Notes under the pieces: model-generated | Databases searched by the model: none | What the model was told of the DNA's origin: nothing | The model's input: only the letters and a program-made list of their open reading frames with translations | Part shown: positions 1 through 54,650 of the stretch, piece after piece | Layout: each line of letters starts with the position of its first letter | How positions within the stretch are numbered: the first letter of the stretch is position 1 | Made by a program: the position numbers and the translations under genes | Source of the DNA: Promethearchaeati archaeon | GTDB taxonomy: Archaea > Asgardarchaeota > Heimdallarchaeia > JABLTI01 | DNA length: 54,650 nucleotides | NCBI GenBank assembly: GCA_013166835.1 | Contig: JABLTI010000006.1 | Location: forward strand, 1-54,650 | Direction: 5' to 3'

Positions 1-107
1 AGTGCTACTTTCTTTTCCTTTGCATATTCCTTGCATGTTTTGCATCTATTTGGTCCTCTGGCACAATGTATTTTAGCCATTCGTTTGAGCACATATTTTT
101 CAGTCAT
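1..107 (-). CDS. partial small Cys-containing protein (runs off left edge)
   Basis: An open frame starts with ATG at 107 on the minus strand and runs without a stop to the window edge (35 codons visible). The visible peptide begins MTEKYVLKRMAKIHCARG and carries one Cys followed by a CxxC pair inside a Lys/Arg-rich stretch, which could be part of a metal site. A weak purine-rich GAGAAG lies just upstream of the ATG. It is oriented like the following gene upstream of it. Family not recognised. The fragment is short, so it could also be a chance frame. Confidence 0.35.
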   Translation of the reverse strand, partial: MTEKYVLKRMAKIHCARGPNRCKTCKEYAKEKKVA

Positions 108-184
108 TTCTTCTCTAGCCTTTAAAATGCTATTAATAATAAAGAGAAAGGTGCTATAGAATTAATATCTTTTCGAGGTCTGAC

Positions 185-1396
185 TTATTTTCGGCTGTTT
201 TTTGTAAAAACCTGCACTATCCCTCGAGTCATACAGAACACTACAAAATTAGCCATTTTATCTAGTGTTGTGTTTACCTTATGAGTTATTTCCATGACTG
301 TTTTTGTCCCATCAAACTCAGCGTATGCTTTCCCAAATCCTTCAAAATACTTCTTTTGTAATTCTCCCTCGAATGATTCATATTCTTCTTGTTTTATCAA
401 TTTCTTTGGCATTAATTGATCGGCTTGAATCATTAATACGATTACTTCTTTTACCATGTGCTCTTTTACGTTTTTGATTATTCTTTGGTCTATTATCTCG
501 AGTGTTTTGTTCATTGCTTCATTATTGAAGTTTAGTCCTGCTTCGGTTAATGCTTCATTTAGTACATCTATTTCTTGTACTAATGATGGTATTTTTGTCA
601 AACCATTTTGTGTTGGGAATAGTATTGATGAGAATCTTAAGTTTGAAGTTGAGACTATTATTGCTTGTTTTCCTTTCAAACTCACCATAGTGAATTTTTG
701 TTTCTTTCTTGGAATGATTACTCCTTGCAAATACATATCACGAACTTGTAGGGCTATGTCCAGTGGATACATCTTGTTTCCTTCTATCCAATCTGGTAGG
801 AATGAGCTGTTTACTTTGTCTCCTTCAAAGTCTATGAATAAAATGCCTTCCCAATTTTCTGATAGTTTTCCGACATTTCTCTGTTTTTCTACTACAAGGT
901 CTTTGAATATTGTTCTGCTTCCACGAACTGCTGCTTTTTTCTTTCCTATATCCTGATATTCTAGCAAAACCCTATCAATTAGATCACAAAAGTTCACTGG
1001 ATTTCCATAGGAAGTTCGCACTGCGAATTTCAGCATCTTTACAATTTCATCTTGATATTCCAAATAATCAACAAGTGCTACTGCTACATCTATGAATTCT
1101 GTTTTATTGACTTTTCTAATTGCTCGTCCAACGATTAGTTCTTCGCCTGTTCTGGTAGTAACTTTATCAATTTGTGCATGAGAAATTCCGGTATAGAATT
1201 CCCCTAAATGAGCTAAACTTTTCAAAAATTCCAAGTATTCACTTTTTTCTTGTGTCAATTTGTTTATGTAAGCAATTGGTCCAAGAATTATATCGAATGT
1301 CACCAAGAAGACAGCTTTCACACCCATCTCTCTCAAAATTGGCTTGGAGAAAGTGGATATCTCTAATTCTTTTATGTGTTCTTCCTCATTGGACAT
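185..1396 (-). CDS. unrecognised 403-aa protein, possible longin/roadblock-like N-terminus
   Basis: A 403-residue soluble protein without signal peptide or membrane segment. The ATG is preceded by a GGGGTGA ribosome-binding site about 8 nt upstream, which fixes the start. Residues about 25-45 contain a hydrophobic strand followed by a D-x3-GP turn (FDIILGP), a pattern seen in longin and roadblock-type profilin-like folds of small-GTPase regulators. I regard that resemblance as weak. The rest is mixed alpha/beta with a helical C-terminal third. No catalytic motif is visible. It is transcribed away from the 419-bp palindrome-bearing region on its upstream side. Function unknown. Confidence 0.75.
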   Translation of the reverse strand: MSNEEEHIKELEISTFSKPILREMGVKAVFLVTFDIILGPIAYINKLTQEKSEYLEFLKSLAHLGEFYTGISHAQIDKVTTRTGEELIVGRAIRKVNKTEFIDVAVALVDYLEYQDEIVKMLKFAVRTSYGNPVNFCDLIDRVLLEYQDIGKKKAAVRGSRTIFKDLVVEKQRNVGKLSENWEGILFIDFEGDKVNSSFLPDWIEGNKMYPLDIALQVRDMYLQGVIIPRKKQKFTMVSLKGKQAIIVSTSNLRFSSILFPTQNGLTKIPSLVQEIDVLNEALTEAGLNFNNEAMNKTLEIIDQRIIKNVKEHMVKEVIVLMIQADQLMPKKLIKQEEYESFEGELQKKYFEGFGKAYAEFDGTKTVMEITHKVNTTLDKMANFVVFCMTRGIVQVFTKNSRK

Positions 1397-1527
1397 TCTA
1401 ATTCACCCCTTCGTTGGGCGTCGTTAAACGAGGAAAGATTGTTGTCCATCACTATTGGATGTTTTGATGATAATCGGCAACTATTTCCTCTTTGACTTTC
1501 GTTCTCAAATACTTTTGAACGTTTGTA

Positions 1528-1713
1528 TTTTTTGTCGGAGACATATTGTTCAAGCTATACTCACAAGAGTTAGTTATATAACTAACTTTTTCTGCATTTT
1601 TTGTCGTCTTTTTTTTAAAAAAAAAACTTGCTTTCTTACAATTTTCTCTAGTATATACTTTGTTTTTCTTGTTTTTAAGGTTTGTAGAAAAATTATCCTT
1701 AGATTTTTGTCGG
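1528..1713. repeat. three TTTTTGTCG(G) copies in the divergent region
   Basis: Copies lie at 1528-1538, 1597-1606 and 1704-1713 (reverse complement CCGACAAAAA), spaced about 69 and 107 bp apart and flanking the 20-bp palindrome. Short and partly T-run driven, so the GTCG core is the only informative part. They could be repeated regulator half-sites. Confidence 0.35.
1568..1587. repeat. perfect 20-bp palindrome
   Basis: AGTTAGTTATATAACTAACT is fully self-complementary and is followed at once by a run of T residues on the plus strand. It could be a dimeric regulator operator for the divergent genes on either side, or a hairpin terminator, although no plus-strand gene lies upstream to be terminated. 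A related but imperfect sequence occurs around 14685-14701. Confidence 0.6.
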
Positions 1714-1815
1714 CAGATTGTTTTCTTTTCTTCATTAATATCTCGATATTGCGGATATTTATATTTTAGAAACTGACATATCTATATGATAGTATATTCA
1801 GAGGAGCGCGTACAC

Positions 1816-1968
1816 ATGCCAGTTGAATTGGACTATTGGGCTGAGAAATTACAGAGAGCTTATACAGAGCGTGATCATAAGAAAGAATATGTTCTCAAAG
1901 CTCCAACTAAGAAAGAATACTCTCAGTCAATAAAAAACAAAGCGTTCTCAATTTTTGAATTAGATTAG
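1816..1968 (+). CDS. small 50-aa hypothetical protein
   Basis: A short charged protein starting MPVELDYWAEKLQRAY. GAGGAG at 1801-1806 sits 9 nt before the ATG at 1816, a good archaeal ribosome-binding site, which favours this start over an in-frame ATG ten codons upstream. The peptide is amphipathic, helical-looking and rich in Lys, Glu and Tyr, with no Cys and no membrane segment. It converges with the 553-aa gene, its stop lying only 13 nt from that gene's end. Family unknown. The ribosome-binding site is the main evidence that it is real. Confidence 0.6.
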   Translation: MPVELDYWAEKLQRAYTERDHKKEYVLKAPTKKEYSQSIKNKAFSIFELD

Positions 1969-1981
1969 AAAGTACTTTTAC

Positions 1982-3643
1982 TTAGTGGAATTCTCTTTGA
2001 TCTTTTAATCGAGCAAATATAATTTTGCAGATGCTTTTATCTATATCCTCTTTATTATCATCTGACGCTTTCAAACCGATTTTTCCTAATTCTGCGATTA
2101 ATAGTGTGGTGGATTCACTTTCTGTTAATAGCAAACCTAATTCCAAGGATAATTTCTTTAACAATTTTGCTCCTGCTACAAGTTCCTCTGGATTATTAAA
2201 CAACTCTTTCAGGTATTCATCTCGAACTATTATCCACAAATCCTTCTCAGAAGCTTCTTTTAGTTTTTGTCTTATATTTACTTCGGTGGTTAATTTCTGT
2301 GCATCATTTTCTTTTGCTATAGCGTTTTCAACCTTAACTGCCAAAGCAGGATCATTTTCGATGATTTTCCCTATTTCTATTCTTAAATCCTCTCCAGTAG
2401 AATACATATCCATAATTGTTTCTTCTAATAATCTTAGTACCTTTTCGTCTACACTTAAACCAGGATATTCTTTTGCTCCTACAGGTGATAATCTATACAT
2501 TAATTGGACATCAAATTTCTTTAACAGTTTTGCTACATTCATCTGTGTGATTCCAAATTCATTCAATATTCTCTCGTAAAACTCCTTTGCAAAATAGGAG
2601 GGTTTCTGTTTATGTGTTTTAGTCGCGATATCGAAGTTCTCTCTCACAAGTTCACGTATTGTAGTTTGTACCTTGTCGACAGATAAACCTTCAACATTGG
2701 TTATTGTAAGTGCAATTTTATCATCTATTATGGCATCTTTTTTCGTTGCAACTCCTGAACTGCCTTCTTTCTTTTCTCCATTTGAAAACTTCATTAGATA
2801 TTCGATATTTGATTTCAAATCCAATGCTTCATATTCCATAATGAGTCTATTCTCTAGAATTAATTCAGAAGCAATACGCCAATTCATTTGTGTTCTATCT
2901 TTTTTACTAATTTTGAGATGTTTTTTAATCGTTTCATATTCTTGTATTGCTTTATTTGCCCACCCTTTACTTTCTAGTTCTGAAAGAATGAATTCAATTG
3001 AGTCTATATTTGCACCAAATCTATTATATAGCTCTTCAATTATTACTTCCCCTTTCTCTCTAGCTTTTTGGCGCATATAGCAAATGATACTTACAGCAGC
3101 ATCATAGAAATTAGCTCTTTTATGGTCTTGCACCCAGGAGAACAACATTGGTTTGATTGCTTCTGCTGTTATATAGGCTCTTTCAATAATATACAGAGCA
3201 GAATCTTCTTTTTCTCCTGCTAAATCGCCAAAAAGAGATTGATCTAAAGTGATGAGTTTTGTTACTCTTTTTAATAATTTCTTTGGAAAATCATTGGAAA
3301 CATATTTTATCCAAAATCCTTCTTCCATGGAGAATCGGATTAGAAATGAATAAATGTCAGGTAATTCGTATTTTGCTTCCTTTAATCGGCTTATCTCGTT
3401 TTTAAAGTAATTTGCGGATAATTTTCGAGGGATATCATATTCAAATTCAAGGACAAAAACAACTTTTGCTATTTCATCTTGTAATTTGAATTCTTTAACG
3501 ATATCTTTTATCTCATTGTCAGGAACTACTACTGTGCGTTCTAGAATTCGATCTTGGTCAGCTGTTTTGATTTTATTGAACGCTTCCACTGCTTCTCTTA
3601 AAACCTCTTGACTTGCAAGGTCACCAAGATCACGTTCCAACAT
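1982..3643 (-). CDS. unrecognised 553-aa helical protein
   Basis: A 553-residue, mostly alpha-helical, soluble protein with many charged residues. No signal peptide, membrane segment, P-loop or metal-binding motif is visible. Residues about 200-265 and 330-400 have the helix-turn-helix spacing of winged-helix segments (for example a YERILNEFGITQMNVAKLL stretch), but this is only a fold guess. A CGGAGT sequence lies about 11 nt before the ATG. It is monocistronic by spacing: 182 bp separate it from the next minus-strand gene. I do not recognise the family. Confidence 0.75.
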   Translation of the reverse strand: MLERDLGDLASQEVLREAVEAFNKIKTADQDRILERTVVVPDNEIKDIVKEFKLQDEIAKVVFVLEFEYDIPRKLSANYFKNEISRLKEAKYELPDIYSFLIRFSMEEGFWIKYVSNDFPKKLLKRVTKLITLDQSLFGDLAGEKEDSALYIIERAYITAEAIKPMLFSWVQDHKRANFYDAAVSIICYMRQKAREKGEVIIEELYNRFGANIDSIEFILSELESKGWANKAIQEYETIKKHLKISKKDRTQMNWRIASELILENRLIMEYEALDLKSNIEYLMKFSNGEKKEGSSGVATKKDAIIDDKIALTITNVEGLSVDKVQTTIRELVRENFDIATKTHKQKPSYFAKEFYERILNEFGITQMNVAKLLKKFDVQLMYRLSPVGAKEYPGLSVDEKVLRLLEETIMDMYSTGEDLRIEIGKIIENDPALAVKVENAIAKENDAQKLTTEVNIRQKLKEASEKDLWIIVRDEYLKELFNNPEELVAGAKLLKKLSLELGLLLTESESTTLLIAELGKIGLKASDDNKEDIDKSICKIIFARLKDQREFH

Positions 3644-3825
3644 TTGCTTGTTTTACTCCGTTTATTTGAGTTTTTTACATTCATTTGCTATTACCAATTC
3701 CTCTAAAATAGCAAGTATACTTTTTCAATTACTTAACTAATTGTAAGGTAATTTTAAAATACAAATGGTATCGGCAAATTGCTCTTGTTATGGAATATAT
3801 TTGATGAAAACAGCTAAAAAAGTGA

Positions 3826-4089
3826 TTAGTCAAAAATCTCTGATTGTTCTTCTTTGACATTCTCTTCTTTATTCTTTTGTTTTTCTTCTTCTTCACTTTT
3901 TCTGGAAAAATAAATCACTACAAAGAAGAATCCACAACCAAGGAGAAAGACTCCAAAAACAATCCAGAGTGTTACTTCAAGAAGTGCTAGAACAATAGCT
4001 AGAACCCAACAGAGTATTATAACTACTAGCATCAGATCGAAAACCAAAGCTAAACCGACATCTTTTGCATCTTCTTTTAGTGTAGACAT
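3826..4089 (-). CDS. small two-helix membrane protein
   Basis: An 87-residue protein with two adjacent hydrophobic segments (about residues 13-35 and 40-62), followed by a highly charged Lys/Glu-rich tail of about 25 residues that is probably cytoplasmic. I place the start at the ATG at 4089: the in-frame GTG three codons upstream lies inside the AGGTGA ribosome-binding sequence itself. The same arrangement recurs in other genes here. No family recognised. It lies divergent to the PlsY-like gene. Confidence 0.65.
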   Translation of the reverse strand: MSTLKEDAKDVGLALVFDLMLVVIILCWVLAIVLALLEVTLWIVFGVFLLGCGFFFVVIYFSRKSEEEEKQKNKEENVKEEQSEIFD

Positions 4090-4249
4090 TTCTCTCACTT
4101 CACCTACTGATAGGTTTGTTAGTGTTTATTGCTTTTTTAGTTTTTGCCAAGAATTAAAATTAACTCTAGAATGCTACTTTTAAGCAACAAAATTTTAAAT
4201 TCCTATGTTGTAATATTATTAGTTTATTAGATATAAACAGGAGATAATA

Positions 4250-4930
4250 ATGTACCAATATTTCATTGCACCCATTATTGGATATCTATTGGGTTCTATA
4301 CCTTTTGCATGGTTAATTGTGAAACTCGTTACAGGAAAAGATGTTCGCAAAGAAGGTTCAGGTTCTGTTAGCACAAGAAATACTGTCCGAACGGCTGGTT
4401 ATTTCTGGGCAATTCTAACAGCTTCTCTTGATGTTACCAAAGGATTTCTTGCTGCGTTTCTGGTACGATTTTATTTTACTCAACTACCAGTGGCATTATC
4501 TGATGATATGTCAATCTTATGTACTGCCCTTGCAGGAATAGGAGCATTTGCTGGACATTTATGGATGCCCTGGTTAGGATTCAAAGGTGGAAAAGGATTC
4601 GCCGTTTTTTCAGGAGCATTAATTGTGCTTAATCCATATGGAATTTTAGTTTGGTGGTTAAGTCTTCCAATTTTCCTAATTATTATCAGATACAGCTATC
4701 TTGGAGGATTAAGTGCAACCATATCTGCAGCTCTTTTAGGTATGTTCTTCTTCATTTTCGGGCATGCAAATGGAATCCCTAATGACTATTGGAGTGATTG
4801 GGGTGTTATGGTTCATGGTTTTGGATGTGTCGTTGTGCTTTTACTCCGGCTGATTCCTGATTTCAAAGCTATGAAAGCAGGCGAAATCAAACGCTGGTCC
4901 GGTATGAAAGTTTCACAATGGATGCGGTAA
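4250..4930 (+). CDS. plsY: PlsY-like glycerol-3-phosphate acyltransferase family membrane protein
   Basis: A 226-residue polytopic membrane protein of the PlsY family, which in bacteria transfers an acyl group from acyl-phosphate to glycerol-3-phosphate. The family hallmarks are visible: GSIPFAWLI at residues 15-23, an Arg followed by the glycine loop GSGSVSTRN at 36-44, D-x2-KG at 61-65, GH at 102-103 and FKGGKG at 111-116. The usual loop is GSGN-x-GATN, so several loop residues differ while GSG, the last Asn and the following Arg are kept. AGGAGAT at 4239 supports the ATG, and an A/T box lies near 4190-4201. It is followed by a clear hairpin terminator. The substrate in an archaeon is uncertain. 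Confidence 0.85.
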   Translation: MYQYFIAPIIGYLLGSIPFAWLIVKLVTGKDVRKEGSGSVSTRNTVRTAGYFWAILTASLDVTKGFLAAFLVRFYFTQLPVALSDDMSILCTALAGIGAFAGHLWMPWLGFKGGKGFAVFSGALIVLNPYGILVWWLSLPIFLIIIRYSYLGGLSATISAALLGMFFFIFGHANGIPNDYWSDWGVMVHGFGCVVVLLLRLIPDFKAMKAGEIKRWSGMKVSQWMR

Positions 4931-4948
4931 AAGATAAAAACAGAAATT

Positions 4949-4971
4949 AGCAGTTTGTTTACTGCTTTTTT
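4949..4971 (+). terminator. bidirectional hairpin terminator
   Basis: AGCAGT and ACTGCT form a perfect 6-bp stem around a 6-nt loop and are followed by a T run on the plus strand. On the minus strand the same stem is followed by another T-rich tract (rc of 4931-4940), so it can serve both the PlsY-like gene and the convergent kinase-like gene. Confidence 0.65.
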
Positions 4972-5015
4972 CTTCACTTTATTCTGAGAAGAAATTTGAG
5001 CATTTTACTATCAAT

Positions 5016-7022
5016 TTATTTAGTTTTCATGATTCTATCATGAGCTTTCTTATTTTTAGGCAATGTAAATTTAAATGTCGAACCTTTGTTTTTTCCATCT
5101 GATTCAGCTAATACTGTGCCCCCGTGAGCTTCTACAAGGCTTTTCACCACAGCTAATCCTAAACCCGAGCCAGGACTTTTCGGATCTACTTTTACATATT
5201 GTTCAAAAATTCGTTTCAAATCTTTCTTGTATATTCCTAATCCGTTATCAATCACTGAAATTTCTATGAAATCTTTATTCAGATTCTTTGCAATAATTCG
5301 AATATTACTATCTTTTTCTGTGAATTTAATCGCATTAAGAACTAGATTCTTAATTATTCTTACAACTTGTTCTTTGTCGCACCAGGCACTTAATTTATCT
5401 GGAATATCGTGTGACACAATGAATCCCTTGTCTATTATTACAGATCCAACAGCAGTTAGAGAATCAGATACAATGGCTCTTAGTTGGTATTGTTTGTGTT
5501 TCAGTGTGTATCCTTGAGTTTCTAAGGTGGAATGATCCATGATTTCGAGAATACTTCGTGAAACATTTGCTAGATTGTTTCGTAAGTATTCAATGGTTCC
5601 AAATACTTCATCACCAAGCTCTCCCAACTGTCCTAAGAGTATTTGATCTAATAATTCTTTTGAGCTTCTTAATGGATCCAGTAATCCTGTTGAGGTTACC
5701 TCCATGAAATTTGAGCGCTCTCTATTTACTTCTTGGAGTTTTTCGTTAAGCTCTTCTAGTTTTACATAAGAAGTTGTTAGCTCTTCTTCTTGTAATGCAA
5801 GCTTTGTTACATCTTCACATAGTGCTAGGATCTCTGTGATTTCTCCTTCCTTATTAGCCATAGGAACGACTTTCAAACTTATAATTGTGAATGGCTGAGG
5901 GAATTTTACGTCTACGTTTTTTATCTTTAATCGATTAACATCCACTTTTTCTCCAGATAAACCCTTTTTGAATAATTTAATCAAGGAAACTGGAAAAGCA
6001 GCTTTTTGTTTGTCTTTCTTGCCTTTTATGATATCAGCACCAACAAGATCATTTCTTTTCTTCTCTGCCATAATTTCAACTAAAGGATTCAAACCAGTCA
6101 ATATGCCCTTAGAATTAATTGTTAAAATCGCAATTGGGGAATTTTCTATGATATTGTCTAATTCTTGTCTTGTTCTTCTGAATTTCTCTTCAGGAACTAA
6201 GGCACTAAAGAGTGCTGAATGTAATTTATACATGTCTGGAACAGAGGTTAATTGTTCATCTCCGATTGCTATTGTTGGTAATGACATTATATCGTATTTT
6301 TCAGCTAGTTCAGGTTCCTCATCAATATCCACTTTTCTATAAGTAATTTTTCCACTATAGGATGCTAAAACTTCTTGAAGTACTTCCTCTGCTGGTGCAC
6401 AGTACACACAGTCTTTTGAAGTGAAAAGGTAGATTTCTGTGTAAATGGTAGTTGTATCAGCAATAATAGATGCTAGTTGTTCATAAAGTTCGAGGAGATT
6501 ATTATATAGTGTTTGCAATTCCATATTTTTATTACGCAATTCTCTTTCGACAATTTTCCGATCGCTAATGTCAGTTATAATAGCATATGTTCCAATAGAT
6601 TCCCCATCAGGACCTAATATTGGTGTTCCGCTAATTAGCACCGGAATTTTCGAACCTAATTTTGATCTGAAAGAAATTTCATACTGTGATGTTTTCTTTT
6701 CGGTAAATCTTTTTTCTGATTCTCGACTTACTCGAGCACGATCTGATTCCATAACTATGTCAATGGAATTCATACCAAGTAATTCATCTTCCTTGTACCC
6801 AAGCATTTTGCAGATTTTTGGATTAACATAGATTATGTTGAGATTCATATCAGAGGCTACGATTCCTTCAGGCATAGTATCAACTAAAGTCTTGTACCAT
6901 CCACTAGAAGTGAGGATCTTTTCCAAAATAGGATGAGTCTTGAAATCACTCTCTCTATTTATATCGGATTTCACTATTGGTAGCTCCGGGTACAAAACAT
7001 AGAGTACATTGAATATACTCAC
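5016..7022 (-). CDS. PAS-thioredoxin-PAS histidine-kinase-like protein lacking the phospho-acceptor His
   Basis: A 668-residue soluble sensor-like protein. Order: PAS domain (about 42-155), coiled coil (155-195), thioredoxin/glutaredoxin-like domain with a CVYC pair at 205-208 and a cis-Pro-type SLPT at 247-250, second PAS-like domain (285-408), coiled coil, DHp-like helix pair (435-503), then a HATPase domain with the N-box Asn563, D592-x-G and a GSGLGL loop (618-623). The DHp box reads FMEVTSTGLLDPL where histidine kinases have F-x3-SHELRTPL, so Thr445 stands where the His should be. The ATP site looks intact. The start is GTG at 7022. A stop lies further upstream in frame and no ATG precedes it. 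No response regulator is adjacent. Confidence 0.85.
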   Translation of the reverse strand: MSIFNVLYVLYPELPIVKSDINRESDFKTHPILEKILTSSGWYKTLVDTMPEGIVASDMNLNIIYVNPKICKMLGYKEDELLGMNSIDIVMESDRARVSRESEKRFTEKKTSQYEISFRSKLGSKIPVLISGTPILGPDGESIGTYAIITDISDRKIVERELRNKNMELQTLYNNLLELYEQLASIIADTTTIYTEIYLFTSKDCVYCAPAEEVLQEVLASYSGKITYRKVDIDEEPELAEKYDIMSLPTIAIGDEQLTSVPDMYKLHSALFSALVPEEKFRRTRQELDNIIENSPIAILTINSKGILTGLNPLVEIMAEKKRNDLVGADIIKGKKDKQKAAFPVSLIKLFKKGLSGEKVDVNRLKIKNVDVKFPQPFTIISLKVVPMANKEGEITEILALCEDVTKLALQEEELTTSYVKLEELNEKLQEVNRERSNFMEVTSTGLLDPLRSSKELLDQILLGQLGELGDEVFGTIEYLRNNLANVSRSILEIMDHSTLETQGYTLKHKQYQLRAIVSDSLTAVGSVIIDKGFIVSHDIPDKLSAWCDKEQVVRIIKNLVLNAIKFTEKDSNIRIIAKNLNKDFIEISVIDNGLGIYKKDLKRIFEQYVKVDPKSPGSGLGLAVVKSLVEAHGGTVLAESDGKNKGSTFKFTLPKNKKAHDRIMKTK

Positions 7023-7116
7023 AGAATTTTGACCATTTTTCTCAAATAAATCTTCTGCTTTAGTACTTTTCGACGAAATATTGCTTTTTTTGCTTAATAA
7101 AATTTATCCCGAGACT

Positions 7117-8745
7117 TTAATGGTCTTTCACTTTTCCATTACTTTCATCTTGTTTTATGCTTTTTTCAGTTCTTTTTTGCTGTTCGCCCCAAGCCCCTCC
7201 ACCAGGGGTTTCTATAACGATTAGTTCTTCTGCGTTCACTGTTGTGGTTGTTTTACCTGGTAAGATTATTTTTTTACCATCAGTTTTAATGACATAATAG
7301 ATTCCTTTCTTCCCGTCTTCTCCTCCGGCTAATCCCCAAGGAGCAGTTTTCTGTCTTTCACCCAATACACTAACTACAACAGGCACTTTAGTTCTGAATT
7401 GCCGTATAATTCCTAAACCACCGCGAAATCGACCATTTCCACAACTATCTTCTCTTAAAGCATACTTTTCAACAACCAGGGGATATCTAACTTCTATTTC
7501 TTCAATAGGAGTATTCATGGTATTTGTCATATGAGAGTGAATGCCATCTATTCCATCCTTTGTTGGGCGACCTCCCGCTCCTCCACCAATTGTCTCGTAA
7601 AATGTAAACGGTCTACCGGAGTGATCAGTTCCACCAATTATGAGATTGTTCATTGTTCCTTGAGAAGCTGCTGGAATTCTATCTGGCAATATCTTTGAAA
7701 ACGCTTTCAACAAAGTATCAACAATTCTTTGTGAAGTTTCTACGTTTCCACCCACAACTGCAGCAGGTGAACGAGCATTAAGAATGGTTCCTTCAGGAAC
7801 GATAACCGACAGATGTCTGTATAAACCTTCGTTAGCAGGGATCGTTGGATCAGTTATTGCTCGTAAAACATAGTAAGAACCTGAAAGAGTTACAGCATAA
7901 GGGCAGTTAATTGCGCCCTTTACTTGTTCTGAGGTACCAGTAAAATCAAAAGTAACATGCTTTCTTGTCATCTTTACATTAACAACTAATTCCACAAGAT
8001 CATCTACAATTCCATCTCCATCCATGTAGTCCTTCCCTTCAGCTTCGCGTTCAGGATAGCCACTCAAGATAGATAGAAATCTTCTTTCTGAGTAATTGAG
8101 TATATCATCTACTGCTAGTTTGTATGTTTTCATCCCTTTTTGGGTTATCAATTCTTGAAGTCTTTTCTCACCAGTCCAATTCGAGGATAATTGAGCCATT
8201 AGGTCACCTTTTCTAATCTTCGGAGTTCGAGAATTAGTCATAATAAAATTCAAGATGTCTTTACTTACCTCTCCTTTTGAGACCAATTTAACAGGAGGTA
8301 TTCTTAATCCTTCTTGGAATATTTCTGTTGCATTTCCTGGCATAGATCCAGGAGCCATTCCACCAATATCATTGTGATGCGCTCTACTCACAGAATAACC
8401 TGCAAGAACGTCTTTGAAGAAAATGGGAGTTATAATTGTAATGTCAGGTAAATGTGTTCCTCCCAAGTATGGATCATTCAATATAAACGAATCACCAGGA
8501 TAAATCTCCCCCTCGAATTTCTTTTCAATACTCCTAACAGCAATTGGCATTGCCCCTAAGTGGACAGGTATGTGTTCTGCTTGGGCGATCATTCTTCCCT
8601 TATAATCAAATAAAGCACAGCTGTGATCCATTCGTTCTTTGATGTTTGTGCTATAGGCTGCATTTCTTAAGATAATACCCATTTCTTCAGCAATGTATTC
8701 TAATCCCCCACGAATAACTTCTCGAGTAATTACATCAACGTTCAT
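7117..8745 (-). CDS. hyuB: hydantoinase B / oxoprolinase B-type subunit
   Basis: A protein of about 542 residues of the HyuB family, the partner of HyuA in ATP-dependent ring-opening amidohydrolases (5-oxoproline, N-methylhydantoin) and related acetone-carboxylase-like enzymes. Family features: an N-terminal block with NIKERMDHSCALFD, the LNDPYLGGTHLPDITI metal-site region and the glycine-rich C-terminal GGGAGGRPTKDG segment. The ATG at 8745 lies 10 nt after the hyuA stop; a GTG two codons earlier (8751) is also possible. Tight spacing shows one operon with hyuA. The natural substrate cannot be read from sequence. Confidence 0.9.
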   Translation of the reverse strand: MNVDVITREVIRGGLEYIAEEMGIILRNAAYSTNIKERMDHSCALFDYKGRMIAQAEHIPVHLGAMPIAVRSIEKKFEGEIYPGDSFILNDPYLGGTHLPDITIITPIFFKDVLAGYSVSRAHHNDIGGMAPGSMPGNATEIFQEGLRIPPVKLVSKGEVSKDILNFIMTNSRTPKIRKGDLMAQLSSNWTGEKRLQELITQKGMKTYKLAVDDILNYSERRFLSILSGYPEREAEGKDYMDGDGIVDDLVELVVNVKMTRKHVTFDFTGTSEQVKGAINCPYAVTLSGSYYVLRAITDPTIPANEGLYRHLSVIVPEGTILNARSPAAVVGGNVETSQRIVDTLLKAFSKILPDRIPAASQGTMNNLIIGGTDHSGRPFTFYETIGGGAGGRPTKDGIDGIHSHMTNTMNTPIEEIEVRYPLVVEKYALREDSCGNGRFRGGLGIIRQFRTKVPVVVSVLGERQKTAPWGLAGGEDGKKGIYYVIKTDGKKIILPGKTTTTVNAEELIVIETPGGGAWGEQQKRTEKSIKQDESNGKVKDH

Positions 8746-8755
8746 TGTCACATTT

Positions 8756-10870
8756 TCACATCCTTGTTATGTGTATCAATCCATAACTATCTACACTTGC
8801 TTTCCAATTTGGGTGAACAACAGTAGTAGTATCATATTGCTCTATTATTGCAGGTCCCTTAATCTCATTTTTTGCCAGAAGCTTTTCTCTGCTAAAAATA
8901 GGTGTTTGTTTAAATCCTTTTAATTCTTCAAAATAAACCTCTCGAGTAGTTAGTTGTGCTTCATCAATGGGTTTCGCTGTTCCTTCAGCGATTTTTACTA
9001 AGTGTGGTTTCTTGATCAGACCTAGGCTGTTTATCCTTATATTAACCATTTCAACTTCTTCTTCCTCAAGAATATAACCATATATTGAAAGGTGTTTTTC
9101 ATTGAAACGCTTCAAGATTTGATCTTTACAACTCTCTTCTTGAAGAGCAATTCCTTCTAAAGGTATAAGCAATTCAAATCCTTGACCAACATATCGCAAG
9201 TCAACAAATCTTTTGTGAGCAATACTTTTTGTTTTGAATCCCTCTTCTGTTAATACAGTAGTTCCTTGTTTTTCTAAGACTTGATATGCTAGCTCCAAGT
9301 CCGAATAATCAATATCAAAAAGCTTCTTTCTTATGGATTTAACATAAGTATGTTTTGCATCTGTAAAGAGTAACCCCATCGCAGAGAATAACCCGGGATT
9401 ATTTGGAATGATTATCTCATTTATTTTTAATTCCTCTGCTAAAGCACATGCGTGCAAAGGTCCTGCTCCACCAAAGGCATTCAGAATAAACTCTCGAGGA
9501 TCTAATCCCCTTTCAACTGTAACAATTCTTAATATTCTACTCATATTGTTATTTGCGATCTTTACTATGCCTAAAGCACTCTCAACCACAGCTAGTTTTA
9601 GTGGTTCTGCAATTTTCTTCAGAATGCTTTTTTCCGCTAATTTAGGATAAATTTTGAATGTCTTATTGAGCAATCCTTCGGGGTTAAGACGCCCAAGAAT
9701 AAGATTAGCATCTGTTATTGTTGGTTCTTTACCTTCTTGACCATAACAAGCTGGACCGGGATCAGCTCCTGCACTAATTGGTCCGACTCTTAGAGCACTC
9801 CCCTGATCGACCCAGGCAATAGAACCGCCACCTGATGAAATCTCTGCAAGATCAATAAATGGGAACCTTGCTGGATACCCACTTCCTTTTGTTATTCGTC
9901 CGCTATGAACATCTCCACCAACTTCATATTCAGAGGTTAGTGTAATTGATTTGTTCACAATAGTTCCTGCTTTGGCAGTTGTTCCTCCCATATCAAAGGA
10001 TATTATTTTGGATAAATCTAGAAAACTTGCTAAGAAACATGATGCAACTACCCCAGCTGAAGGACCACTTTCAATTATACTCACAGGTAATTTTTGTACT
10101 TGTTCTGACTTACTTACTCCACCACTACTTTGCATGATAAACATCGGTGCTGATATGCCTAGTTTCTTGAATGAATCTGTCAATGATTTTACATACCTCG
10201 AAACCATAGGCATTAATACAGAATTAATGGTGGTTGTACTTGTTCGTTCAAATTCTCTGTGTTCAGGAGACACTTCAAATCCTGCGGACAAGTAGAGATC
10301 TTTATGCTTTTTCACAAAATATTCTTTGATTTTTTGTTCATGTATTGAATTTTTATAAGAATGGAGGAGAGATATTGCTACGCTTTGTATTCCTTCAGTT
10401 TTAATATAATCACTAATGTTTGCTAGGTTATTCAGTTTTAACGGAGTAATGATTTCTCCTTGTGCATTTATTCGTTCATCTATTTCAAATCGATATTTTC
10501 TTGGAACAATTGGAGGTGGTCTATCGAAAAAGAAATCATACAAGGAAGCTCTTCTTTGTCTACCAATTTCTAGGACATCTCTGAACCCTTTTGTTGTAAT
10601 AAGAATGGTTTTTGGTAAATCCAAATTCACTTGCCCAAGGAAAGCATTAGTAGCGATTGTCGTTGCATGATACAACTGTTGTACATTAACTTTATCTGCA
10701 TCTGACAATTGTTTTTGTAGAGAATTAATGATTGCTTCTTCTGGTTTTTTCGGAGTTGTTGAAACTTTGACTTGATTGTAGATTAAACCAGTTTCTTTAT
10801 CTTGGATTATGATATCTGTAAAAGTACCGCCAATATCGATTCCAATAGATATTTTTGACACGATAATCAT
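8756..10870 (-). CDS. hyuA: hydantoinase A / oxoprolinase A-type subunit
   Basis: A 704-residue HyuA-family ATPase subunit with the actin/hexokinase-type fold. The N-terminal phosphate loop GIDIGGTFTDI is clear, followed by HATTIATNAFLGQ, the IESGPSAGVVAS motif and a second phosphate loop SFDMGGTTAKAG. Length is normal for the family. HyuA activates the substrate with ATP and HyuB completes hydrolysis, and hyuB follows immediately downstream. The gene starts a two-gene operon diverging from the homocysteine methyltransferase gene. Exact substrate (5-oxoproline, hydantoin or other) undetermined. Confidence 0.92.
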   Translation of the reverse strand: MIIVSKISIGIDIGGTFTDIIIQDKETGLIYNQVKVSTTPKKPEEAIINSLQKQLSDADKVNVQQLYHATTIATNAFLGQVNLDLPKTILITTKGFRDVLEIGRQRRASLYDFFFDRPPPIVPRKYRFEIDERINAQGEIITPLKLNNLANISDYIKTEGIQSVAISLLHSYKNSIHEQKIKEYFVKKHKDLYLSAGFEVSPEHREFERTSTTTINSVLMPMVSRYVKSLTDSFKKLGISAPMFIMQSSGGVSKSEQVQKLPVSIIESGPSAGVVASCFLASFLDLSKIISFDMGGTTAKAGTIVNKSITLTSEYEVGGDVHSGRITKGSGYPARFPFIDLAEISSGGGSIAWVDQGSALRVGPISAGADPGPACYGQEGKEPTITDANLILGRLNPEGLLNKTFKIYPKLAEKSILKKIAEPLKLAVVESALGIVKIANNNMSRILRIVTVERGLDPREFILNAFGGAGPLHACALAEELKINEIIIPNNPGLFSAMGLLFTDAKHTYVKSIRKKLFDIDYSDLELAYQVLEKQGTTVLTEEGFKTKSIAHKRFVDLRYVGQGFELLIPLEGIALQEESCKDQILKRFNEKHLSIYGYILEEEEVEMVNIRINSLGLIKKPHLVKIAEGTAKPIDEAQLTTREVYFEELKGFKQTPIFSREKLLAKNEIKGPAIIEQYDTTTVVHPNWKASVDSYGLIHITRM

Positions 10871-10953
10871 CTTCTGTTATAGGAAGTTTCAATTTTGCTG
10901 TTTTTAGATTTTTTGTGAGCTATCATCTGAGGAACTTTTTTTAAAAAATCAAT

Positions 10954-10961
10954 CTATATAG
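10954..10961 (+). promoter_or_regulatory. candidate TATA box
   Basis: CTATATAG lies about 50 nt upstream of the methyltransferase ATG in the 140-bp divergent gap, a plausible archaeal TATA position with a short leader. Base composition makes chance matches common here. Confidence 0.3.
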
Positions 10962-11010
10962 TAATAAGGAATCTATTTTATTCAATGAAATTCTTGCCTG
11001 GTGATTTTAT

Positions 11011-11898
11011 ATGAAAAAACCAATACTAGAGATATTAAAAGAACGAGCAATTTTCTTTGATGGAGCAATGGGCACTGAGTTGATCGAAAGAGGCATTGTT
11101 CTTGGTGATTCGGCGGAAAGATTCTCACCATATTTCTCGGAGATAATCACTGAAATTCATAAAGCATATTTCGATGCGGGGTCAGATGTTATTCAAACAA
11201 ACACTTATGGCGCAAATCGAATTAGTTTAGGGTCTAAGCTTGAAAACAAAATCGAGCTTATTAATTTACGACAAGTTGAATTAGCAAATACTATTTGTCC
11301 AAAGAACGGTTATGTTGCTGGAAATATTGGTCCAAGCGCTGTTCTTTTGGAAAAAGATGGTGGCGAGTACACAATCAATATGATCCAAGAGGCAATTGAT
11401 GAACAAGTGAAAGCACTAGCGAAAGGTGGCGTTGATTTATTCAGTATAGAAACTATGTATTACCTGGAAGAAGCTCTTGCAGCGATTGCTGCTATAAAAG
11501 AGAATTCTGATGCACCAATTTTTGTTGGCATGACTTTTGATAAAGTAGCTGAAGGATGCAGAACACCAATTGATGACAAAAAAGTAGATGAATGTATTAA
11601 GGCTCTCGAAAAAGCCGGAGCAGATGCTGTTGGTTGTGGCTGCACTTTAGGTAGTTTTGAGATGCTTGGTTTGGCTAAAGAGTTAAAAAAAGCAGCAACT
11701 AAACCTGTAATTGTTCAACCTACAGCTGGAGCTCCTCTCACTGTTGCTGGTAAAAATCTATACCCAATAAATCCAGAAAGATTTGCTAAAGATATGTTAG
11801 AAATGCGAAAAATAGGTGTAGAAATCTTTGGCGGATGTTGTGGAACAACCCACAAACACATTTCAAAAATGATTGAGACTCTTAAAAAACACAAATAA
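11011..11898 (+). CDS. homocysteine S-methyltransferase domain protein
   Basis: A 295-residue stand-alone Hcy-binding/methyltransferase TIM barrel, related to the N-terminal module of MetH and to betaine-homocysteine methyltransferase. It transfers a methyl group to homocysteine to form methionine, activating the thiol on zinc. Visible signatures: FFDGAMGTELIERG (15-28), the first zinc ligand Cys211 in GCGCTLG, and the Cys276-Cys277 pair in GGCCGTTH. There is no B12 or folate domain, so the methyl donor must come from elsewhere (for example a small corrinoid protein or S-methylmethionine). A hairpin terminator follows. Confidence 0.88.
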   Translation: MKKPILEILKERAIFFDGAMGTELIERGIVLGDSAERFSPYFSEIITEIHKAYFDAGSDVIQTNTYGANRISLGSKLENKIELINLRQVELANTICPKNGYVAGNIGPSAVLLEKDGGEYTINMIQEAIDEQVKALAKGGVDLFSIETMYYLEEALAAIAAIKENSDAPIFVGMTFDKVAEGCRTPIDDKKVDECIKALEKAGADAVGCGCTLGSFEMLGLAKELKKAATKPVIVQPTAGAPLTVAGKNLYPINPERFAKDMLEMRKIGVEIFGGCCGTTHKHISKMIETLKKHK

Positions 11899-11915
11899 AT
11901 TCTCATCCCATTGAA

Positions 11916-11957
11916 GTCGGGGGTGAAACTCAACCTCCGACACTTCTCTGTTTTTTT
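11916..11957 (+). terminator. hairpin terminator after the methyltransferase gene
   Basis: GTCGGGGGT (11916-11924) pairs with ACCTCCGAC (11933-11941) through 9 bp with one G-T wobble around an 8-nt loop, followed by seven T residues at 11951-11957. Confidence 0.75.
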
Positions 11958-12104
11958 CCTCCACTTTCCAAAGTATAGTTTTTCTTGAAAATTTCACTAA
12001 CAAAATTGTTAGTCATTTAATATTTTACATACTATATTATACGTAAGGTATAAGAACTTTTGAAGTGTCTTTGTTATTTATAAGAAAAATAGGAGCACGA
12101 TTAA

Positions 12105-12875
12105 TTGAGTTATGACAAATCTATGATTGAAGAAGTTGAAGGTTCCGATTTTGCTAAGTGTATTTGTTTAACAGATATCAACGTCAAAACAGTTATTATC
12201 GGTTTTCCTGGCATGGGATTAGTAGGAGCTATTGCTGCCCAACACATAAGTGAGAAATTAAAGCTTGATACAATTGGTTTCATAGAAGGAACCGCTATTC
12301 CACCTGTTGCAGTTTTCTTAGATGGTTATTTGCGTCATCCTTACAGAATAATGGGCAAAAAAGATTCTGAAATAGCGGTATTCATAGGCGAAAGTGTAGT
12401 AACACCTGAAGGAGCATATCACATAGCAAAAGCAATAATGAATTGGGCTGAAAAGCATGGAGCAAAAGAAATTATTGCATTAGATGGTTTTCCATTTTTG
12501 GATCCAAAAGATGAATCAAAAGTCTACATGGTTGCAGAGCCGGAGATAAAAGAGAAAGCAGAGAAACTCAAAATTCCGCCACTAAGAAGTGGATTTATTA
12601 GAGGATTCGCTGGAGCAATGTTGAATAAAACTATGATCAGTTCAGTAGATGGGTTTGCATTTTTAGTTGGAACCCGACCTGATTTACCTGATCCTGGAGG
12701 AGCTGCCTCTCTTATTAAAACAGTTAATACTTACAAAGGTACAGATATCAATGTAGATACTCTTATGGAGCAATCCGATTCAATAAAGAAGAAGCTCGCA
12801 GAGCTTGCACTACAAACCCAAGATATGAATGTCCAACCACCTGGACCAAAAAGAAAGAGCACTTTCTATACCTAG
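12105..12875 (+). CDS. PAC2-family proteasome assembly chaperone
   Basis: A 256-residue PAC2-family protein, the archaeal relative of eukaryotic proteasome-assembly chaperone 2 that helps assemble the 20S core or acts as an ATP-independent proteasome partner. The diagnostic glycine-rich strand-turn GFPGMGLVGAIAAQHI lies at about 33-48, with a second conserved block around EIIALDGFPF. The start is TTG at 12105, backed by AGGAG about 9 nt upstream. The C-terminus is Lys/Arg-rich and ends FYT, loosely like a C-terminal proteasome-docking tail (HbYX-type), though the fit is imperfect. Terminator directly at its end. Confidence 0.88.
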   Translation: MSYDKSMIEEVEGSDFAKCICLTDINVKTVIIGFPGMGLVGAIAAQHISEKLKLDTIGFIEGTAIPPVAVFLDGYLRHPYRIMGKKDSEIAVFIGESVVTPEGAYHIAKAIMNWAEKHGAKEIIALDGFPFLDPKDESKVYMVAEPEIKEKAEKLKIPPLRSGFIRGFAGAMLNKTMISSVDGFAFLVGTRPDLPDPGGAASLIKTVNTYKGTDINVDTLMEQSDSIKKKLAELALQTQDMNVQPPGPKRKSTFYT

Positions 12876-12897
12876 TTGGATTTTCTCCAACTTTTTT
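12875..12897 (+). terminator. hairpin terminator after the PAC2 gene
   Basis: GTTGGA and TCCAAC form a perfect 6-bp stem with a 5-nt loop, followed directly by six T residues (12892-12897). The stem begins at the last base of the stop codon. Confidence 0.75.
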
Positions 12898-13007
12898 CAT
12901 TTTTCTTTATTTGAGTAGTTTATTTTGTTAACGATAGTTATTTTAGTTGTCAAATTTATGGTATTATTACAAGATGGTTTAGTCAAACCACTTTCGAGGA
13001 TTCAACA

Positions 13008-13598
13008 TTGACAGATGAAATTTTATCTTTTCTCCAAGAAGCACTTCGATTAAAACGAACGGTTAGAAGTGGCTGGATTTATTCAGGAGTCTCTAAAGCT
13101 GATACAGAAAGTGTAGCAGATCATAGTTATATGATAACTCTTCTTACACTAATTCTGGCAGTAAAAGAAAAAGAGAAGGGAAATAATATTGACATTGAGA
13201 AAACTCTTGTTATGGCTATACTTCATGATTTACCCGAAAGTGTTTCACAAGATCTAGATAGAAGAATTCGCAAGTATTCACCTAAGAAATATGATGAATT
13301 TAAAAATGATTTAGATAAGGAAGCAATAAAACATCTCTTTGATAATCTTCCTGGAAAAACTAGTGATTATTTGCTTGAAATTTTTCAAGAATTTCATGCG
13401 AAAAAATCTCCGGAAGCGAGGATTGTATTGGAAGCAGATCGATTGGAAACCATTCTACAGATGAATGACTATATTCAACGTGGGTACCCTCGAGAGCTTT
13501 TCAGTGAATTCATTAAAAATTTCTCTGAGGAAGTTGATGATTATAAGAATGAGGATGTTAAAGATATAGCAAAACATTTACTGGAGGGCACAAAATAA
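13008..13598 (+). CDS. HD-domain phosphohydrolase (YfbR/HDDC2-like)
   Basis: A 196-residue HD-superfamily hydrolase of the YfbR/HDDC2 type, whose characterised members dephosphorylate 5'-deoxynucleoside monophosphates. Metal-site residues are visible: His39 in VADHSYMI, His73-Asp74 in ILHDLPES, and Asp144 in LEADRLE. The usual R-x2-W recognition segment near residue 20 is present as R-SGW. TTG start at 13008 with CGAGGA 7 nt upstream. The E1-like gene begins one nucleotide after the stop, so the two are co-transcribed. Confidence 0.85.
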   Translation: MTDEILSFLQEALRLKRTVRSGWIYSGVSKADTESVADHSYMITLLTLILAVKEKEKGNNIDIEKTLVMAILHDLPESVSQDLDRRIRKYSPKKYDEFKNDLDKEAIKHLFDNLPGKTSDYLLEIFQEFHAKKSPEARIVLEADRLETILQMNDYIQRGYPRELFSEFIKNFSEEVDDYKNEDVKDIAKHLLEGTK

Positions 13599-13599
13599 A

Positions 13600-14343
13600 T
13601 TGAATAAAGAAAGCTATGTAAATAGTCGTTATTCCCGTTTTGCAGCTATACCCTCAATAGGAGCTGGTGGGGTCGATAAAATTAGAAAAGCTAAGGTAAC
13701 GGTTGTTGGTGCAGGCGGATTAGGTTCTGTAACCGCTCCACAACTAGTTGCTTTAGGAGTAAAATTTTTGCGAATTATTGATCAAGATGTTGTTGAACTC
13801 TCGAATCTTCAACGTCAAACATTATATCGAAAAAATGATATCGGAAAATCGAAAGCAAAAATTGCTAAGAAATTCTTAGAAGAACTAAACCCAGAAGTAG
13901 AAATAGAAGCCATTAATGATAATGTAACAGAGAAAAATGCCCGTACTGCTACTGATTCTGTGGATTTTGTTGTAGATGCTGTAGACAGGTTTACTCCTCG
14001 GTTTGCACTAAATAAAGCGTGCTTAGAGGAGAATATCCCTTATTTGTTTGGTGCAGTTAGTGGAATGTCTGGGAATATCATGACCGTTATGAGAGGAACG
14101 ACCTGTGTGGAATGTATTTTCAGTCAAGCTGATGATTCTAAACTCCCCACATCATTAGAGGTTGGTATTCATCCCTCTATAATCAATATTATTGGTAGCT
14201 TGCAAATTTCTGAGGCAACTAGAATTATGTTAAAAGAGCAACCAGTACTCCTAAACAAATTACATTTCTGTGATATTGGTACAATGCAATTTGAAACTTT
14301 GAATGTTAAAACTCGAGATGATTGTTTCTGTTCGAAATATTAA
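13600..14343 (+). CDS. E1/MoeB/ThiF-like adenylyltransferase
   Basis: A 247-residue enzyme of the MoeB/ThiF/HesA family, which adenylates the C-terminal glycine of ubiquitin-like sulfur carriers or protein modifiers. It has the nucleotide loop GAGGLGS (37-43), D62-x-D-x-V-E-x-SNLQRQ, the DAVDRF motif, and a zinc site C169-x2-C172 with a distal C242-x-C244. At the position of the conserved Cys of E. coli MoeB (C-x-E-x-G) this protein has Ser185 (TSLEVGI). TTG start with GGAGGG 11 nt upstream. Co-operonic with the HD gene. Confidence 0.85.
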   Translation: MNKESYVNSRYSRFAAIPSIGAGGVDKIRKAKVTVVGAGGLGSVTAPQLVALGVKFLRIIDQDVVELSNLQRQTLYRKNDIGKSKAKIAKKFLEELNPEVEIEAINDNVTEKNARTATDSVDFVVDAVDRFTPRFALNKACLEENIPYLFGAVSGMSGNIMTVMRGTTCVECIFSQADDSKLPTSLEVGIHPSIINIIGSLQISEATRIMLKEQPVLLNKLHFCDIGTMQFETLNVKTRDDCFCSKY

Positions 14344-14386
14344 AAGTAAAGATTTAGAAAATAAGGTAAATGTGAAACTCATAGTT

Positions 14387-14605
14387 CTAGACTATAAATC
14401 CACTGTTTACAAAAAACATGAATATAGACATTCCAATAAACATTGAAGCGGCAATTGCTCGTGCAATTGAACCTCTAAAGGATCGATCAGGATCTGCTTC
14501 TTGATAAATTATTAGCCACACTAATGCTACTAATCCTAAGATTAGGAATATAATTCCAAATGCTAATAATCCTTTTGGACCGAGGAATGCTGTGAAATCT
14601 TTCAT
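14387..14605 (-). CDS. small two-helix membrane protein
   Basis: A 72-residue protein with hydrophobic segments at about 12-35 and 50-70 separated by a short charged loop (YQEADPDRSFRG). The ATG at 14605 is used because the in-frame GTG upstream overlaps the AGGTGA ribosome-binding sequence. It lies downstream of, and in the same direction as, the acidic membrane-anchored protein, with a terminator-like hairpin between them. Family unknown. Confidence 0.6.
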   Translation of the reverse strand: MKDFTAFLGPKGLLAFGIIFLILGLVALVWLIIYQEADPDRSFRGSIARAIAASMFIGMSIFMFFVNSGFIV

Positions 14606-14672
14606 ATGTCTTTTCACCTATTTCATTGCTGTTATAAAGATTATATTAAAATCTTTCTAGAACATTAAGAAT

Positions 14673-14701
14673 AAAAAAAAGGATGAGTTATATACTAACT
14701 C
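14673..14701 (-). terminator. hairpin terminator (minus strand)
   Basis: On the minus strand GAGTTA and TAACTC form a 6-bp stem with a 5-nt loop at the stop codon of the upstream gene, followed by an eight-T tract (rc of 14673-14680). Confidence 0.55.
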
Positions 14702-16838
14702 AGGACTTTTCATCTAATTCGTATGGATAGAATTTTCTGTTAAGGGAATCTTTCAGTGGTCGTTGACTAATAATTAAAATCACTGTGAGAATTAGGAGTA
14801 ATCCAATGAGTCCTATTTCAATGCCTAGTACATAGTTTTCTGCTAGTCCTATTCCACTCGCAATAGTTGTATTAAGGGTAGTGAAGATATCAACGATTGG
14901 AAATATTCCAAATAGAACAGCTAGTAAACCTGTGATTTTTGCCCCTATGCAATTTCTAACTTTCACTGGTGCATTTATGCTGAAAATATTCTTTTTATTG
15001 TACCAGAATCCTAGTTTTCCAGTTATTTTCCCTCTTCTTGCGAGAGGTGTTATACTAAATTCAACGACGGTCATCTTTTCACTACTTAAATCAACAACTT
15101 CATCTTGTGGTGTTACATGACAACCAGGGAAAACTGGCACCAGTTTTATTTCTTTCAAATTATCTGAATTCTTAGTATCAGCTGGTGGGATTCTTACAAT
15201 TAATGGAAATACTTTTTGTGGATACATTCGCTTATAGTATTCAAGTCCGATAGTTCTTTGGAATACTTTCTCAGTTGCTTTTTCTTCTGCTTTTAATGCA
15301 TGTTCCAAACTTACTAGTTCTTTTTTCCTGATTTCTAGTCGTTCTTCAAGCGAAAACATTTCATCTCTTTCTGGTGTTGTTTCACTCAGATCTTCAGTAA
15401 TTGGTCTATCGATAAGAGAAGATTCTTCAATAACATCCTCATGAAGTGTGGTATCTTCAACAACTTGTTCTAGTTCATCTGTTTCTGTTATTTCCACTAC
15501 TTCTTCCATAATATAGGGAATTTCTTCTTCTGTAACTGGCAAATCACTTATTTGCTCTTCACCTAATGGTTCTTCTTCTTCCTCAACCACAGGCAAATCA
15601 TAAGAAACAAACTCCCCATCTTCCTCTTCAATTATGCTATCATCAAAAGATTCTGTTAATTCGCTCTCAGCTGTCTCTTCAACAGAGACTTCTTCATCTG
15701 GATCAACTTCTTCAAGGGAGCCTTCTCTAAATGATTGTTCTTCTTTTTCAGCTACAAAAATATCATTGAACACTTCTTCTACAACGGATTTTTCTATAGT
15801 TGATTTGGTTTCAATCGTTACGTCTTCAGTTTCAATTGGTACTTCCTCAGTAGCTTCAAGAACTCCTTCTACCTCTTTCTCAACTTCAAATTCATCTATT
15901 TCATTACTAACAGATATTTCATCCATCAAAGATTCTATGGATTCAACAGGAATGATTTCTTCTTCTGGTTCTTCTTCGAGAACTTCTGCAGGTATTTGCC
16001 AAGGATATGTTGGTTCTTCTTTTGGTTTGTCTTCAATTGGTTGAGTTAAATATGATTCAGCTTCGATATCACCACTCGTTTCTGTTTCGACGATATCAGC
16101 AACGCCATCCTCCATAATTGGAGGTTCTTCTTCTGATGGGAACGTTCTTTCAACATAATGGTCGGTAATTTGGTCAACCTCTGATTTTTCTTTTTGACTG
16201 GATTCTAAGAGTTTCTTTGTCATATCAATAATTTCTGTTTCATCAAGTTGTGGTGGATACACCATAGGCTCTGGTGGAGCATCGGTTACGGTTGGACCAT
16301 CTTCTAATGTTTTTACAGGTTCAACCAGAGGATCCCCAAGATCTTTACCCACAATTCGATAGAAATTTCCCCAAGAATTCAACACAAAAGCAGTAGGCAT
16401 ACTAAAGACTTCATAATCTATAACCTGCCCATCTTGTCGTTCTATAGAAACATCCCTTATAGAAACTGAGAAACTTTTACAAGCAGTTCGAAATGTTGCT
16501 GCAAAAGGTATTGCTTCTGGAACATCGAGGTCAATAATATAATCTCCATGATGAAAAGTGACTATACTTGATTCTCCTGCATAGTATTGTGAGCCGTATT
16601 TTTGAATTAAAAAGTCAATTGTTGAGTATTGATTATCTATAACAACGATTTCTCCCAAGATATCTATTACAGCGATTACTCGAGGGTGAATACTCAAAGT
16701 TGTTCTTAATTCATCTAATATTTGTATTAGTAATGTACCCCTTGGTACTTTAAATGTAAAATCCACTACTTCTGAGTCTATTAGAACTTTAAATTCTAAT
16801 TGATGTATAAAGCCACTCAAATCTAAGACCTCTTTCAC
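14700..16838 (-). CDS. large acidic membrane-anchored protein with possible beta-grasp N-terminus
   Basis: A 712-residue protein. Residues about 14-95 look like a compact alpha/beta domain (two strands, helix, strands, helix) resembling a ubiquitin-like/TGS beta-grasp in pattern only. Residues about 195-520 are an extremely Glu/Asp-rich, probably disordered linker. Residues about 520-640 include a coiled coil and a beta-rich segment, and the C-terminus has two hydrophobic segments (about 640-665 and 675-700) with a basic tail. The start is a GTG at 16838 or, with AGAGGT 7 nt upstream, a TTG at 16820. Not recognised as a family. Confidence 0.75.
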   Translation of the reverse strand: MKEVLDLSGFIHQLEFKVLIDSEVVDFTFKVPRGTLLIQILDELRTTLSIHPRVIAVIDILGEIVVIDNQYSTIDFLIQKYGSQYYAGESSIVTFHHGDYIIDLDVPEAIPFAATFRTACKSFSVSIRDVSIERQDGQVIDYEVFSMPTAFVLNSWGNFYRIVGKDLGDPLVEPVKTLEDGPTVTDAPPEPMVYPPQLDETEIIDMTKKLLESSQKEKSEVDQITDHYVERTFPSEEEPPIMEDGVADIVETETSGDIEAESYLTQPIEDKPKEEPTYPWQIPAEVLEEEPEEEIIPVESIESLMDEISVSNEIDEFEVEKEVEGVLEATEEVPIETEDVTIETKSTIEKSVVEEVFNDIFVAEKEEQSFREGSLEEVDPDEEVSVEETAESELTESFDDSIIEEEDGEFVSYDLPVVEEEEEPLGEEQISDLPVTEEEIPYIMEEVVEITETDELEQVVEDTTLHEDVIEESSLIDRPITEDLSETTPERDEMFSLEERLEIRKKELVSLEHALKAEEKATEKVFQRTIGLEYYKRMYPQKVFPLIVRIPPADTKNSDNLKEIKLVPVFPGCHVTPQDEVVDLSSEKMTVVEFSITPLARRGKITGKLGFWYNKKNIFSINAPVKVRNCIGAKITGLLAVLFGIFPIVDIFTTLNTTIASGIGLAENYVLGIEIGLIGLLLILTVILIISQRPLKDSLNRKFYPYELDEKS

Positions 16839-16952
16839 ATAATACTATTATATTATTTATATTACCTTCGAATGTTAGAATCTTTCGTATAGAATACTTT
16901 TTGTATGTTGTCTATTTTAATCTTCTAGTATAAACAAAAGGAGAAAAATCTC

Positions 16953-18683
16953 TTGAGAGAGAAAAAGACATCAGATATGGAAGTCCTAAAAGTGGAATCC
17001 ATTCACGATGAATCCTTCAGTTCATACCTCTTAAGACCTTACAATAAACTTCTCAATAAGAAAATTTTCAACAAAATTTTCAGTTCTTTACCTTTAGTTG
17101 CAATAATTATCGGATCTTTAATTGTGCGAGTCATAGCTGCAGGCGAATCACAAGGATTCGTTCATCCTGATGAGGTTTTTCAAGCAATTGAAATGGTTCA
17201 TTTCAGGATATTTGGAGAATTTGGCACAGGACAAACAATTCCTTGGGAATATGATTTAAATAAAGCCTATGGGGGAGCTCGATCTTGGTTTTTTGTCTTT
17301 ATACTTGTAGCAGTCTATAGAATTGCAATGTTTTTTGGCATTACTGATCCTTTAAGTTTAATCTTTGTTGCCAGATTATTCCTTGCTTCATTCTCAATTG
17401 TGTCTGTTATCGTCTCTTACTTTTTTGGCAAGGAAATATTTAACAAAAGAATTGGTTTATTGAGTGCATTTCTGGTTGGTTTCTGGTGGTTCTTTCCTTT
17501 TTGGTCTAGTAGAACCATGACGGATTCTATTTCAACAGATCTTATTTTTCTAAGTATTTTTCTTGCATATAAAGCATTAAAAAATGAAACATCATCCAAG
17601 AGACGATTTCTCTTAGCGTTTTCGTCAGGTATTTTTACAGGCTTGTCTTTTATGATTCGTTTCCCCTCTGCTCTAATGGGAATACCCATCATTCTTGTAT
17701 TGTGGGCAAAACCAATCCGCGAGTTAATAATAAATTTCATTAGAAGAATAAGAAATTTTATCACAAGGGTTTCAAAGAATCCTAGAGAAGAATTTCTGGA
17801 AACAAAATTTTCTGCAAATATGACTAAAGAGCTCGCAATAGGTGGAGGATTCATAATCGGATCTTTCTTTATGGTTTTAATGCAAGGATTACTTGATCTA
17901 TTTACCTGGGGTAGTTTTCTTCATTCACCAATCAATTTTTTCAAATATAACATAGTAGAAGGATTAAGCGCCATGCATGGTTCGAGTCCATGGTATACCT
18001 ATTTTGCTGGTTTCTTTACAGATTTTGCTTATTACTTTGTACCTTTGCTTCTTATGTTCTTCATTTTTGGTTTTAGTTATAAGAGAAAAATCAAAACAAA
18101 GATAATGATTTTGAGTATCATTATGTTTTGGATTGTTGTCTTTTCTTCTCTCGCCCATAAAGAATTCAGATTTATTATGACCATTCTTCCTTTGTGTATG
18201 ATAATGGTTGCTGCAGGCATCCAGAGAGTAGTTGTTACACTGCAATCAAAAAGAAATCAACATATTCTTCTGAGTTTCATTTTAATCTTTTTAGGATCAA
18301 CATCTTTTTTCCTTGCAAATTACAATTACAAATATATGTGGAAATGGAATTCTGGTGTTTGTAATGCGATGTATTGGGTGGGAGAACAAGAAGATGTAGA
18401 AACAGTTATTGTGTTTGAAACGGTGTGGTACACTGGTGGATATGCCTATCTTGACGTAAATGTGACATGTTATTTTCTGAAGATAAGTTACTATTTCTTA
18501 CCTCCAAGTCATGCTTATAATTCAAGCTATTTTAGATATCTGTACAGTCAAAAAGGTACATATGTTATAGTGCGGGATTACGAGCTTTCCATTATTGAAC
18601 CTATAATAACAGATCTAAATATGACAATGGTTGCTAATGTTTCCGGTTATCCTTATGCTAAAGTCTTCACCCAAGCAAGCTGA
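16953..18683 (+). CDS. GT22-family mannosyltransferase (ALG9/PIG-B/SMP3-like)
   Basis: A 576-residue polytopic membrane glycosyltransferase of the GT-C fold. The family signature HPDE lies at 71-74 in the first luminal loop, followed by E-x-VH-x-FG-x-G, a WE-Y segment and an Arg-Ser pair (ARSW), as in eukaryotic GT22 enzymes that add mannose from dolichyl-phosphate-mannose during N-glycan or GPI-anchor assembly. About ten hydrophobic segments follow. In an archaeon the likely role is extracytoplasmic sugar addition to lipid-linked oligosaccharide, glycolipid or S-layer glycan. TTG start at 16953 with AAAGGAG 9 nt upstream. Acceptor unknown. Confidence 0.8.
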   Translation: MREKKTSDMEVLKVESIHDESFSSYLLRPYNKLLNKKIFNKIFSSLPLVAIIIGSLIVRVIAAGESQGFVHPDEVFQAIEMVHFRIFGEFGTGQTIPWEYDLNKAYGGARSWFFVFILVAVYRIAMFFGITDPLSLIFVARLFLASFSIVSVIVSYFFGKEIFNKRIGLLSAFLVGFWWFFPFWSSRTMTDSISTDLIFLSIFLAYKALKNETSSKRRFLLAFSSGIFTGLSFMIRFPSALMGIPIILVLWAKPIRELIINFIRRIRNFITRVSKNPREEFLETKFSANMTKELAIGGGFIIGSFFMVLMQGLLDLFTWGSFLHSPINFFKYNIVEGLSAMHGSSPWYTYFAGFFTDFAYYFVPLLLMFFIFGFSYKRKIKTKIMILSIIMFWIVVFSSLAHKEFRFIMTILPLCMIMVAAGIQRVVVTLQSKRNQHILLSFILIFLGSTSFFLANYNYKYMWKWNSGVCNAMYWVGEQEDVETVIVFETVWYTGGYAYLDVNVTCYFLKISYYFLPPSHAYNSSYFRYLYSQKGTYVIVRDYELSIIEPIITDLNMTMVANVSGYPYAKVFTQAS

Positions 18684-18704
18684 TTTCATAAAGATATTTT
18701 ATTA

Positions 18705-20084
18705 CTAACCAACAGAACGTAAACTGTATTCTTGTTTATACTCAGGTACTCGAGCCCAAATTCTTAGGATATTCCGTAGCTCAGCTGCAAAAGTCAACGA
18801 TTGTTCAGCTTCTCCATGCAAAACAAATGTTTTTAGTGGTTTCTTCTTTATTCGCTCGATATGAGCTCTTAGCTCTCGTTTATCTGCGTGTGCACTGAAT
18901 CCTCTAATCATTTTTATTTTTGCTTTAACAGGTATTTTCTTTTGATAGATCTCCACTTCCTCTGCTCCCTCAACTATCTTTCGTCCTAGAGTTCCTCTTG
19001 CTTGATATCCTACAAAGAGTACAACAGATTTTCTCGTTGGTAATTCATTTATTAAATGACTTAGGATTCTACCCCCGGTACACATTCCGGATCCTGCAAA
19101 AACAACACAAGTTTCCCAACCTGACCGTATAGCTCGAGACTCTCGAGAGCTTTTTGAAAACTTCAACTCAGGGAAAGTTAAGGGATTATCTCCAGATTTT
19201 AGTAAACTCAAGGTTTCTTTGTCATAACATTCAGGATGATCCAGATAAACTTCTGTAGCATCAATAGCCATTGGTGAATCAATATAAACAGGAGTCCTAT
19301 CGATTTCTCCTTTTTCAAAAATGGCATTTAAGAAGTAAATCAGAATTTGAGTTCTCCCAACAGCAAACGAAGGAATTATTAGTTTTCCTCCTTCTTGTGA
19401 AACATGTTTTGCATATTCTAATAACATATCTCTAGCTTTTTCCATCGGTGGATGAATTCGGTTCCCGTAGGTAGATTCTGTTATTAGATAATGTGTTTCT
19501 TCTATCGGATCAGGATTTTTTATTAAAGGTATACCATTCTGACCTAAATCTCCAGTGAATGCAATTTTAGTTCCATCGAAATCCAATATTGGTTGTGCTG
19601 AACCTAAAATATGACCTGCGTCAAGATACTTGAATGAGATGTTTTTCTCTATTGTTTTGGTTTTATGATAAGAAACAGAAATAATATGTTTTAGAGCTTC
19701 AAAGACATCTTCTTCATCATAGAGAGGTTCTATTCCTCCCCTTTGTTTTTTTCTACTTGCTTTCCTTGCTTCTTCCTTTGAGATTTTCACAGCATCTAAA
19801 AGTAGAATTTTCAAAAGATCTTTGGTAGCGGGAGTACAATATACTGGTCCTTCGTATCCTTGCTGATAAAGTAAAGGTATACGACCCGAATGGTCAATAT
19901 GAGCGTGGGAAAGCACTAAGTGATCAATGCTTTTTGGATCAAAGGAAAACTTTCGATTATAATGATGAGGAATCCCTTGTATCATTCCACAATCTAATAA
20001 GATTCGTTTATTTCCTGCTTGGATAATATGAGCAGATCCTGTTGTTCGACCAACAGCCCCATGAAAAGTCACAGATAGGTCCAT
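18705..20084 (-). CDS. MBL-fold beta-CASP ribonuclease
   Basis: A 459-residue beta-CASP metallo-beta-lactamase nuclease (CPSF73/Ysh1-like family) acting in RNA processing or decay. The motifs are complete: HAHIDHSGRIP (metal site), TESTYGNR, SFAVGRTQ, GSGMCTGGRI and the C-terminal GFSAHAD with a later FVLHGEAEQ. There is no N-terminal KH domain, so it is the short form rather than full-length archaeal aCPSF1. I choose the ATG at 20084, since the TTG at 20099 overlaps the GGAG ribosome-binding site 9 nt before that ATG. Confidence 0.92.
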   Translation of the reverse strand: MDLSVTFHGAVGRTTGSAHIIQAGNKRILLDCGMIQGIPHHYNRKFSFDPKSIDHLVLSHAHIDHSGRIPLLYQQGYEGPVYCTPATKDLLKILLLDAVKISKEEARKASRKKQRGGIEPLYDEEDVFEALKHIISVSYHKTKTIEKNISFKYLDAGHILGSAQPILDFDGTKIAFTGDLGQNGIPLIKNPDPIEETHYLITESTYGNRIHPPMEKARDMLLEYAKHVSQEGGKLIIPSFAVGRTQILIYFLNAIFEKGEIDRTPVYIDSPMAIDATEVYLDHPECYDKETLSLLKSGDNPLTFPELKFSKSSRESRAIRSGWETCVVFAGSGMCTGGRILSHLINELPTRKSVVLFVGYQARGTLGRKIVEGAEEVEIYQKKIPVKAKIKMIRGFSAHADKRELRAHIERIKKKPLKTFVLHGEAEQSLTFAAELRNILRIWARVPEYKQEYSLRSVG

Positions 20085-20263
20085 CAAATAAATCTCCAAT
20101 TAATTGATTTCATACATAATTCCCTTCAGATTAATAATTATTAGCTATCTAGCACAAATTTGCAAGATAAGAGAAATTTATATCTAGAAACATCTTGTTT
20201 AACATAATTTTTATTTGAGTGAGATAGTTTAGTATAAAGGCAGATAAAAAAACAACAATAATA

Positions 20264-20287
20264 ATATGATTTATAGAAAAATCATAT
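20264..20287. promoter_or_regulatory. 9-bp perfect inverted repeat upstream of the giant solenoid gene
   Basis: ATATGATTT (20264-20272) and AAATCATAT (20279-20287) are perfect inverted arms around a 6-nt spacer, ending 29 nt before the start codon. It could be an operator overlapping the promoter or a leader hairpin. There is no T run after it, so it is not a terminator. Confidence 0.45.
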
Positions 20288-20316
20288 GTTTAAAACTTCA
20301 TGTGTGGATTTAAAGG

Positions 20317-23300
20317 ATGTTTGAAAATATCGAAAAAGCCCGACAGCTTCTCAAACCAGGCACTTATAGAGCTGCTATAGATGAATTCTTTAAACTTGTT
20401 AAAGAGTTAAAGGAGAAAGGAAATGAAGATGAAGCTTGTAGATTATTATTAGAAATTACCTCTAGTATCACAGGAACTAACGATAGAAGACTGATTTTTC
20501 TCACAGCAGAAGGACTTCTTCGAGAACTTGATAAATTAAAAGTAAAAGATCCCGATAGCTTTTACGGGGAAATTGATGTCTTTCTTGCAAATGTAAAAGA
20601 TCTTTATAGGAAAAATGATGACCAATTTGAGAAAGCAGCTCAACTATCAGAAATCCAAATTAGATTGTATGATAAAATAAAACGAGAGACCACAGATATT
20701 GCACTCGAGGCAGCAAATGATTATGCAGATTTAGCAGCAAAGATTTTGTCAAGAACAAGACTTAGAGATGAAGACGAAAAGCAAGGTCAAGAAACTATAA
20801 AGAAAGCAAAAAAATTGTATGGAAAAGCTAAACAAGAAGAAAAAGTAATCGACATTTACATCAAGACTTTCAACAAACATATAGAGAATCGCAATGAAGA
20901 AATGGCAGAAAAATACTTGGATCAAGCAGTAAATTTTGTGTTAAGTCTAAAAGCAGATGAAGTAAAAATTCTCACTGTGACTGAGCAATTAATGAATTCT
21001 TTTGTTGTATTTGTTGAATTTAAGATTCCCGATATCTTGAATCCCGAACAGAAGATATCCAAAGTAGAGACAGTGCAATATGAAAATAATGTCGCAACAA
21101 GAATTATTACCCATGCCAAAGATATTTGTGTTTCCCGAAAAGCAGAACCTGCAATTCTCATTCTTGCGAAAGAACTCTCACTGATTGGTTTAGCTATCTT
21201 TTCAAAGGGATTATATGATATCGCAATCCCATATTATGAAACTGCTAAGGATTATTATATTGAAGTTGGAATAGATCAAGAAGCAATTGAATATGGATCC
21301 AATGTTGCCTCAATTGGTTTGCAATTATATACTGATGAAAGGTATCCTATTGGAAGAGATTACTTCAGAATTGCTATTGAACTTGGTCGAAGTATAGATA
21401 GGGAGTTTGAAGTTAGCATTTATCTTAAACAAGCTGAACTGCTTTTAAAATATAACAAATTTCAACTGGCATATGAATCACTCCGAATGATGATTGATCC
21501 TTTAACGGAGCTTCCTGAGAGCGATATGAGAATGGACGCTCCAAGTATGATTCGACAACTAGCTCAAGAAAGATTCAATAAGAACGATTTTCATTATGCA
21601 GAATTATTTTATCGCTTGGTTACAGAATTCTTTATTGCTTTTGATCAAATTGATTTAGCTGCAGATACTTTTGATGCTGCATGGCAATCTATGTTCAATG
21701 TAAGACAGCTCCAAACTGGTATCGACTTGGCTACTAAAGCTGCTAATTTTTATCTTAAAACTGGCAAAGAAGAAGAAGCATCAGAAGTCTACTTTAAATT
21801 AGCGGAACGATTATTGCAAGAAGGGCATTTAGATATTGCATTGGAACGATTAAAACTTACAGCTGAAGCAATTCCAGAAAACCTTCGAGAGCAAAAATTC
21901 AAACCACTTGTAGAAATTGCTACAAAATATACTGAACAATGTATAAAATCCGGAGATATTATTTATGCTCGAGACCTTTGGAAGGCTGCTTGTGAATTTA
22001 ATGAAGTTCTTGCTCGATCTCTTATCAAACGCGATATTAATGCAGTAGTTGAAACAATTGAAGAGCATATTAGTAATGTACGAAAATTCGACACTGAAGA
22101 ACTTAATGAAGTAACTATGGAATCTGCAAGAGGGAGTGGGAAAGTTCTCGCTGAAGCCGGAGAAAATGAACGAGCAGCAAAGGTTTTGGTAGGGTTTGCA
22201 ACTGATTTTCTAAGGAAAAATATTACTGAATTTGCTGATCCCTTGTTTGAACAAGGAGCAGAGGAATTCATTAAAGCAAAACAACCAGAAGAAGCAGCTA
22301 GAGTATTATCTGCTCTTGGGAGATATCATTCTGAGAACGGAAATATTGACAAAGCACTCCATTACTATTTATTAGCATCTGTTGATAGTGAAATGAAGGT
22401 TGATCCCAACATATTCCACTCGGTTGCAGAACATTGTTTTGAAACTTTTTCCAGTCAATTAAATGCGGGTGCTACTGATATCGCAGAAAAAGGATTTGAA
22501 ACTACTATTAGAATTGAGCTTGCTGTTAGTAAAGAAGCTGCTGCAAATAGTGCAAGTGATATGGCAAAGTTATTTGTTGAAAAAAATGAATTTACCTTGT
22601 CAATAAAGTATTATGAGCAAGCAATCAGCTATTATATGGAGTCATCAATTAGAAATGCTGTCGCCTTAGGAGCAGAAATAATTGAACGAGGTAGAGAGAT
22701 TTTCCAGAAAAAACTTTTCGAAGACTCAAGTAATTTCATTATATTAGGCCTTGAAGCATTAAGCAAATCCAATCAGAAAATACAAGCAGCACAAACAGCT
22801 AGGATTGAAGGGGAACGATTCTTAGGAAGTGCTAACCCTCACCTTGGAATTAATTTACTAAACAAAGCAGTCGCATATTATCTTGAGTTAAATGATAAAA
22901 GCTCAGCTGCTGATATGCACATTACATTAGGTAGGTATTTTATTTCTGCTAATGATTTCGAACATGGATTAAGAGAAATAAAGGTAGCAGGTGATATTCA
23001 ATTAACACTTAAGAAATCTAATGAATTAAAGAAATTAATCAATATCATTAACGAGATTGCAATTGAAATTGCTACAAGTAAAATTACTTCAACCAAAGCA
23101 GGTGAAGAAGACCGAGAAAAAATGAGTCAAACATACTTTGCGGTCGCAGAAGATTTTACTATACAACTTGGCGATTTAGAGTTTAACAGTGAAGTAAATT
23201 ATAAGGAATGGATCACTTATTCAAAAGAACTCCTTCATAATGCAGCTTATGAAAGTTTGAAGAAAACCTATGAGTCATATATTAGTTTGAAGAACAATAA

Positions 23301-26300
23301 ACGTATAAGTGAGCTTGCTGCAGAAGTTACTAGTTTCTCAACTGATCTTATTTCTAAAGAGGATCTTATTGGAGCAACAAAATATCTGAATTTATCAATC
23401 AATATTCTCCAAAAGGTAAACAAACATGAAGAAGCTGCTGCTATGTGCATCAGAACTTGTGAAGAATTTCTAAAATTGGAAAACAATGAAGTTGCAGTTT
23501 CTTGGGGTATACGTGGTGCTGAAATCTTAACAGAAGTTCAAATCTCAGATGAAGCAATCCAATTTCTTGAAGAACTTGTTAATGTTTTAATGGCTAGGAA
23601 TAGCATAGAAAATGCTATACTTTGTTATGGGAAAATCGCTAAAATCCTTGAACTAAATGGACGAATGAAAGAAGTTGAAGAAACAGCACTTAAAGTGATG
23701 GCTTTTGGGACTGCTAATATGAAAAGCAATAATCCTGAAGCTGGTTTACGTTTATGGGAAGTAGCGCTAACAATTGGATCAATTGTAGGAGAAGAATTTA
23801 CAGGAAGACTATGTATTATTGAGGGCCAAACTTTCTATGATATTAAGAATTATGAGAAATCCATTGAGCTCTTCAAAGAAAGCTTCAGTCTTTTCAACCG
23901 AACTGGAAAGCCTAATCGTTTAATCAGTCTCGGCAATGCTATTTTTGATATAGCATATGAATTACAGAAGAATATGGATTTTGATACTTCTTTCAGATAT
24001 CTACCAATTGCATTTGAAGCATTAATTGCGGGAAATGAATTAATGTTAGCAACAGATAAGATGTTTGGTAATGCTAAAAATTTCATAGAAATTGGAAAAG
24101 ACAAGGAAGGATATCATATCATTAATACTGCTATTGACACCTTATTCTCAAAAGAAGATATGGCGGGGGGAGTTGAACGATGCTTTATTGGTGCTGCCTT
24201 ACTAATTTCCTATGGAAAGAATGTTGAAGGAAGCAGATTAATCGATAAAGGAATGGAGAAAACCGTACAAATTACTGATGAGCCAGCGATTAAGCATCTT
24301 GCTACTGTCTGTAGAAATCAAGGTATTATTCTTCGAGATGAAGGTAAACTCGAAGCTTCTCATATTATACTTGCTTCAGGTATTGGTATTTTGCGAACAA
24401 TTAATGATTTAGTAGGTATTGGGCAAATTAGCATTGATCTTGGAGAAACACTCATAAAACGAAATGAAATGAATGCTGCAGTTGAAGCGTTTCGAAATGG
24501 TATACATTTGCTAGCACGAGGTGGTCTTGGTAAAGAAGCAAGTGATATTGTTAACAATCTAATCACAGAGGGAAGAAAGCAAATCGATAATCAGAATATT
24601 ATTATTGGAGTACCTCTTGTAGAGCTCTCTGGAGAACTATTCATTGAATTAGGTCAGCCTGAACGTATTATGGTTATCTCTGAAATTTTCATAAATCTCG
24701 GTGGAAAGATGCTTAATGAGAAGAATTACGACATAGCAGCACTTTACTTCTCTAAAGCAATGGAATTAGCTCTACAAGCAGGTCTTAAAGATTATTTACC
24801 AAAAGTCGGTAATCGATGTATTGATTTCGGACTTAAACTTGTTAAAGAAGGAGACCCAATGCTTGGTATCCAATTTATGAATGCAGGTGCTGACTTGATT
24901 TCAGAATTCGAGGAGAAAACAGAGAAAGCAAGTCGAGCTACTTCTAATTATATTGAAGCAATAACACAAGTTCTAAGCCCAGCATATGAGAAAATATTCG
25001 AGGTTGAAGAAGAAAGAATGGTTTTAATTGGTCAATTTATAGATTCAACAATTAAATTCTTCACTCAAATTAAAGCAGCAAAAGATTTAGAAAAACTCAC
25101 AAAAACACTTCTCGATTATGGAAAGAAATTACTGAGAACAAAGAATCCGCGAATTGTTAGACGTATTTTTGAACCAGCATTACGATCAGCTGAAAATGCA
25201 AATAATACAAAACTACAAATTGAAATTGGAAACGCATATTTAACTCATGTTAGTTACTTGGTAGATAAAAAGCAATACGACTATCTTGATACAACAGTAA
25301 ATCAAGCATTAAACATCTATATTGAAGTTAATGAATTAAAAGAAATAAGGAAATTTATGGGTATAATGGCTCATACTGGACGAGAGCTAAGTCTTGAATC
25401 AACGACTCGTACTCATGGCATCAAAATTTTAACTATGTTATCTGATTTAGCATCCTCACTTACTCATCAAGAACTTTATCCGGTCACAATCATCCCACTT
25501 ATCCACTTGAATCAGCAAGCATTAGAGCAGGAAAATCTTGAACTTATGATTTTCGCCAGACAAAACGTCATTCGTCTCTTACAATCTATATTAAATACAA
25601 ATTACTCATTGGCCATTCTCGGTAATATTAGCTTATCAAATATGATTTATGAGTGGTTCAAACCTGCTGAGGAAATGATTTCAAAATCAATGTTTTTGGA
25701 TCAGACCATTAAAATTATCGATCAATCCTTGCAACTTGCGGTTATCACTCAAGAAATTGAGTTGGGTATGGCAGTAATTGATAAAACCTTTGAATTAATC
25801 GATACCGTACTCAGACGTAAAGTAAAAGGTATTGATGTTCTCTATGAAGTTCTCGCAATTGCTCTTACTGGTCTTGGACAAAGAGCTAGAGTTGTGGAAT
25901 TAGGAACTAGATGTATGGAAGATGGAAAAGAAGCTGCTGAAAGAAAACATTTAATGGAATCTATCAGTCTGCTTAAAACTGCAGGTCGAATATTTGCTTT
26001 ATTAGATGATGAAAGGTTAATTGCTGATACTGCTATTGCAGCTGCAACCATTGGAGATCTTCGTTTACGCGATAAGAATTACAGGGAAGGACTCTATTAT
26101 TATTCTGCAGCGCTTGAAAACTATGAATTATCACGTGATGAGAAAAGCATCCAACTTATAGCTAAAACAATACAGGATATGTTCAATACAGCTCCGATGA
26201 AAGACGGATATCTTTCCTTTGAAATTCCTGGAATGGTATTTGCAAATCGAGAGAATGTTACAGAAGCAGAAGCAATCGCTGTCAGAGCACTGGAACAAGT

Positions 26301-27243
26301 CGATAATATGCTTAAATCAGGAAAGAAAAACGTCATTTATGATTCTATTCTTTACTTATTCGCTGCAACTAAAATCTATGATAAAACAGGAAATTTCATA
26401 GAAGAAACTAAAATCTATGATACTCACATGTTTCAGTATATATCCGCGATTAACGAGGCAAAAGTTGTTGATTTATTCTTAGACATGTTAATTCGTTCTA
26501 TAACAAAGAAATTACGTATTTGGGACTTTATTGCAATCATAAAATTATTTGACCAAATTAAAGATCAAAAGGTCTTAAAGAATAAACAATACCAAGCAAT
26601 AAGAAGTTCAATTGAAGAATTACTTAAAGGTCAAATCCCAGAAGCCTTTGAGCATGCTCGCCAAGTAAATGTGTTATTTGAGCGAGGTGTTCAGGAATAT
26701 GCTGAGATCTACAAAGAACAAATCAAAGAAGATATCAGAGAAAGTGGCAAGTTAAGTATACATGATTACATGCAAGAACAACCCATCTCAGACCTAGTTA
26801 ATGTCTTAATCCAAGATCTCTATGGTAGAAAAGAAATTGAAGGAAAGTATTTCCCAATTGGTCTTTTTGTTTCTGCCAAGCAATTAGAAGGCACAATTAA
26901 TCTCTTAGACAAAGAATTAGCTGACAAAGGGAAAGCTGTCATAACAGAAGTTGCTCAGAATACTGCTTTGACATTAGATGAAGCTATGAGTGTTATCCGT
27001 ATCGAATACCTTCCACAGAAATTCCAAGCAACTCTCAATGAGGATTATTCAATTGTTTATTCTTATCTGCAGTTAAGAAATGAAGTCAAAGATCTTGCTC
27101 TCGGATACCAAGAAATTGGAAATATTGATATAAACAAAATTTCACAGCAACTCAAATTCCCACCCGAGACTATTCAACGAGAAATTGAATATCTTATTCT
27201 AGAAGGTAAAATCAATCCTCGTTTGGTCGGTAGAACTAAATAA
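20317..27243 (+). CDS. giant 2308-aa TPR/alpha-solenoid protein with C-terminal winged helices
   Basis: A single uninterrupted frame of 2308 residues (roughly 260 kDa), almost wholly alpha-helical, without signal peptide or membrane segment. Helix pairs with TPR-like spacing (A-x-FY-x3-G-x3-EA) recur along nearly the whole length, for example around residues 285-320, 470-520 and 640-690. The last 250 residues change character and contain winged-helix-like segments, the last being DINKISQQLKFPPETIQREI followed by a hydrophobic helix and GKI wing. TPR/solenoid followed by a terminal winged helix recalls PCI-domain scaffold proteins (proteasome lid, COP9, eIF3), but homology is not shown. Probably a protein-interaction scaffold. 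Confidence 0.85.
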   Translation: MFENIEKARQLLKPGTYRAAIDEFFKLVKELKEKGNEDEACRLLLEITSSITGTNDRRLIFLTAEGLLRELDKLKVKDPDSFYGEIDVFLANVKDLYRKNDDQFEKAAQLSEIQIRLYDKIKRETTDIALEAANDYADLAAKILSRTRLRDEDEKQGQETIKKAKKLYGKAKQEEKVIDIYIKTFNKHIENRNEEMAEKYLDQAVNFVLSLKADEVKILTVTEQLMNSFVVFVEFKIPDILNPEQKISKVETVQYENNVATRIITHAKDICVSRKAEPAILILAKELSLIGLAIFSKGLYDIAIPYYETAKDYYIEVGIDQEAIEYGSNVASIGLQLYTDERYPIGRDYFRIAIELGRSIDREFEVSIYLKQAELLLKYNKFQLAYESLRMMIDPLTELPESDMRMDAPSMIRQLAQERFNKNDFHYAELFYRLVTEFFIAFDQIDLAADTFDAAWQSMFNVRQLQTGIDLATKAANFYLKTGKEEEASEVYFKLAERLLQEGHLDIALERLKLTAEAIPENLREQKFKPLVEIATKYTEQCIKSGDIIYARDLWKAACEFNEVLARSLIKRDINAVVETIEEHISNVRKFDTEELNEVTMESARGSGKVLAEAGENERAAKVLVGFATDFLRKNITEFADPLFEQGAEEFIKAKQPEEAARVLSALGRYHSENGNIDKALHYYLLASVDSEMKVDPNIFHSVAEHCFETFSSQLNAGATDIAEKGFETTIRIELAVSKEAAANSASDMAKLFVEKNEFTLSIKYYEQAISYYMESSIRNAVALGAEIIERGREIFQKKLFEDSSNFIILGLEALSKSNQKIQAAQTARIEGERFLGSANPHLGINLLNKAVAYYLELNDKSSAADMHITLGRYFISANDFEHGLREIKVAGDIQLTLKKSNELKKLINIINEIAIEIATSKITSTKAGEEDREKMSQTYFAVAEDFTIQLGDLEFNSEVNYKEWITYSKELLHNAAYESLKKTYESYISLKNNKRISELAAEVTSFSTDLISKEDLIGATKYLNLSINILQKVNKHEEAAAMCIRTCEEFLKLENNEVAVSWGIRGAEILTEVQISDEAIQFLEELVNVLMARNSIENAILCYGKIAKILELNGRMKEVEETALKVMAFGTANMKSNNPEAGLRLWEVALTIGSIVGEEFTGRLCIIEGQTFYDIKNYEKSIELFKESFSLFNRTGKPNRLISLGNAIFDIAYELQKNMDFDTSFRYLPIAFEALIAGNELMLATDKMFGNAKNFIEIGKDKEGYHIINTAIDTLFSKEDMAGGVERCFIGAALLISYGKNVEGSRLIDKGMEKTVQITDEPAIKHLATVCRNQGIILRDEGKLEASHIILASGIGILRTINDLVGIGQISIDLGETLIKRNEMNAAVEAFRNGIHLLARGGLGKEASDIVNNLITEGRKQIDNQNIIIGVPLVELSGELFIELGQPERIMVISEIFINLGGKMLNEKNYDIAALYFSKAMELALQAGLKDYLPKVGNRCIDFGLKLVKEGDPMLGIQFMNAGADLISEFEEKTEKASRATSNYIEAITQVLSPAYEKIFEVEEERMVLIGQFIDSTIKFFTQIKAAKDLEKLTKTLLDYGKKLLRTKNPRIVRRIFEPALRSAENANNTKLQIEIGNAYLTHVSYLVDKKQYDYLDTTVNQALNIYIEVNELKEIRKFMGIMAHTGRELSLESTTRTHGIKILTMLSDLASSLTHQELYPVTIIPLIHLNQQALEQENLELMIFARQNVIRLLQSILNTNYSLAILGNISLSNMIYEWFKPAEEMISKSMFLDQTIKIIDQSLQLAVITQEIELGMAVIDKTFELIDTVLRRKVKGIDVLYEVLAIALTGLGQRARVVELGTRCMEDGKEAAERKHLMESISLLKTAGRIFALLDDERLIADTAIAAATIGDLRLRDKNYREGLYYYSAALENYELSRDEKSIQLIAKTIQDMFNTAPMKDGYLSFEIPGMVFANRENVTEAEAIAVRALEQVDNMLKSGKKNVIYDSILYLFAATKIYDKTGNFIEETKIYDTHMFQYISAINEAKVVDLFLDMLIRSITKKLRIWDFIAIIKLFDQIKDQKVLKNKQYQAIRSSIEELLKGQIPEAFEHARQVNVLFERGVQEYAEIYKEQIKEDIRESGKLSIHDYMQEQPISDLVNVLIQDLYGRKEIEGKYFPIGLFVSAKQLEGTINLLDKELADKGKAVITEVAQNTALTLDEAMSVIRIEYLPQKFQATLNEDYSIVYSYLQLRNEVKDLALGYQEIGNIDINKISQQLKFPPETIQREIEYLILEGKINPRLVGRTK

Positions 27244-27245
27244 AG

Positions 27246-27268
27246 ATAGCAAATTGCTATTCTTTTTT
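27246..27268 (+). terminator. hairpin terminator of the giant solenoid gene
   Basis: ATAGCAA and TTGCTAT form a tight inverted repeat (27246-27260), followed by TCTTTTTT to 27268. It lies across the end of the convergent GHMP-kinase gene. Confidence 0.5.
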
Positions 27269-28336
27269 AGCTCCTTCATAATCAATCTTGCATATTGTTG
27301 CTTTACCACCAACACTATTTATTGCATGTGCAACTTCTTCTTCCTTTCCAGGAGCTAATGCAATTATACATCCCCCTAAGCCTGCCCCAGTTAGTTTTGC
27401 TCCCAGTGCTCCCGATTTTAATGACACATCCACCAAATTATCAAGTTCAGGTATCGAAACTCCAAGATAATCTCTTAGCATTGTTTGTTGTTTCGTAAGC
27501 AATGATCCTAGACATTCAATATCTTGATTATTAGATTTAGATAATTCAATGCTTGATTTTTCAGTTATATTTCTGATTGTAATTACACCAAGTAATCTTC
27601 TATATTCATCTTCAGTAATAATATCCCGAAATTCAGTGAGAGTATCAGAAGCTAAAGATTTTAGTTTGAAATCGCCTTGCTTTTGGATTTTTTCGAATCC
27701 AGTTGTTATTTGATTCTTTAATAATGTTAAGGGTTCATTTGCTGATCGTTTTACACAGCTATCACCAATAACTAAACCTTCTAAGGGTGTTTCAAAGTGT
27801 TGTATATTATATGGGGGACCATCACAATTTAAAGAAAAAATCCCACCTAAAGAAGAAGAATATTGATCCATAATTCCACAATTAATTCCCAGAATGTTAT
27901 TTTCAGCAATGAAACACAAATCAGCGATTTCAGTTTTATTTAATTCCAATTCTAATTGATCGTTTAATGCTGTTAACCAAGACACTAATATTGCTGCTGA
28001 TGACGAAAGACCAGAACCAATAGGAACTTGGCTTGAGATAGTTACATTGAACCCGGGAATTTCCCCTATCATACCCTCCTTTTTTAGGACTATAATGATT
28101 GCTCGAAAATAATCAAATTCATTCTTTGTCAATGTGATTTCATCATTTACTTTAAAAACATCAGTTTTCTTCAATTCTAGCGAATGAACATTTATTTCAT
28201 TTAAATCGTTTCTTTCTATGGAAATTGTTGTGCGCAAATTGATTGCAGCTGGTATAACCGTTAATTTAAGATAATCTTGATGTTCTCCATAAAGACACAC
28301 CCTACCAGGTGCGGAGTAAATTTGTTTTTTTGTCAT
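27257..28336 (-). CDS. GHMP-family sugar kinase (galactokinase-like)
   Basis: A 359-residue GHMP kinase. The N-terminal APGRVCLYGEHQDYL (9-23) matches the galactokinase-type signature. The phosphate loop is IGSGLSSSAAI (about 107-117), and the C-terminal motif KLTGAGLGGCI closes the fold. MDQYSSSLGG supplies the acidic catalytic region. The Q in GEHQDY (galactokinases have T) and the compact length suggest a sugar-1-kinase for a substrate other than galactose, such as an arabino- or heptose-type sugar. Monocistronic and convergent with the giant solenoid gene. Confidence 0.82.
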   Translation of the reverse strand: MTKKQIYSAPGRVCLYGEHQDYLKLTVIPAAINLRTTISIERNDLNEINVHSLELKKTDVFKVNDEITLTKNEFDYFRAIIIVLKKEGMIGEIPGFNVTISSQVPIGSGLSSSAAILVSWLTALNDQLELELNKTEIADLCFIAENNILGINCGIMDQYSSSLGGIFSLNCDGPPYNIQHFETPLEGLVIGDSCVKRSANEPLTLLKNQITTGFEKIQKQGDFKLKSLASDTLTEFRDIITEDEYRRLLGVITIRNITEKSSIELSKSNNQDIECLGSLLTKQQTMLRDYLGVSIPELDNLVDVSLKSGALGAKLTGAGLGGCIIALAPGKEEEVAHAINSVGGKATICKIDYEGAKKE

Positions 28337-28482
28337 TTTTTTGTCAACTTTATTTATGTCGTCTCTTTATCCTAAACTCAAAATTATAGTTAGTTCATTA
28401 TTTCACTTTTTGCTACAACGGAGAAATTTATTTAGCTAATACTCTTTATGAAACTATACTTTAAAGAATTGTTGATTAATAG

Positions 28483-28508
28483 ATACATATTTTCTATGTA
28501 TTTTTTTT
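28483..28508 (+). promoter_or_regulatory. terminator-like hairpin in the leader of the seven-helix operon
   Basis: ATACATA (28483-28489) and TATGTAT (28495-28501) form a perfect 7-bp stem with a 5-nt loop, followed by seven further T residues. It sits only 4 nt before the CAGGAG ribosome-binding site of the 28529 gene and reads in the same direction, so it could act as a leader attenuator if transcription starts upstream. Confidence 0.45.
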
Positions 28509-28528
28509 AATCAGGAGAATAGTTAGCA

Positions 28529-28948
28529 ATGATCGAAAATGCTATAATATTTTCAAAAGAAGCGAATAAGGCTATAGTAACATCAGCTTTTGGTGAAGTT
28601 GATCCTGAAACGGAAGATTTCAGTGATTCGCTTGCAAAGATTCGGGAAATAGCGATCAAATTAGAAAAAGGTGTTTTTAACCTTGATTTATCTGCTGGTT
28701 TAACAGCAATAATCTTTGCAATCCAAAACATTTCTGTAGCACTAGTTTTTAACGAATCCTTAGATAAAAGAGCGATAAAAGAATGGGAAGATGTTGCAAA
28801 ACAAATAGCTTCAGGAATTGACAAGATATATGATCCAAAGAAGGCAGATAATGAATATTCTGAGTACAAGAAGATTCTGGATGAAATCGTCGAGTGGCAT
28901 CTTAAAGAAGAGTCACCAATTGATAAAATGAAGGATGCACTTTGGTGA
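28529..28948 (+). CDS. unrecognised 139-aa helical protein, first gene of the seven-helix operon
   Basis: A 139-residue soluble helical protein starting MIENAIIFSKEANK, with CAGGAG 11 nt before the ATG. A moderately hydrophobic stretch at about 55-80 is too polar for a membrane segment. The stop at 28946-28948 lies 19 nt before the next start, and that gene's GGAGG ribosome-binding site follows immediately, so the two are co-transcribed. It could be a cytosolic partner of the seven-helix membrane proteins. Family not recognised. Confidence 0.65.
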   Translation: MIENAIIFSKEANKAIVTSAFGEVDPETEDFSDSLAKIREIAIKLEKGVFNLDLSAGLTAIIFAIQNISVALVFNESLDKRAIKEWEDVAKQIASGIDKIYDPKKADNEYSEYKKILDEIVEWHLKEESPIDKMKDALW

Positions 28949-28967
28949 TTTGGAGGAACTGATACAA

Positions 28968-29747
28968 ATGGCAGATTTACCTAGTGATGTAAGTTTAGGA
29001 GCACTAATAACAGTGGGCATTGTTACTCTAGCTGTCACAATTGTTGTAATTTTCTTGTACATAAGATATATCGAACGAAGAAGATTACCAGCTATTACAC
29101 TTGCTGTAACATTTACTTTTTGGGATTTAGGGGCGTTATCAGTTTTTATAGGGTCCTTGATTCATTATATAAAACAACCAATTGCAGCAGATTCTTATCA
29201 ATTTGTAAGGTATGGTTTCAATATCGGATATGCATTTTCAGCAATTAGTAATATATTCCTAGTAATCTTTGTTTCCCAGATTTTCGCACAATCACCAATG
29301 TTTCGGAAAACATACAAACTAGTTCCCTTGATTAATGCAATCTTCAATGGAGTAACTATTGGTCTTATTGTTGATACAATAATAGCTGATCCAAAAAATC
29401 CAGCTTATGCACTTGAACAAACAATTTACCACTTAATTATGACATTTATTGCTTTTCTATTACTATTGTTCTTTAGTATCGGAGCAAGAGGAAAAGTACA
29501 ATTCCGTTGGGAGAAAGCAGGCTTCAGTTTCATCATTGGTTCAGCATTAGCTGGAATAATGATTTACTTAATGCTTGCATTAGATCGTGTAGCTACATTA
29601 TTCGTCTCAGGATTTGAGGAAGGATATACTCCCTTTCTTTATATTGGATGGACATTCGCCATACTAATGTGTACACTTGCATATGCTGGTTACGTAATGC
29701 CAACGTTCCTACGCAGATTATTTAAGGAGGAAAAAAATCATGGATAG
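28968..29747 (+). CDS. seven-transmembrane protein, paralogue 1
   Basis: A 259-residue membrane protein with seven hydrophobic segments (about residues 9-32, 39-62, 80-102, 112-134, 152-175, 186-210 and 225-250) and short basic cytoplasmic loops (YIRYIERRR after helix 1, RRLFKEEKNHG at the end). The ATG at 28968 with GGAGG 11 nt upstream is preferred over an in-frame ATG at 28935 that overlaps the previous gene. It is about the same length and layout as the next gene, sharing TFTFWD in helix 2, RWEKAGF before helix 6 and the G-YTPF segment before helix 7. No retinal-Lys signature is evident. Function unknown. Confidence 0.75.
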   Translation: MADLPSDVSLGALITVGIVTLAVTIVVIFLYIRYIERRRLPAITLAVTFTFWDLGALSVFIGSLIHYIKQPIAADSYQFVRYGFNIGYAFSAISNIFLVIFVSQIFAQSPMFRKTYKLVPLINAIFNGVTIGLIVDTIIADPKNPAYALEQTIYHLIMTFIAFLLLLFFSIGARGKVQFRWEKAGFSFIIGSALAGIMIYLMLALDRVATLFVSGFEEGYTPFLYIGWTFAILMCTLAYAGYVMPTFLRRLFKEEKNHG

Positions 29748-30498
29748 ATTACTTGTAGCTGTAATTACAGAAGGCATTGTTCTTGCATTTGTTATGTTTG
29801 TTGTTGTAATGCTTTATGTTAGGTACTTTAGTAGAAAGAGAAGATCAGCACTTGCCTTAGCTATAGCATTTACCTTTTGGGATATAGCTATTATCTGCTT
29901 GTTTGTTTTTAGATTGTTAGAATATCTTGCAGTCAATGGTTTGATATTAAATCCCAATAGTATTGGATTTGGTGATATTGGTGTGATGCTAGGGTATAGT
30001 TTTTCAGCTCTTAGCAATATCTTCATACTAATCTTTGTGTCAATAATTTTCTCACAATCCGCAATGTTTAGAAAAACAGGAATGATGGTCCCACTATTGT
30101 TCGCAGCTTTAAATGGGATTACTATTGGCATGCTTCTTGGCGGTGGTATTAGGTCATGGCCTGCTCCTGATTACTCACCTGTACCAACATTATATCACCT
30201 AGTTCTGACATTCATAGCTTTCTTAGCTTTAATTGTATTTACGAGACAACCGCTTCGATATGCGTCTTTGCGATGGGAAAAAGCTGGATTCAGATTTATC
30301 ATTTTATCTGGTGTGTTTGGAATCCTGATCTATCTTTCATTCGCATTAGATTTCTTATTTGGAGATAATGTTCTTGGAATTATTTCTGGTGGGTATACTC
30401 CATTCTTCTTCTTTGCCTACGTTTTTGCCATAATTATGTGTAGTTTAGCATATCTTGGATTTACAATGCCAGAATTCATTCGTAAACGTTTGAAATAA
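29740..30498 (+). CDS. seven-transmembrane protein, paralogue 2
   Basis: A 252-residue seven-helix membrane protein, clearly a tandem duplicate of its upstream neighbour: AFTFWDIA in helix 2, MLGYSFSALSNIFILIFVS in helix 3, LRWEKAGFRFI before helix 6 and GGYTPFFFFAYVFAIIMCSLA in helix 7 all correspond. Its ATG overlaps the preceding gene by 8 nt, implying translational coupling, so the two may form a heterodimer. C-terminal residues are basic. The operon ends at a strong hairpin terminator. Ligand or partner unknown. Confidence 0.75.
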   Translation: MDRLLVAVITEGIVLAFVMFVVVMLYVRYFSRKRRSALALAIAFTFWDIAIICLFVFRLLEYLAVNGLILNPNSIGFGDIGVMLGYSFSALSNIFILIFVSIIFSQSAMFRKTGMMVPLLFAALNGITIGMLLGGGIRSWPAPDYSPVPTLYHLVLTFIAFLALIVFTRQPLRYASLRWEKAGFRFIILSGVFGILIYLSFALDFLFGDNVLGIISGGYTPFFFFAYVFAIIMCSLAYLGFTMPEFIRKRLK

Positions 30499-30512
30499 AA
30501 AATGAGTAATTA

Positions 30513-30554
30513 ATACTTTCTGGAATCAATCCGGAAGGTATTTATTCTATTTTT
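30513..30554 (+). terminator. strong hairpin terminator after the seven-helix operon
   Basis: ATACTTTCTGGA (30513-30524) pairs with TCCGGAAGGTAT (30530-30541) through 12 bp including two G-T wobbles, with a 5-nt loop, followed by a T-rich tract to 30554. Confidence 0.75.
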
Positions 30555-30608
30555 ATGAGGAAAAATTTCAAATAATTAATTTTCATAGTTTACTCCAGTG
30601 GGATTTCA

Positions 30609-30800
30609 ATGAGTGATATGATAATATGCGGTGACTACATAGTTACAATGGATAAACATATAAAAAGAATAAAAAATGGTGCTATCTACATTGTAGACAA
30701 TAAAGTTGCTGATGTGGATCTAAAGAAAAAAATTCTAAAAGATTACTCATCAAAGAATTCTAGAGATATGTTTAAATCGAGAATTCAATCTAATATTTGA
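30609..30800 (+). pseudogene. remnant of an amidohydrolase/chlorohydrolase-type gene (N-terminus only)
   Basis: The 63-codon frame begins MSDMIICGDYIVTMDKHIKR, followed by NGAIYIVDNKVADV. This is the standard N-terminal beta-sandwich strand pattern of metal-dependent amidohydrolases of the cytosine-deaminase/atrazine-chlorohydrolase type, which then continue with a PG-x-INxHTH metal site. Here the resemblance stops after KILKDYSSK, the last 15 or so codons are unrelated and a stop follows. The barrel and all metal ligands are missing. It looks like a truncated leftover at the edge of the accessory cluster. Confidence 0.6.
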
Positions 30801-30813
30801 AGGGAATCATTAA

Positions 30814-31944
30814 ATGAGAGAATCATGTCAAGAATTACTTAAAAAAGCCACTAAATTGCATAAGAGAAGCTCAAGAAAGGAACCTTTCGATGCTATTAAT
30901 GCCTATATAAGCTCAGGCGAATGTTTTAGTGAAAATGAAGAATACAGATTAGGACATGAAAACTATCTTGAAGCATTAAAACTGTTAGTGTTTTCTAAGA
31001 ATCTAAATGAATTGCTAAATCTAAATTCAGTTGAAGAAATTCTAAAAGTAACTCATCTAATACTCCCAATATTTGATTATAATCTGAATATGATTTCTGT
31101 AGAGTTAATAGATAAATTGATTGAAACTTTAGATTTATTGTTTAGTGGAAATTCCGAGAGTTTGTCGAACTCATTTTTAATAATGGAAACACAGTATCAA
31201 ATTTCTGAGAAAGCATACGATAATGGATTAATTGAAAAAGAGCAATTTACAGATATTCTAAATAGGACATCGAGAATTGCTGAGAAATTATACCAGAATG
31301 GTGGAAAATTACTGGATAAAACAAAATTTGGGAAAGCAAAAATATCATTGTCAATGGCTGTAATTTTGTTGCAATTAATCTCAGACCCTAAGATGGATCT
31401 AGCTTTTGAAATAAGTGCTAAAGCTAATCTTTTAGCTGGAAAATATGAAATAACACAACGAAAACATATTAAGGGATTGGAATCACTTTTAGAAGCTATA
31501 AAAATTTATAACACTCTAGATATGCATACAAATGCCAAAAATGCTTTAGCGATATTCAAGAAGTCTTTCAAATTAGCTCTGGAGGAAGTAGAAGGAGAAA
31601 ACGGAAGTGATGGTAGTAAATTAAAGAAACTTCTATTACTTGAGGAAGAATACAAAACACACAATGAAATAATTAAACAATACTCAAGTAAAAAAGAGAT
31701 TGTTGAAACAGCAATTAAGACTCCATATGTAAGATTACCTTATCCTAGGGAATATCAACAATTTGATGAAAATTCTAACAAGAATATACTCCTAAGAGAA
31801 AGGTATGCGTTAGAACAATCATTACAATCAATCCAAACAGCTTTTAGAGATGGTTTGATTGGTTCTGAAGACTATGCAAGACTTCTGCTTGGAATAAATA
31901 GAAATATCTACAAAGTAAAGAGATTATTAGAGGATAAGGAGTAA
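30814..31944 (+). CDS. unrecognised 376-aa helical (TPR/MIT-like) protein
   Basis: A 376-residue soluble helical protein. The first 60 residues form helix pairs with TPR- or MIT-like spacing (ELLKKATKLHKRSS followed by A-x3-Y and NYLEALKLL). The C-terminal 45 residues contain a short helical hairpin of the SHOCT type (LQSIQTAFRDGLIGSEDYAR). GAAGGG precedes the ATG. The next gene starts 8 nt after its stop, and both converge on the long propeller protein gene. No enzymatic motif. Possibly an adaptor of the neighbouring GTPase/AAA system. Confidence 0.65.
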   Translation: MRESCQELLKKATKLHKRSSRKEPFDAINAYISSGECFSENEEYRLGHENYLEALKLLVFSKNLNELLNLNSVEEILKVTHLILPIFDYNLNMISVELIDKLIETLDLLFSGNSESLSNSFLIMETQYQISEKAYDNGLIEKEQFTDILNRTSRIAEKLYQNGGKLLDKTKFGKAKISLSMAVILLQLISDPKMDLAFEISAKANLLAGKYEITQRKHIKGLESLLEAIKIYNTLDMHTNAKNALAIFKKSFKLALEEVEGENGSDGSKLKKLLLLEEEYKTHNEIIKQYSSKKEIVETAIKTPYVRLPYPREYQQFDENSNKNILLRERYALEQSLQSIQTAFRDGLIGSEDYARLLLGINRNIYKVKRLLEDKE

Positions 31945-31951
31945 GCTTCTC

Positions 31952-32527
31952 ATGTTTCATATTGATCAACCAATTCAAAGAAGTGAAGTAGAGAAATTTA
32001 TTTTGAATGTTGAAAAATTGGAAAAAGAATTCTTCTTCTTAAGAAAGAAAGAAATACAAAATATGATTGAAGTTATTAGTGGATCTGGTAGTATAGAGAA
32101 ATTCATAAACAGAATATTTGATCAATACATTCAAGTTGTTTTCTTAAAGAAAAATAATCAAAGAGCAACTATTCCTGTCAAAGAAGCATTATCTGAATTA
32201 GTGGATCAATCAAATGTTTTGCGTAAATCATTAAGAAGTAAGCATTTAGATTTAGCTTCAAAAAATACTCAGACTATTTTATATAGGATTGGATTTAACA
32301 TACAAAATTTGGATGAGGTCATCAAAGATTATTTAGTAATCTCAGAAATCTTTCAAAAAGTCTTGGATCGAATAAGAATTTACAGAAAAGAAAACAATAG
32401 CAAAAAAGTAGTTGAGCTCTCCAATTGGTTTTTTGAATTAAGTGGAGAATTAGCTTCAGATGGGGTTTTACATTTAGGGAAAATTCAGAATAGATATGAA
32501 TTAATGAAGAAAGCTAATAATTGGTAG
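31952..32527 (+). CDS. unrecognised 191-aa helical protein
   Basis: A 191-residue, strongly helical, basic protein without Cys, signal peptide or membrane segment. AAGGAG lies in the last codons of the preceding gene and sets the ATG at 31952, so the two genes form an operon. Heptad-like spacing in residues about 80-160 suggests a coiled coil or helical bundle. It ends 11 nt before the convergent 1107-aa gene. I cannot name a family. Confidence 0.6.
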   Translation: MFHIDQPIQRSEVEKFILNVEKLEKEFFFLRKKEIQNMIEVISGSGSIEKFINRIFDQYIQVVFLKKNNQRATIPVKEALSELVDQSNVLRKSLRSKHLDLASKNTQTILYRIGFNIQNLDEVIKDYLVISEIFQKVLDRIRIYRKENNSKKVVELSNWFFELSGELASDGVLHLGKIQNRYELMKKANNW

Positions 32528-32538
32528 GAGTAATTGAT

Positions 32539-35500
32539 TTAAGATATCTCTTTTCGCAAATTCTCTACAGTTCTTTTTAGGTAATCCCAGAAACATCTAA
32601 ACAGAATACCCATTGGTAATATTTTTACGTTGTCTATTTCATACTCGAATACATTAACCCCAGCATTAAGCATTGATTCAATCATATTGTCTATCTGCTC
32701 CATAATTAGGTGTTTTTGTGTTTGTTGGTTATAGACAACATCGACATTCATTTTTTTCATTGTACTTAGAACAGTCATAAATGAGTAATCCTTAAGATCC
32801 GTTGGAAGCATGGTTTGACTTAATTGAAATGGAAGATACATTGAACTTTCAGCTATGCATTTCTTGAATCTCTTTCTTTCCATTTTGAGGTAGCTTTCTA
32901 TTTTATCAATAATTTCCTTTATATTTATTGAAATAACCTTAGGTTTATGAACTGTGTCCAACCAAACGGGAATTTTCAACAACTCAATTTTCTTGAATTC
33001 TGCACTCTTTTGTATAGTTTCGTCAAAATAGGGTTGATATTCCATTACAAAAGTGAGTTCTGATTCCAAAGATGCTTTTTTAAGAGCTTTTATTTCATAA
33101 TTCTTATCAAACACCTTTTTTTCTTTAAAATTCAAATAATCTAAAGTAAGGGGATGTGTAGGTATGACTTTTATTTTATCTTTATCTTTATAACTGAAAT
33201 AGAACTTTGGATTCTTCAAGTAGCCCTCTAATACTTCAGTAAATACATGAATGTGACCAGATTTATCTAGATCTGTCAACAATAATTGTTCAGGTTTGGT
33301 TTCAATTTTCGTATTAAATTCCGGTGGGGAAAGGGATATCTTAATTTCAAATTCATCTATCGAAGTTTTCCGGTCTTCATATTCAAACCAAATTCGTAGT
33401 TTACCTGATTCACCATATTTATCTGTTATTGGTCGAATTAGAAAATCTTTTACAAAAGTTTCTCTTTGATCTATTGAAAATGGTTCTAATTCACTTTCAA
33501 CTTTAATATTCTGAGTTAGTGGTTCAATAAATGGTTTTATCTTTGATATACCGATATCATTTTTGGTTAATTCGATTCTTATATAGAGAGGAATTCCTAT
33601 TGGTGCTTTTTCTCCTATTAAAGCGTTGGGATCTGTGATTTTTATTGAATCAATCTCGAGATAAGGAAGTTTGTCTTTAACATGTACTATTAATTCAGGC
33701 ACTATATGAGTTCCTTCAGTTGTTACAATTTCTAAGGGGCCGATTTTGCTTTTCCCAATATTTTTTGGAACAATTTCAGCAAAATCAATTATTTCTGTTT
33801 GGTTAGCAAAAATTTCTCGATTTTTTAAATATTCGAAATAATTGCTCCCGAATTTTATTTTATCATCTACTCTTAATTTTACATTTTTTATTTTTGTATC
33901 AATTAGTGGATTTATTTTCACATGAAAACTATATCGTTTATCTTTTTCTAAACCTAATGATAAATTGAACTCCCTGTCATCTTCGATTGGTTGGATATCT
34001 GTTTTAACATGTAACAGTGTATGACACTTAAATCTGGGCAGAGTAATGATAGCTTGTTTAGAGACTAGACCTGTTTCTGTCACAAAATCATAGGATATTG
34101 GTAAAATGATATTATCATTTTGAATTTGAGATGTTTCCAAATATAAGCTAAATCTATAGGATTTTCCTGAACGAATTATATCTATTTCATTTTCAGCTTT
34201 TGGACCCAAATATATCTTAATACCTTTTTCTTCTTTAATTTGTGATAATTGATCTCTGTTGAATCTAAAATTGCAGATATTTACTGATGATAAATTAATA
34301 ATATTAAACGAAGTTTTAATTGGAGCATTTTGAATTAGGCTATCTGTAAAATCACTTGCATTTACTAATCTAAAATCACTAAATTCTAAACCCCTTGAAT
34401 TTTCCGTAATCTTAATTGGTTTTGTTATCTTTTCCTTTGTTTTCTTCACACGATGTTTTATCTCAAGCCTAATATTGAAAACATCTTCTTTTTTATTCAA
34501 ATCCTCAAGTTTCTTCTTTGTATTCTTTGCAAGAGTCTTCTGTTGCATTACCATTTCCATTAAATCAATTGATTCCACTATTTCTTCAAGTTTAATTATT
34601 TCTTGCTCTATTTCATTTTCATAATTCGCAAAACAATCTAAGCCATCTAAAAGATATAAATAGAAATCATTGATTTTTCTATTAGCTTTTTCTATATACT
34701 CTACTAGCAGACTTTCCGAGATTAATTCATAATTTGTTTGTACATAAAAGGGGTGAATGACAATTGATGGTTTTTGTGTATCTAAGAATCCAGAAGCTTT
34801 ATTTTGAAAAATTGCAAAAATAAGAGATATCCCTAATGGCTCATATACATGAGTGAGAATATCGAGTGGAACGATTTTAAATCCTTCATCAGGTGAAATA
34901 TCTTCTAGATTTGTAATATCAATAGGATCTGTTTTACTGGAAAGATCATTGAGAATCGAAATTTTCCCGATATCTTCTGATAAATCACCAATGACAATGG
35001 GAGTTGGTTTTTTATCAAATGATTGATGATGTGTAATTGCGTCAATTAGTTCTGGATTTATGTTAAGATTCTTTTTCCTAAACTCCTTACCATTGTAATT
35101 GAAGAGTATTGTACCTTCAGAAGTCTTACAAAGTATGTGAATGAAGCCAGCAGATTTATCCGGAACATAACTATAGATTTCCTCAATAAATGATTCTGTT
35201 GATACTGGGTCACATTTAAGATTAAATTGGCCATTCTTTATTTCTAGAATGCATAAAGAATATTCTCCACATAGAAGAATTTCAATTGTACCATCGTCTT
35301 TAACAGAAATAAAGTCACCATTCTCATAAAATGAGGGCAAATCATCTTTATAATATTGTGAAGACTCGAATACCTGAGTTACTTTTAGATTTTCTTCATC
35401 TTCAAAATCAATCTTCAAAAGTAGAATATTATCACTTATTAGTAAAACATAAGAAGTATCCCCTATTGTAAATGTTTTAATTTTTAACGGATTTTTTAGA

Positions 35501-35862
35501 TTCTCAATTTTTTTTCTTAATGTCAAGTTCAAATTTCTTTTAACTTTATCAAATTCATATATAGAAAGAGTATTAGAAGAGTCAATGAATAACAAATCTT
35601 CATCTTTGTGGTCTGATAATTTTATTCCACTTAAAACCTGGATTGGTTGTTTTAATTTTAGTAATGATTCCTGTTTAAAGCCCTCTGGGGTAATAATGAA
35701 ATATCCGAGTTCTAATTCTGATGCATTGTCATCTTGTACATACACTAATTCAGGAATTACTCCCCCGCCTTCTAAGTCAACTAAATCGAATAATGCTTTT
35801 TCAAAGGGAAGAGCAATAGTTTTTTCTTCCCATGTGAATTTTTTCAATATAGTTTTTCTCAT
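32539..35862 (-). CDS. 1107-aa beta-propeller / coiled-coil / Ig-like protein
   Basis: An 1107-residue protein with no signal peptide. Residues about 1-390 are beta-strand-rich with repeated hydrophobic four-strand blocks and loops consistent with a beta-propeller. About 395-475 is a helical coiled coil. About 500-980 contains several beta-sandwich blocks with Ig/CARDB-like character. The last 120 residues are helical. Propeller, coiled coil, Ig-like domain and helical tail in that order resembles the layout of trafficking coat subunits such as BBS proteins; this is architecture only. Its ATG overlaps the stop of the upstream GAP1-like gene (ATGA), so translation is coupled. Last gene of the minus-strand operon. 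Confidence 0.7.
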   Translation of the reverse strand: MRKTILKKFTWEEKTIALPFEKALFDLVDLEGGGVIPELVYVQDDNASELELGYFIITPEGFKQESLLKLKQPIQVLSGIKLSDHKDEDLLFIDSSNTLSIYEFDKVKRNLNLTLRKKIENLKNPLKIKTFTIGDTSYVLLISDNILLLKIDFEDEENLKVTQVFESSQYYKDDLPSFYENGDFISVKDDGTIEILLCGEYSLCILEIKNGQFNLKCDPVSTESFIEEIYSYVPDKSAGFIHILCKTSEGTILFNYNGKEFRKKNLNINPELIDAITHHQSFDKKPTPIVIGDLSEDIGKISILNDLSSKTDPIDITNLEDISPDEGFKIVPLDILTHVYEPLGISLIFAIFQNKASGFLDTQKPSIVIHPFYVQTNYELISESLLVEYIEKANRKINDFYLYLLDGLDCFANYENEIEQEIIKLEEIVESIDLMEMVMQQKTLAKNTKKKLEDLNKKEDVFNIRLEIKHRVKKTKEKITKPIKITENSRGLEFSDFRLVNASDFTDSLIQNAPIKTSFNIINLSSVNICNFRFNRDQLSQIKEEKGIKIYLGPKAENEIDIIRSGKSYRFSLYLETSQIQNDNIILPISYDFVTETGLVSKQAIITLPRFKCHTLLHVKTDIQPIEDDREFNLSLGLEKDKRYSFHVKINPLIDTKIKNVKLRVDDKIKFGSNYFEYLKNREIFANQTEIIDFAEIVPKNIGKSKIGPLEIVTTEGTHIVPELIVHVKDKLPYLEIDSIKITDPNALIGEKAPIGIPLYIRIELTKNDIGISKIKPFIEPLTQNIKVESELEPFSIDQRETFVKDFLIRPITDKYGESGKLRIWFEYEDRKTSIDEFEIKISLSPPEFNTKIETKPEQLLLTDLDKSGHIHVFTEVLEGYLKNPKFYFSYKDKDKIKVIPTHPLTLDYLNFKEKKVFDKNYEIKALKKASLESELTFVMEYQPYFDETIQKSAEFKKIELLKIPVWLDTVHKPKVISINIKEIIDKIESYLKMERKRFKKCIAESSMYLPFQLSQTMLPTDLKDYSFMTVLSTMKKMNVDVVYNQQTQKHLIMEQIDNMIESMLNAGVNVFEYEIDNVKILPMGILFRCFWDYLKRTVENLRKEIS

Positions 35863-38800
35863 CTGAAAGATGCTCCTCTCTTACTTAGCAATTGCCATTT
35901 TTCATTTAGTTTATCTACTTGGCTTATTGCCTTTTTCTTATGCTTCCATTTATCATCCTTAGTGAGCTTAATAGCCATATCTATGTAATTTTCAATGAAC
36001 TCATCAAAAATTCTATAGTAACCTTCATCTCTTTTCTTTTTAGTTAACCAGCTAAAGGCTCTTTGATAATATAACATAGTAATATCTGCAGCATTTTTGT
36101 TGATTAAAAGAACATCTAGGAAGTTCTTGGAGAATTTCAAGAAGCTTTTAGTTTGGTAAATGAAAATCTCAGACAGAAGCTGAGAAATTTTTATTTTCAT
36201 AGAATCATCATTGACTATTTTAGTGTAAACATCACTCACATGACGAGTTTGTCTCTGACTTTTACTAACATTTTCAAAAATATGTTCCAGATTATCATAG
36301 ATGTTCTTTTGAAGAGAGTACGCTCCTTTTACTATCTTCGATTCATTTTTATCTGGATCAAGTAAATTGTTGGTATTCTTCCAGAGATTCAGTAGATACT
36401 CAAGTCTTTCCAATGAGTAATTTGTACGTGAAATTTTCAATGATTCGTTGCTTATCTTCAATAAGGATTCACTTGGAACCAGATTTGAAATACCTGTTAG
36501 ACGATTGATTAAGGAACTCAGTTGCTTGAAATTATCATAATCCTCTTTTACAGCAAATTTTAAGAAATAGTCTAAAATTACAACGTAAGAATTTACATCT
36601 ATTTTTGTGCCTGGAGCAGGTGCTAATAGATAGTTTTCATAAAAGATTGACGCAATGAAACTATTTGTTTTATCTATGAACTTCTTTACATTGTCAAAAT
36701 TTTTCTTTAGAAATTTATCTAGACTGGTTTCTCTAAAGGTAACGACAAGGAGTTTTTCTAAATTTGTATTCTTAATTGTATTTGAATCAGAGGTTGCATC
36801 TGATAGTATGTTTAAGATGTTGTTAATTATATTTGCTCTGGCATTATTGCTTCTTGGACTATCATATTTACTATCTATTATTTTTACAGCTTCTATACTA
36901 TAAATCAAGAAATTTGCTAATCTATTTTGATTCTTTTCAGAATTTAAATATGAATTGAAGTCCTGACTGTATGTATCTAACAATCGAGAAATAAAGTCCG
37001 CAAAATTTATGACATAAATTTTATCTGAATGTTCATCTTTTAGAATTGATGAAAAGATTTGCTGACAAATCACATAATAGTTGATAAAAGGGCTTCTTCC
37101 AAAATATTCCTTTTTCTGTAAATCTTCTACGAATTTCTCAAACGTGTTTTGATTAAAAACATAACTTAGTCGTAATTTTATTACCTCTTCCATGTAAAAT
37201 TCTAATTCTTCTGGAGTAAGTTGCTTACCAAATAATTTCCAGAATATCTCTCTGTTAAGATTATTTAGATATTCATTAAGAGAATTACTTGTTTCCCGAT
37301 CTAATGATTGTGTTTCCTTAATATGATAGAGTAAACTGTTGTATTGTTTCAATATATTATAATCCTTATCCAGGAAGATTTTTGATCCAAATTCCAAAAG
37401 AATAGGTACATTTTCTGTTGAAATTTTATTTTTAATTTCATTAATTTGTTCTGTAATTTCATTTCTAGATAATGTATTAATTCTATATGACAATGCTTTC
37501 AATTGAATCTCTAACGCTTTGACTTTGTTTGGATATACAGAAGCTAAAATGAATAACAAATCACAGATTTGAGTAATAGCTACTTTGCTTTCTATTTCCT
37601 TGTCAAACAATATATATGAAATTTCAGCAATCTCGTTCATAATCCTGGAATATTGTTCACCTTCAAAATTAGAAATAAATGAAGTGAAGTCTCTTCTTGA
37701 ATTTGGAGAACTTACAAAAACATTGTAGAAATAGTTCTGAAAGATTACTTTCAAGAAATTTTGTAGTTGAGCTAAAGGTAAATCAAGAATCTTAAATGAA
37801 GCCTTAATAGCTTTAACCATTATTGATTCCCTATGTTTTTCATAGGTTTGAATATTAGTTAATTCTATTAGTTGTTGATATTGTTTTGATATAAAGCTAA
37901 AATCTCCACTATAGAAAATCAAATCTACAATTATTTCGAAAATCGCTAGATTCGGAGAAATCTTTAGAGAGTCTAAAATTCTATTGGTTTTTGTACTTAT
38001 ATCTAATCGAAGATCCTTTATCTTATCTAAAACTAGTTCCAAGATTTTACTTCGATTATCACTATGAATCTGTTCCATTGATAATAATTCAAGATATATA
38101 TCACTTAATTTATCGAAGGTATTTGCTTTTGAGAATACTGACCAATTAGCAATGTCAGAAAGAGTGATAAATTGTTGATTTTGATCAACATTCATTGCAG
38201 AAGATGATCGTATGTAATGAATCAAATGATTTTTCAGTTTTACAATATTATCCAGTAGGCCTGCATTAAGTGCATTTTGTATGCTTTTTCGTTCAAATTC
38301 AAATGCCCAACTAAACTGATCAATATAATTCTTTTCTGTAATTGTTCGTCTATATAGTGTGATTTTATCGAAGAGTTTATCATATGATGATTGTGTTTTC
38401 AATCTAATGGCTTCTTCAAGATATTTCTCACACACTACGCGATTCTCAAGGATAAATGCAATTTCTTTTGCTTTCAATAGGAATTGCGCATGAGATAATT
38501 TTCCTACATATTCTTTCAGTATTTTATCAAAACTCTTAGTGTAATCATTTAGCTCCTGTACTTTCAGCTCAGAGATGAAATTCGTTAAAGTTGTAGCTAA
38601 ATCATTTGTAGGTATACTTTCACCATCAATGAGTTCACCTTTACCACCAATGATAATAGTATTTATTGGAATTGATGCTGGTTTCTTAATGCAAGAACGA
38701 GGGGCAAATATTAAGTTAAATTCTGAAACATCCAGAGAGCTATAAGTAGCAGTTTGAATAAACGGATCAAAAAAGAAAGTTGCTATTCTTATTAAACCTC

Positions 38801-39407
38801 GAATATATTTTGGTAAAACCTTTAAGAAGGAATTAATTTCTGCTAATGGTTGAGTATCACCAGTTAGTATAACTATATTTTTCCCTTCTAATAAATAAGT
38901 AATAACTACTTTAACTAAATTGAGATTAAGTTTTGTTTTAATAGTCTCAAAATCATTAGATGTAAATTGAGAAATTTTACTAATTTCAGATATTTCAATA
39001 TCAATCATATCTTTATCGAGAAAATCATTACGTGTAAAAACATCTTTGAGATAATGTAAAACCAAAGGATTATTACCAATCAGATTATATTGTTCTTCTG
39101 TTAACACGATTGTATGAGTTAGAGTTCTCCCGGGCCTTCCATCATAATTTCTTCCTGCATCAATTACTTGACCAATTGCAACTCTATTGTCTTTTAATTT
39201 ATAACTCAGAATTGTATCTGTGATGGGAACTCGACAATATACCATTCCAAATGGATTTACTCCGTATGAATAACGCAAAATATGTAGTTTAGTTGCTTCA
39301 TCTATTCCTCTAGAAGATATGCTTGTAATTTGCTGCCCTGATTTTTGAGCAGTTTTTACTGAAGTAAAAAGCAAATAAGGTACATTAATTCTTTCATCTT
39401 TTGACAA
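35859..39407 (-). CDS. GAP1-like GTPase-associated protein
   Basis: An 1182-residue protein. The N-terminus has the pattern of the GAP1-N family of GTPase-associated proteins from bacterial conflict systems: a YLLFTS strand, GQQITSISSRG, then a conserved RPGRTLTH at 91-98 followed by a hydrophobic strand, matching the RPG-x3-TH/FxH signature I recall for that family. Residues about 150-260 continue with an LPKYIRG and APRS segment like the middle (GAP1-M) region, and the remaining 900 residues are an alpha-helical array. TTG start at 39407 with GAGGG 8 nt upstream. Directly downstream of two GTPases and coupled to the propeller protein, as expected for a GTPase partner. Confidence 0.65.
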   Translation of the reverse strand: MSKDERINVPYLLFTSVKTAQKSGQQITSISSRGIDEATKLHILRYSYGVNPFGMVYCRVPITDTILSYKLKDNRVAIGQVIDAGRNYDGRPGRTLTHTIVLTEEQYNLIGNNPLVLHYLKDVFTRNDFLDKDMIDIEISEISKISQFTSNDFETIKTKLNLNLVKVVITYLLEGKNIVILTGDTQPLAEINSFLKVLPKYIRGLIRIATFFFDPFIQTATYSSLDVSEFNLIFAPRSCIKKPASIPINTIIIGGKGELIDGESIPTNDLATTLTNFISELKVQELNDYTKSFDKILKEYVGKLSHAQFLLKAKEIAFILENRVVCEKYLEEAIRLKTQSSYDKLFDKITLYRRTITEKNYIDQFSWAFEFERKSIQNALNAGLLDNIVKLKNHLIHYIRSSSAMNVDQNQQFITLSDIANWSVFSKANTFDKLSDIYLELLSMEQIHSDNRSKILELVLDKIKDLRLDISTKTNRILDSLKISPNLAIFEIIVDLIFYSGDFSFISKQYQQLIELTNIQTYEKHRESIMVKAIKASFKILDLPLAQLQNFLKVIFQNYFYNVFVSSPNSRRDFTSFISNFEGEQYSRIMNEIAEISYILFDKEIESKVAITQICDLLFILASVYPNKVKALEIQLKALSYRINTLSRNEITEQINEIKNKISTENVPILLEFGSKIFLDKDYNILKQYNSLLYHIKETQSLDRETSNSLNEYLNNLNREIFWKLFGKQLTPEELEFYMEEVIKLRLSYVFNQNTFEKFVEDLQKKEYFGRSPFINYYVICQQIFSSILKDEHSDKIYVINFADFISRLLDTYSQDFNSYLNSEKNQNRLANFLIYSIEAVKIIDSKYDSPRSNNARANIINNILNILSDATSDSNTIKNTNLEKLLVVTFRETSLDKFLKKNFDNVKKFIDKTNSFIASIFYENYLLAPAPGTKIDVNSYVVILDYFLKFAVKEDYDNFKQLSSLINRLTGISNLVPSESLLKISNESLKISRTNYSLERLEYLLNLWKNTNNLLDPDKNESKIVKGAYSLQKNIYDNLEHIFENVSKSQRQTRHVSDVYTKIVNDDSMKIKISQLLSEIFIYQTKSFLKFSKNFLDVLLINKNAADITMLYYQRAFSWLTKKKRDEGYYRIFDEFIENYIDMAIKLTKDDKWKHKKKAISQVDKLNEKWQLLSKRGASFR

Positions 39408-39448
39408 TTTTTACCCTCATTATTTTTTTCTCAAATATTTACATTTTA

Positions 39449-40252
39449 TTATGTTGTTTCTTTCTTTTCAGCTTGAATGAAAAACTTGATTGGTTCTGTG
39501 ATATTCACAGGATTTATGTAAACTTTAATTGGATATTCTCTTTCTTCTGCACCAACTCCAAGAGAAGAAAGTGTTATGCATTTGAAATTCTTCTTGAAAT
39601 ATAATTTCCCATATCTCCAAGCAGTAGGTAATTTTTCTTTCAAATAGGCATCAGCATTTGGGAAATCAATAACATCTCCTTTGGAGACACACATTGTAAT
39701 TTTGATTTCTTTTGATATGTCTTCATCACTTTTCTTATTGTTTATCTTGTTTTGATAGATCATTTTCATCATAATTGTAAACATAGTATCTTGTTCATTA
39801 AAATCGAAAAATAATGGATCCACAAGAAAAATAAATGAATTTCCAGAGTATAGCAAATTAGTTATCACTTTTTGACTTTCTTTAAGTTCTGCAGGAATCA
39901 AAGATTTTCGAATTTCGGAATGATAACGAGCATCAAATATTTCCTGAATATCTTCACCAGACAAATCATAACTTGAGATCATAGCAACTGGTTGACCTGA
40001 TTTTGGATGTGATCCATCATAGACAAGCTTCAATTTTAATTCTATAAAAGATCTTCTAGGTGTTGCAAATGAAGATCCTTCATTAACTATTGTTTCACCT
40101 ACAAAGGATAAATAATCAATCGTATTGCTATCTTCAGAAGGATCAATAACAAATGGATTTAACAATCCTTGATTTATAGAATCAAACAGCATTGCTAAAT
40201 AAACTGTTTTGCCAGCTCCATTGGGTCCAAATATACGGACTTTCCTTTCCAA
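39449..40252 (-). CDS. P-loop GTPase of the double-GTPase (DO-GTPase) type, 2
   Basis: A 267-residue P-loop protein: GPNGAGKT at 9-16 followed by VYLAMLF, a switch region with YDLSGED (D96-x2-G99), a hydrophobic LVDP strand, and SKGD (190-193) at the base-recognition position. The GKTVYL run and the D-x-SGE switch fit the small GTPases found beside GAP1 proteins. TTG start at 40252 with AAGGTGG upstream. It is a paralogue of the gene immediately upstream, 14 nt apart, and both precede the GAP1-like gene, suggesting a heteromeric GTPase pair. Confidence 0.8.
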   Translation of the reverse strand: MERKVRIFGPNGAGKTVYLAMLFDSINQGLLNPFVIDPSEDSNTIDYLSFVGETIVNEGSSFATPRRSFIELKLKLVYDGSHPKSGQPVAMISSYDLSGEDIQEIFDARYHSEIRKSLIPAELKESQKVITNLLYSGNSFIFLVDPLFFDFNEQDTMFTIMMKMIYQNKINNKKSDEDISKEIKITMCVSKGDVIDFPNADAYLKEKLPTAWRYGKLYFKKNFKCITLSSLGVGAEEREYPIKVYINPVNITEPIKFFIQAEKKETT

Positions 40253-40266
40253 TTATGCCACCTTTT

Positions 40267-41145
40267 TTATTTGCCTTGCTCTTGGAATTGTTTATTGAAG
40301 AATCTCACAGGTTCAAGAATTCCTTGTGGATTAATATTATCCGGAACTAACTGATATTCATAACCTTCAGGAGTTTTCTCAACTTTGGGTTTTACACCCA
40401 ATGAAGAGATATGAAATGTTCCTATTCTCTCCCTACTGAAGTATAATTTTGCATAATTCCATGATAAACCAATTAACCTTGATAATTGTCTTTGTTCATT
40501 CCGATTTTCCCGATAAGTATCAGTTTTAGTCAAGACAAATGCTAATGAAATATTTTTTAGTTTTTGATTTGGTTTTAGTTTGTATTTGTTTTGATGTACT
40601 GTAATTATTTCCATTAATACAGCAAAAATAAATCTATCCTGTGAGAATTTATTCGCTGGTGTAGGATCAACCATAAACATAAATGAAGATGAATTCTGAA
40701 TTAACTCATCTAAAGATTTCTTAACATTTATGTATGACTCATCACCTTCAACTTGCAGATTTTCATCTTTGATTTGAAACGTTTCTTCTGAAGAATCTCC
40801 CTTTTTCTTTGATGGTGAATAAATCTCATACATAGTTTCACCAGCAAAATCATATGTGTTAAAAGTAAATACTGTTTCAATTAAATCAGGATCATCTTTA
40901 CTTATACCTTTGATTTCGAAACTAACACGTTTAATACTTCTTTGATCCGTAGCATGTGGGAATTCTTTATGTACATACATTCCTTCAGCTAGATAATCCA
41001 GATATTCATAGGAATCCATATTATCCTTAAAATCCAGTGCGAGACCTTCTCCTCCTGGATCTTCCCTTAATCTATTAAATAATGTAACCAGATATACAGT
41101 TTTACCTGAGCTAGAAGTCCCAAATAAACCTACCAAGCGATTCAT
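40267..41145 (-). CDS. P-loop GTPase of the double-GTPase (DO-GTPase) type, 1
   Basis: A 292-residue GTPase with GTSSSGKT at 9-16, switch YDFAGET (D99-x2-G102), FMVDPTP strand-loop, and TKTD (206-209) for guanine recognition. An insertion of about 30 charged residues between the switch and the next helix (about 110-140) is absent from its paralogue. First gene of the minus-strand operon, transcribed divergently from the ESCRT-III-like/AAA operon across a 198-bp gap. No lipidation motif or membrane segment seen. Confidence 0.82.
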   Translation of the reverse strand: MNRLVGLFGTSSSGKTVYLVTLFNRLREDPGGEGLALDFKDNMDSYEYLDYLAEGMYVHKEFPHATDQRSIKRVSFEIKGISKDDPDLIETVFTFNTYDFAGETMYEIYSPSKKKGDSSEETFQIKDENLQVEGDESYINVKKSLDELIQNSSSFMFMVDPTPANKFSQDRFIFAVLMEIITVHQNKYKLKPNQKLKNISLAFVLTKTDTYRENRNEQRQLSRLIGLSWNYAKLYFSRERIGTFHISSLGVKPKVEKTPEGYEYQLVPDNINPQGILEPVRFFNKQFQEQGK

Positions 41146-41191
41146 ATTCCATCTAATTCCCGAAATTTAACGATATGATATATATGTTGAA

Positions 41192-41217
41192 TTCCACTTT
41201 AAAATTTTTCAGTGGAA
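41192..41217. promoter_or_regulatory. inverted repeat in the divergent control region of the cluster
   Basis: TTCCACT (41192-41198) and AGTGGAA (41211-41217) are perfect 7-bp arms around a 12-nt A/T spacer, with one further CCACT at 41222-41226. It lies between the divergently transcribed GTPase operon and the ESCRT-III-like/AAA operon and is a candidate shared operator. Confidence 0.45.
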
Positions 41218-41343
41218 AATACCACTAAAACTGTGTACATGAATAAAAACATCTCATCTTTTAGAGGAAATTTAATGGGAGAAATTCTTATTTACCTTTA
41301 TTCGATAAAACTAACATTATTAAAGTAATCGGGGGTTATGCCA

Positions 41344-41955
41344 ATGAAATTCATAGACTTTTTTAAGAGGAAGAAGAAGTTTTCTTTAGAAGAACTTGAA
41401 GATATAAAAGAATCAATAAATGACTATGTCACTGAAATAAATAGAGGATCAAGAGAGAGCAAACGTAAAATAAAAAATATGATAAGGAAAGGCAGAACTC
41501 CTTCTCCATCATTAACTATGAATTATCGAAGATTCAAGTTGATAAATCAGCAATTAACAGGTTTTGTTGATACTATTGATGGGATGATTTTTGAGGTCGA
41601 ATTTCAAGGAGTTTTATCAAAAATTGAACAGCAATCAAAAGATGTGTTTGAAGCTATTAACTCAGAAAATATTATGGCTACTGTTGACGCGAGATTGAAA
41701 GATTTTGTAAAGTCACAAATAAAATATGCTGAAAAAGTTGAACAAGAAATCGCAAAACAAGAGACATGGCTTGATAATTTGCAGCAAGTAGTAGAAGATC
41801 ACGAATTAGAATCTGAAATGAATCTTGAGTATATGACTGATGAAATCTTGGTGGAATTTATAATTGATGACAAAGAATTTGCTGAAGAGCTGCCTGCTGA
41901 AGTAAAAGAAAAGCCTATTATTAAACAAGTTATAACCATGCTTGATAAGGAGTAA
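41344..41955 (+). CDS. ESCRT-III (Snf7)-like basic helical protein, paralogue A
   Basis: A 203-residue all-helical protein. A basic N-terminal helix (FFKRKKK), a helix with repeated basic residues ending in IRKGRTPSPS, a long helix of ESCRT-III-like spacing (NYRRFKLINQQLTG) and an increasingly acidic C-terminus give the charge polarity of Snf7/CdvB proteins. The tail carries EFIIDDKEFAEELP, conserved in its paralogue and a candidate MIT-interacting motif for the AAA protein encoded two genes downstream. The start is the ATG at 41344 (an ATG two codons earlier, 41338, is too close to the GGGGG ribosome-binding site). Homology to ESCRT-III is inferred from organisation, not proven. Confidence 0.6.
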   Translation: MKFIDFFKRKKKFSLEELEDIKESINDYVTEINRGSRESKRKIKNMIRKGRTPSPSLTMNYRRFKLINQQLTGFVDTIDGMIFEVEFQGVLSKIEQQSKDVFEAINSENIMATVDARLKDFVKSQIKYAEKVEQEIAKQETWLDNLQQVVEDHELESEMNLEYMTDEILVEFIIDDKEFAEELPAEVKEKPIIKQVITMLDKE

Positions 41956-42021
41956 ATATTATAAGCGATAAAAATGCATTGTTAGTTTGGTGTCAATTTT
42001 TAAATTTTGGAGGTTTGGAAT

Positions 42022-42594
42022 TTGCCGTTATTTAAGAGAAAGAAATCCGTTGAAAAAATGATGGAAGAAGTGGATAAAGCTAAAGATTCAGTATCTGATT
42101 CTTTATCGGATATTAATTCAAGATATACTAGACTCAAAAATGAGATTAAAAGAGGGTTCAAAAAAGGAATCAACCCTTCGCCTGCTAAGAAGCTTAATTT
42201 AAAACGTGCTCAAATCATACGAGATGTTACTCAAGGATTATATGATTCTCTTGATGGGATTTATGATGAACTAGAAGTATCTCAAACATTTAAGAATCTA
42301 AATCTAGAGAAATTAGATGGTTTAGTTACTCAATTCGACAAAGTTTTCAAAACAAATAATGCTTTTCTAAAGAATTTGTTTAAGCAACAAGAAAAACATC
42401 TTGGGAAACTAGAGAGCATTATTAGTCGTCAACAATTTGACATGGAGAATTTGGAAGATCTAGCTTCGGAATATGACTTAGAAATTTCTGATGATATTAC
42501 AATAGAATTATTGGAAGAATTTGCTACTGATGATCCTGAATTTGTGAAGGAGTTGCCTGAGAAATTCAAGAAAGCATTGAAACGACGAATGTAG
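42022..42594 (+). CDS. ESCRT-III (Snf7)-like basic helical protein, paralogue B
   Basis: A 190-residue paralogue of the preceding protein. Shared features: a basic LFKRKK N-terminus, IKRGFKKGINPSP against IKNMIRKGRTPSP, LKRAQII then a D-x-LDG/IDG turn, and the same tail EEFATDDPEFVKELP. TTG start at 42022 with GGAGG (42009-42013) 8 nt upstream; an in-frame TTG at 42007 is inside that site. It precedes the MIT-AAA ATPase by 35 nt. Two ESCRT-III-like subunits plus a Vps4-like ATPase would match the usual archaeal ESCRT set. Confidence 0.6.
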   Translation: MPLFKRKKSVEKMMEEVDKAKDSVSDSLSDINSRYTRLKNEIKRGFKKGINPSPAKKLNLKRAQIIRDVTQGLYDSLDGIYDELEVSQTFKNLNLEKLDGLVTQFDKVFKTNNAFLKNLFKQQEKHLGKLESIISRQQFDMENLEDLASEYDLEISDDITIELLEEFATDDPEFVKELPEKFKKALKRRM

Positions 42595-42629
42595 TCAAGA
42601 ATTGAATTGCTTTTGGAGGGCTACACAAA

Positions 42630-43784
42630 ATGAATGAGTTTGATAAAGCTGTTATGTTTAAGAATAAAGCAAAAGAAGCTATGAAAAACAAGAAATATGC
42701 AGAAGCGAAAAAATATTACGCTGAAGCGATTAAATATCTCACGATTTTAAGGAATAGATCAAAGTCTCCAATGAAAGAAAAATTCCAGATGATAATTGAT
42801 ACTTTGAAAAAGACAATTAAGAAGATACCTATTAAAGAGAAACCTGAAACTCCCCCAGATGATGTAGAACGACCACCCTTCAAGATTCCTAAGGATTTAC
42901 CAGAAAACTGTAAGAAAATAATATTGAAAACAAGGAACAACTTCAAGGATATAGCAGGTCTAAAAGAACTAAAAGAAGATCTACGAAAAACAATTGAATA
43001 TCCAATAAAATTCCCTGAGGAAACTGAAAAATGGGGTTTTCTCGGTGAAAGAGGTATCCTAATGCATGGACCTCCTGGTTGTGGAAAGACATTTCTGATA
43101 AAGTGTGCAAGTGGTCAATTTGGCGTACCAATAATTGCTATGCCACCTGATAGAATACTGCAAAAATATGTTGGAGAATCCTCAAAATCAGTTGCTGAAT
43201 TATATGACTGTGCGGCATTATTGTCTCCTTCATTAGTATTCATTGATGAAATTGATCGTTTATTTGCATCACCTGATAGTTCAGGAGTAATTTCACAAAT
43301 TACAAGTCAGATAATGCAATTACTGTCAGGTGTAGGAGTTGGAGCGTCTACAGATAAAATTGATTTACCAATAATCACTATTGCTGCTTCAAACCACCCC
43401 TGGGTTTTAGATTCAGCATTGATTAGAAGAGGAAGACTTGGTAAGATTGTATATGTACCTCCCCCAACTAAAGAAGCAAGAAAAACAATTCTTGAAATAA
43501 ACCTTAGAAAGATACCTTTGTCAAGTGATGTGAACTTAAATTTAATTGCTGATAAGACTTCCAAGGATGCGAAAAGTGGGTGGGAGTATTCTTGCAAAGA
43601 TATTAGCTATATTTGTCAAGCTGCACGATTAGAAGCTATGGAAAGGGAAATTGATGGTGAAGAAAATGTACGAGTTACACAAAGCATGTTACTAAAAGCA
43701 TTGAATTCCATTTCAAGAACCATTTCACCAAAACAAGTCAAGCAATATACAGATTGGGAGAAGAGAGCAAGAACGAATTTATAG
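42630..43784 (+). CDS. MIT-domain Vps4-like AAA ATPase
   Basis: A 384-residue AAA ATPase. An N-terminal three-helix MIT domain (about 3-68; DKAVMFKNKAKEAMKNKKYA then a Tyr-rich helix) is joined by a Pro-rich linker (69-92) to a meiotic-clade AAA module: DIAGLKELKEDL, Walker A GPPGCGKT (147-154), pore-loop KYVGES (179-184), Walker B LVFIDE (202-207), sensor Asn255 and Arg fingers 266-269. The C-terminus ends SPKQVKQYTDWEKRA, like the Vps4 C-terminal helix, but I see no beta-domain insertion. Probably disassembles the two adjacent ESCRT-III-like polymers. GGAGGG 9 nt before the ATG. Confidence 0.88.
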   Translation: MNEFDKAVMFKNKAKEAMKNKKYAEAKKYYAEAIKYLTILRNRSKSPMKEKFQMIIDTLKKTIKKIPIKEKPETPPDDVERPPFKIPKDLPENCKKIILKTRNNFKDIAGLKELKEDLRKTIEYPIKFPEETEKWGFLGERGILMHGPPGCGKTFLIKCASGQFGVPIIAMPPDRILQKYVGESSKSVAELYDCAALLSPSLVFIDEIDRLFASPDSSGVISQITSQIMQLLSGVGVGASTDKIDLPIITIAASNHPWVLDSALIRRGRLGKIVYVPPPTKEARKTILEINLRKIPLSSDVNLNLIADKTSKDAKSGWEYSCKDISYICQAARLEAMEREIDGEENVRVTQSMLLKALNSISRTISPKQVKQYTDWEKRARTNL

Positions 43785-43793
43785 GTGAGTAAA

Positions 43794-44441
43794 ATGAGTC
43801 CAGATGTTTCGAAAAGACTAGATAAGAAAATATCAAAAGAATTAGAATCAATAGCTAAATTTTTGACATCCTCAGAGAAGAAAACAGAGAAATTAATTGT
43901 AAATCATGCCAAGAAATGTATCGAATTAGTAGGAGATTTAGGTCCACGAGATCGCGCTCATTATTCTGAATTTTTCTCGGAATTGGTTTCTGATACATTA
44001 CTTTTTTGTAGAGAACAACATGCGAAGTACTACAAGAAATATCGCTCCAAAGTTGAAGAAGCAAAAGAGAAAAAGAAAGCAGGTATATTAACAAAAGATA
44101 CATTGGGCAATCTACTTGACCAAGCTATAGATTACAAAATGTTTGCTAATGATTTTGATAATCAAAAATTCTTAATTGAAGGTTTTACATCACAATTTGA
44201 AATGTGGTTTGTTCAAGGTAACACCGACTATTTACTTAATGTGACTAGAGATTGGGAAAATATGCAAGCAATTAGAACCAGAGAACGCGAAAGAAGAGAG
44301 ATTTTAGGTGAAATAATGACTCGAACTGATAAAGAGATTGCTAGAATGGAACAAGAAGTAGGATTGACTGATTTAGAAGATGAAGAACTTGCAGAGCTAT
44401 TGAAAGATGATGTTGATGAGTTAGAGGAACTAAGAGGTTGA
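43794..44441 (+). CDS. unrecognised 215-aa helical protein with acidic tail
   Basis: A 215-residue, helical, coiled-coil-prone protein. The ATG at 43794 follows AGGTGA; an in-frame GTG at 43785 lies inside that ribosome-binding site. It ends LTDLEDEELAELLKDDVDEL, an acidic amphipathic tail reminiscent of MIM1-type motifs that bind MIT domains, consistent with binding the ATPase encoded 10 nt upstream. Basic and acidic clusters in the middle (YYKKYRSKVEEAKEKKKAG). No family recognised. Co-transcribed with the AAA gene. Confidence 0.6.
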   Translation: MSPDVSKRLDKKISKELESIAKFLTSSEKKTEKLIVNHAKKCIELVGDLGPRDRAHYSEFFSELVSDTLLFCREQHAKYYKKYRSKVEEAKEKKKAGILTKDTLGNLLDQAIDYKMFANDFDNQKFLIEGFTSQFEMWFVQGNTDYLLNVTRDWENMQAIRTRERERREILGEIMTRTDKEIARMEQEVGLTDLEDEELAELLKDDVDELEELRG

Positions 44442-44519
44442 TTAGAACAAAATAATAAATTTGATTTAAATTAGATACCCATTAGCCGGGGATCAAAGGA
44501 CGTTATTGGGGAAAACTAT

Positions 44520-45302
44520 ATGGCCGATAGATATAAAGAAAAAGCCGATGAATTAATTAAATTATATAATGAAGAAATTAAATTTTACGAATTCTGGTCA
44601 GATGAAACTTTACCAATTGAATTCTATGATATTGATAAGGGTAAATTGATAAAAGTTCCAATGGATTTTCAAATAAAGAGATTAAAACGAACTCTGAAAA
44701 CATTGAAATCAAAAAAGAAAATTAGTGATAAAGTAAAAACTCAACTAGAATCATCTCTGGAAAACATGGAGAAAGCTTTGTCAATTGTCAATAATATTGA
44801 TTCAGTCTTCAAAAGACTGTCAAAATTAGATGTTATTTTTCGAGGGTTACCTGACAAGAATAAATCAAAACTTGGAATAAAAACAATCGCAAAATTCCGG
44901 AGCACATTAATTGATAATATTAGATTACCAGAATTAGATCTCAAAGAACTTAAAGAAACAATTACTAAATTTGAGTCAAAATACAGTAAATTAAAGATAA
45001 GAGAGCGGAAGATTGAGAAAGGTGTGGGAGCTCTTGCGATTTCTGAAGAAGAAATGAATCAACTGGATTCATTGCTAGCTGAGATTGATGAGCATTTTGA
45101 AGGAATTGATTATGTTAGTATAATGGAAACAAGATTGTTTAAACTCAAAGAGAAAGAAGAGTTAGTCATTGATGTTCACGATATCCCAGATAATGTTTGT
45201 AGATCATTGCTTGATGAGCCAGGAAATGAGGATTTAAGATATAATAAGGAAGCGGGATTGATTCTTCTAAAGGAATCTGAATATAACACATATATGTTTT
45301 AG
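44520..45302 (+). CDS. unrecognised 260-aa helical protein
   Basis: A 260-residue mostly helical protein with long Lys/Leu-rich helices (about 60-180) and a short C-terminal segment (about 215-260) of mixed strand/helix character (LVIDVHDIPDNV, then LILLKESEY). No catalytic or binding motif is apparent. It sits between the AAA operon core and the subtilisin protease, 26 nt before the protease gene, so it could be a specific adaptor or substrate of that protease. Family unknown. Confidence 0.6.
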   Translation: MADRYKEKADELIKLYNEEIKFYEFWSDETLPIEFYDIDKGKLIKVPMDFQIKRLKRTLKTLKSKKKISDKVKTQLESSLENMEKALSIVNNIDSVFKRLSKLDVIFRGLPDKNKSKLGIKTIAKFRSTLIDNIRLPELDLKELKETITKFESKYSKLKIRERKIEKGVGALAISEEEMNQLDSLLAEIDEHFEGIDYVSIMETRLFKLKEKEELVIDVHDIPDNVCRSLLDEPGNEDLRYNKEAGLILLKESEYNTYMF

Positions 45303-45328
45303 AATGTTGGATTTAAAGGTGAAAAAAA

Positions 45329-47062
45329 ATGAAGTGGGTAAACAAATTAGACCCAACAGCATACAATGTAATGACAGTTCTAAATAATACCTTGCCAGAA
45401 GAAGAATTGATAGTTATTTTTAATACGAAACAAAAAGTGGATGATCTTAATAGTTATCTCGATCATAAGAAAGGAATTTCTAGTGTTGAATCCCTTGGTT
45501 TTAAATCCAAACACTTTGAAGAAATGGGTGCAAAAATAAGATTTGTGTTAGGTGATATTGGATTAGTTTCTTTCACAATTAAGGCTAAAGAAGTTAAGAA
45601 TCAAATTTTCGAGAATTTCACAGATATTGTTACTAGTATTGGTGTTGGAGAAGATTCACATTATGTTCTCAATGACTCCCGGAAAATGGTTATGGGAGAA
45701 ACCCCTACCTCATTTGATGGTTCAGGAACTAGAGTTGCAGTTGTAGATTCCGGAGTTGATACTCACCCAGATCTAAATGTTATTGCTCATTTTGATTTTT
45801 CAAGTGATGCGAGCAATCCTGAATTTGCTAAAAAAGATATTTGTGGTCATGGTACTCATGTTGCAGGGATAATTTCAGGGAAAGGTGTGAAGAATTCTGA
45901 AATAAAAGGAGTAGCTATTGGAGCTGAAATAATTAATGCTAAGGGATTAAATGCGATGGGTATAGGATCCAATGATGGTATTTTTGCAGCTATTACAAAA
46001 GCATGTAAAGACCATAAGGCAGATGTAATAAATCTTAGTCTTGGTTCTCCAGAGAAGCACTATAATATGAGTAGCTCAATGAAGGAAACATTTGTACATG
46101 CAGATGATTCAAAAAATGATTTTTACAAAAATATACACCAACAATATCCATCTGTTGTGATTGTTGCATCAGCTGGAAACAATGGTCCTGAATATAAAAC
46201 TCTAAATGTTCCTGGAGCATTTGAAGAGGTAATTTGTGTTGGTAGCGTCAATAAAGATAAAAAAATGTCTTATTTTAGCTCTAGAGGTTCCAACAATCAT
46301 AATAAAACCAAACCAGATGTTGTCGCTCCCGGTGGAAGTATTTTAGCAACAAAATCTAAATATGAAGCTGCTTCATCAAAATGCGAATTCTATACAGTGA
46401 AATCAGGAACATCCATGTCATGTCCACACGTGTCTGGTTTAGCAGCTTTATTATGTAAAGCTATAAAATCTCAAAATCTAAAATCACTAACAAATACTTT
46501 TGATAGACACACTTATATCAAGAAAATTATGATGAATTCTGCGATAAATCTACAATTTGATGCTAATACACAAGGAGCAGGTCTAATTAATTTTCCTGCA
46601 GCCAAAAAACTAATTGAAAGCAAGAAAGAAGTTGTGGAAGTTGTCTTGGCAGCTCCAGATCTGAGATATGAAATGGATGATTCTGTGTTTGATAAAAGTT
46701 TTACAATGTTTAAAGATATCATTCCTTTTTCAAGTCAAAGCAATGAAAATCTTGCTGAAATAGCTAACATGGTAACTAGCATTAATATAATTCAAACTAA
46801 ATATGACCTGAGTTCTTTAGGAGTACTTGGTAATAAGTTAATGCAAGCATCAATAAAAAATCCCTGTAAGGAAAATTTATTTGTGCTTAGATTTAATATT
46901 CCAATTTTTAGAATTAGAACTGAAATTGAAGAACTTCTCCCATTAGAAGAAAATTATGCTAATATAACTAATAAATATACAATTAGAAAAGCAATGAAAA
47001 ACGTGATTGCTTCAATAGATTCGATAACTAATATTGAAAATAAAAAATTAATCTTATATTAA
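45329..47062 (+). CDS. subtilisin-family (S8) serine protease without signal peptide
   Basis: A 577-residue S8 protease. The N-terminal 125 residues resemble an inhibitory propeptide and lack any signal sequence. The catalytic set is complete: Asp140 in VAVVDSGVD, His174 in GHGTHVAG, oxyanion Asn284 in SAGNNG, and Ser362 in GTSMSCPHVSG. The last 160 residues form a helical C-terminal extension with no recognised domain. AAAGGTGA precedes the ATG. A cytosolic zymogen in an operon with an AAA ATPase suggests that it is activated in the cell as an effector or processing protease. Confidence 0.88.
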   Translation: MKWVNKLDPTAYNVMTVLNNTLPEEELIVIFNTKQKVDDLNSYLDHKKGISSVESLGFKSKHFEEMGAKIRFVLGDIGLVSFTIKAKEVKNQIFENFTDIVTSIGVGEDSHYVLNDSRKMVMGETPTSFDGSGTRVAVVDSGVDTHPDLNVIAHFDFSSDASNPEFAKKDICGHGTHVAGIISGKGVKNSEIKGVAIGAEIINAKGLNAMGIGSNDGIFAAITKACKDHKADVINLSLGSPEKHYNMSSSMKETFVHADDSKNDFYKNIHQQYPSVVIVASAGNNGPEYKTLNVPGAFEEVICVGSVNKDKKMSYFSSRGSNNHNKTKPDVVAPGGSILATKSKYEAASSKCEFYTVKSGTSMSCPHVSGLAALLCKAIKSQNLKSLTNTFDRHTYIKKIMMNSAINLQFDANTQGAGLINFPAAKKLIESKKEVVEVVLAAPDLRYEMDDSVFDKSFTMFKDIIPFSSQSNENLAEIANMVTSINIIQTKYDLSSLGVLGNKLMQASIKNPCKENLFVLRFNIPIFRIRTEIEELLPLEENYANITNKYTIRKAMKNVIASIDSITNIENKKLILY

Positions 47063-47077
47063 GGTGGAGGAAGGAAA

Positions 47078-47248
47078 ATGATAAATATCCCACATAAATA
47101 TATGGAATATTTACAATGGTTGATGAATCCAGATCAAGTGATTCAAATTATGGGTATTTCACTTTGGGTATGTATTGGAGGATGTCATGCTACGGTTATA
47201 CTTGGATTTACTTTTAACGTAAAGTCCATAAAAAAATTTAAAAAATAG
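47078..47248 (+). CDS. 56-aa single-helix membrane protein
   Basis: A frame of 56 codons starting MINIPHKYMEYLQW with a strong GGTGGAGG ribosome-binding site just upstream and only 15 nt after the protease stop. Residues about 21-45 are hydrophobic with Cys and Gly (WVCIGGCHATVILGFTF) and are followed by a Lys-rich tail (KSIKKFKK), a typical small membrane protein with a positive-inside C-terminus. Operon position suggests it anchors or regulates the protease or the membrane sensors that follow. Confidence 0.6.
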   Translation: MINIPHKYMEYLQWLMNPDQVIQIMGISLWVCIGGCHATVILGFTFNVKSIKKFKK

Positions 47249-47295
47249 ATAACCAATATATGAGTCTCAAGTTTTATTAAAGGAGTTTGGATTAA

Positions 47296-49428
47296 GTGAG
47301 GTATATTAGATTAAGAATTATAATAGTCAATTTGTTTTTTACATCAACTTTTTTGCTATTTCTTGTATTATCAATGAACACAAATACTCGAATTCAAAAT
47401 GCTTCTGCTGAGAGTTCTCTTTTATATTCTGAGGATTTTTCGTCAGATGTTTTTTCAAGCTCTGATTGGGTTCGAACAGATAATAGTGTGTTCGTTGACA
47501 CAACTAATGGTTGGTTGCATATTTCCTCTGATACTGATTATGATGATTATGCTAGCTTTGTATTAAGTTGGGAATCCTCATTTACTATTATAATTCGATC
47601 CAGATCTAATGGTGGGAGAGGTTATCGAATGCCAGCATTTGAATTTTATAATAATCAAGAAAAAACTTTTTATGTTACGTGCATCGATGAGTGGATTTTC
47701 CCCCAATCAAATGGTTCCATTAATTATCTTCCACCTAGTGAGAATATTTGGTGGGATATCAAAATCGAATTTAACTCTGATTCTCAAATTTTGTTTGCAA
47801 AGAATATTAGTACAAATGCTTGGAACAAAATTTCAGAAAATAATATTGAAAATCTTGATTTTACTTCTCTAAGAATACGTCAAAATTGGGATGCCACTAT
47901 TGATATTGATTTTATTGAAATATATATTGAAGACCCATTCCAATTTTATGAACCTTTTAATAGTAATGACGTTTGGATTAGTTCTAATTGGACACGCAGT
48001 GGTGATTATTATTCAATTGATGAAAAAAATGGTTGGCTACATAAAAGCTTAGCAGGACATTATGAAGATTCAGTTGATTATTCTATCTCACTTCCATTTC
48101 CATTCACAATTGAATATAGAGGTCGATTAACTAGTGGTGGAAGAGATTATACATTCCCAGCATTTCATTTTGTAACTAAAGATAGTCTCTCATTTTCTTT
48201 TGTATATGGATATTCTCAAAAGGGTCAATGGCGATTTATAGGGGAATATGTTGATTCCTCTTTAGGTCCTCATTCAGAGGGAATATGGTGGTCTGCTAAG
48301 ATTGAGTTTAATATAAATAATCAAACATTATATTCAAAATCTGATTCAGCTACAGAATGGTCTTTTGTAGCCTTTAGAGAGTATAATATCAGTGATGGCA
48401 TTGTTTCTTTTGGTTTTCATGGTTCATGGGATGCAATAATTGATATAGATTATGTTGCAATTGATCTTTCATTATCCCATAACCCACTTTTACAAAATAA
48501 TGACAAAAGCTTTCTAGATCTATACTTAATATTTGTACCATTGGCAGCAATTATTTCAGTAATTATTATAGTATTATTCCTTTATTTTATGCTAAAAGGT
48601 GAAACTAGATATGCGAAAAGAACAACGAGAAGAGAAAGAAGAGAACTAAAAAATTTTAAAAAACAAGAAAGAAAAAATGCTAGATTTGTTAGTGAAAAAT
48701 TAAGACTCGTTGAAAAACAAGAGAGAAAAGATGCTAGATTAGCAAAAAGTAAAGCTCAACAAGACAAGAAATTATCTGAGAAATTATTGAAAGATGAAAT
48801 GAAAGCATTAGACAGGGCTGAACAAGTATTAGTCCAAATCTTATATCAGACTAGAAGAAAGAATTTCTTGATTACAATCTCAGATCTAATTGCAAGAAGC
48901 GGAGTTAAGCAAGATTTGGTTGTTTCGATTATTAACGAGCAGTTCGTTAGACAACATGATATTATAATAGATGGGACTACAATTGTTTTCCCCAAAGAAA
49001 AAGAGAAGTTTATATATAATTCTAGAAAAATTGTTGAAAGGGTATTAGAAAAAATAAGTTTGGATACCTATACAGTATCATTGGATGATTTCGGTCAAAT
49101 GACTAAAATAAATCCAGAATTTTTAGATTTAGTCCTCATTAGTGAAATTCAAAACAAATACAGATTCATTGTTCAAAACAATATGATTATTTTTACAGAT
49201 AAGCAAGCTATCTATGATGTTATTTATCATGTTAAAACACTTCTAACTATATACTATGATAAGAAAGAAGAAACAAAAGAGACATATGATCTACTCACTC
49301 AAGCAGAAATTGAGTTGGTATCAGCAATAAAGAATGCTAAAGAACTAGGATTCGCAGATGAAGTAGAAGAACTCGAATTTCATCTGAAACAAGTAAGAAG
49401 GCACATTAAAGAATTCGATGTTGACTAA
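47296..49428 (+). CDS. secreted-domain membrane protein: tandem lectin-like ectodomain, TM helix, winged-helix cytoplasmic tail
   Basis: A 710-residue protein. A signal-like helix (about 7-27) precedes two tandem beta-sandwich domains of concanavalin/LamG type (about 45-220 and 221-405), which repeat GWLH, GGRGY/GGRDY, a PAFEF/PAFHF strand, IWW-x-IKIEF/IWWSAKIEF and a WDA-I-DID end motif. One transmembrane helix (about 407-431) leads to a basic coiled coil, two winged-helix-like units (about 504-640), and a three-helix module ending KEFDVD. GTG start at 47296 with AAAGGAG upstream. The tail is homologous to that of the next protein. Likely an outside-to-inside sensor or adhesion receptor. Confidence 0.75.
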   Translation: MRYIRLRIIIVNLFFTSTFLLFLVLSMNTNTRIQNASAESSLLYSEDFSSDVFSSSDWVRTDNSVFVDTTNGWLHISSDTDYDDYASFVLSWESSFTIIIRSRSNGGRGYRMPAFEFYNNQEKTFYVTCIDEWIFPQSNGSINYLPPSENIWWDIKIEFNSDSQILFAKNISTNAWNKISENNIENLDFTSLRIRQNWDATIDIDFIEIYIEDPFQFYEPFNSNDVWISSNWTRSGDYYSIDEKNGWLHKSLAGHYEDSVDYSISLPFPFTIEYRGRLTSGGRDYTFPAFHFVTKDSLSFSFVYGYSQKGQWRFIGEYVDSSLGPHSEGIWWSAKIEFNINNQTLYSKSDSATEWSFVAFREYNISDGIVSFGFHGSWDAIIDIDYVAIDLSLSHNPLLQNNDKSFLDLYLIFVPLAAIISVIIIVLFLYFMLKGETRYAKRTTRRERRELKNFKKQERKNARFVSEKLRLVEKQERKDARLAKSKAQQDKKLSEKLLKDEMKALDRAEQVLVQILYQTRRKNFLITISDLIARSGVKQDLVVSIINEQFVRQHDIIIDGTTIVFPKEKEKFIYNSRKIVERVLEKISLDTYTVSLDDFGQMTKINPEFLDLVLISEIQNKYRFIVQNNMIIFTDKQAIYDVIYHVKTLLTIYYDKKEETKETYDLLTQAEIELVSAIKNAKELGFADEVEELEFHLKQVRRHIKEFDVD

Positions 49429-49601
49429 TATATGAAGAAGAAATGAATAATATTAATTTATCAATATGCACACAAACTGAAATGAAATAAAGTAGTAACT
49501 TCTTGATCTATTTTCCCAGAAAAATCTTTTTTAATCATGAAACAAAGTATTTACTGTTTTTAGAGTTAAAACAAAATTTTCTTAGAAATGGAGAGAAAAA
49601 T

Positions 49602-52493
49602 ATGGCAAACAAAATCATTGATGTTCTCTTTCAGATACAGGCTCTTCTAGATGCTGACATAGTCAAGCATTTGCAGCAAACTTCCATGGCTGTTTGCATT
49701 GTTGGTTGTGTTGGATTATTTGCTATGTCTCTTTATATGATAATTGAGGATTATGATCTCCCTCCGGGATGTGGTATTTTTGCAGCTATTGGCTTTGCTC
49801 TTTGGTGTTCTTTTGCTGTTGGTTATGGATTGTATGCATATATGAGCTTAGGAATGACTAATGATATCAGAAATATATTAATCACATCCCATGTTCTTCT
49901 TGGAGTTAATGCAATCTTCATGGGGATTTTTTACGATCGCGCAGAATATGATTGGGTTATAGGTTTTATCGCTTCTGTTATCACACTTTTTGGGTCTTAT
50001 ATTCTTGCAGTTATTGTATTTGTCTTTTTCTTGGATTGGACATTATCATTAACTATACTCTGCATTCTAATAGTTTTTGCTGGTTTAATTATTCTAGATG
50101 TTTTTGGCAGGACAGATTATTGGGAAAAGAGTTTTCGTGTTTCTGTAGGGATAATTTCTCTCTTAGTTGGAATAGGTAGTTTAGTAACTGGTTATCTTGG
50201 TTTATCGCCAAGTTTTACCTTTAATATATCACTAGGAGTGGATATATCATTGACAGTTGGGGGAGTTCTAGTGATAATTATGGGATCACTCTTACTGGGA
50301 GAAGCTTCTACAGAATTTGATTATAAACCAGGTTATACTGCTGGTGCTACAATTGGTTATACTACGCTATTTAGTGGATTAGCTCCTTGGATTATTACAA
50401 TGGTGAATCAAATAAGACAAACACAAATCAACAGCTTCGTTCTAACTTTAACAATTCCACTTTCATTTATTTTACTAGCAGTAATAATCATAATTGGAAT
50501 TGCAGGTTATAATGCGTGGGAACTAAGTGGTTTCTTTGTTTTTGGTTTCTTTTTACTGTTTTCAAGCATTGCATGCTTAATTTGTAGTATTTTAGGTTTC
50601 CATGGTGTAATATCAATGGGTGGATACTTGACTCCTAAAATAATGTTAACGTTTTTTGGTTCAATAATTTCGATAATTGGCAGCATATTCATTGGTCAAG
50701 GATTATTTGGAGATGTTAGTAATAGATCTATTAGTGATCCAGCAATATCAATAACTTGGATGTCGATACTATGTACTTTTATTAGTGTGGGCATTTCAGT
50801 TTGGATACCTTATATCTTGAAACTCGTTGGGCAACCAATTGATTCTATTTTTTATATTACTATAGGAGTTCCGACAGGAATTTTAACTTCATTTGGTATA
50901 ATAGTACCTTTAGCTGCAACTCGGAGAAATAGAATTGATAGAAGGAATGATAGGCGTGCAAGCAGAAGAGAGGCAGATTTAATCAGACAGAAACAACAAC
51001 AGGAATCACAATATTGGTCTAATGCTAGTTCTCTTGTTAAAGGGGCTATTGAAAGATCTAAAGCTAGAAGATACGAAACTACTCTAGCTAACCTTAAACG
51101 CGGTAGTGGAGTTGAGAAACAGGATATTGCTAAGGTTATTCAAGATAAGTTTACTTTAACTTATAATATCACCCTTGATGGAGAAAATGTAACATTCAAT
51201 GAAGAAAAGGAAAAATTCATGGAGAAAGCAAGAAAGGCTCTTGAAAAAACTATTGATAAGGCAAGTAAAGAAGTCTTTACTATTTCTTTGGAGGAGATCA
51301 AAGCACAAACAAAAATTGATGTTGAGATTCTTGAGACTTTTATTACTACAAAACTCATTGAGAAATATAGCATTCAATTTGAAGATGGTATAATCACCTT
51401 CAAAGGTAAAGAAGGAATAATGGCAATAATTGAGCAAGTAGAGAATTTGCTTGATAGATTCTATGATATTGACGCAGAAACTCCTGATGCTTATGAACTT
51501 TTAACTGCTGCTAAAATCGAACTCGAAGCTGCCATAGATAACGCACATCATTTAGGTGCTGATGCTGAAATGGAAGATTGTAAGAGATTACTTAGAACTG
51601 TTAATAAACACATTAAAGAGTTTGATATTGAGGAAGAGGTAATTGAAGAGATTGTTGAAGAAGTTCCAGAAGAAATACCTATAGATAGTACTGTTCAAGA
51701 TGCTATTGAACATGTTGAAGCGCTTTTGAATGAATACTATGACAAGAATGTAGAGACAAAAGAGACATATGAATTACTTACTAAAGCAGAAATTGAGTTG
51801 AAATCAGCAATAAAACATGCTACAGATATTGGTTTTGGTAATGAGACAAATAAATTAGAATTTCTTTTAAAAACAGTTAGAAAACTCCTTGATGAGTTTG
51901 AATTAGAGGAGGAGGAAAAGGAAGAAGAGATACCAGAAGAACCTATTGAAGCTGAAGAAAATGAAGATGAACCTTTAGAAATCGAAGAAGAAGAAATCCT
52001 TGGAGAAATCGAAGAAAAGTTAGAAGAGATTGAAGCTGAATCTGAAAGTAAGGATGAATTCCAAGATTTTGGAATCGTAACATTCGAAGAGAAGGAAATC
52101 CCATCTGATGATGATAAGCAAATTGAGGGAACAAGTGAATACGAGGAATATGGAGTTATTCCAGAAGAATCCAGTATAGATTTAGATTCCCCAGATATTG
52201 ATACTAGTGTTGAACCAGAATTAGATGATGAAAACTCATTGGATGTTGTAGAGGTAATTGAACAATATGATGAGAAAATAAAACAGGTTGAATCTTTGCT
52301 TGAAGAATACAAGAATGCTAAATCAAGAAATGAAAGTACTGCTTCCTTCTTACCAGAAGCACAAGCAATTCTAAACGATGCAATAATACTGGCAACTCGT
52401 ATAAATAGTCCAGAGAAATTGAATATTTGTATGGAATTATCTCTTGAAATAGAAAGTTGTATTGATGAATATAAGAAGTCAAAGGAAGATTAA
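49602..52493 (+). CDS. polytopic membrane protein with winged-helix and repeated helical-module tail
   Basis: A 963-residue protein from the ATG at 49602 (GGAGAG 6 nt upstream; upstream in-frame TTG lacks a ribosome-binding site). The first 440 residues hold about thirteen hydrophobic segments. A strongly basic segment (about 442-460) follows, then two winged-helix-like units (about 470-600) and a three-helix module at about 608-670, repeated at about 700-765 with an acidic Glu-rich linker to about 885 and a degenerate third copy at the C-terminus. The winged-helix and module parts match the tail of the upstream gene, with near-identical DNA in places. No transporter family recognised. Confidence 0.72.
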   Translation: MANKIIDVLFQIQALLDADIVKHLQQTSMAVCIVGCVGLFAMSLYMIIEDYDLPPGCGIFAAIGFALWCSFAVGYGLYAYMSLGMTNDIRNILITSHVLLGVNAIFMGIFYDRAEYDWVIGFIASVITLFGSYILAVIVFVFFLDWTLSLTILCILIVFAGLIILDVFGRTDYWEKSFRVSVGIISLLVGIGSLVTGYLGLSPSFTFNISLGVDISLTVGGVLVIIMGSLLLGEASTEFDYKPGYTAGATIGYTTLFSGLAPWIITMVNQIRQTQINSFVLTLTIPLSFILLAVIIIIGIAGYNAWELSGFFVFGFFLLFSSIACLICSILGFHGVISMGGYLTPKIMLTFFGSIISIIGSIFIGQGLFGDVSNRSISDPAISITWMSILCTFISVGISVWIPYILKLVGQPIDSIFYITIGVPTGILTSFGIIVPLAATRRNRIDRRNDRRASRREADLIRQKQQQESQYWSNASSLVKGAIERSKARRYETTLANLKRGSGVEKQDIAKVIQDKFTLTYNITLDGENVTFNEEKEKFMEKARKALEKTIDKASKEVFTISLEEIKAQTKIDVEILETFITTKLIEKYSIQFEDGIITFKGKEGIMAIIEQVENLLDRFYDIDAETPDAYELLTAAKIELEAAIDNAHHLGADAEMEDCKRLLRTVNKHIKEFDIEEEVIEEIVEEVPEEIPIDSTVQDAIEHVEALLNEYYDKNVETKETYELLTKAEIELKSAIKHATDIGFGNETNKLEFLLKTVRKLLDEFELEEEEKEEEIPEEPIEAEENEDEPLEIEEEEILGEIEEKLEEIEAESESKDEFQDFGIVTFEEKEIPSDDDKQIEGTSEYEEYGVIPEESSIDLDSPDIDTSVEPELDDENSLDVVEVIEQYDEKIKQVESLLEEYKNAKSRNESTASFLPEAQAILNDAIILATRINSPEKLNICMELSLEIESCIDEYKKSKED

Positions 52494-52532
52494 AACACAT
52501 TTTGATTTTCTTATATTTTCTTCTTCAACTAT

Positions 52533-53108
52533 TTAGTTAGTATCTGCTTCCTTGATAGCAATCTCTGGTAAACCAAATTTCTCTAATTCCAAAAATATAG
52601 CTTCATGTGGAATATTTTCTTTGGTTCTTCTAATATAATAATCCCTAGCAAATTCAATTCGTTCCCATGGATAAACAATCCAGTTGCTTGTTTCCCCAAT
52701 ATAAAAATCTGGTTTGAAAATAGATTTGGGTTTGTAATGAATTGTAGCTGTTTTGATATCTTTTACTTTCTTTTTCTTCAAGTATTTTAACACGAATTCC
52801 AAGCTTTTCCCTGTATCAGAAACATCATCAATTAGTAATACTTTCTTATTCTTTACTTTATAACAGAATTTTCCAGTTAGCTTTGGTTCTTGTAATGTTT
52901 CATTTATGTTTGTATAAAATTCTACACCTATTGTTGTAACATATTTTATTCCTAATAAATCACTAATAATTCTTGATGGTACAAATCCACCTCTAGTTAT
53001 TGCTACTATGACATCTGGTGTAAAATCAGAAGATTTTATTTTCTTATATAGCTCATATACCATTTCCCAGATTTCATCAAAGGATATTACAAGAACTTCT
53101 TCATTCAT
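52533..53108 (-). CDS. purine phosphoribosyltransferase (Hpt/Gpt-like)
   Basis: A 191-residue type I phosphoribosyltransferase that salvages a purine base (hypoxanthine, xanthine or guanine) with PRPP. The PRPP loop LIDDVSDTGKS (92-102) and the upstream AITRGGFVPSR block are clear, and a WIVYPWERIEF segment near the base-binding hood fits archaeal xanthine/hypoxanthine-type enzymes. Normal length for the family. It converges with the large membrane protein gene and marks a return to housekeeping genes. Base specificity is not determined. Confidence 0.88.
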   Translation of the reverse strand: MNEEVLVISFDEIWEMVYELYKKIKSSDFTPDVIVAITRGGFVPSRIISDLLGIKYVTTIGVEFYTNINETLQEPKLTGKFCYKVKNKKVLLIDDVSDTGKSLEFVLKYLKKKKVKDIKTATIHYKPKSIFKPDFYIGETSNWIVYPWERIEFARDYYIRRTKENIPHEAIFLELEKFGLPEIAIKEADTN

Positions 53109-53168
53109 TTACTATCACTTTTTTCAATAATTACTGTTTATCGATTACATAGGATTCAATATAATAAA

Positions 53169-53807
53169 ATGTTTATAACATTAGCAATTGAATATTACAT
53201 GAAAAATATGTTTCTGATAGAGAATTATAATGTAAAGGTATCACGAATTAGCATAGTACAGAAACTTTCGCAGAGTAAAGTTGACAAGTTATTAGATGAA
53301 ATAAATCAAGCAGAACAAAAGAAGAAGAAAAAATGTGAATTCTTAATCATAGATGCAGAAGCTGTAGCAGGATTATTACATTTAAAAGCCTGCATTCATT
53401 ATTCAATAAAGGCTTTTCAACAGAAAAATAATATTGCTAATTCTTTGAAAACTGAAATTTTATTGTATTTATCGGGATATAGACAAATAAGTAAAGCAAT
53501 TAGTAAAATTGGTATTAACCCTAAATCTACTGATTTCTTATTCATACAAATTCTCCCAGCAAGTTCAGATAAAAGATTAACTCTAAGTTTCGAAGAAGTA
53601 TTGAAAAACGCAAATATAGAAATCAAGGATTTTTTTGATGACATTAATTATTTACCATTATTAAGTGAAAGTAAAATTAGAAAAAATCTGAATATATCAG
53701 AGAATGAAATAACACTGTTAACCTCAGATAAGAATTGCAAAAACCGTGAAGAAATCATTGAAAAATTAGCGATTGAAAAATCAGCCCTTTTAAACATAAA
53801 CAAATGA
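53169..53807 (+). CDS. cgi121: KEOPS subunit Cgi121-like protein
   Basis: A 212-residue Cgi121/TPRKB-family protein, a KEOPS-complex subunit that helps make t6A37 in tRNA by binding the tRNA and the Bud32 kinase. The family motif KTEILLYLSGYRQISKAISK (about 95-114) and the preceding hydrophobic AVAGLLHLKACIHYSIKAF helix are clear. The start at 53169 is the first ATG; an ATG at 53199 could be used and neither has a strong ribosome-binding site. It lies eight bases from the convergent THUMP gene. Confidence 0.78.
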   Translation: MFITLAIEYYMKNMFLIENYNVKVSRISIVQKLSQSKVDKLLDEINQAEQKKKKKCEFLIIDAEAVAGLLHLKACIHYSIKAFQQKNNIANSLKTEILLYLSGYRQISKAISKIGINPKSTDFLFIQILPASSDKRLTLSFEEVLKNANIEIKDFFDDINYLPLLSESKIRKNLNISENEITLLTSDKNCKNREEIIEKLAIEKSALLNINK

Positions 53808-53814
53808 ATTATAT

Positions 53815-54357
53815 CTAACTTAGGGTTATAATGGGATTATTTCTATATACTCCTAAACCTAACCATTCACCAAAAATTTCTACAATAATAATCCAATCGG
53901 GATTTTCTAAGTCAACTGGACCTTTTGGTGCCGATGGATGGTTTGCTAGTAGATTTATAATATCATTTCTTTTTAATTTTGTATGTCTTCTTTTCATAGT
54001 AATTCGCCATTTTACATCACTTGGAATCTTTTGGAAGTATTCAGGAATGATCTTTTCGAGCTCCTCATAATCACTTTTAATTAGTTGTTCAAGTGGTGTT
54101 ATTTTTTTACAAATAATGAATTGAAATTTGTTTTTACTAATTACTTTTCTTAGTTTTTCAAATGTTTCAAGCAAGTTATCTTTAATAGCTAAAAGAAAGA
54201 GTCCTTTAATCGGCAATCTAAAAGCATCTAAGGGAGTTACGCTACAGTATTTTACTAAAACGTGCCATAATTCGCTCATTCCATCTCGTTCTTTAACTGC
54301 TTCGCAACTTGCTAAGATAAATTTTGCATCTTGTTTTATTGCTTCGGAGATTTTCAT
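53815..54357 (-). CDS. THUMP-domain RNA-modification protein (Tan1-like)
   Basis: A 180-residue protein whose C-terminal half is a THUMP domain: KWRITMKRRHTKLKRNDII, then VDLENPDWIIIVEIFGEWLGLGV. THUMP domains bind the tRNA acceptor end in modification enzymes. A short N-terminal segment with no catalytic domain resembles Tan1/THUMPD1, which assists ac4C formation on tRNA. The ATG is at 54357 with a TTACC-adjacent AGGTAAG upstream. Its neighbour Cgi121 also serves tRNA modification. Confidence 0.82.
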   Translation of the reverse strand: MKISEAIKQDAKFILASCEAVKERDGMSELWHVLVKYCSVTPLDAFRLPIKGLFLLAIKDNLLETFEKLRKVISKNKFQFIICKKITPLEQLIKSDYEELEKIIPEYFQKIPSDVKWRITMKRRHTKLKRNDIINLLANHPSAPKGPVDLENPDWIIIVEIFGEWLGLGVYRNNPIITLS

Positions 54358-54476
54358 AATTTCTTACCTTTGAATTCTTTTTTGTCATAAATAGCTTTCT
54401 TGAAACCTTAGGAAAAGTATTTTATTTTAGTTAAATAAATGCTTCATTGTATAATAAATGAGGGGTTAAACTTACC

Positions 54477-54650
54477 TTGTCTGAAAACCAAAATGACAGT
54501 CTAGAAAAGAAGGAATCACGAAAATCAGATATTAAGGATTTCATAGAGATTGTTCTTTTTCTTGGTTTAGCGGTTTTAATTATCTTTAGTTTTAATTGGA
54601 TACTTGGTGGTATACTACATACTGATTCTCCCTTAGTTGTTGTAACTAGT
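54477..54650 (+). CDS. signal peptidase I (SEC11-type), N-terminal part, runs off right edge
   Basis: A TTG start at 54477 with GAGGGG 11 nt upstream opens a 58-codon frame to the window edge. After a charged N-terminus (LSENQNDSLEKKES) comes one hydrophobic segment (IEIVLFLGLAVLIIFSFNW) and then HTDSPLVVVTS, which in archaeal and ER signal peptidases leads directly into the SM-E/P catalytic motif. The catalytic residues lie outside the window. Topology and end sequence fit the family well. Confidence 0.7.
   Translation, partial: MSENQNDSLEKKESRKSDIKDFIEIVLFLGLAVLIIFSFNWILGGILHTDSPLVVVTS

What the first reader, a model, noticed from the sequence alone, without database searches (positions are those of the whole stretch)
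30814..52493. Candidate multi-component GTPase / MIT-AAA / subtilisin / membrane-sensor system
Two GTPases, a GAP1-N-like protein and a propeller/Ig protein run one way, and two ESCRT-III-like proteins, a Vps4-like ATPase, helical partners, a cytosolic subtilisin, a small membrane protein and two winged-helix-tailed membrane proteins run divergently from a shared control region. Bacterial conflict systems pair GAP1 proteins with double GTPases and effector proteases, but I know of none with an ESCRT/Vps4-like unit or membrane sensors. Grouping rests on tight spacing, overlapping genes and shared domains; cluster-level function is inference.
Basis: partly seen in the sequence, partly recalled or inferred. 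Interest (0 to 1): 0.92.

Follow-up and report, generated by a model that had tools for sequence, protein, structure and literature searches.

The report
Mobile GTPase-gated ESCRT and protease cluster
A block of about 15 genes, inserted recently into this archaeon's chromosome and found in the same order in another archaeon of the same class, joins a GTPase switch known from bacterial conflict systems to an ESCRT-type membrane-remodelling machine and a protease; I found no description of this combination, which may be a membrane-based defence or damage response.

Summary
The same genes recur in the same order and orientation in G011 (same class). A shorter core recurs in G092, and a rearranged form in G206; contigs are fragmented in G188 and G169. 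Five congeners, and a second contig of this MAG, carry the empty site: 22 kb (30499-52532) is inserted between two genes that are otherwise neighbours.

Each half belongs to a known family. One half is a pair of DO-GTPases, a GAP1-N2 protein and a propeller/Ig-type protein (Kaur et al. 2020). The other half is two distant ESCRT-III proteins, a MIT-AAA-Vps4_C ATPase outside the canonical Vps4 clade, and a TPR protein ending in an ESCRT-I steadiness box. It also holds a catalytically intact cytosolic subtilisin and membrane receptors. The two halves co-occur across 228 genomes of the phylum (p = 2e-6).

Neither the conflict-system paper nor the archaeal ESCRT survey describes this combination. 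I read it as a mobile, GTP-gated ESCRT/protease response to invasion or membrane damage. The switch-plus-ESCRT anatomy is shown; the function is inferred. One relative carries a DISARM/DpdK-like PLD domain, which leans towards defence. Related loci swap in E1/E2/JAB ubiquitin-type genes.

The parts
30499..30813 (.). left junction of the insertion; holds a 63-aa N-terminal remnant of an amidohydrolase (30609-30800)
   Evidence: between TM gene stop 30498 and first cluster gene; remnant matches N-termini of chlorohydrolase-type families, E 0.002-0.005
30814..31944 (+). TPR/helical protein ending in an ESCRT-I (Vps23) steadiness box
   Evidence: conserved in G011 (42%) and G092 (28%); C-terminal 60 aa vs Vps23_core of relatives hhalign 37 vs shuffled max 24 and 18, E about 1e-7
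31952..32527 (+). 191-aa helical protein, unknown
   Evidence: syntenic homologue only in G011 (28%)
32539..35862 (-). large propeller/Ig-type scaffold or sensor (third component); homologue in G092 has a C-terminal PLD nuclease-like domain
   Evidence: 38% full-length to G011; FG-GAP repeats in G188 homologue, PLDc_2 4.6e-16 in G092 homologue; AF2 low confidence, beta-rich N-half, coiled coil, beta sandwiches
35859..39407 (-). GAP1-like protein (GAP1-N2 domain N-terminal)
   Evidence: Pfam PF20013 2.5e-4 here and 7e-5 to 1.7e-3 in homologues; GAP1-M 2.7e-4 in G188 homologue
39449..40252 (-). DO-GTPase B
   Evidence: PF19975 1.8e-4; motifs GPNGAGKT, DLSGE, SKGD, SSLG; pairs with G011_B 100/99
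40267..41145 (-). DO-GTPase A
   Evidence: PF19975 4.9e-7 over cut-off; motifs GTSSSGKT, DFAGE, TKTD, SSLG; pairs with G011_A 96/96
41146..41337 (.). divergent intergenic region between the GTPase and ESCRT operons
   Evidence: same divergent layout in G011 (171 bp) and G092 (355 bp)
41338..41955 (+). distant ESCRT-III family protein a
   Evidence: family A2 vs canonical Snf7 profile
42007..42594 (+). distant ESCRT-III family protein b (68% to G011)
   Evidence: AF2 helices 15-52, 59-97, 103-148, 157-175, 185-194
42630..43784 (+). MIT-AAA-Vps4_C ATPase, active-site and pore-loop motifs intact
   Evidence: monophyletic with 10 other system ATPases 100/99, separate from canonical Vps4/CdvC and Cdc48
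43785..44441 (+). helical partner 1
   Evidence: 46% to G011, positional equivalents in G206, G070, G092
44520..45302 (+). helical partner 2
   Evidence: 33% to G011, positional equivalents in G206 and G070
45329..47062 (+). cytosolic subtilisin with a system-specific helical C-terminal domain
   Evidence: PF00082 4e-50; triad intact, no TM; C-terminal domain found only in G000, G011, G070, G077, G188, G206
47078..47248 (+). 56-aa one-TM protein
   Evidence: ORF in sequence printed; hydrophobic stretch
47296..49428 (+). receptor-like protein: signal/TM, extracellular part, TM 404-437, cytosolic tail shared with next gene
49503..52493 (+). polytopic membrane protein (about 11 TM) with the same cytosolic tail
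   Evidence: tail also in G011 next to the cluster (35%)
27257..30498 (.). left flank of insertion site (GHMP kinase, 139 aa, two TM paralogues), not part of the system
   Evidence: same order in five congeners, 46-94% identity
52533..54357 (.). right flank (PRTase, CGI-121, THUMP), not part of the system
   Evidence: directly follows the left flank in five congeners and in contig G000:C194

Best explanation
The cluster is one mobile, horizontally moving system in which a conflict-type GTPase switch controls a dedicated membrane-remodelling machine. Shown by sequence: the two DO-GTPases, the GAP1-N2 protein, the ESCRT-III pair, the MIT-AAA ATPase, the steadiness-box protein, the intact subtilisin and the membrane receptors, and their inheritance as a block. 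Inferred: (1) the GTPase pair sits on GAP1 and the large propeller/Ig protein at the membrane; (2) the receptors with shared cytosolic tails, and/or the propeller/Ig protein, sense an invader or a breach of the envelope and flip the GTPases; (3) this licenses the ESCRT-III pair to polymerise at the site, with the TPR-steadiness-box protein as the ESCRT-I-like adaptor; (4) the MIT-AAA ATPase engages the ESCRT-III tails and threads and disassembles the polymer or its clients; (5) the subtilisin destroys or activates clients, or the host cell, as effector. The most likely purpose is defence against viruses or other mobile elements, or an abortive or repair response to envelope damage. I give about 0.9 that it is one system with a GTPase-gated ESCRT core, and about 0.55 to 0.6 that its purpose is conflict or defence.
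For: Block inheritance: the same gene order in G011, a core in G092, and a rearranged set in G206 with 3 GTPases, GAP1, propeller protein, helical protein, MIT-AAA, two helicals and subtilisin. Empty site in five congeners and in a second contig of the MAG. GC 0.29-0.32 against 0.34-0.35 in the left flank, and an amidohydrolase scar. Co-occurrence of the ATPase clade and DO-GTPases across 228 genomes, p = 2e-6. GTPases A and B inherited in parallel. ESCRT identity by three independent profile tests with shuffle controls: ESCRT-III, steadiness box, MIT. The subtilisin's own C-terminal domain is confined to genomes with the ATPase or the GTPase. Precedent: DO-GTPase/GAP1 systems are conflict systems with membrane components and swappable effectors (PMC7159879). 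In bacteria a DO-GTPase family protein is linked to the pspFABC operon, whose PspA is an ESCRT-III superfamily member (PMC11237479). The G092 homologue of the large protein carries a PLD domain closest to the defence proteins DpdK (6e-9) and DrmC of DISARM (3e-6).
Against: No experiment exists. No classical toxin or nuclease is present in the window's own copy. Effector variability, a hallmark of conflict systems, rests on one PLD example plus the E1/E2/JAB loci. Patchy ESCRT gene families are common in Asgard archaea without being defence (PMC10936438). GAP1-C and the FNIII protein of the bacterial systems were not found. Foldseek on the ESCRT-III model gave nothing significant, and the propeller/Ig model is poor.
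Confidence: 0.6

Rival explanations
1. An accessory sorting or vesicle system rather than defence. The ESCRT half makes vesicles, the propeller/Ig protein is an adaptin- or coat-like cargo adaptor, the DO-GTPases act as Arf/Rab-like coat regulators, and the subtilisin processes cargo.
For: Archaeal Halo_adaptin ESCRT loci pair a Vps4-like ATPase and a PspA-like protein with two proteins made of an N-terminal propeller and IG-like domains, read as protein sorting (PMC10936438). The window model has the same order of strands, coil, beta sandwiches and helices, and its weak fold hits are propeller proteins including BBSome subunits. Steadiness box present.
Against: Sporadic presence with a precise empty site in congeners is unusual for a core trafficking pathway. 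The switch is of the conflict-system family. One relative has a defence-type PLD domain. Fold hits have TM-scores near 0.1.
Confidence: 0.25
2. Primarily an ATP-dependent proteolytic machine: the AAA ring unfolds clients and feeds the subtilisin, as in a two-gene IetAS-type defence pair. The ESCRT-III-like proteins and helical proteins are adaptors or scaffolds, not membrane polymers.
For: AAA and S8 genes travel together in G000, G011, G206 and G070. Generic matches to IetA (3.5e-22) and IetS (1.8e-15). Pore-loop KYVG intact.
Against: Far below NCBIfam cut-offs for the Iet pair: 68 of 510 and 40 of 900 bits. MIT domain and ESCRT-III partners present. G092, G171 and G172 have the ATPase and ESCRT-III proteins with no subtilisin in the fetched stretch.
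Confidence: 0.12
3. Two unrelated operons or an assembly chimera that happen to lie together.
For: The right flank (PRTase, CGI-121) is only 40-53% identical to congeners, against 84-95% for most of the left flank in the nearest congener; MAG contamination is 6.8%.
Against: The same junctions recur in an independent genome, G011. Synteny resumes exactly on the right side. Genes overlap or abut within each operon. Co-occurrence p = 2e-6.
Confidence: 0.03

Closest known systems
DO-GTPase/GAP1-N2 conflict systems (Kaur et al. 2020, eLife, PMC7159879)
   Same: Two paralogous DO-GTPases with DxxGE, GAP1 gene downstream, a large third protein with beta-sandwich-type repeats, membrane components, swappable effectors.
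   Different: Archaeal host; no zinc ribbons or TM on the window GTPases; propeller/Ig-type protein in place of FNIII; ESCRT module in place of the tubulin, HSP70 or kinase themes.
Archaeal ESCRT loci, above all Halo_adaptin (Makarova et al. 2024, mBio, PMC10936438)
   Same: MIT-AAA (or Vps4-like AAA) next to ESCRT-III genes; steadiness box; propeller/Ig-type large protein.
   Different: Extra to the cell's canonical ESCRT (Snf7 at G000:C147 and C221, canonical Vps4 at G000:C125); separate ATPase clade; adds DO-GTPase/GAP1 and subtilisin. The words subtilisin and protease do not occur in that paper.
PspFABC operons with YcjX-type DO-GTPase (PMC11237479)
   Same: DO-GTPase family protein genetically linked to an ESCRT-III superfamily protein (PspA) in membrane stress.
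   Different: No MIT-AAA, GAP1 or subtilisin is described there for those operons; among GTPase families the window proteins matched only DO-GTPase 1/2.
IetAS (Gao_Iet) anti-phage pair
   Same: AAA ATPase plus S8 peptidase.
   Different: Scores far below cut-offs; many more components.

Membership tests
DO-GTPase/GAP1-N2 system | Two paralogous GTPases with conserved Glu in Walker B | tested here: met
   Pfam DO-GTPase1 4.9e-7 and 1.8e-4; DFAGE and DLSGE
DO-GTPase/GAP1-N2 system | GAP1 with N, M and C domains, encoded downstream of the GTPase | tested here: inconclusive
   GAP1-N2 in window and 4 homologues, all under the Pfam cut-off; GAP1-M only in the G188 homologue; GAP1-C not seen; gene order fits
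DO-GTPase/GAP1-N2 system | FNIII-repeat third component | tested here: not met
   No FNIII match; beta-rich, FG-GAP and BatD/DUF11-like matches in homologues instead
DO-GTPase/GAP1-N2 system | Transmembrane components and variable effectors | tested here: met
   47296-49428 and 49503-52493; subtilisin in several loci, PLD in G092
ESCRT-III/Vps4 system | MIT-AAA-Vps4_C ATPase | tested here: met
   MIT hhalign 42.7 vs shuffled max 31.2; Vps4_C in 7 of 11 members, best 1.4e-7
ESCRT-III/Vps4 system | AAA domain in the canonical Vps4/CdvC clade | tested here: not met
   Separate clade 100/99; AAA domain scores higher to Cdc48 D2 of other genomes
ESCRT-III/Vps4 system | ESCRT-III (Snf7-fold) partner proteins | tested here: met
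   hhalign 40.8 vs max 21.2 of 150 shuffles and 17.6 reversed, co-linear over helices 1-2; not reached by Pfam Snf7; Foldseek not significant
ESCRT-III/Vps4 system | ESCRT-I steadiness box component | tested here: met
   hhalign 37 vs shuffled max 24 and 18
ESCRT-III/Vps4 system | ESCRT-III polymerises on membranes and is remodelled by the ATPase | not testable with these tools
   needs biochemistry
IetAS | IetA ATPase and IetS peptidase over curated cut-offs | tested here: not met
   68.2 of 510 and 40.3 of 900 bits

The most novel reading that the evidence does not exclude
An ESCRT-based prokaryotic immune system: a conflict-type GTPase switch calls up a dedicated, mobile ESCRT-III/AAA machine plus protease to seal, isolate or destroy membranes or cells under attack. 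This would mean ESCRT machinery was already recruited to immunity outside eukaryotes.
Probability: 0.45. Interest if true: 0.93.

Novelty: new variant of a known kind. Interest (0 to 1): 0.82.

Why it matters
Eukaryotic ESCRT repairs membranes and meets viruses, but how it became tied to GTPase signalling, ubiquitin and immunity is open. Here, in archaea of what appears to be the Asgard phylum, a second and mobile ESCRT set is coupled to a bacterial-type conflict GTPase module. Sister loci couple the same pieces to E1/E2/JAB, one of them with a UFC1-like E2. That makes the recruitment of ESCRT and ubiquitin-type modules to conflict systems directly testable with a small, defined set of genes.

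Tried and rejected
Genome-wide scan with the AAA alignment in genome contigs returned almost only generic Cdc48-type ATPases. PDB sequence searches with the ESCRT-III and GTPase profiles gave only coiled coils and generic P-loops. Foldseek of the ESCRT-III model: no significant hit, though Vipp1, PspA, Loki CHMP4-7 and CHMP2A-3 are among the top 50. Propeller/Ig model too poor for fold claims. Helical partners at 43785 and 44520 are not ESCRT-III by the same test: scores do not exceed shuffles. The G167 match to the subtilisin C-terminal domain lies on what looks like a release factor and is chance. Most weak GTPase matches in both phyla look like unrelated P-loop proteins. IetAS membership rejected. 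Of the six strong hits with the subtilisin tail profile, five built the profile and are not independent evidence; only the G077 hit is, and a random genome would have met it by chance about 1 time in 20.
Full report
What is there. The window is contig C130 of a 3.56-Mb MAG. Between 30814 and 52493 lie two plus-strand genes at the left end, then a minus-strand operon of four genes, a 192-bp divergent region, and a plus-strand operon of nine genes. Spacing is tight; two gene pairs overlap or abut. Pfam recognises DO-GTPase1/2, GAP1-N2, MIT, AAA and Peptidase_S8 and nothing else with confidence.

It is a discrete insertion. In five congeners (G058, G063, G059, G056, G061) the genes GHMP kinase, 139 aa, TM, TM are followed, about 80 bp later in G058, by PRTase, CGI-121 and THUMP. 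In the window the order is identical except that 30499-52532 sits between the second TM gene and the PRTase. A second contig of the same MAG, C194, carries the empty version. In the nearby congener G058 most of the left flank is 84-95% identical, while PRTase and CGI-121 on the right are 40-53% identical across the congeners and THUMP 47-74%, so a stretch of the right flank probably arrived with the cluster. GC falls from 0.34-0.35 (left) to 0.29-0.32 in the cluster and 0.28 on the right, and an amidohydrolase N-terminal remnant marks the left junction. Searches with the GAP1 protein and GTPase A found neither in any of the eight congeners.

It recurs as a block. G011, from another family of the class, has the same genes in the same order and orientation, 28-68% identical, with different flanks. 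G092 keeps TPR-steadiness-box protein, propeller/Ig, GAP1, two GTPases, divergent region, two ESCRT-III, MIT-AAA and a helical protein. G206 has three GTPases, GAP1, propeller protein, helical protein, MIT-AAA, two helicals and subtilisin on one contig; in G188 and G169 the contigs are broken. Across 228 genomes of the phylum the ATPase clade (11 genomes) and DO-GTPases (12) share six genomes, p = 2e-6. ATPases without a GTPase in the fetched stretch occur in G070, G171, G172, G082 and G083.

The switch half. GTPases A and B carry GxxxxGKT, DxxGE, [TS]KxD and SSLG; A pairs with G011 A and B with G011 B, so both paralogues are old and kept together, as expected of a dimer. The GAP1 assignment rests on several independent sub-threshold hits with the same domain position, plus GAP1-M in one homologue. 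Kaur et al. describe this trio (GTPases, GAP1, and an FNIII-repeat protein) as the core of conflict systems, with tubulin, HSP70 or kinase modules as variable parts. The large protein of the window is propeller-like by secondary structure; the G092 version ends in an HKD phospholipase-D domain nearest DpdK and DISARM DrmC.

The ESCRT half. The ATPase has MIT, Walker A/B, pore loop and arginine finger, and Vps4_C in 7 of 11 members. It forms its own clade, 100/99, outside canonical Asgard Vps4 and CdvC and outside Cdc48; this genome has a canonical Vps4 (C125) and Snf7 genes (C147, C221) elsewhere. The paired helical proteins match real Snf7 profiles at 40.8 against at most 21.2 in shuffles that keep the heptad pattern. 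AlphaFold gives the expected run of helices with moderate confidence, and Foldseek is not significant. The 30814 protein ends in a steadiness box. The two helical partners are not ESCRT-III by the same test.

The protease and receptors. The subtilisin has an intact triad, no TM segment, and a C-terminal helical domain found only in six genomes, all with the ATPase clade or a DO-GTPase. Five of those built the profile; G077 is the one out-of-sample hit, and it has a DO-GTPase-like gene, a GAP1-like gene and E1/E2/JAB-type genes on another contig. Two membrane proteins share a cytosolic tail that recurs beside the cluster in G011.

Mechanism. I propose that the receptors and/or the propeller/Ig protein sense invasion or envelope damage, the GTPase pair with GAP1 sets the threshold, and the output is local ESCRT-III assembly handled by the MIT-AAA, with the subtilisin as executor. 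The parts list, co-inheritance and mobility are shown; sensing, gating, polymerisation and effector action are inferred. Defence is favoured by the conflict-family switch, mobility, and the PLD variant. Sorting or repair is the main rival, because the large protein resembles the 'adaptin-like' proteins of Halo_adaptin ESCRT loci. A bacterial precedent for tying a DO-GTPase to an ESCRT-III superfamily protein is the psp operon with a DO-GTPase gene.

Novelty. Neither PMC7159879 nor PMC10936438 describes GAP1/DO-GTPase with ESCRT in the passages read or found by term, and surveys of Asgard or archaeal defence (PMC11291487, PMC12988326) do not mention it. Subscription papers were not searchable. 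Each half is of a known kind and the union is new, so I file it as a new variant. In Thermoproteota only one of 398 genomes has a convincing GTPase of this type, with a GAP1-N gene but no ESCRT genes beside it, so among the archaea searched the ESCRT coupling was seen only in the window's phylum.

Noticed in passing
L064:5471-14894 (G070:C84): A sister locus joins a ThiF-type E1, a UFC1-like E2 and a JAB peptidase to the same ESCRT-III-like protein, MIT-AAA, steadiness-box TPR protein and subtilisin, without a GTPase in the fetched stretch.
   Followed up: partly
L250:266-8712 (G078:C96), L220 (G077:C46), L247 (G077:C207): Related loci pair a DO-GTPase-like protein and a GAP1-N-like protein with a HEAT-ubiquitin fusion (PF00240 9e-10), E1, E2-like and JAB genes: a GTPase-linked ubiquitin-type system.
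   Followed up: partly
L105:3-977 and 3172-3915 (Lokiarchaeota Bin_342): A relative of the system ATPase lies close to a different small GTPase gene, so the ATPase may have been paired with GTPases more than once.
   Followed up: no
L281:1720-3825 (G594:C8): One Thermoproteota genome has a DO-GTPase next to a GAP1-N protein without any ESCRT genes on its short contig.
   Followed up: partly
window 52533-53807: PRTase and CGI-121 just right of the insertion are only 40-53% identical to congeners, while most of the left flank is 84-95% identical to a near one; replacement together with the insertion is likely.
   Followed up: partly
G000:C194 (L274): The MAG holds a second contig with the empty site, 85-94% identical to the window's flanking TM genes, so the bin probably mixes strains.
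   Followed up: yes
L056:8170-15754, L057:17627-19900, L208, L221:2-7502: Large secreted-looking propeller proteins with related C-terminal regions crowd around the clusters in G011 and G092 and near a GTPase gene in G206; possible matching sensors.
   Followed up: no
window 28935-30498: Two tandem paralogous multi-TM proteins of unknown family, conserved next to GHMP kinase throughout the genus.
   Followed up: no
window 45329-47062 with 42630-43784: Generic matches of this AAA/S8 pair to IetA/IetS models suggest that some 'Gao Iet' calls in Asgard genomes (PMC11291487) could be this system.
   Followed up: no

What the first reader, a model, noticed from the sequence alone, without database searches (positions are those of the whole stretch)
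41344..43784. A second, divergent ESCRT-like unit: two Snf7-like proteins with a MIT-AAA ATPase
The ATPase has a clear MIT domain, Walker motifs and a Vps4-type C-terminal helix, and is preceded by two paralogous basic-to-acidic helical proteins sharing an IK-x3-KG-x-PSP block. This is the CdvB/CdvC layout, but the gene context (GTPases, protease) differs from the canonical ESCRT operon. It may be a repurposed membrane-remodelling machine.
Basis: partly seen in the sequence, partly recalled or inferred. Interest (0 to 1): 0.85.

Follow-up and report, generated by a model that had tools for sequence, protein, structure and literature searches.

The report
ESCRT-like membrane machine under GTPase control
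Next to its normal ESCRT genes, an Asgard archaeon carries a second, very divergent ESCRT-like set (two filament-type proteins and a matching ATPase) inside a rare, conserved gene block with paired GTPases, a GTPase partner and a protease, which looks like a defence-type system that has taken over membrane-remodelling machinery.

Summary
Proteins A (41344-41955) and B (42022-42594) are divergent ESCRT-III homologues. Single-sequence Pfam does not see them. A family profile matches canonical Asgard ESCRT-III at 92.7% probability (E=4e-7) while five controls fail, and in whole-genome searches its next-best hits are canonical ESCRT-III genes. AlphaFold gives the helical hairpin. The ATPase (42630-43784) has a real MIT domain and intact AAA motifs. 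It forms its own Asgard clade, probably sister to Vps4 but not Vps4. Canonical ESCRT genes lie elsewhere in the genome.

The unit sits inside a conserved block (about 30.8-47.1 kb) with two DO-GTPases, a GAP1-N2 protein, a beta-rich scaffold, helical proteins and a subtilase. DO-GTPase+GAP1-N2 defines the GTPase-centric conflict systems of Kaur et al. 2020, which elsewhere carry tubulin or HSP70 modules. No source read here describes one with an ESCRT module. The MIT-AAA family is in 11 of 228 Asgard genomes and in 6 of the 7 that have GAP1-N2 (P=1.7e-8).

Best reading: a membrane-associated conflict system whose GTPase switch drives an ESCRT-III-like polymer. Main rival: a vesicle or cargo-sorting system. 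Defence is inferred, not shown.

The parts
41344..41955 (+). ESCRT-III-like protein A (203 aa)
42022..42594 (+). ESCRT-III-like protein B (190 aa; ORF listed from 42007)
42630..43784 (+). MIT-AAA ATPase, Vps4-like lineage (MIT about 42642-42788; Walker A GPPGCGKT, Walker B FIDEID, RRGR arginine-finger region)
43785..44441 (+). helical protein C (218 aa), conserved next to the ATPase; possible third filament-type subunit, not supported by profile comparison
44520..45302 (+). helical protein D (260 aa), conserved; the G206 homologue matches Vps28 weakly (E=0.015)
45329..47062 (+). subtilase (Peptidase_S8) with N-terminal pro-region
40267..41145 (-). DO-GTPase 1 (PF19975, 29.7 bits, cut-off 27)
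39449..40252 (-). DO-GTPase 2 (PF19975, 21.3 bits, below cut-off; paralogue of DO-GTPase 1)
35859..39407 (-). GAP1 with N-terminal GAP1-N2 domain (1182 aa)
32539..35862 (-). 1107-aa beta-rich scaffold (propeller-like, then helical hairpin, then Ig-like strands; low-confidence model); the G092 homologue carries a C-terminal PLD domain
31952..32527 (+). helical protein F (191 aa), possible paralogue of D, conserved
30814..31944 (+). protein E (376 aa): TPR/MIT-like N-terminus, C-terminal hairpin resembling EAD11 or the Vps23 steadiness box
47296..49428 (+). membrane protein with extracytoplasmic beta domains and a cytosolic domain shared with the downstream gene and with G006; likely accessory
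49503..52493 (+). multi-pass membrane protein with the same cytosolic domain; likely accessory

Best explanation
This is a membrane-associated, GTPase-switched conflict system with an ESCRT-III/MIT-AAA module as its mechanical part. Proposed working: (1) membrane receptors with a shared cytosolic domain (47296-52493) and the beta-rich scaffold (32539-35862) sense or recruit [inferred]; (2) the DO-GTPase pair with GAP1-N2 acts as the switch [inferred from family knowledge, Kaur et al. 2020]; (3) A and B, basic hairpin proteins, polymerise on membrane [homology and fold shown, polymerisation inferred]; (4) the MIT-AAA ATPase binds their conserved acidic C-terminal tails and pulls subunits out to remodel or dismantle the polymer [domains shown, interaction inferred]; (5) the subtilase, and in G092 a fused PLD domain, executes the response, sealing or killing the cell or processing a target [inferred]. 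The ESCRT module takes the place held in other GAP1-N2 systems by tubulin or HSP70 modules.
For: ESCRT-III homology of A/B: 92.7%, E=4e-7, 123 collinear columns against canonical Asgard ESCRT-III; reversed sequences and families C, D, E, F give at most 1% against canonical ESCRT-III. In 228 genomes the A/B profile's next-best hits include canonical ESCRT-III in at least 8 genomes, at the same places as Pfam Snf7 hits. B model: hairpin helices 8-45 and 52-89 at pLDDT about 92; 5 of the top 8 PDB fold matches are ESCRT-III, though none is significant. In G077 the same type of ESCRT-III-like gene sits beside a true Vps4. MIT domain 95.7%. Synteny of A/B-AAA-C-D with GTPases, GAP1 and scaffold in G006, G092, G206. 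Co-occurrence of MIT-AAA with GAP1-N2: 6 of 7 genomes, P=1.7e-8. Conflict-system marks: DO-GTPase+GAP1-N2, PLD fused to the scaffold homologue, AAA+subtilase pairing as in IetAS, EAD11-like tail on E in G006 (E=2.4e-4, below cut-off), patchiness: 2 of 59 genomes of the class against canonical ESCRT-III in 53 of 57.
Against: No gene here is a proven defence gene; GAP1-N2 systems are predicted conflict systems. Pfam matches of DO-GTPase 2, GAP1-N2 and MIT lie near or below curated cut-offs. The scaffold's propeller/Ig reading rests on a low-confidence model (pLDDT 46.9) and weak FG-GAP hits in homologues. G070 and G172 have the ESCRT-like unit without detected GAP1-N2, next to JAB and ThiF-like genes instead. 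No flanking defence island was seen in the window.
Confidence: 0.5

Rival explanations
1. A vesicle or cargo-sorting ESCRT system like the Halo_adaptin and Meth_adaptin systems of Makarova et al. 2024: the beta-propeller/Ig-like scaffold acts as coat or adaptor, the DO-GTPases as Arf/Rab-like switches, ESCRT-III and the ATPase make vesicles, the subtilase matures cargo. No immune role.
For: Halo_adaptin loci pair a Vps4-like ATPase, a PspA-like ESCRT-III and proteins with N-terminal propellers and Ig-like domains; the scaffold has a similar strand/helix/strand order with FG-GAP hits in homologues; weak Vps28 and Vps23_core hits for D and E homologues; secreted or membrane proteins nearby; JAB, ThiF and UFC1-like genes beside the unit in G070.
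Against: DO-GTPase+GAP1-N2 is the signature of predicted conflict systems; very patchy distribution; effector-like PLD fusion and IetAS-like AAA+subtilase pairing.
Confidence: 0.3
2. A protein-unfolding and proteolysis system: the MIT-AAA is a Cdc48-like unfoldase that feeds the subtilase, in the manner of AAA+subtilase pairs such as IetAS, and A/B are coiled-coil adaptors rather than membrane polymers.
For: Best single-sequence matches of the AAA domain are Cdc48/VCP; AU test does not reject grouping with Cdc48 D1 or D2; subtilase conserved in several loci; PADLOC IetA/IetS hits.
Against: MIT domain rather than a Cdc48 N-domain; A/B are ESCRT-III homologues by profile and fold; no subtilase seen near the unit in G092, G169, G171 or G172 (some contigs short); IetA hits are generic AAA similarity.
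Confidence: 0.12
3. A second cell-division or general membrane-fission ESCRT, i.e. a divergent duplicate of CdvB/CdvC.
For: CdvB/CdvC gene order; NCBIfam CdvC aligns over the full length (7-380).
Against: Canonical ESCRT-III and Vps4 are already in this genome; present in only 1 of 9 genomes of the genus and 2 of 59 of the class; embedded with GTPases, GAP1 and protease.
Confidence: 0.04

Closest known systems
GAP1-N2-type DO-GTPase conflict systems (Kaur et al. 2020, PMC7159879)
   Same: Two DO-GTPases, GAP1 with GAP1-N2 domain downstream, a large beta-rich partner protein, TM proteins, variable modules, patchy distribution.
   Different: Published themes carry tubulin, HSP70 or kinase modules; that paper has no mention of ESCRT, Vps4, MIT domain or Asgard. 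Here the module is ESCRT-III-like plus MIT-AAA plus subtilase.
Halo_adaptin / Meth_adaptin ESCRT systems of archaea (Makarova et al. 2024, PMC10936438)
   Same: Vps4-like ATPase, divergent ESCRT-III-like gene upstream, large propeller/Ig proteins.
   Different: No DO-GTPase, GAP1 or subtilase is described there; the Halo_adaptin ATPase lacks MIT and has a VAT-type N-domain, and those loci are haloarchaeal or methanobacterial.
Canonical Asgard ESCRT-III A/B and Vps4 (e.g. PMC11804906; own genome C147, C221, C125)
   Same: Homologous ESCRT-III hairpin, MIT-AAA ATPase, two ESCRT-III paralogues.
   Different: A/B not detected by Pfam Snf7; PSP loop between helices 1 and 2; distinct C-terminal tail; ATPase in a separate clade; no canonical ubiquitin/ESCRT-I/II genes recognised beside it.
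IetAS anti-phage system (AAA ATPase + subtilase)
   Same: AAA ATPase and subtilase in one locus.
   Different: Only generic AAA and subtilase similarity; the IetA match does not cover the MIT domain; many more genes here.

Membership tests
ESCRT-III (Snf7) superfamily, for A and B | Homology to known ESCRT-III proteins | tested here: met
   Profile-profile 92.7%, E=4e-7 with controls at 1% or less; family profile retrieves canonical ESCRT-III genes in whole-genome search
ESCRT-III (Snf7) superfamily, for A and B | Direct match to Pfam Snf7 model (PF03357); a detection test rather than a defining trait | tested here: not met
   Not reported for A or B at E up to 1; own-genome Snf7 search finds only the canonical genes and a weak third hit elsewhere
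ESCRT-III (Snf7) superfamily, for A and B | Long alpha1-alpha2 hairpin followed by further helices | tested here: met
   Model of B: helices 8-45, 52-89 (pLDDT about 92), 96-140, 142-168, 178-187; ESCRT-III chains are 5 of the top 8 fold matches, E from 0.11, not significant
ESCRT-III (Snf7) superfamily, for A and B | Basic N-terminal half, acidic C-terminal half | tested here: met
ESCRT-III (Snf7) superfamily, for A and B | C-terminal MIT-interaction motif | tested here: inconclusive
   A conserved tail (EF...D.EF..ELP type) exists but does not fit the MIM1 or MIM2 consensus clearly
ESCRT-III (Snf7) superfamily, for A and B | Polymerisation on membranes | not testable with these tools
   needs biochemistry
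Vps4 / CdvC ATPases | N-terminal MIT domain | tested here: met
Vps4 / CdvC ATPases | AAA domain inside the Vps4 clade | tested here: not met
   Own clade 100/99.8, outside the canonical Asgard Vps4 clade; grouped with Vps4 against Cdc48 at 99/98, alternatives not rejected. NCBIfam CdvC 152 bits, cut-off 650
Vps4 / CdvC ATPases | Gene next to ESCRT-III gene | tested here: met
   9 of 11 family members
GAP1-N2-type DO-GTPase system | DO-GTPases, often two paralogues, with conserved Glu in the Walker B region | tested here: met
   PF19975 29.7 bits (cut-off 27) for the first, 21.3 for the second; YDFAGE and YDLSGE in the alignment
GAP1-N2-type DO-GTPase system | GAP1 with N2-type N-terminal domain, encoded downstream of the GTPases | tested here: met
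   PF20013 25.6 bits, over the cut-off, in the genome search; 21.5 bits in the protein scan (cut-off 24); order GTPase-GTPase-GAP1
GAP1-N2-type DO-GTPase system | Partner protein with FNIII repeats | tested here: inconclusive
   1107-aa protein is beta-rich with an Ig-like pattern, no FNIII hit, model confidence low
IetAS | IetA-type ATPase and IetS-type subtilase at family cut-off | tested here: not met
   NCBIfam anti-phage ATPase 68 bits against cut-off 510, anti-phage peptidase 40 bits against 900

The most novel reading that the evidence does not exclude
An archaeal immune or membrane-damage response in which a DO-GTPase/GAP1 switch triggers an ESCRT-III polymer, i.e. ESCRT machinery used in cellular self-defence before or outside eukaryotes, with interchangeable modules (tubulin, HSP70, ESCRT) plugged into the same GTPase switch.
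Probability: 0.35. Interest if true: 0.92.

Novelty: new variant of a known kind. Interest (0 to 1): 0.8.

Why it matters
Two research lines meet here: GTPase-centric conflict systems and the origin of eukaryotic ESCRT. If right, ESCRT-III polymers are an exchangeable module that a prokaryotic GTPase switch can deploy, and Asgard archaea hold ESCRT-III families beyond the two that published work counts (PMC11804906 speaks of two Asgard ESCRT-III proteins). It also gives a testable candidate for why some Asgard genomes carry Vps4-like ATPases outside the main Vps4 clade.

Tried and rejected
Single-sequence Pfam and NCBIfam gave no ESCRT-III call for A/B, only weak coiled-coil hits. C as a third ESCRT-III: profile comparison with A/B or canonical ESCRT-III failed (0.1-0.7%), so it is not claimed. 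E as an ESCRT-I steadiness-box protein: Vps23_core E=0.0029 (G070) and 0.024 (G006), but EAD11 scores better in G006 and in the window (2.4e-4; 0.059), so left open. The scaffold model had pLDDT 46.9, so no fold search was run on it. Ranking by PDB hits alone (Cdc48 first) is biased because Cdc48 chains match with two domains; the tree replaced it. A DO-GTPase scan of 84,980 genomes found only the G006 and G092 contigs, but its patterns reach close relatives only. Viral contigs: no GAP1 relative; AAA hits 21-31% identical, generic. Plasmids: no DO-GTPase match; two haloarchaeal AAA loci looked at are unrelated in context.

Full report
WHAT IS THERE. The window is contig C130 of an Asgard archaeal genome (3.56 Mb, 84.75% complete, 6.8% contamination). 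The organism itself is not named by the tools; two genomes with the same block are 'Asgard group archaeon HMA_bin2.96' (G006) and 'Candidatus Lokiarchaeota archaeon Bin_342' (G092). The three ORFs of the finding are present and in order. The likely starts are 41344 (A), 42022 (B) and 42630 (ATPase) by Shine-Dalgarno spacing.

A AND B ARE ESCRT-III HOMOLOGUES. Pfam does not call them. Homologues were collected from eight other genomes and aligned. That profile matches canonical Asgard ESCRT-III of one of the two types at 92.7% probability, E=4e-7, over 123 collinear columns. The positive control (the two canonical types against each other) gives 96.1%. Reversed A/B and the neighbouring helical families C, D, E and F give at most 1% against canonical ESCRT-III. 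As an unbiased test the same profile was run against 228 Asgard genomes. It finds 12 members in 9 genomes (E below 1e-41), then 13 weak hits. At least 8 of these coincide with canonical Snf7 genes found independently, and a ninth (G087) is canonical by reading. The top weak hit (G077, E=3e-9) is a gene of the divergent type sitting directly before a true Vps4 (59% identical to a canonical Asgard Vps4), followed by helical genes resembling C and D. AlphaFold on B with six sequences gives mean pLDDT 77.5 with a confident helix 8-45 / helix 52-89 hairpin; the PSP block forms the turn. Fold search puts IST1-CHMP1B, Snf7 (three entries) and CHMP2A-CHMP3 among the top eight, but with E from 0.11 this is supportive only.

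THE ATPASE. Walker A, Walker B and the arginine-finger region are intact across the family. The MIT domain is below Pfam's cut-off in single sequence but matches canonical Vps4 MIT at E=8.6e-9. In 228 Asgard genomes the family is sharply separated: 11 genomes at E of 6e-87 or better, then a gap to Cdc48/Vps4 at about 1e-69. In the tree it is one clade (100/99.8). The split (family + canonical Vps4) against (Cdc48 D1 + D2) has 99/98 support, but holding the family with D2 or D1 is not rejected (p=0.149, 0.106). So it is a Vps4-like MIT-AAA lineage of its own. Nine of the 11 members have an A/B-type gene beside them; G082 and G083 have none. Makarova et al. [quoted passage not shown] They may be such members, or their ESCRT-III partner may have been too divergent to see (inference).

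THE LARGER UNIT. Upstream on the - strand, 198 bp from A, are two DO-GTPases, then GAP1 with a GAP1-N2 domain, then a 1107-aa beta-rich protein. Further on the + strand are helical proteins C and D and a subtilase; two more small genes (E, F) lie beyond the 1107-aa protein. The whole block recurs in G006, gene for gene, and largely in G092 and G206, which belong to other families of the phylum. In G188, G169 and G171 the GTPase/GAP1 part and the ESCRT-like part are on separate short contigs. GAP1-N2 occurs in 7 of 228 Asgard genomes and MIT-AAA in 11; six have both (hypergeometric P=1.7e-8, ignoring relatedness). G070 and G172 carry the ESCRT-like part without detected GAP1-N2 but beside JAB and ThiF-like genes, plus a UFC1-like E2 in G070. 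The ESCRT-like part thus seems to be a module with exchangeable controllers. Membrane proteins next to the block in the window and G006 share a cytosolic domain (E=5e-23).

HOW IT MAY WORK. DO-GTPase plus GAP1-N2 defines the GAP1-N2 branch of the GTPase-centric systems of Kaur et al. 2020 (PMC7159879). These are predicted conflict systems, many working at the membrane, with one of several exchangeable modules: tubulin, HSP70 or kinase. That paper contains no mention of ESCRT, Vps4, MIT domain or Asgard, and a survey of Asgard defence systems has none of ESCRT, GTPase or IetAS. The simplest reading is that the ESCRT-III polymer and its ATPase take the tubulin place: the GTPase switch, informed by receptors or scaffold, allows A/B to polymerise at the membrane, the ATPase remodels them, and the subtilase or, in G092, a PLD domain fused to the scaffold (E=4.6e-16) acts as executor. 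Shown: homology, fold of B, MIT and AAA domains, GTPase/GAP1 assignment, synteny, co-occurrence, patchiness. Inferred: every interaction, the order of events, and the immune role.

RIVALS. A cargo-sorting system like Halo_adaptin is the serious rival, because the scaffold looks like propeller plus Ig-like domains and weak ESCRT-I hits occur in D and E homologues. A Cdc48/IetAS-like proteolytic system explains the AAA and subtilase but not A/B. A second division machine is unlikely given the patchiness (1 of 9 in the genus, 2 of 59 in the class, against canonical ESCRT-III in 53 of 57).

LIMITS. Draft metagenomic genomes; one genome per species; other phyla could not be searched properly; several Pfam matches near cut-off; the scaffold model is poor; the CC-licensed literature library is partial, so 'not described' means not found there.

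Noticed in passing
L179 (G077:C84) 645-4463: A divergent PP-loop ESCRT-III-like gene directly before a true Vps4, followed by C- and D-like helical genes: an intermediate between canonical ESCRT and the unit in the window.
   Followed up: partly
L134 (G070:C84) 3122-14894: LRR protein, ThiF (E1-like), UFC1-like E2 and JAB genes beside an ESCRT-III-like/MIT-AAA/subtilase cluster; G172 has JAB and a ThiF-like gene at its cluster too.
   Followed up: partly
window 13600-16838: A ThiF-like protein (13600-14343) and a 712-aa membrane protein with a weak Ufm1 hit (E=0.005; 14700-16838) lie side by side.
   Followed up: no
window 30001-41000: GC falls from about 34% to 28-31% over the GAP1/scaffold part of the block.
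   Followed up: no
L018 513-1673 and L019 16140-16514: Two very similar condensation-domain-like genes flank the system in G006, a possible trace of insertion or duplication.
   Followed up: no
L136 (G082:C11) 9918-14832: Solo MIT-AAA of the same family next to repeated small Ras-like GTPases and possible longin/roadblock-type proteins.
   Followed up: no
L053 (G168:C16) and L030 (G169:C282): DO-GTPase plus a short GAP1-N2 protein and a shared 472-aa protein, a smaller GAP1-N2 system type in small Asgard genomes.
   Followed up: no
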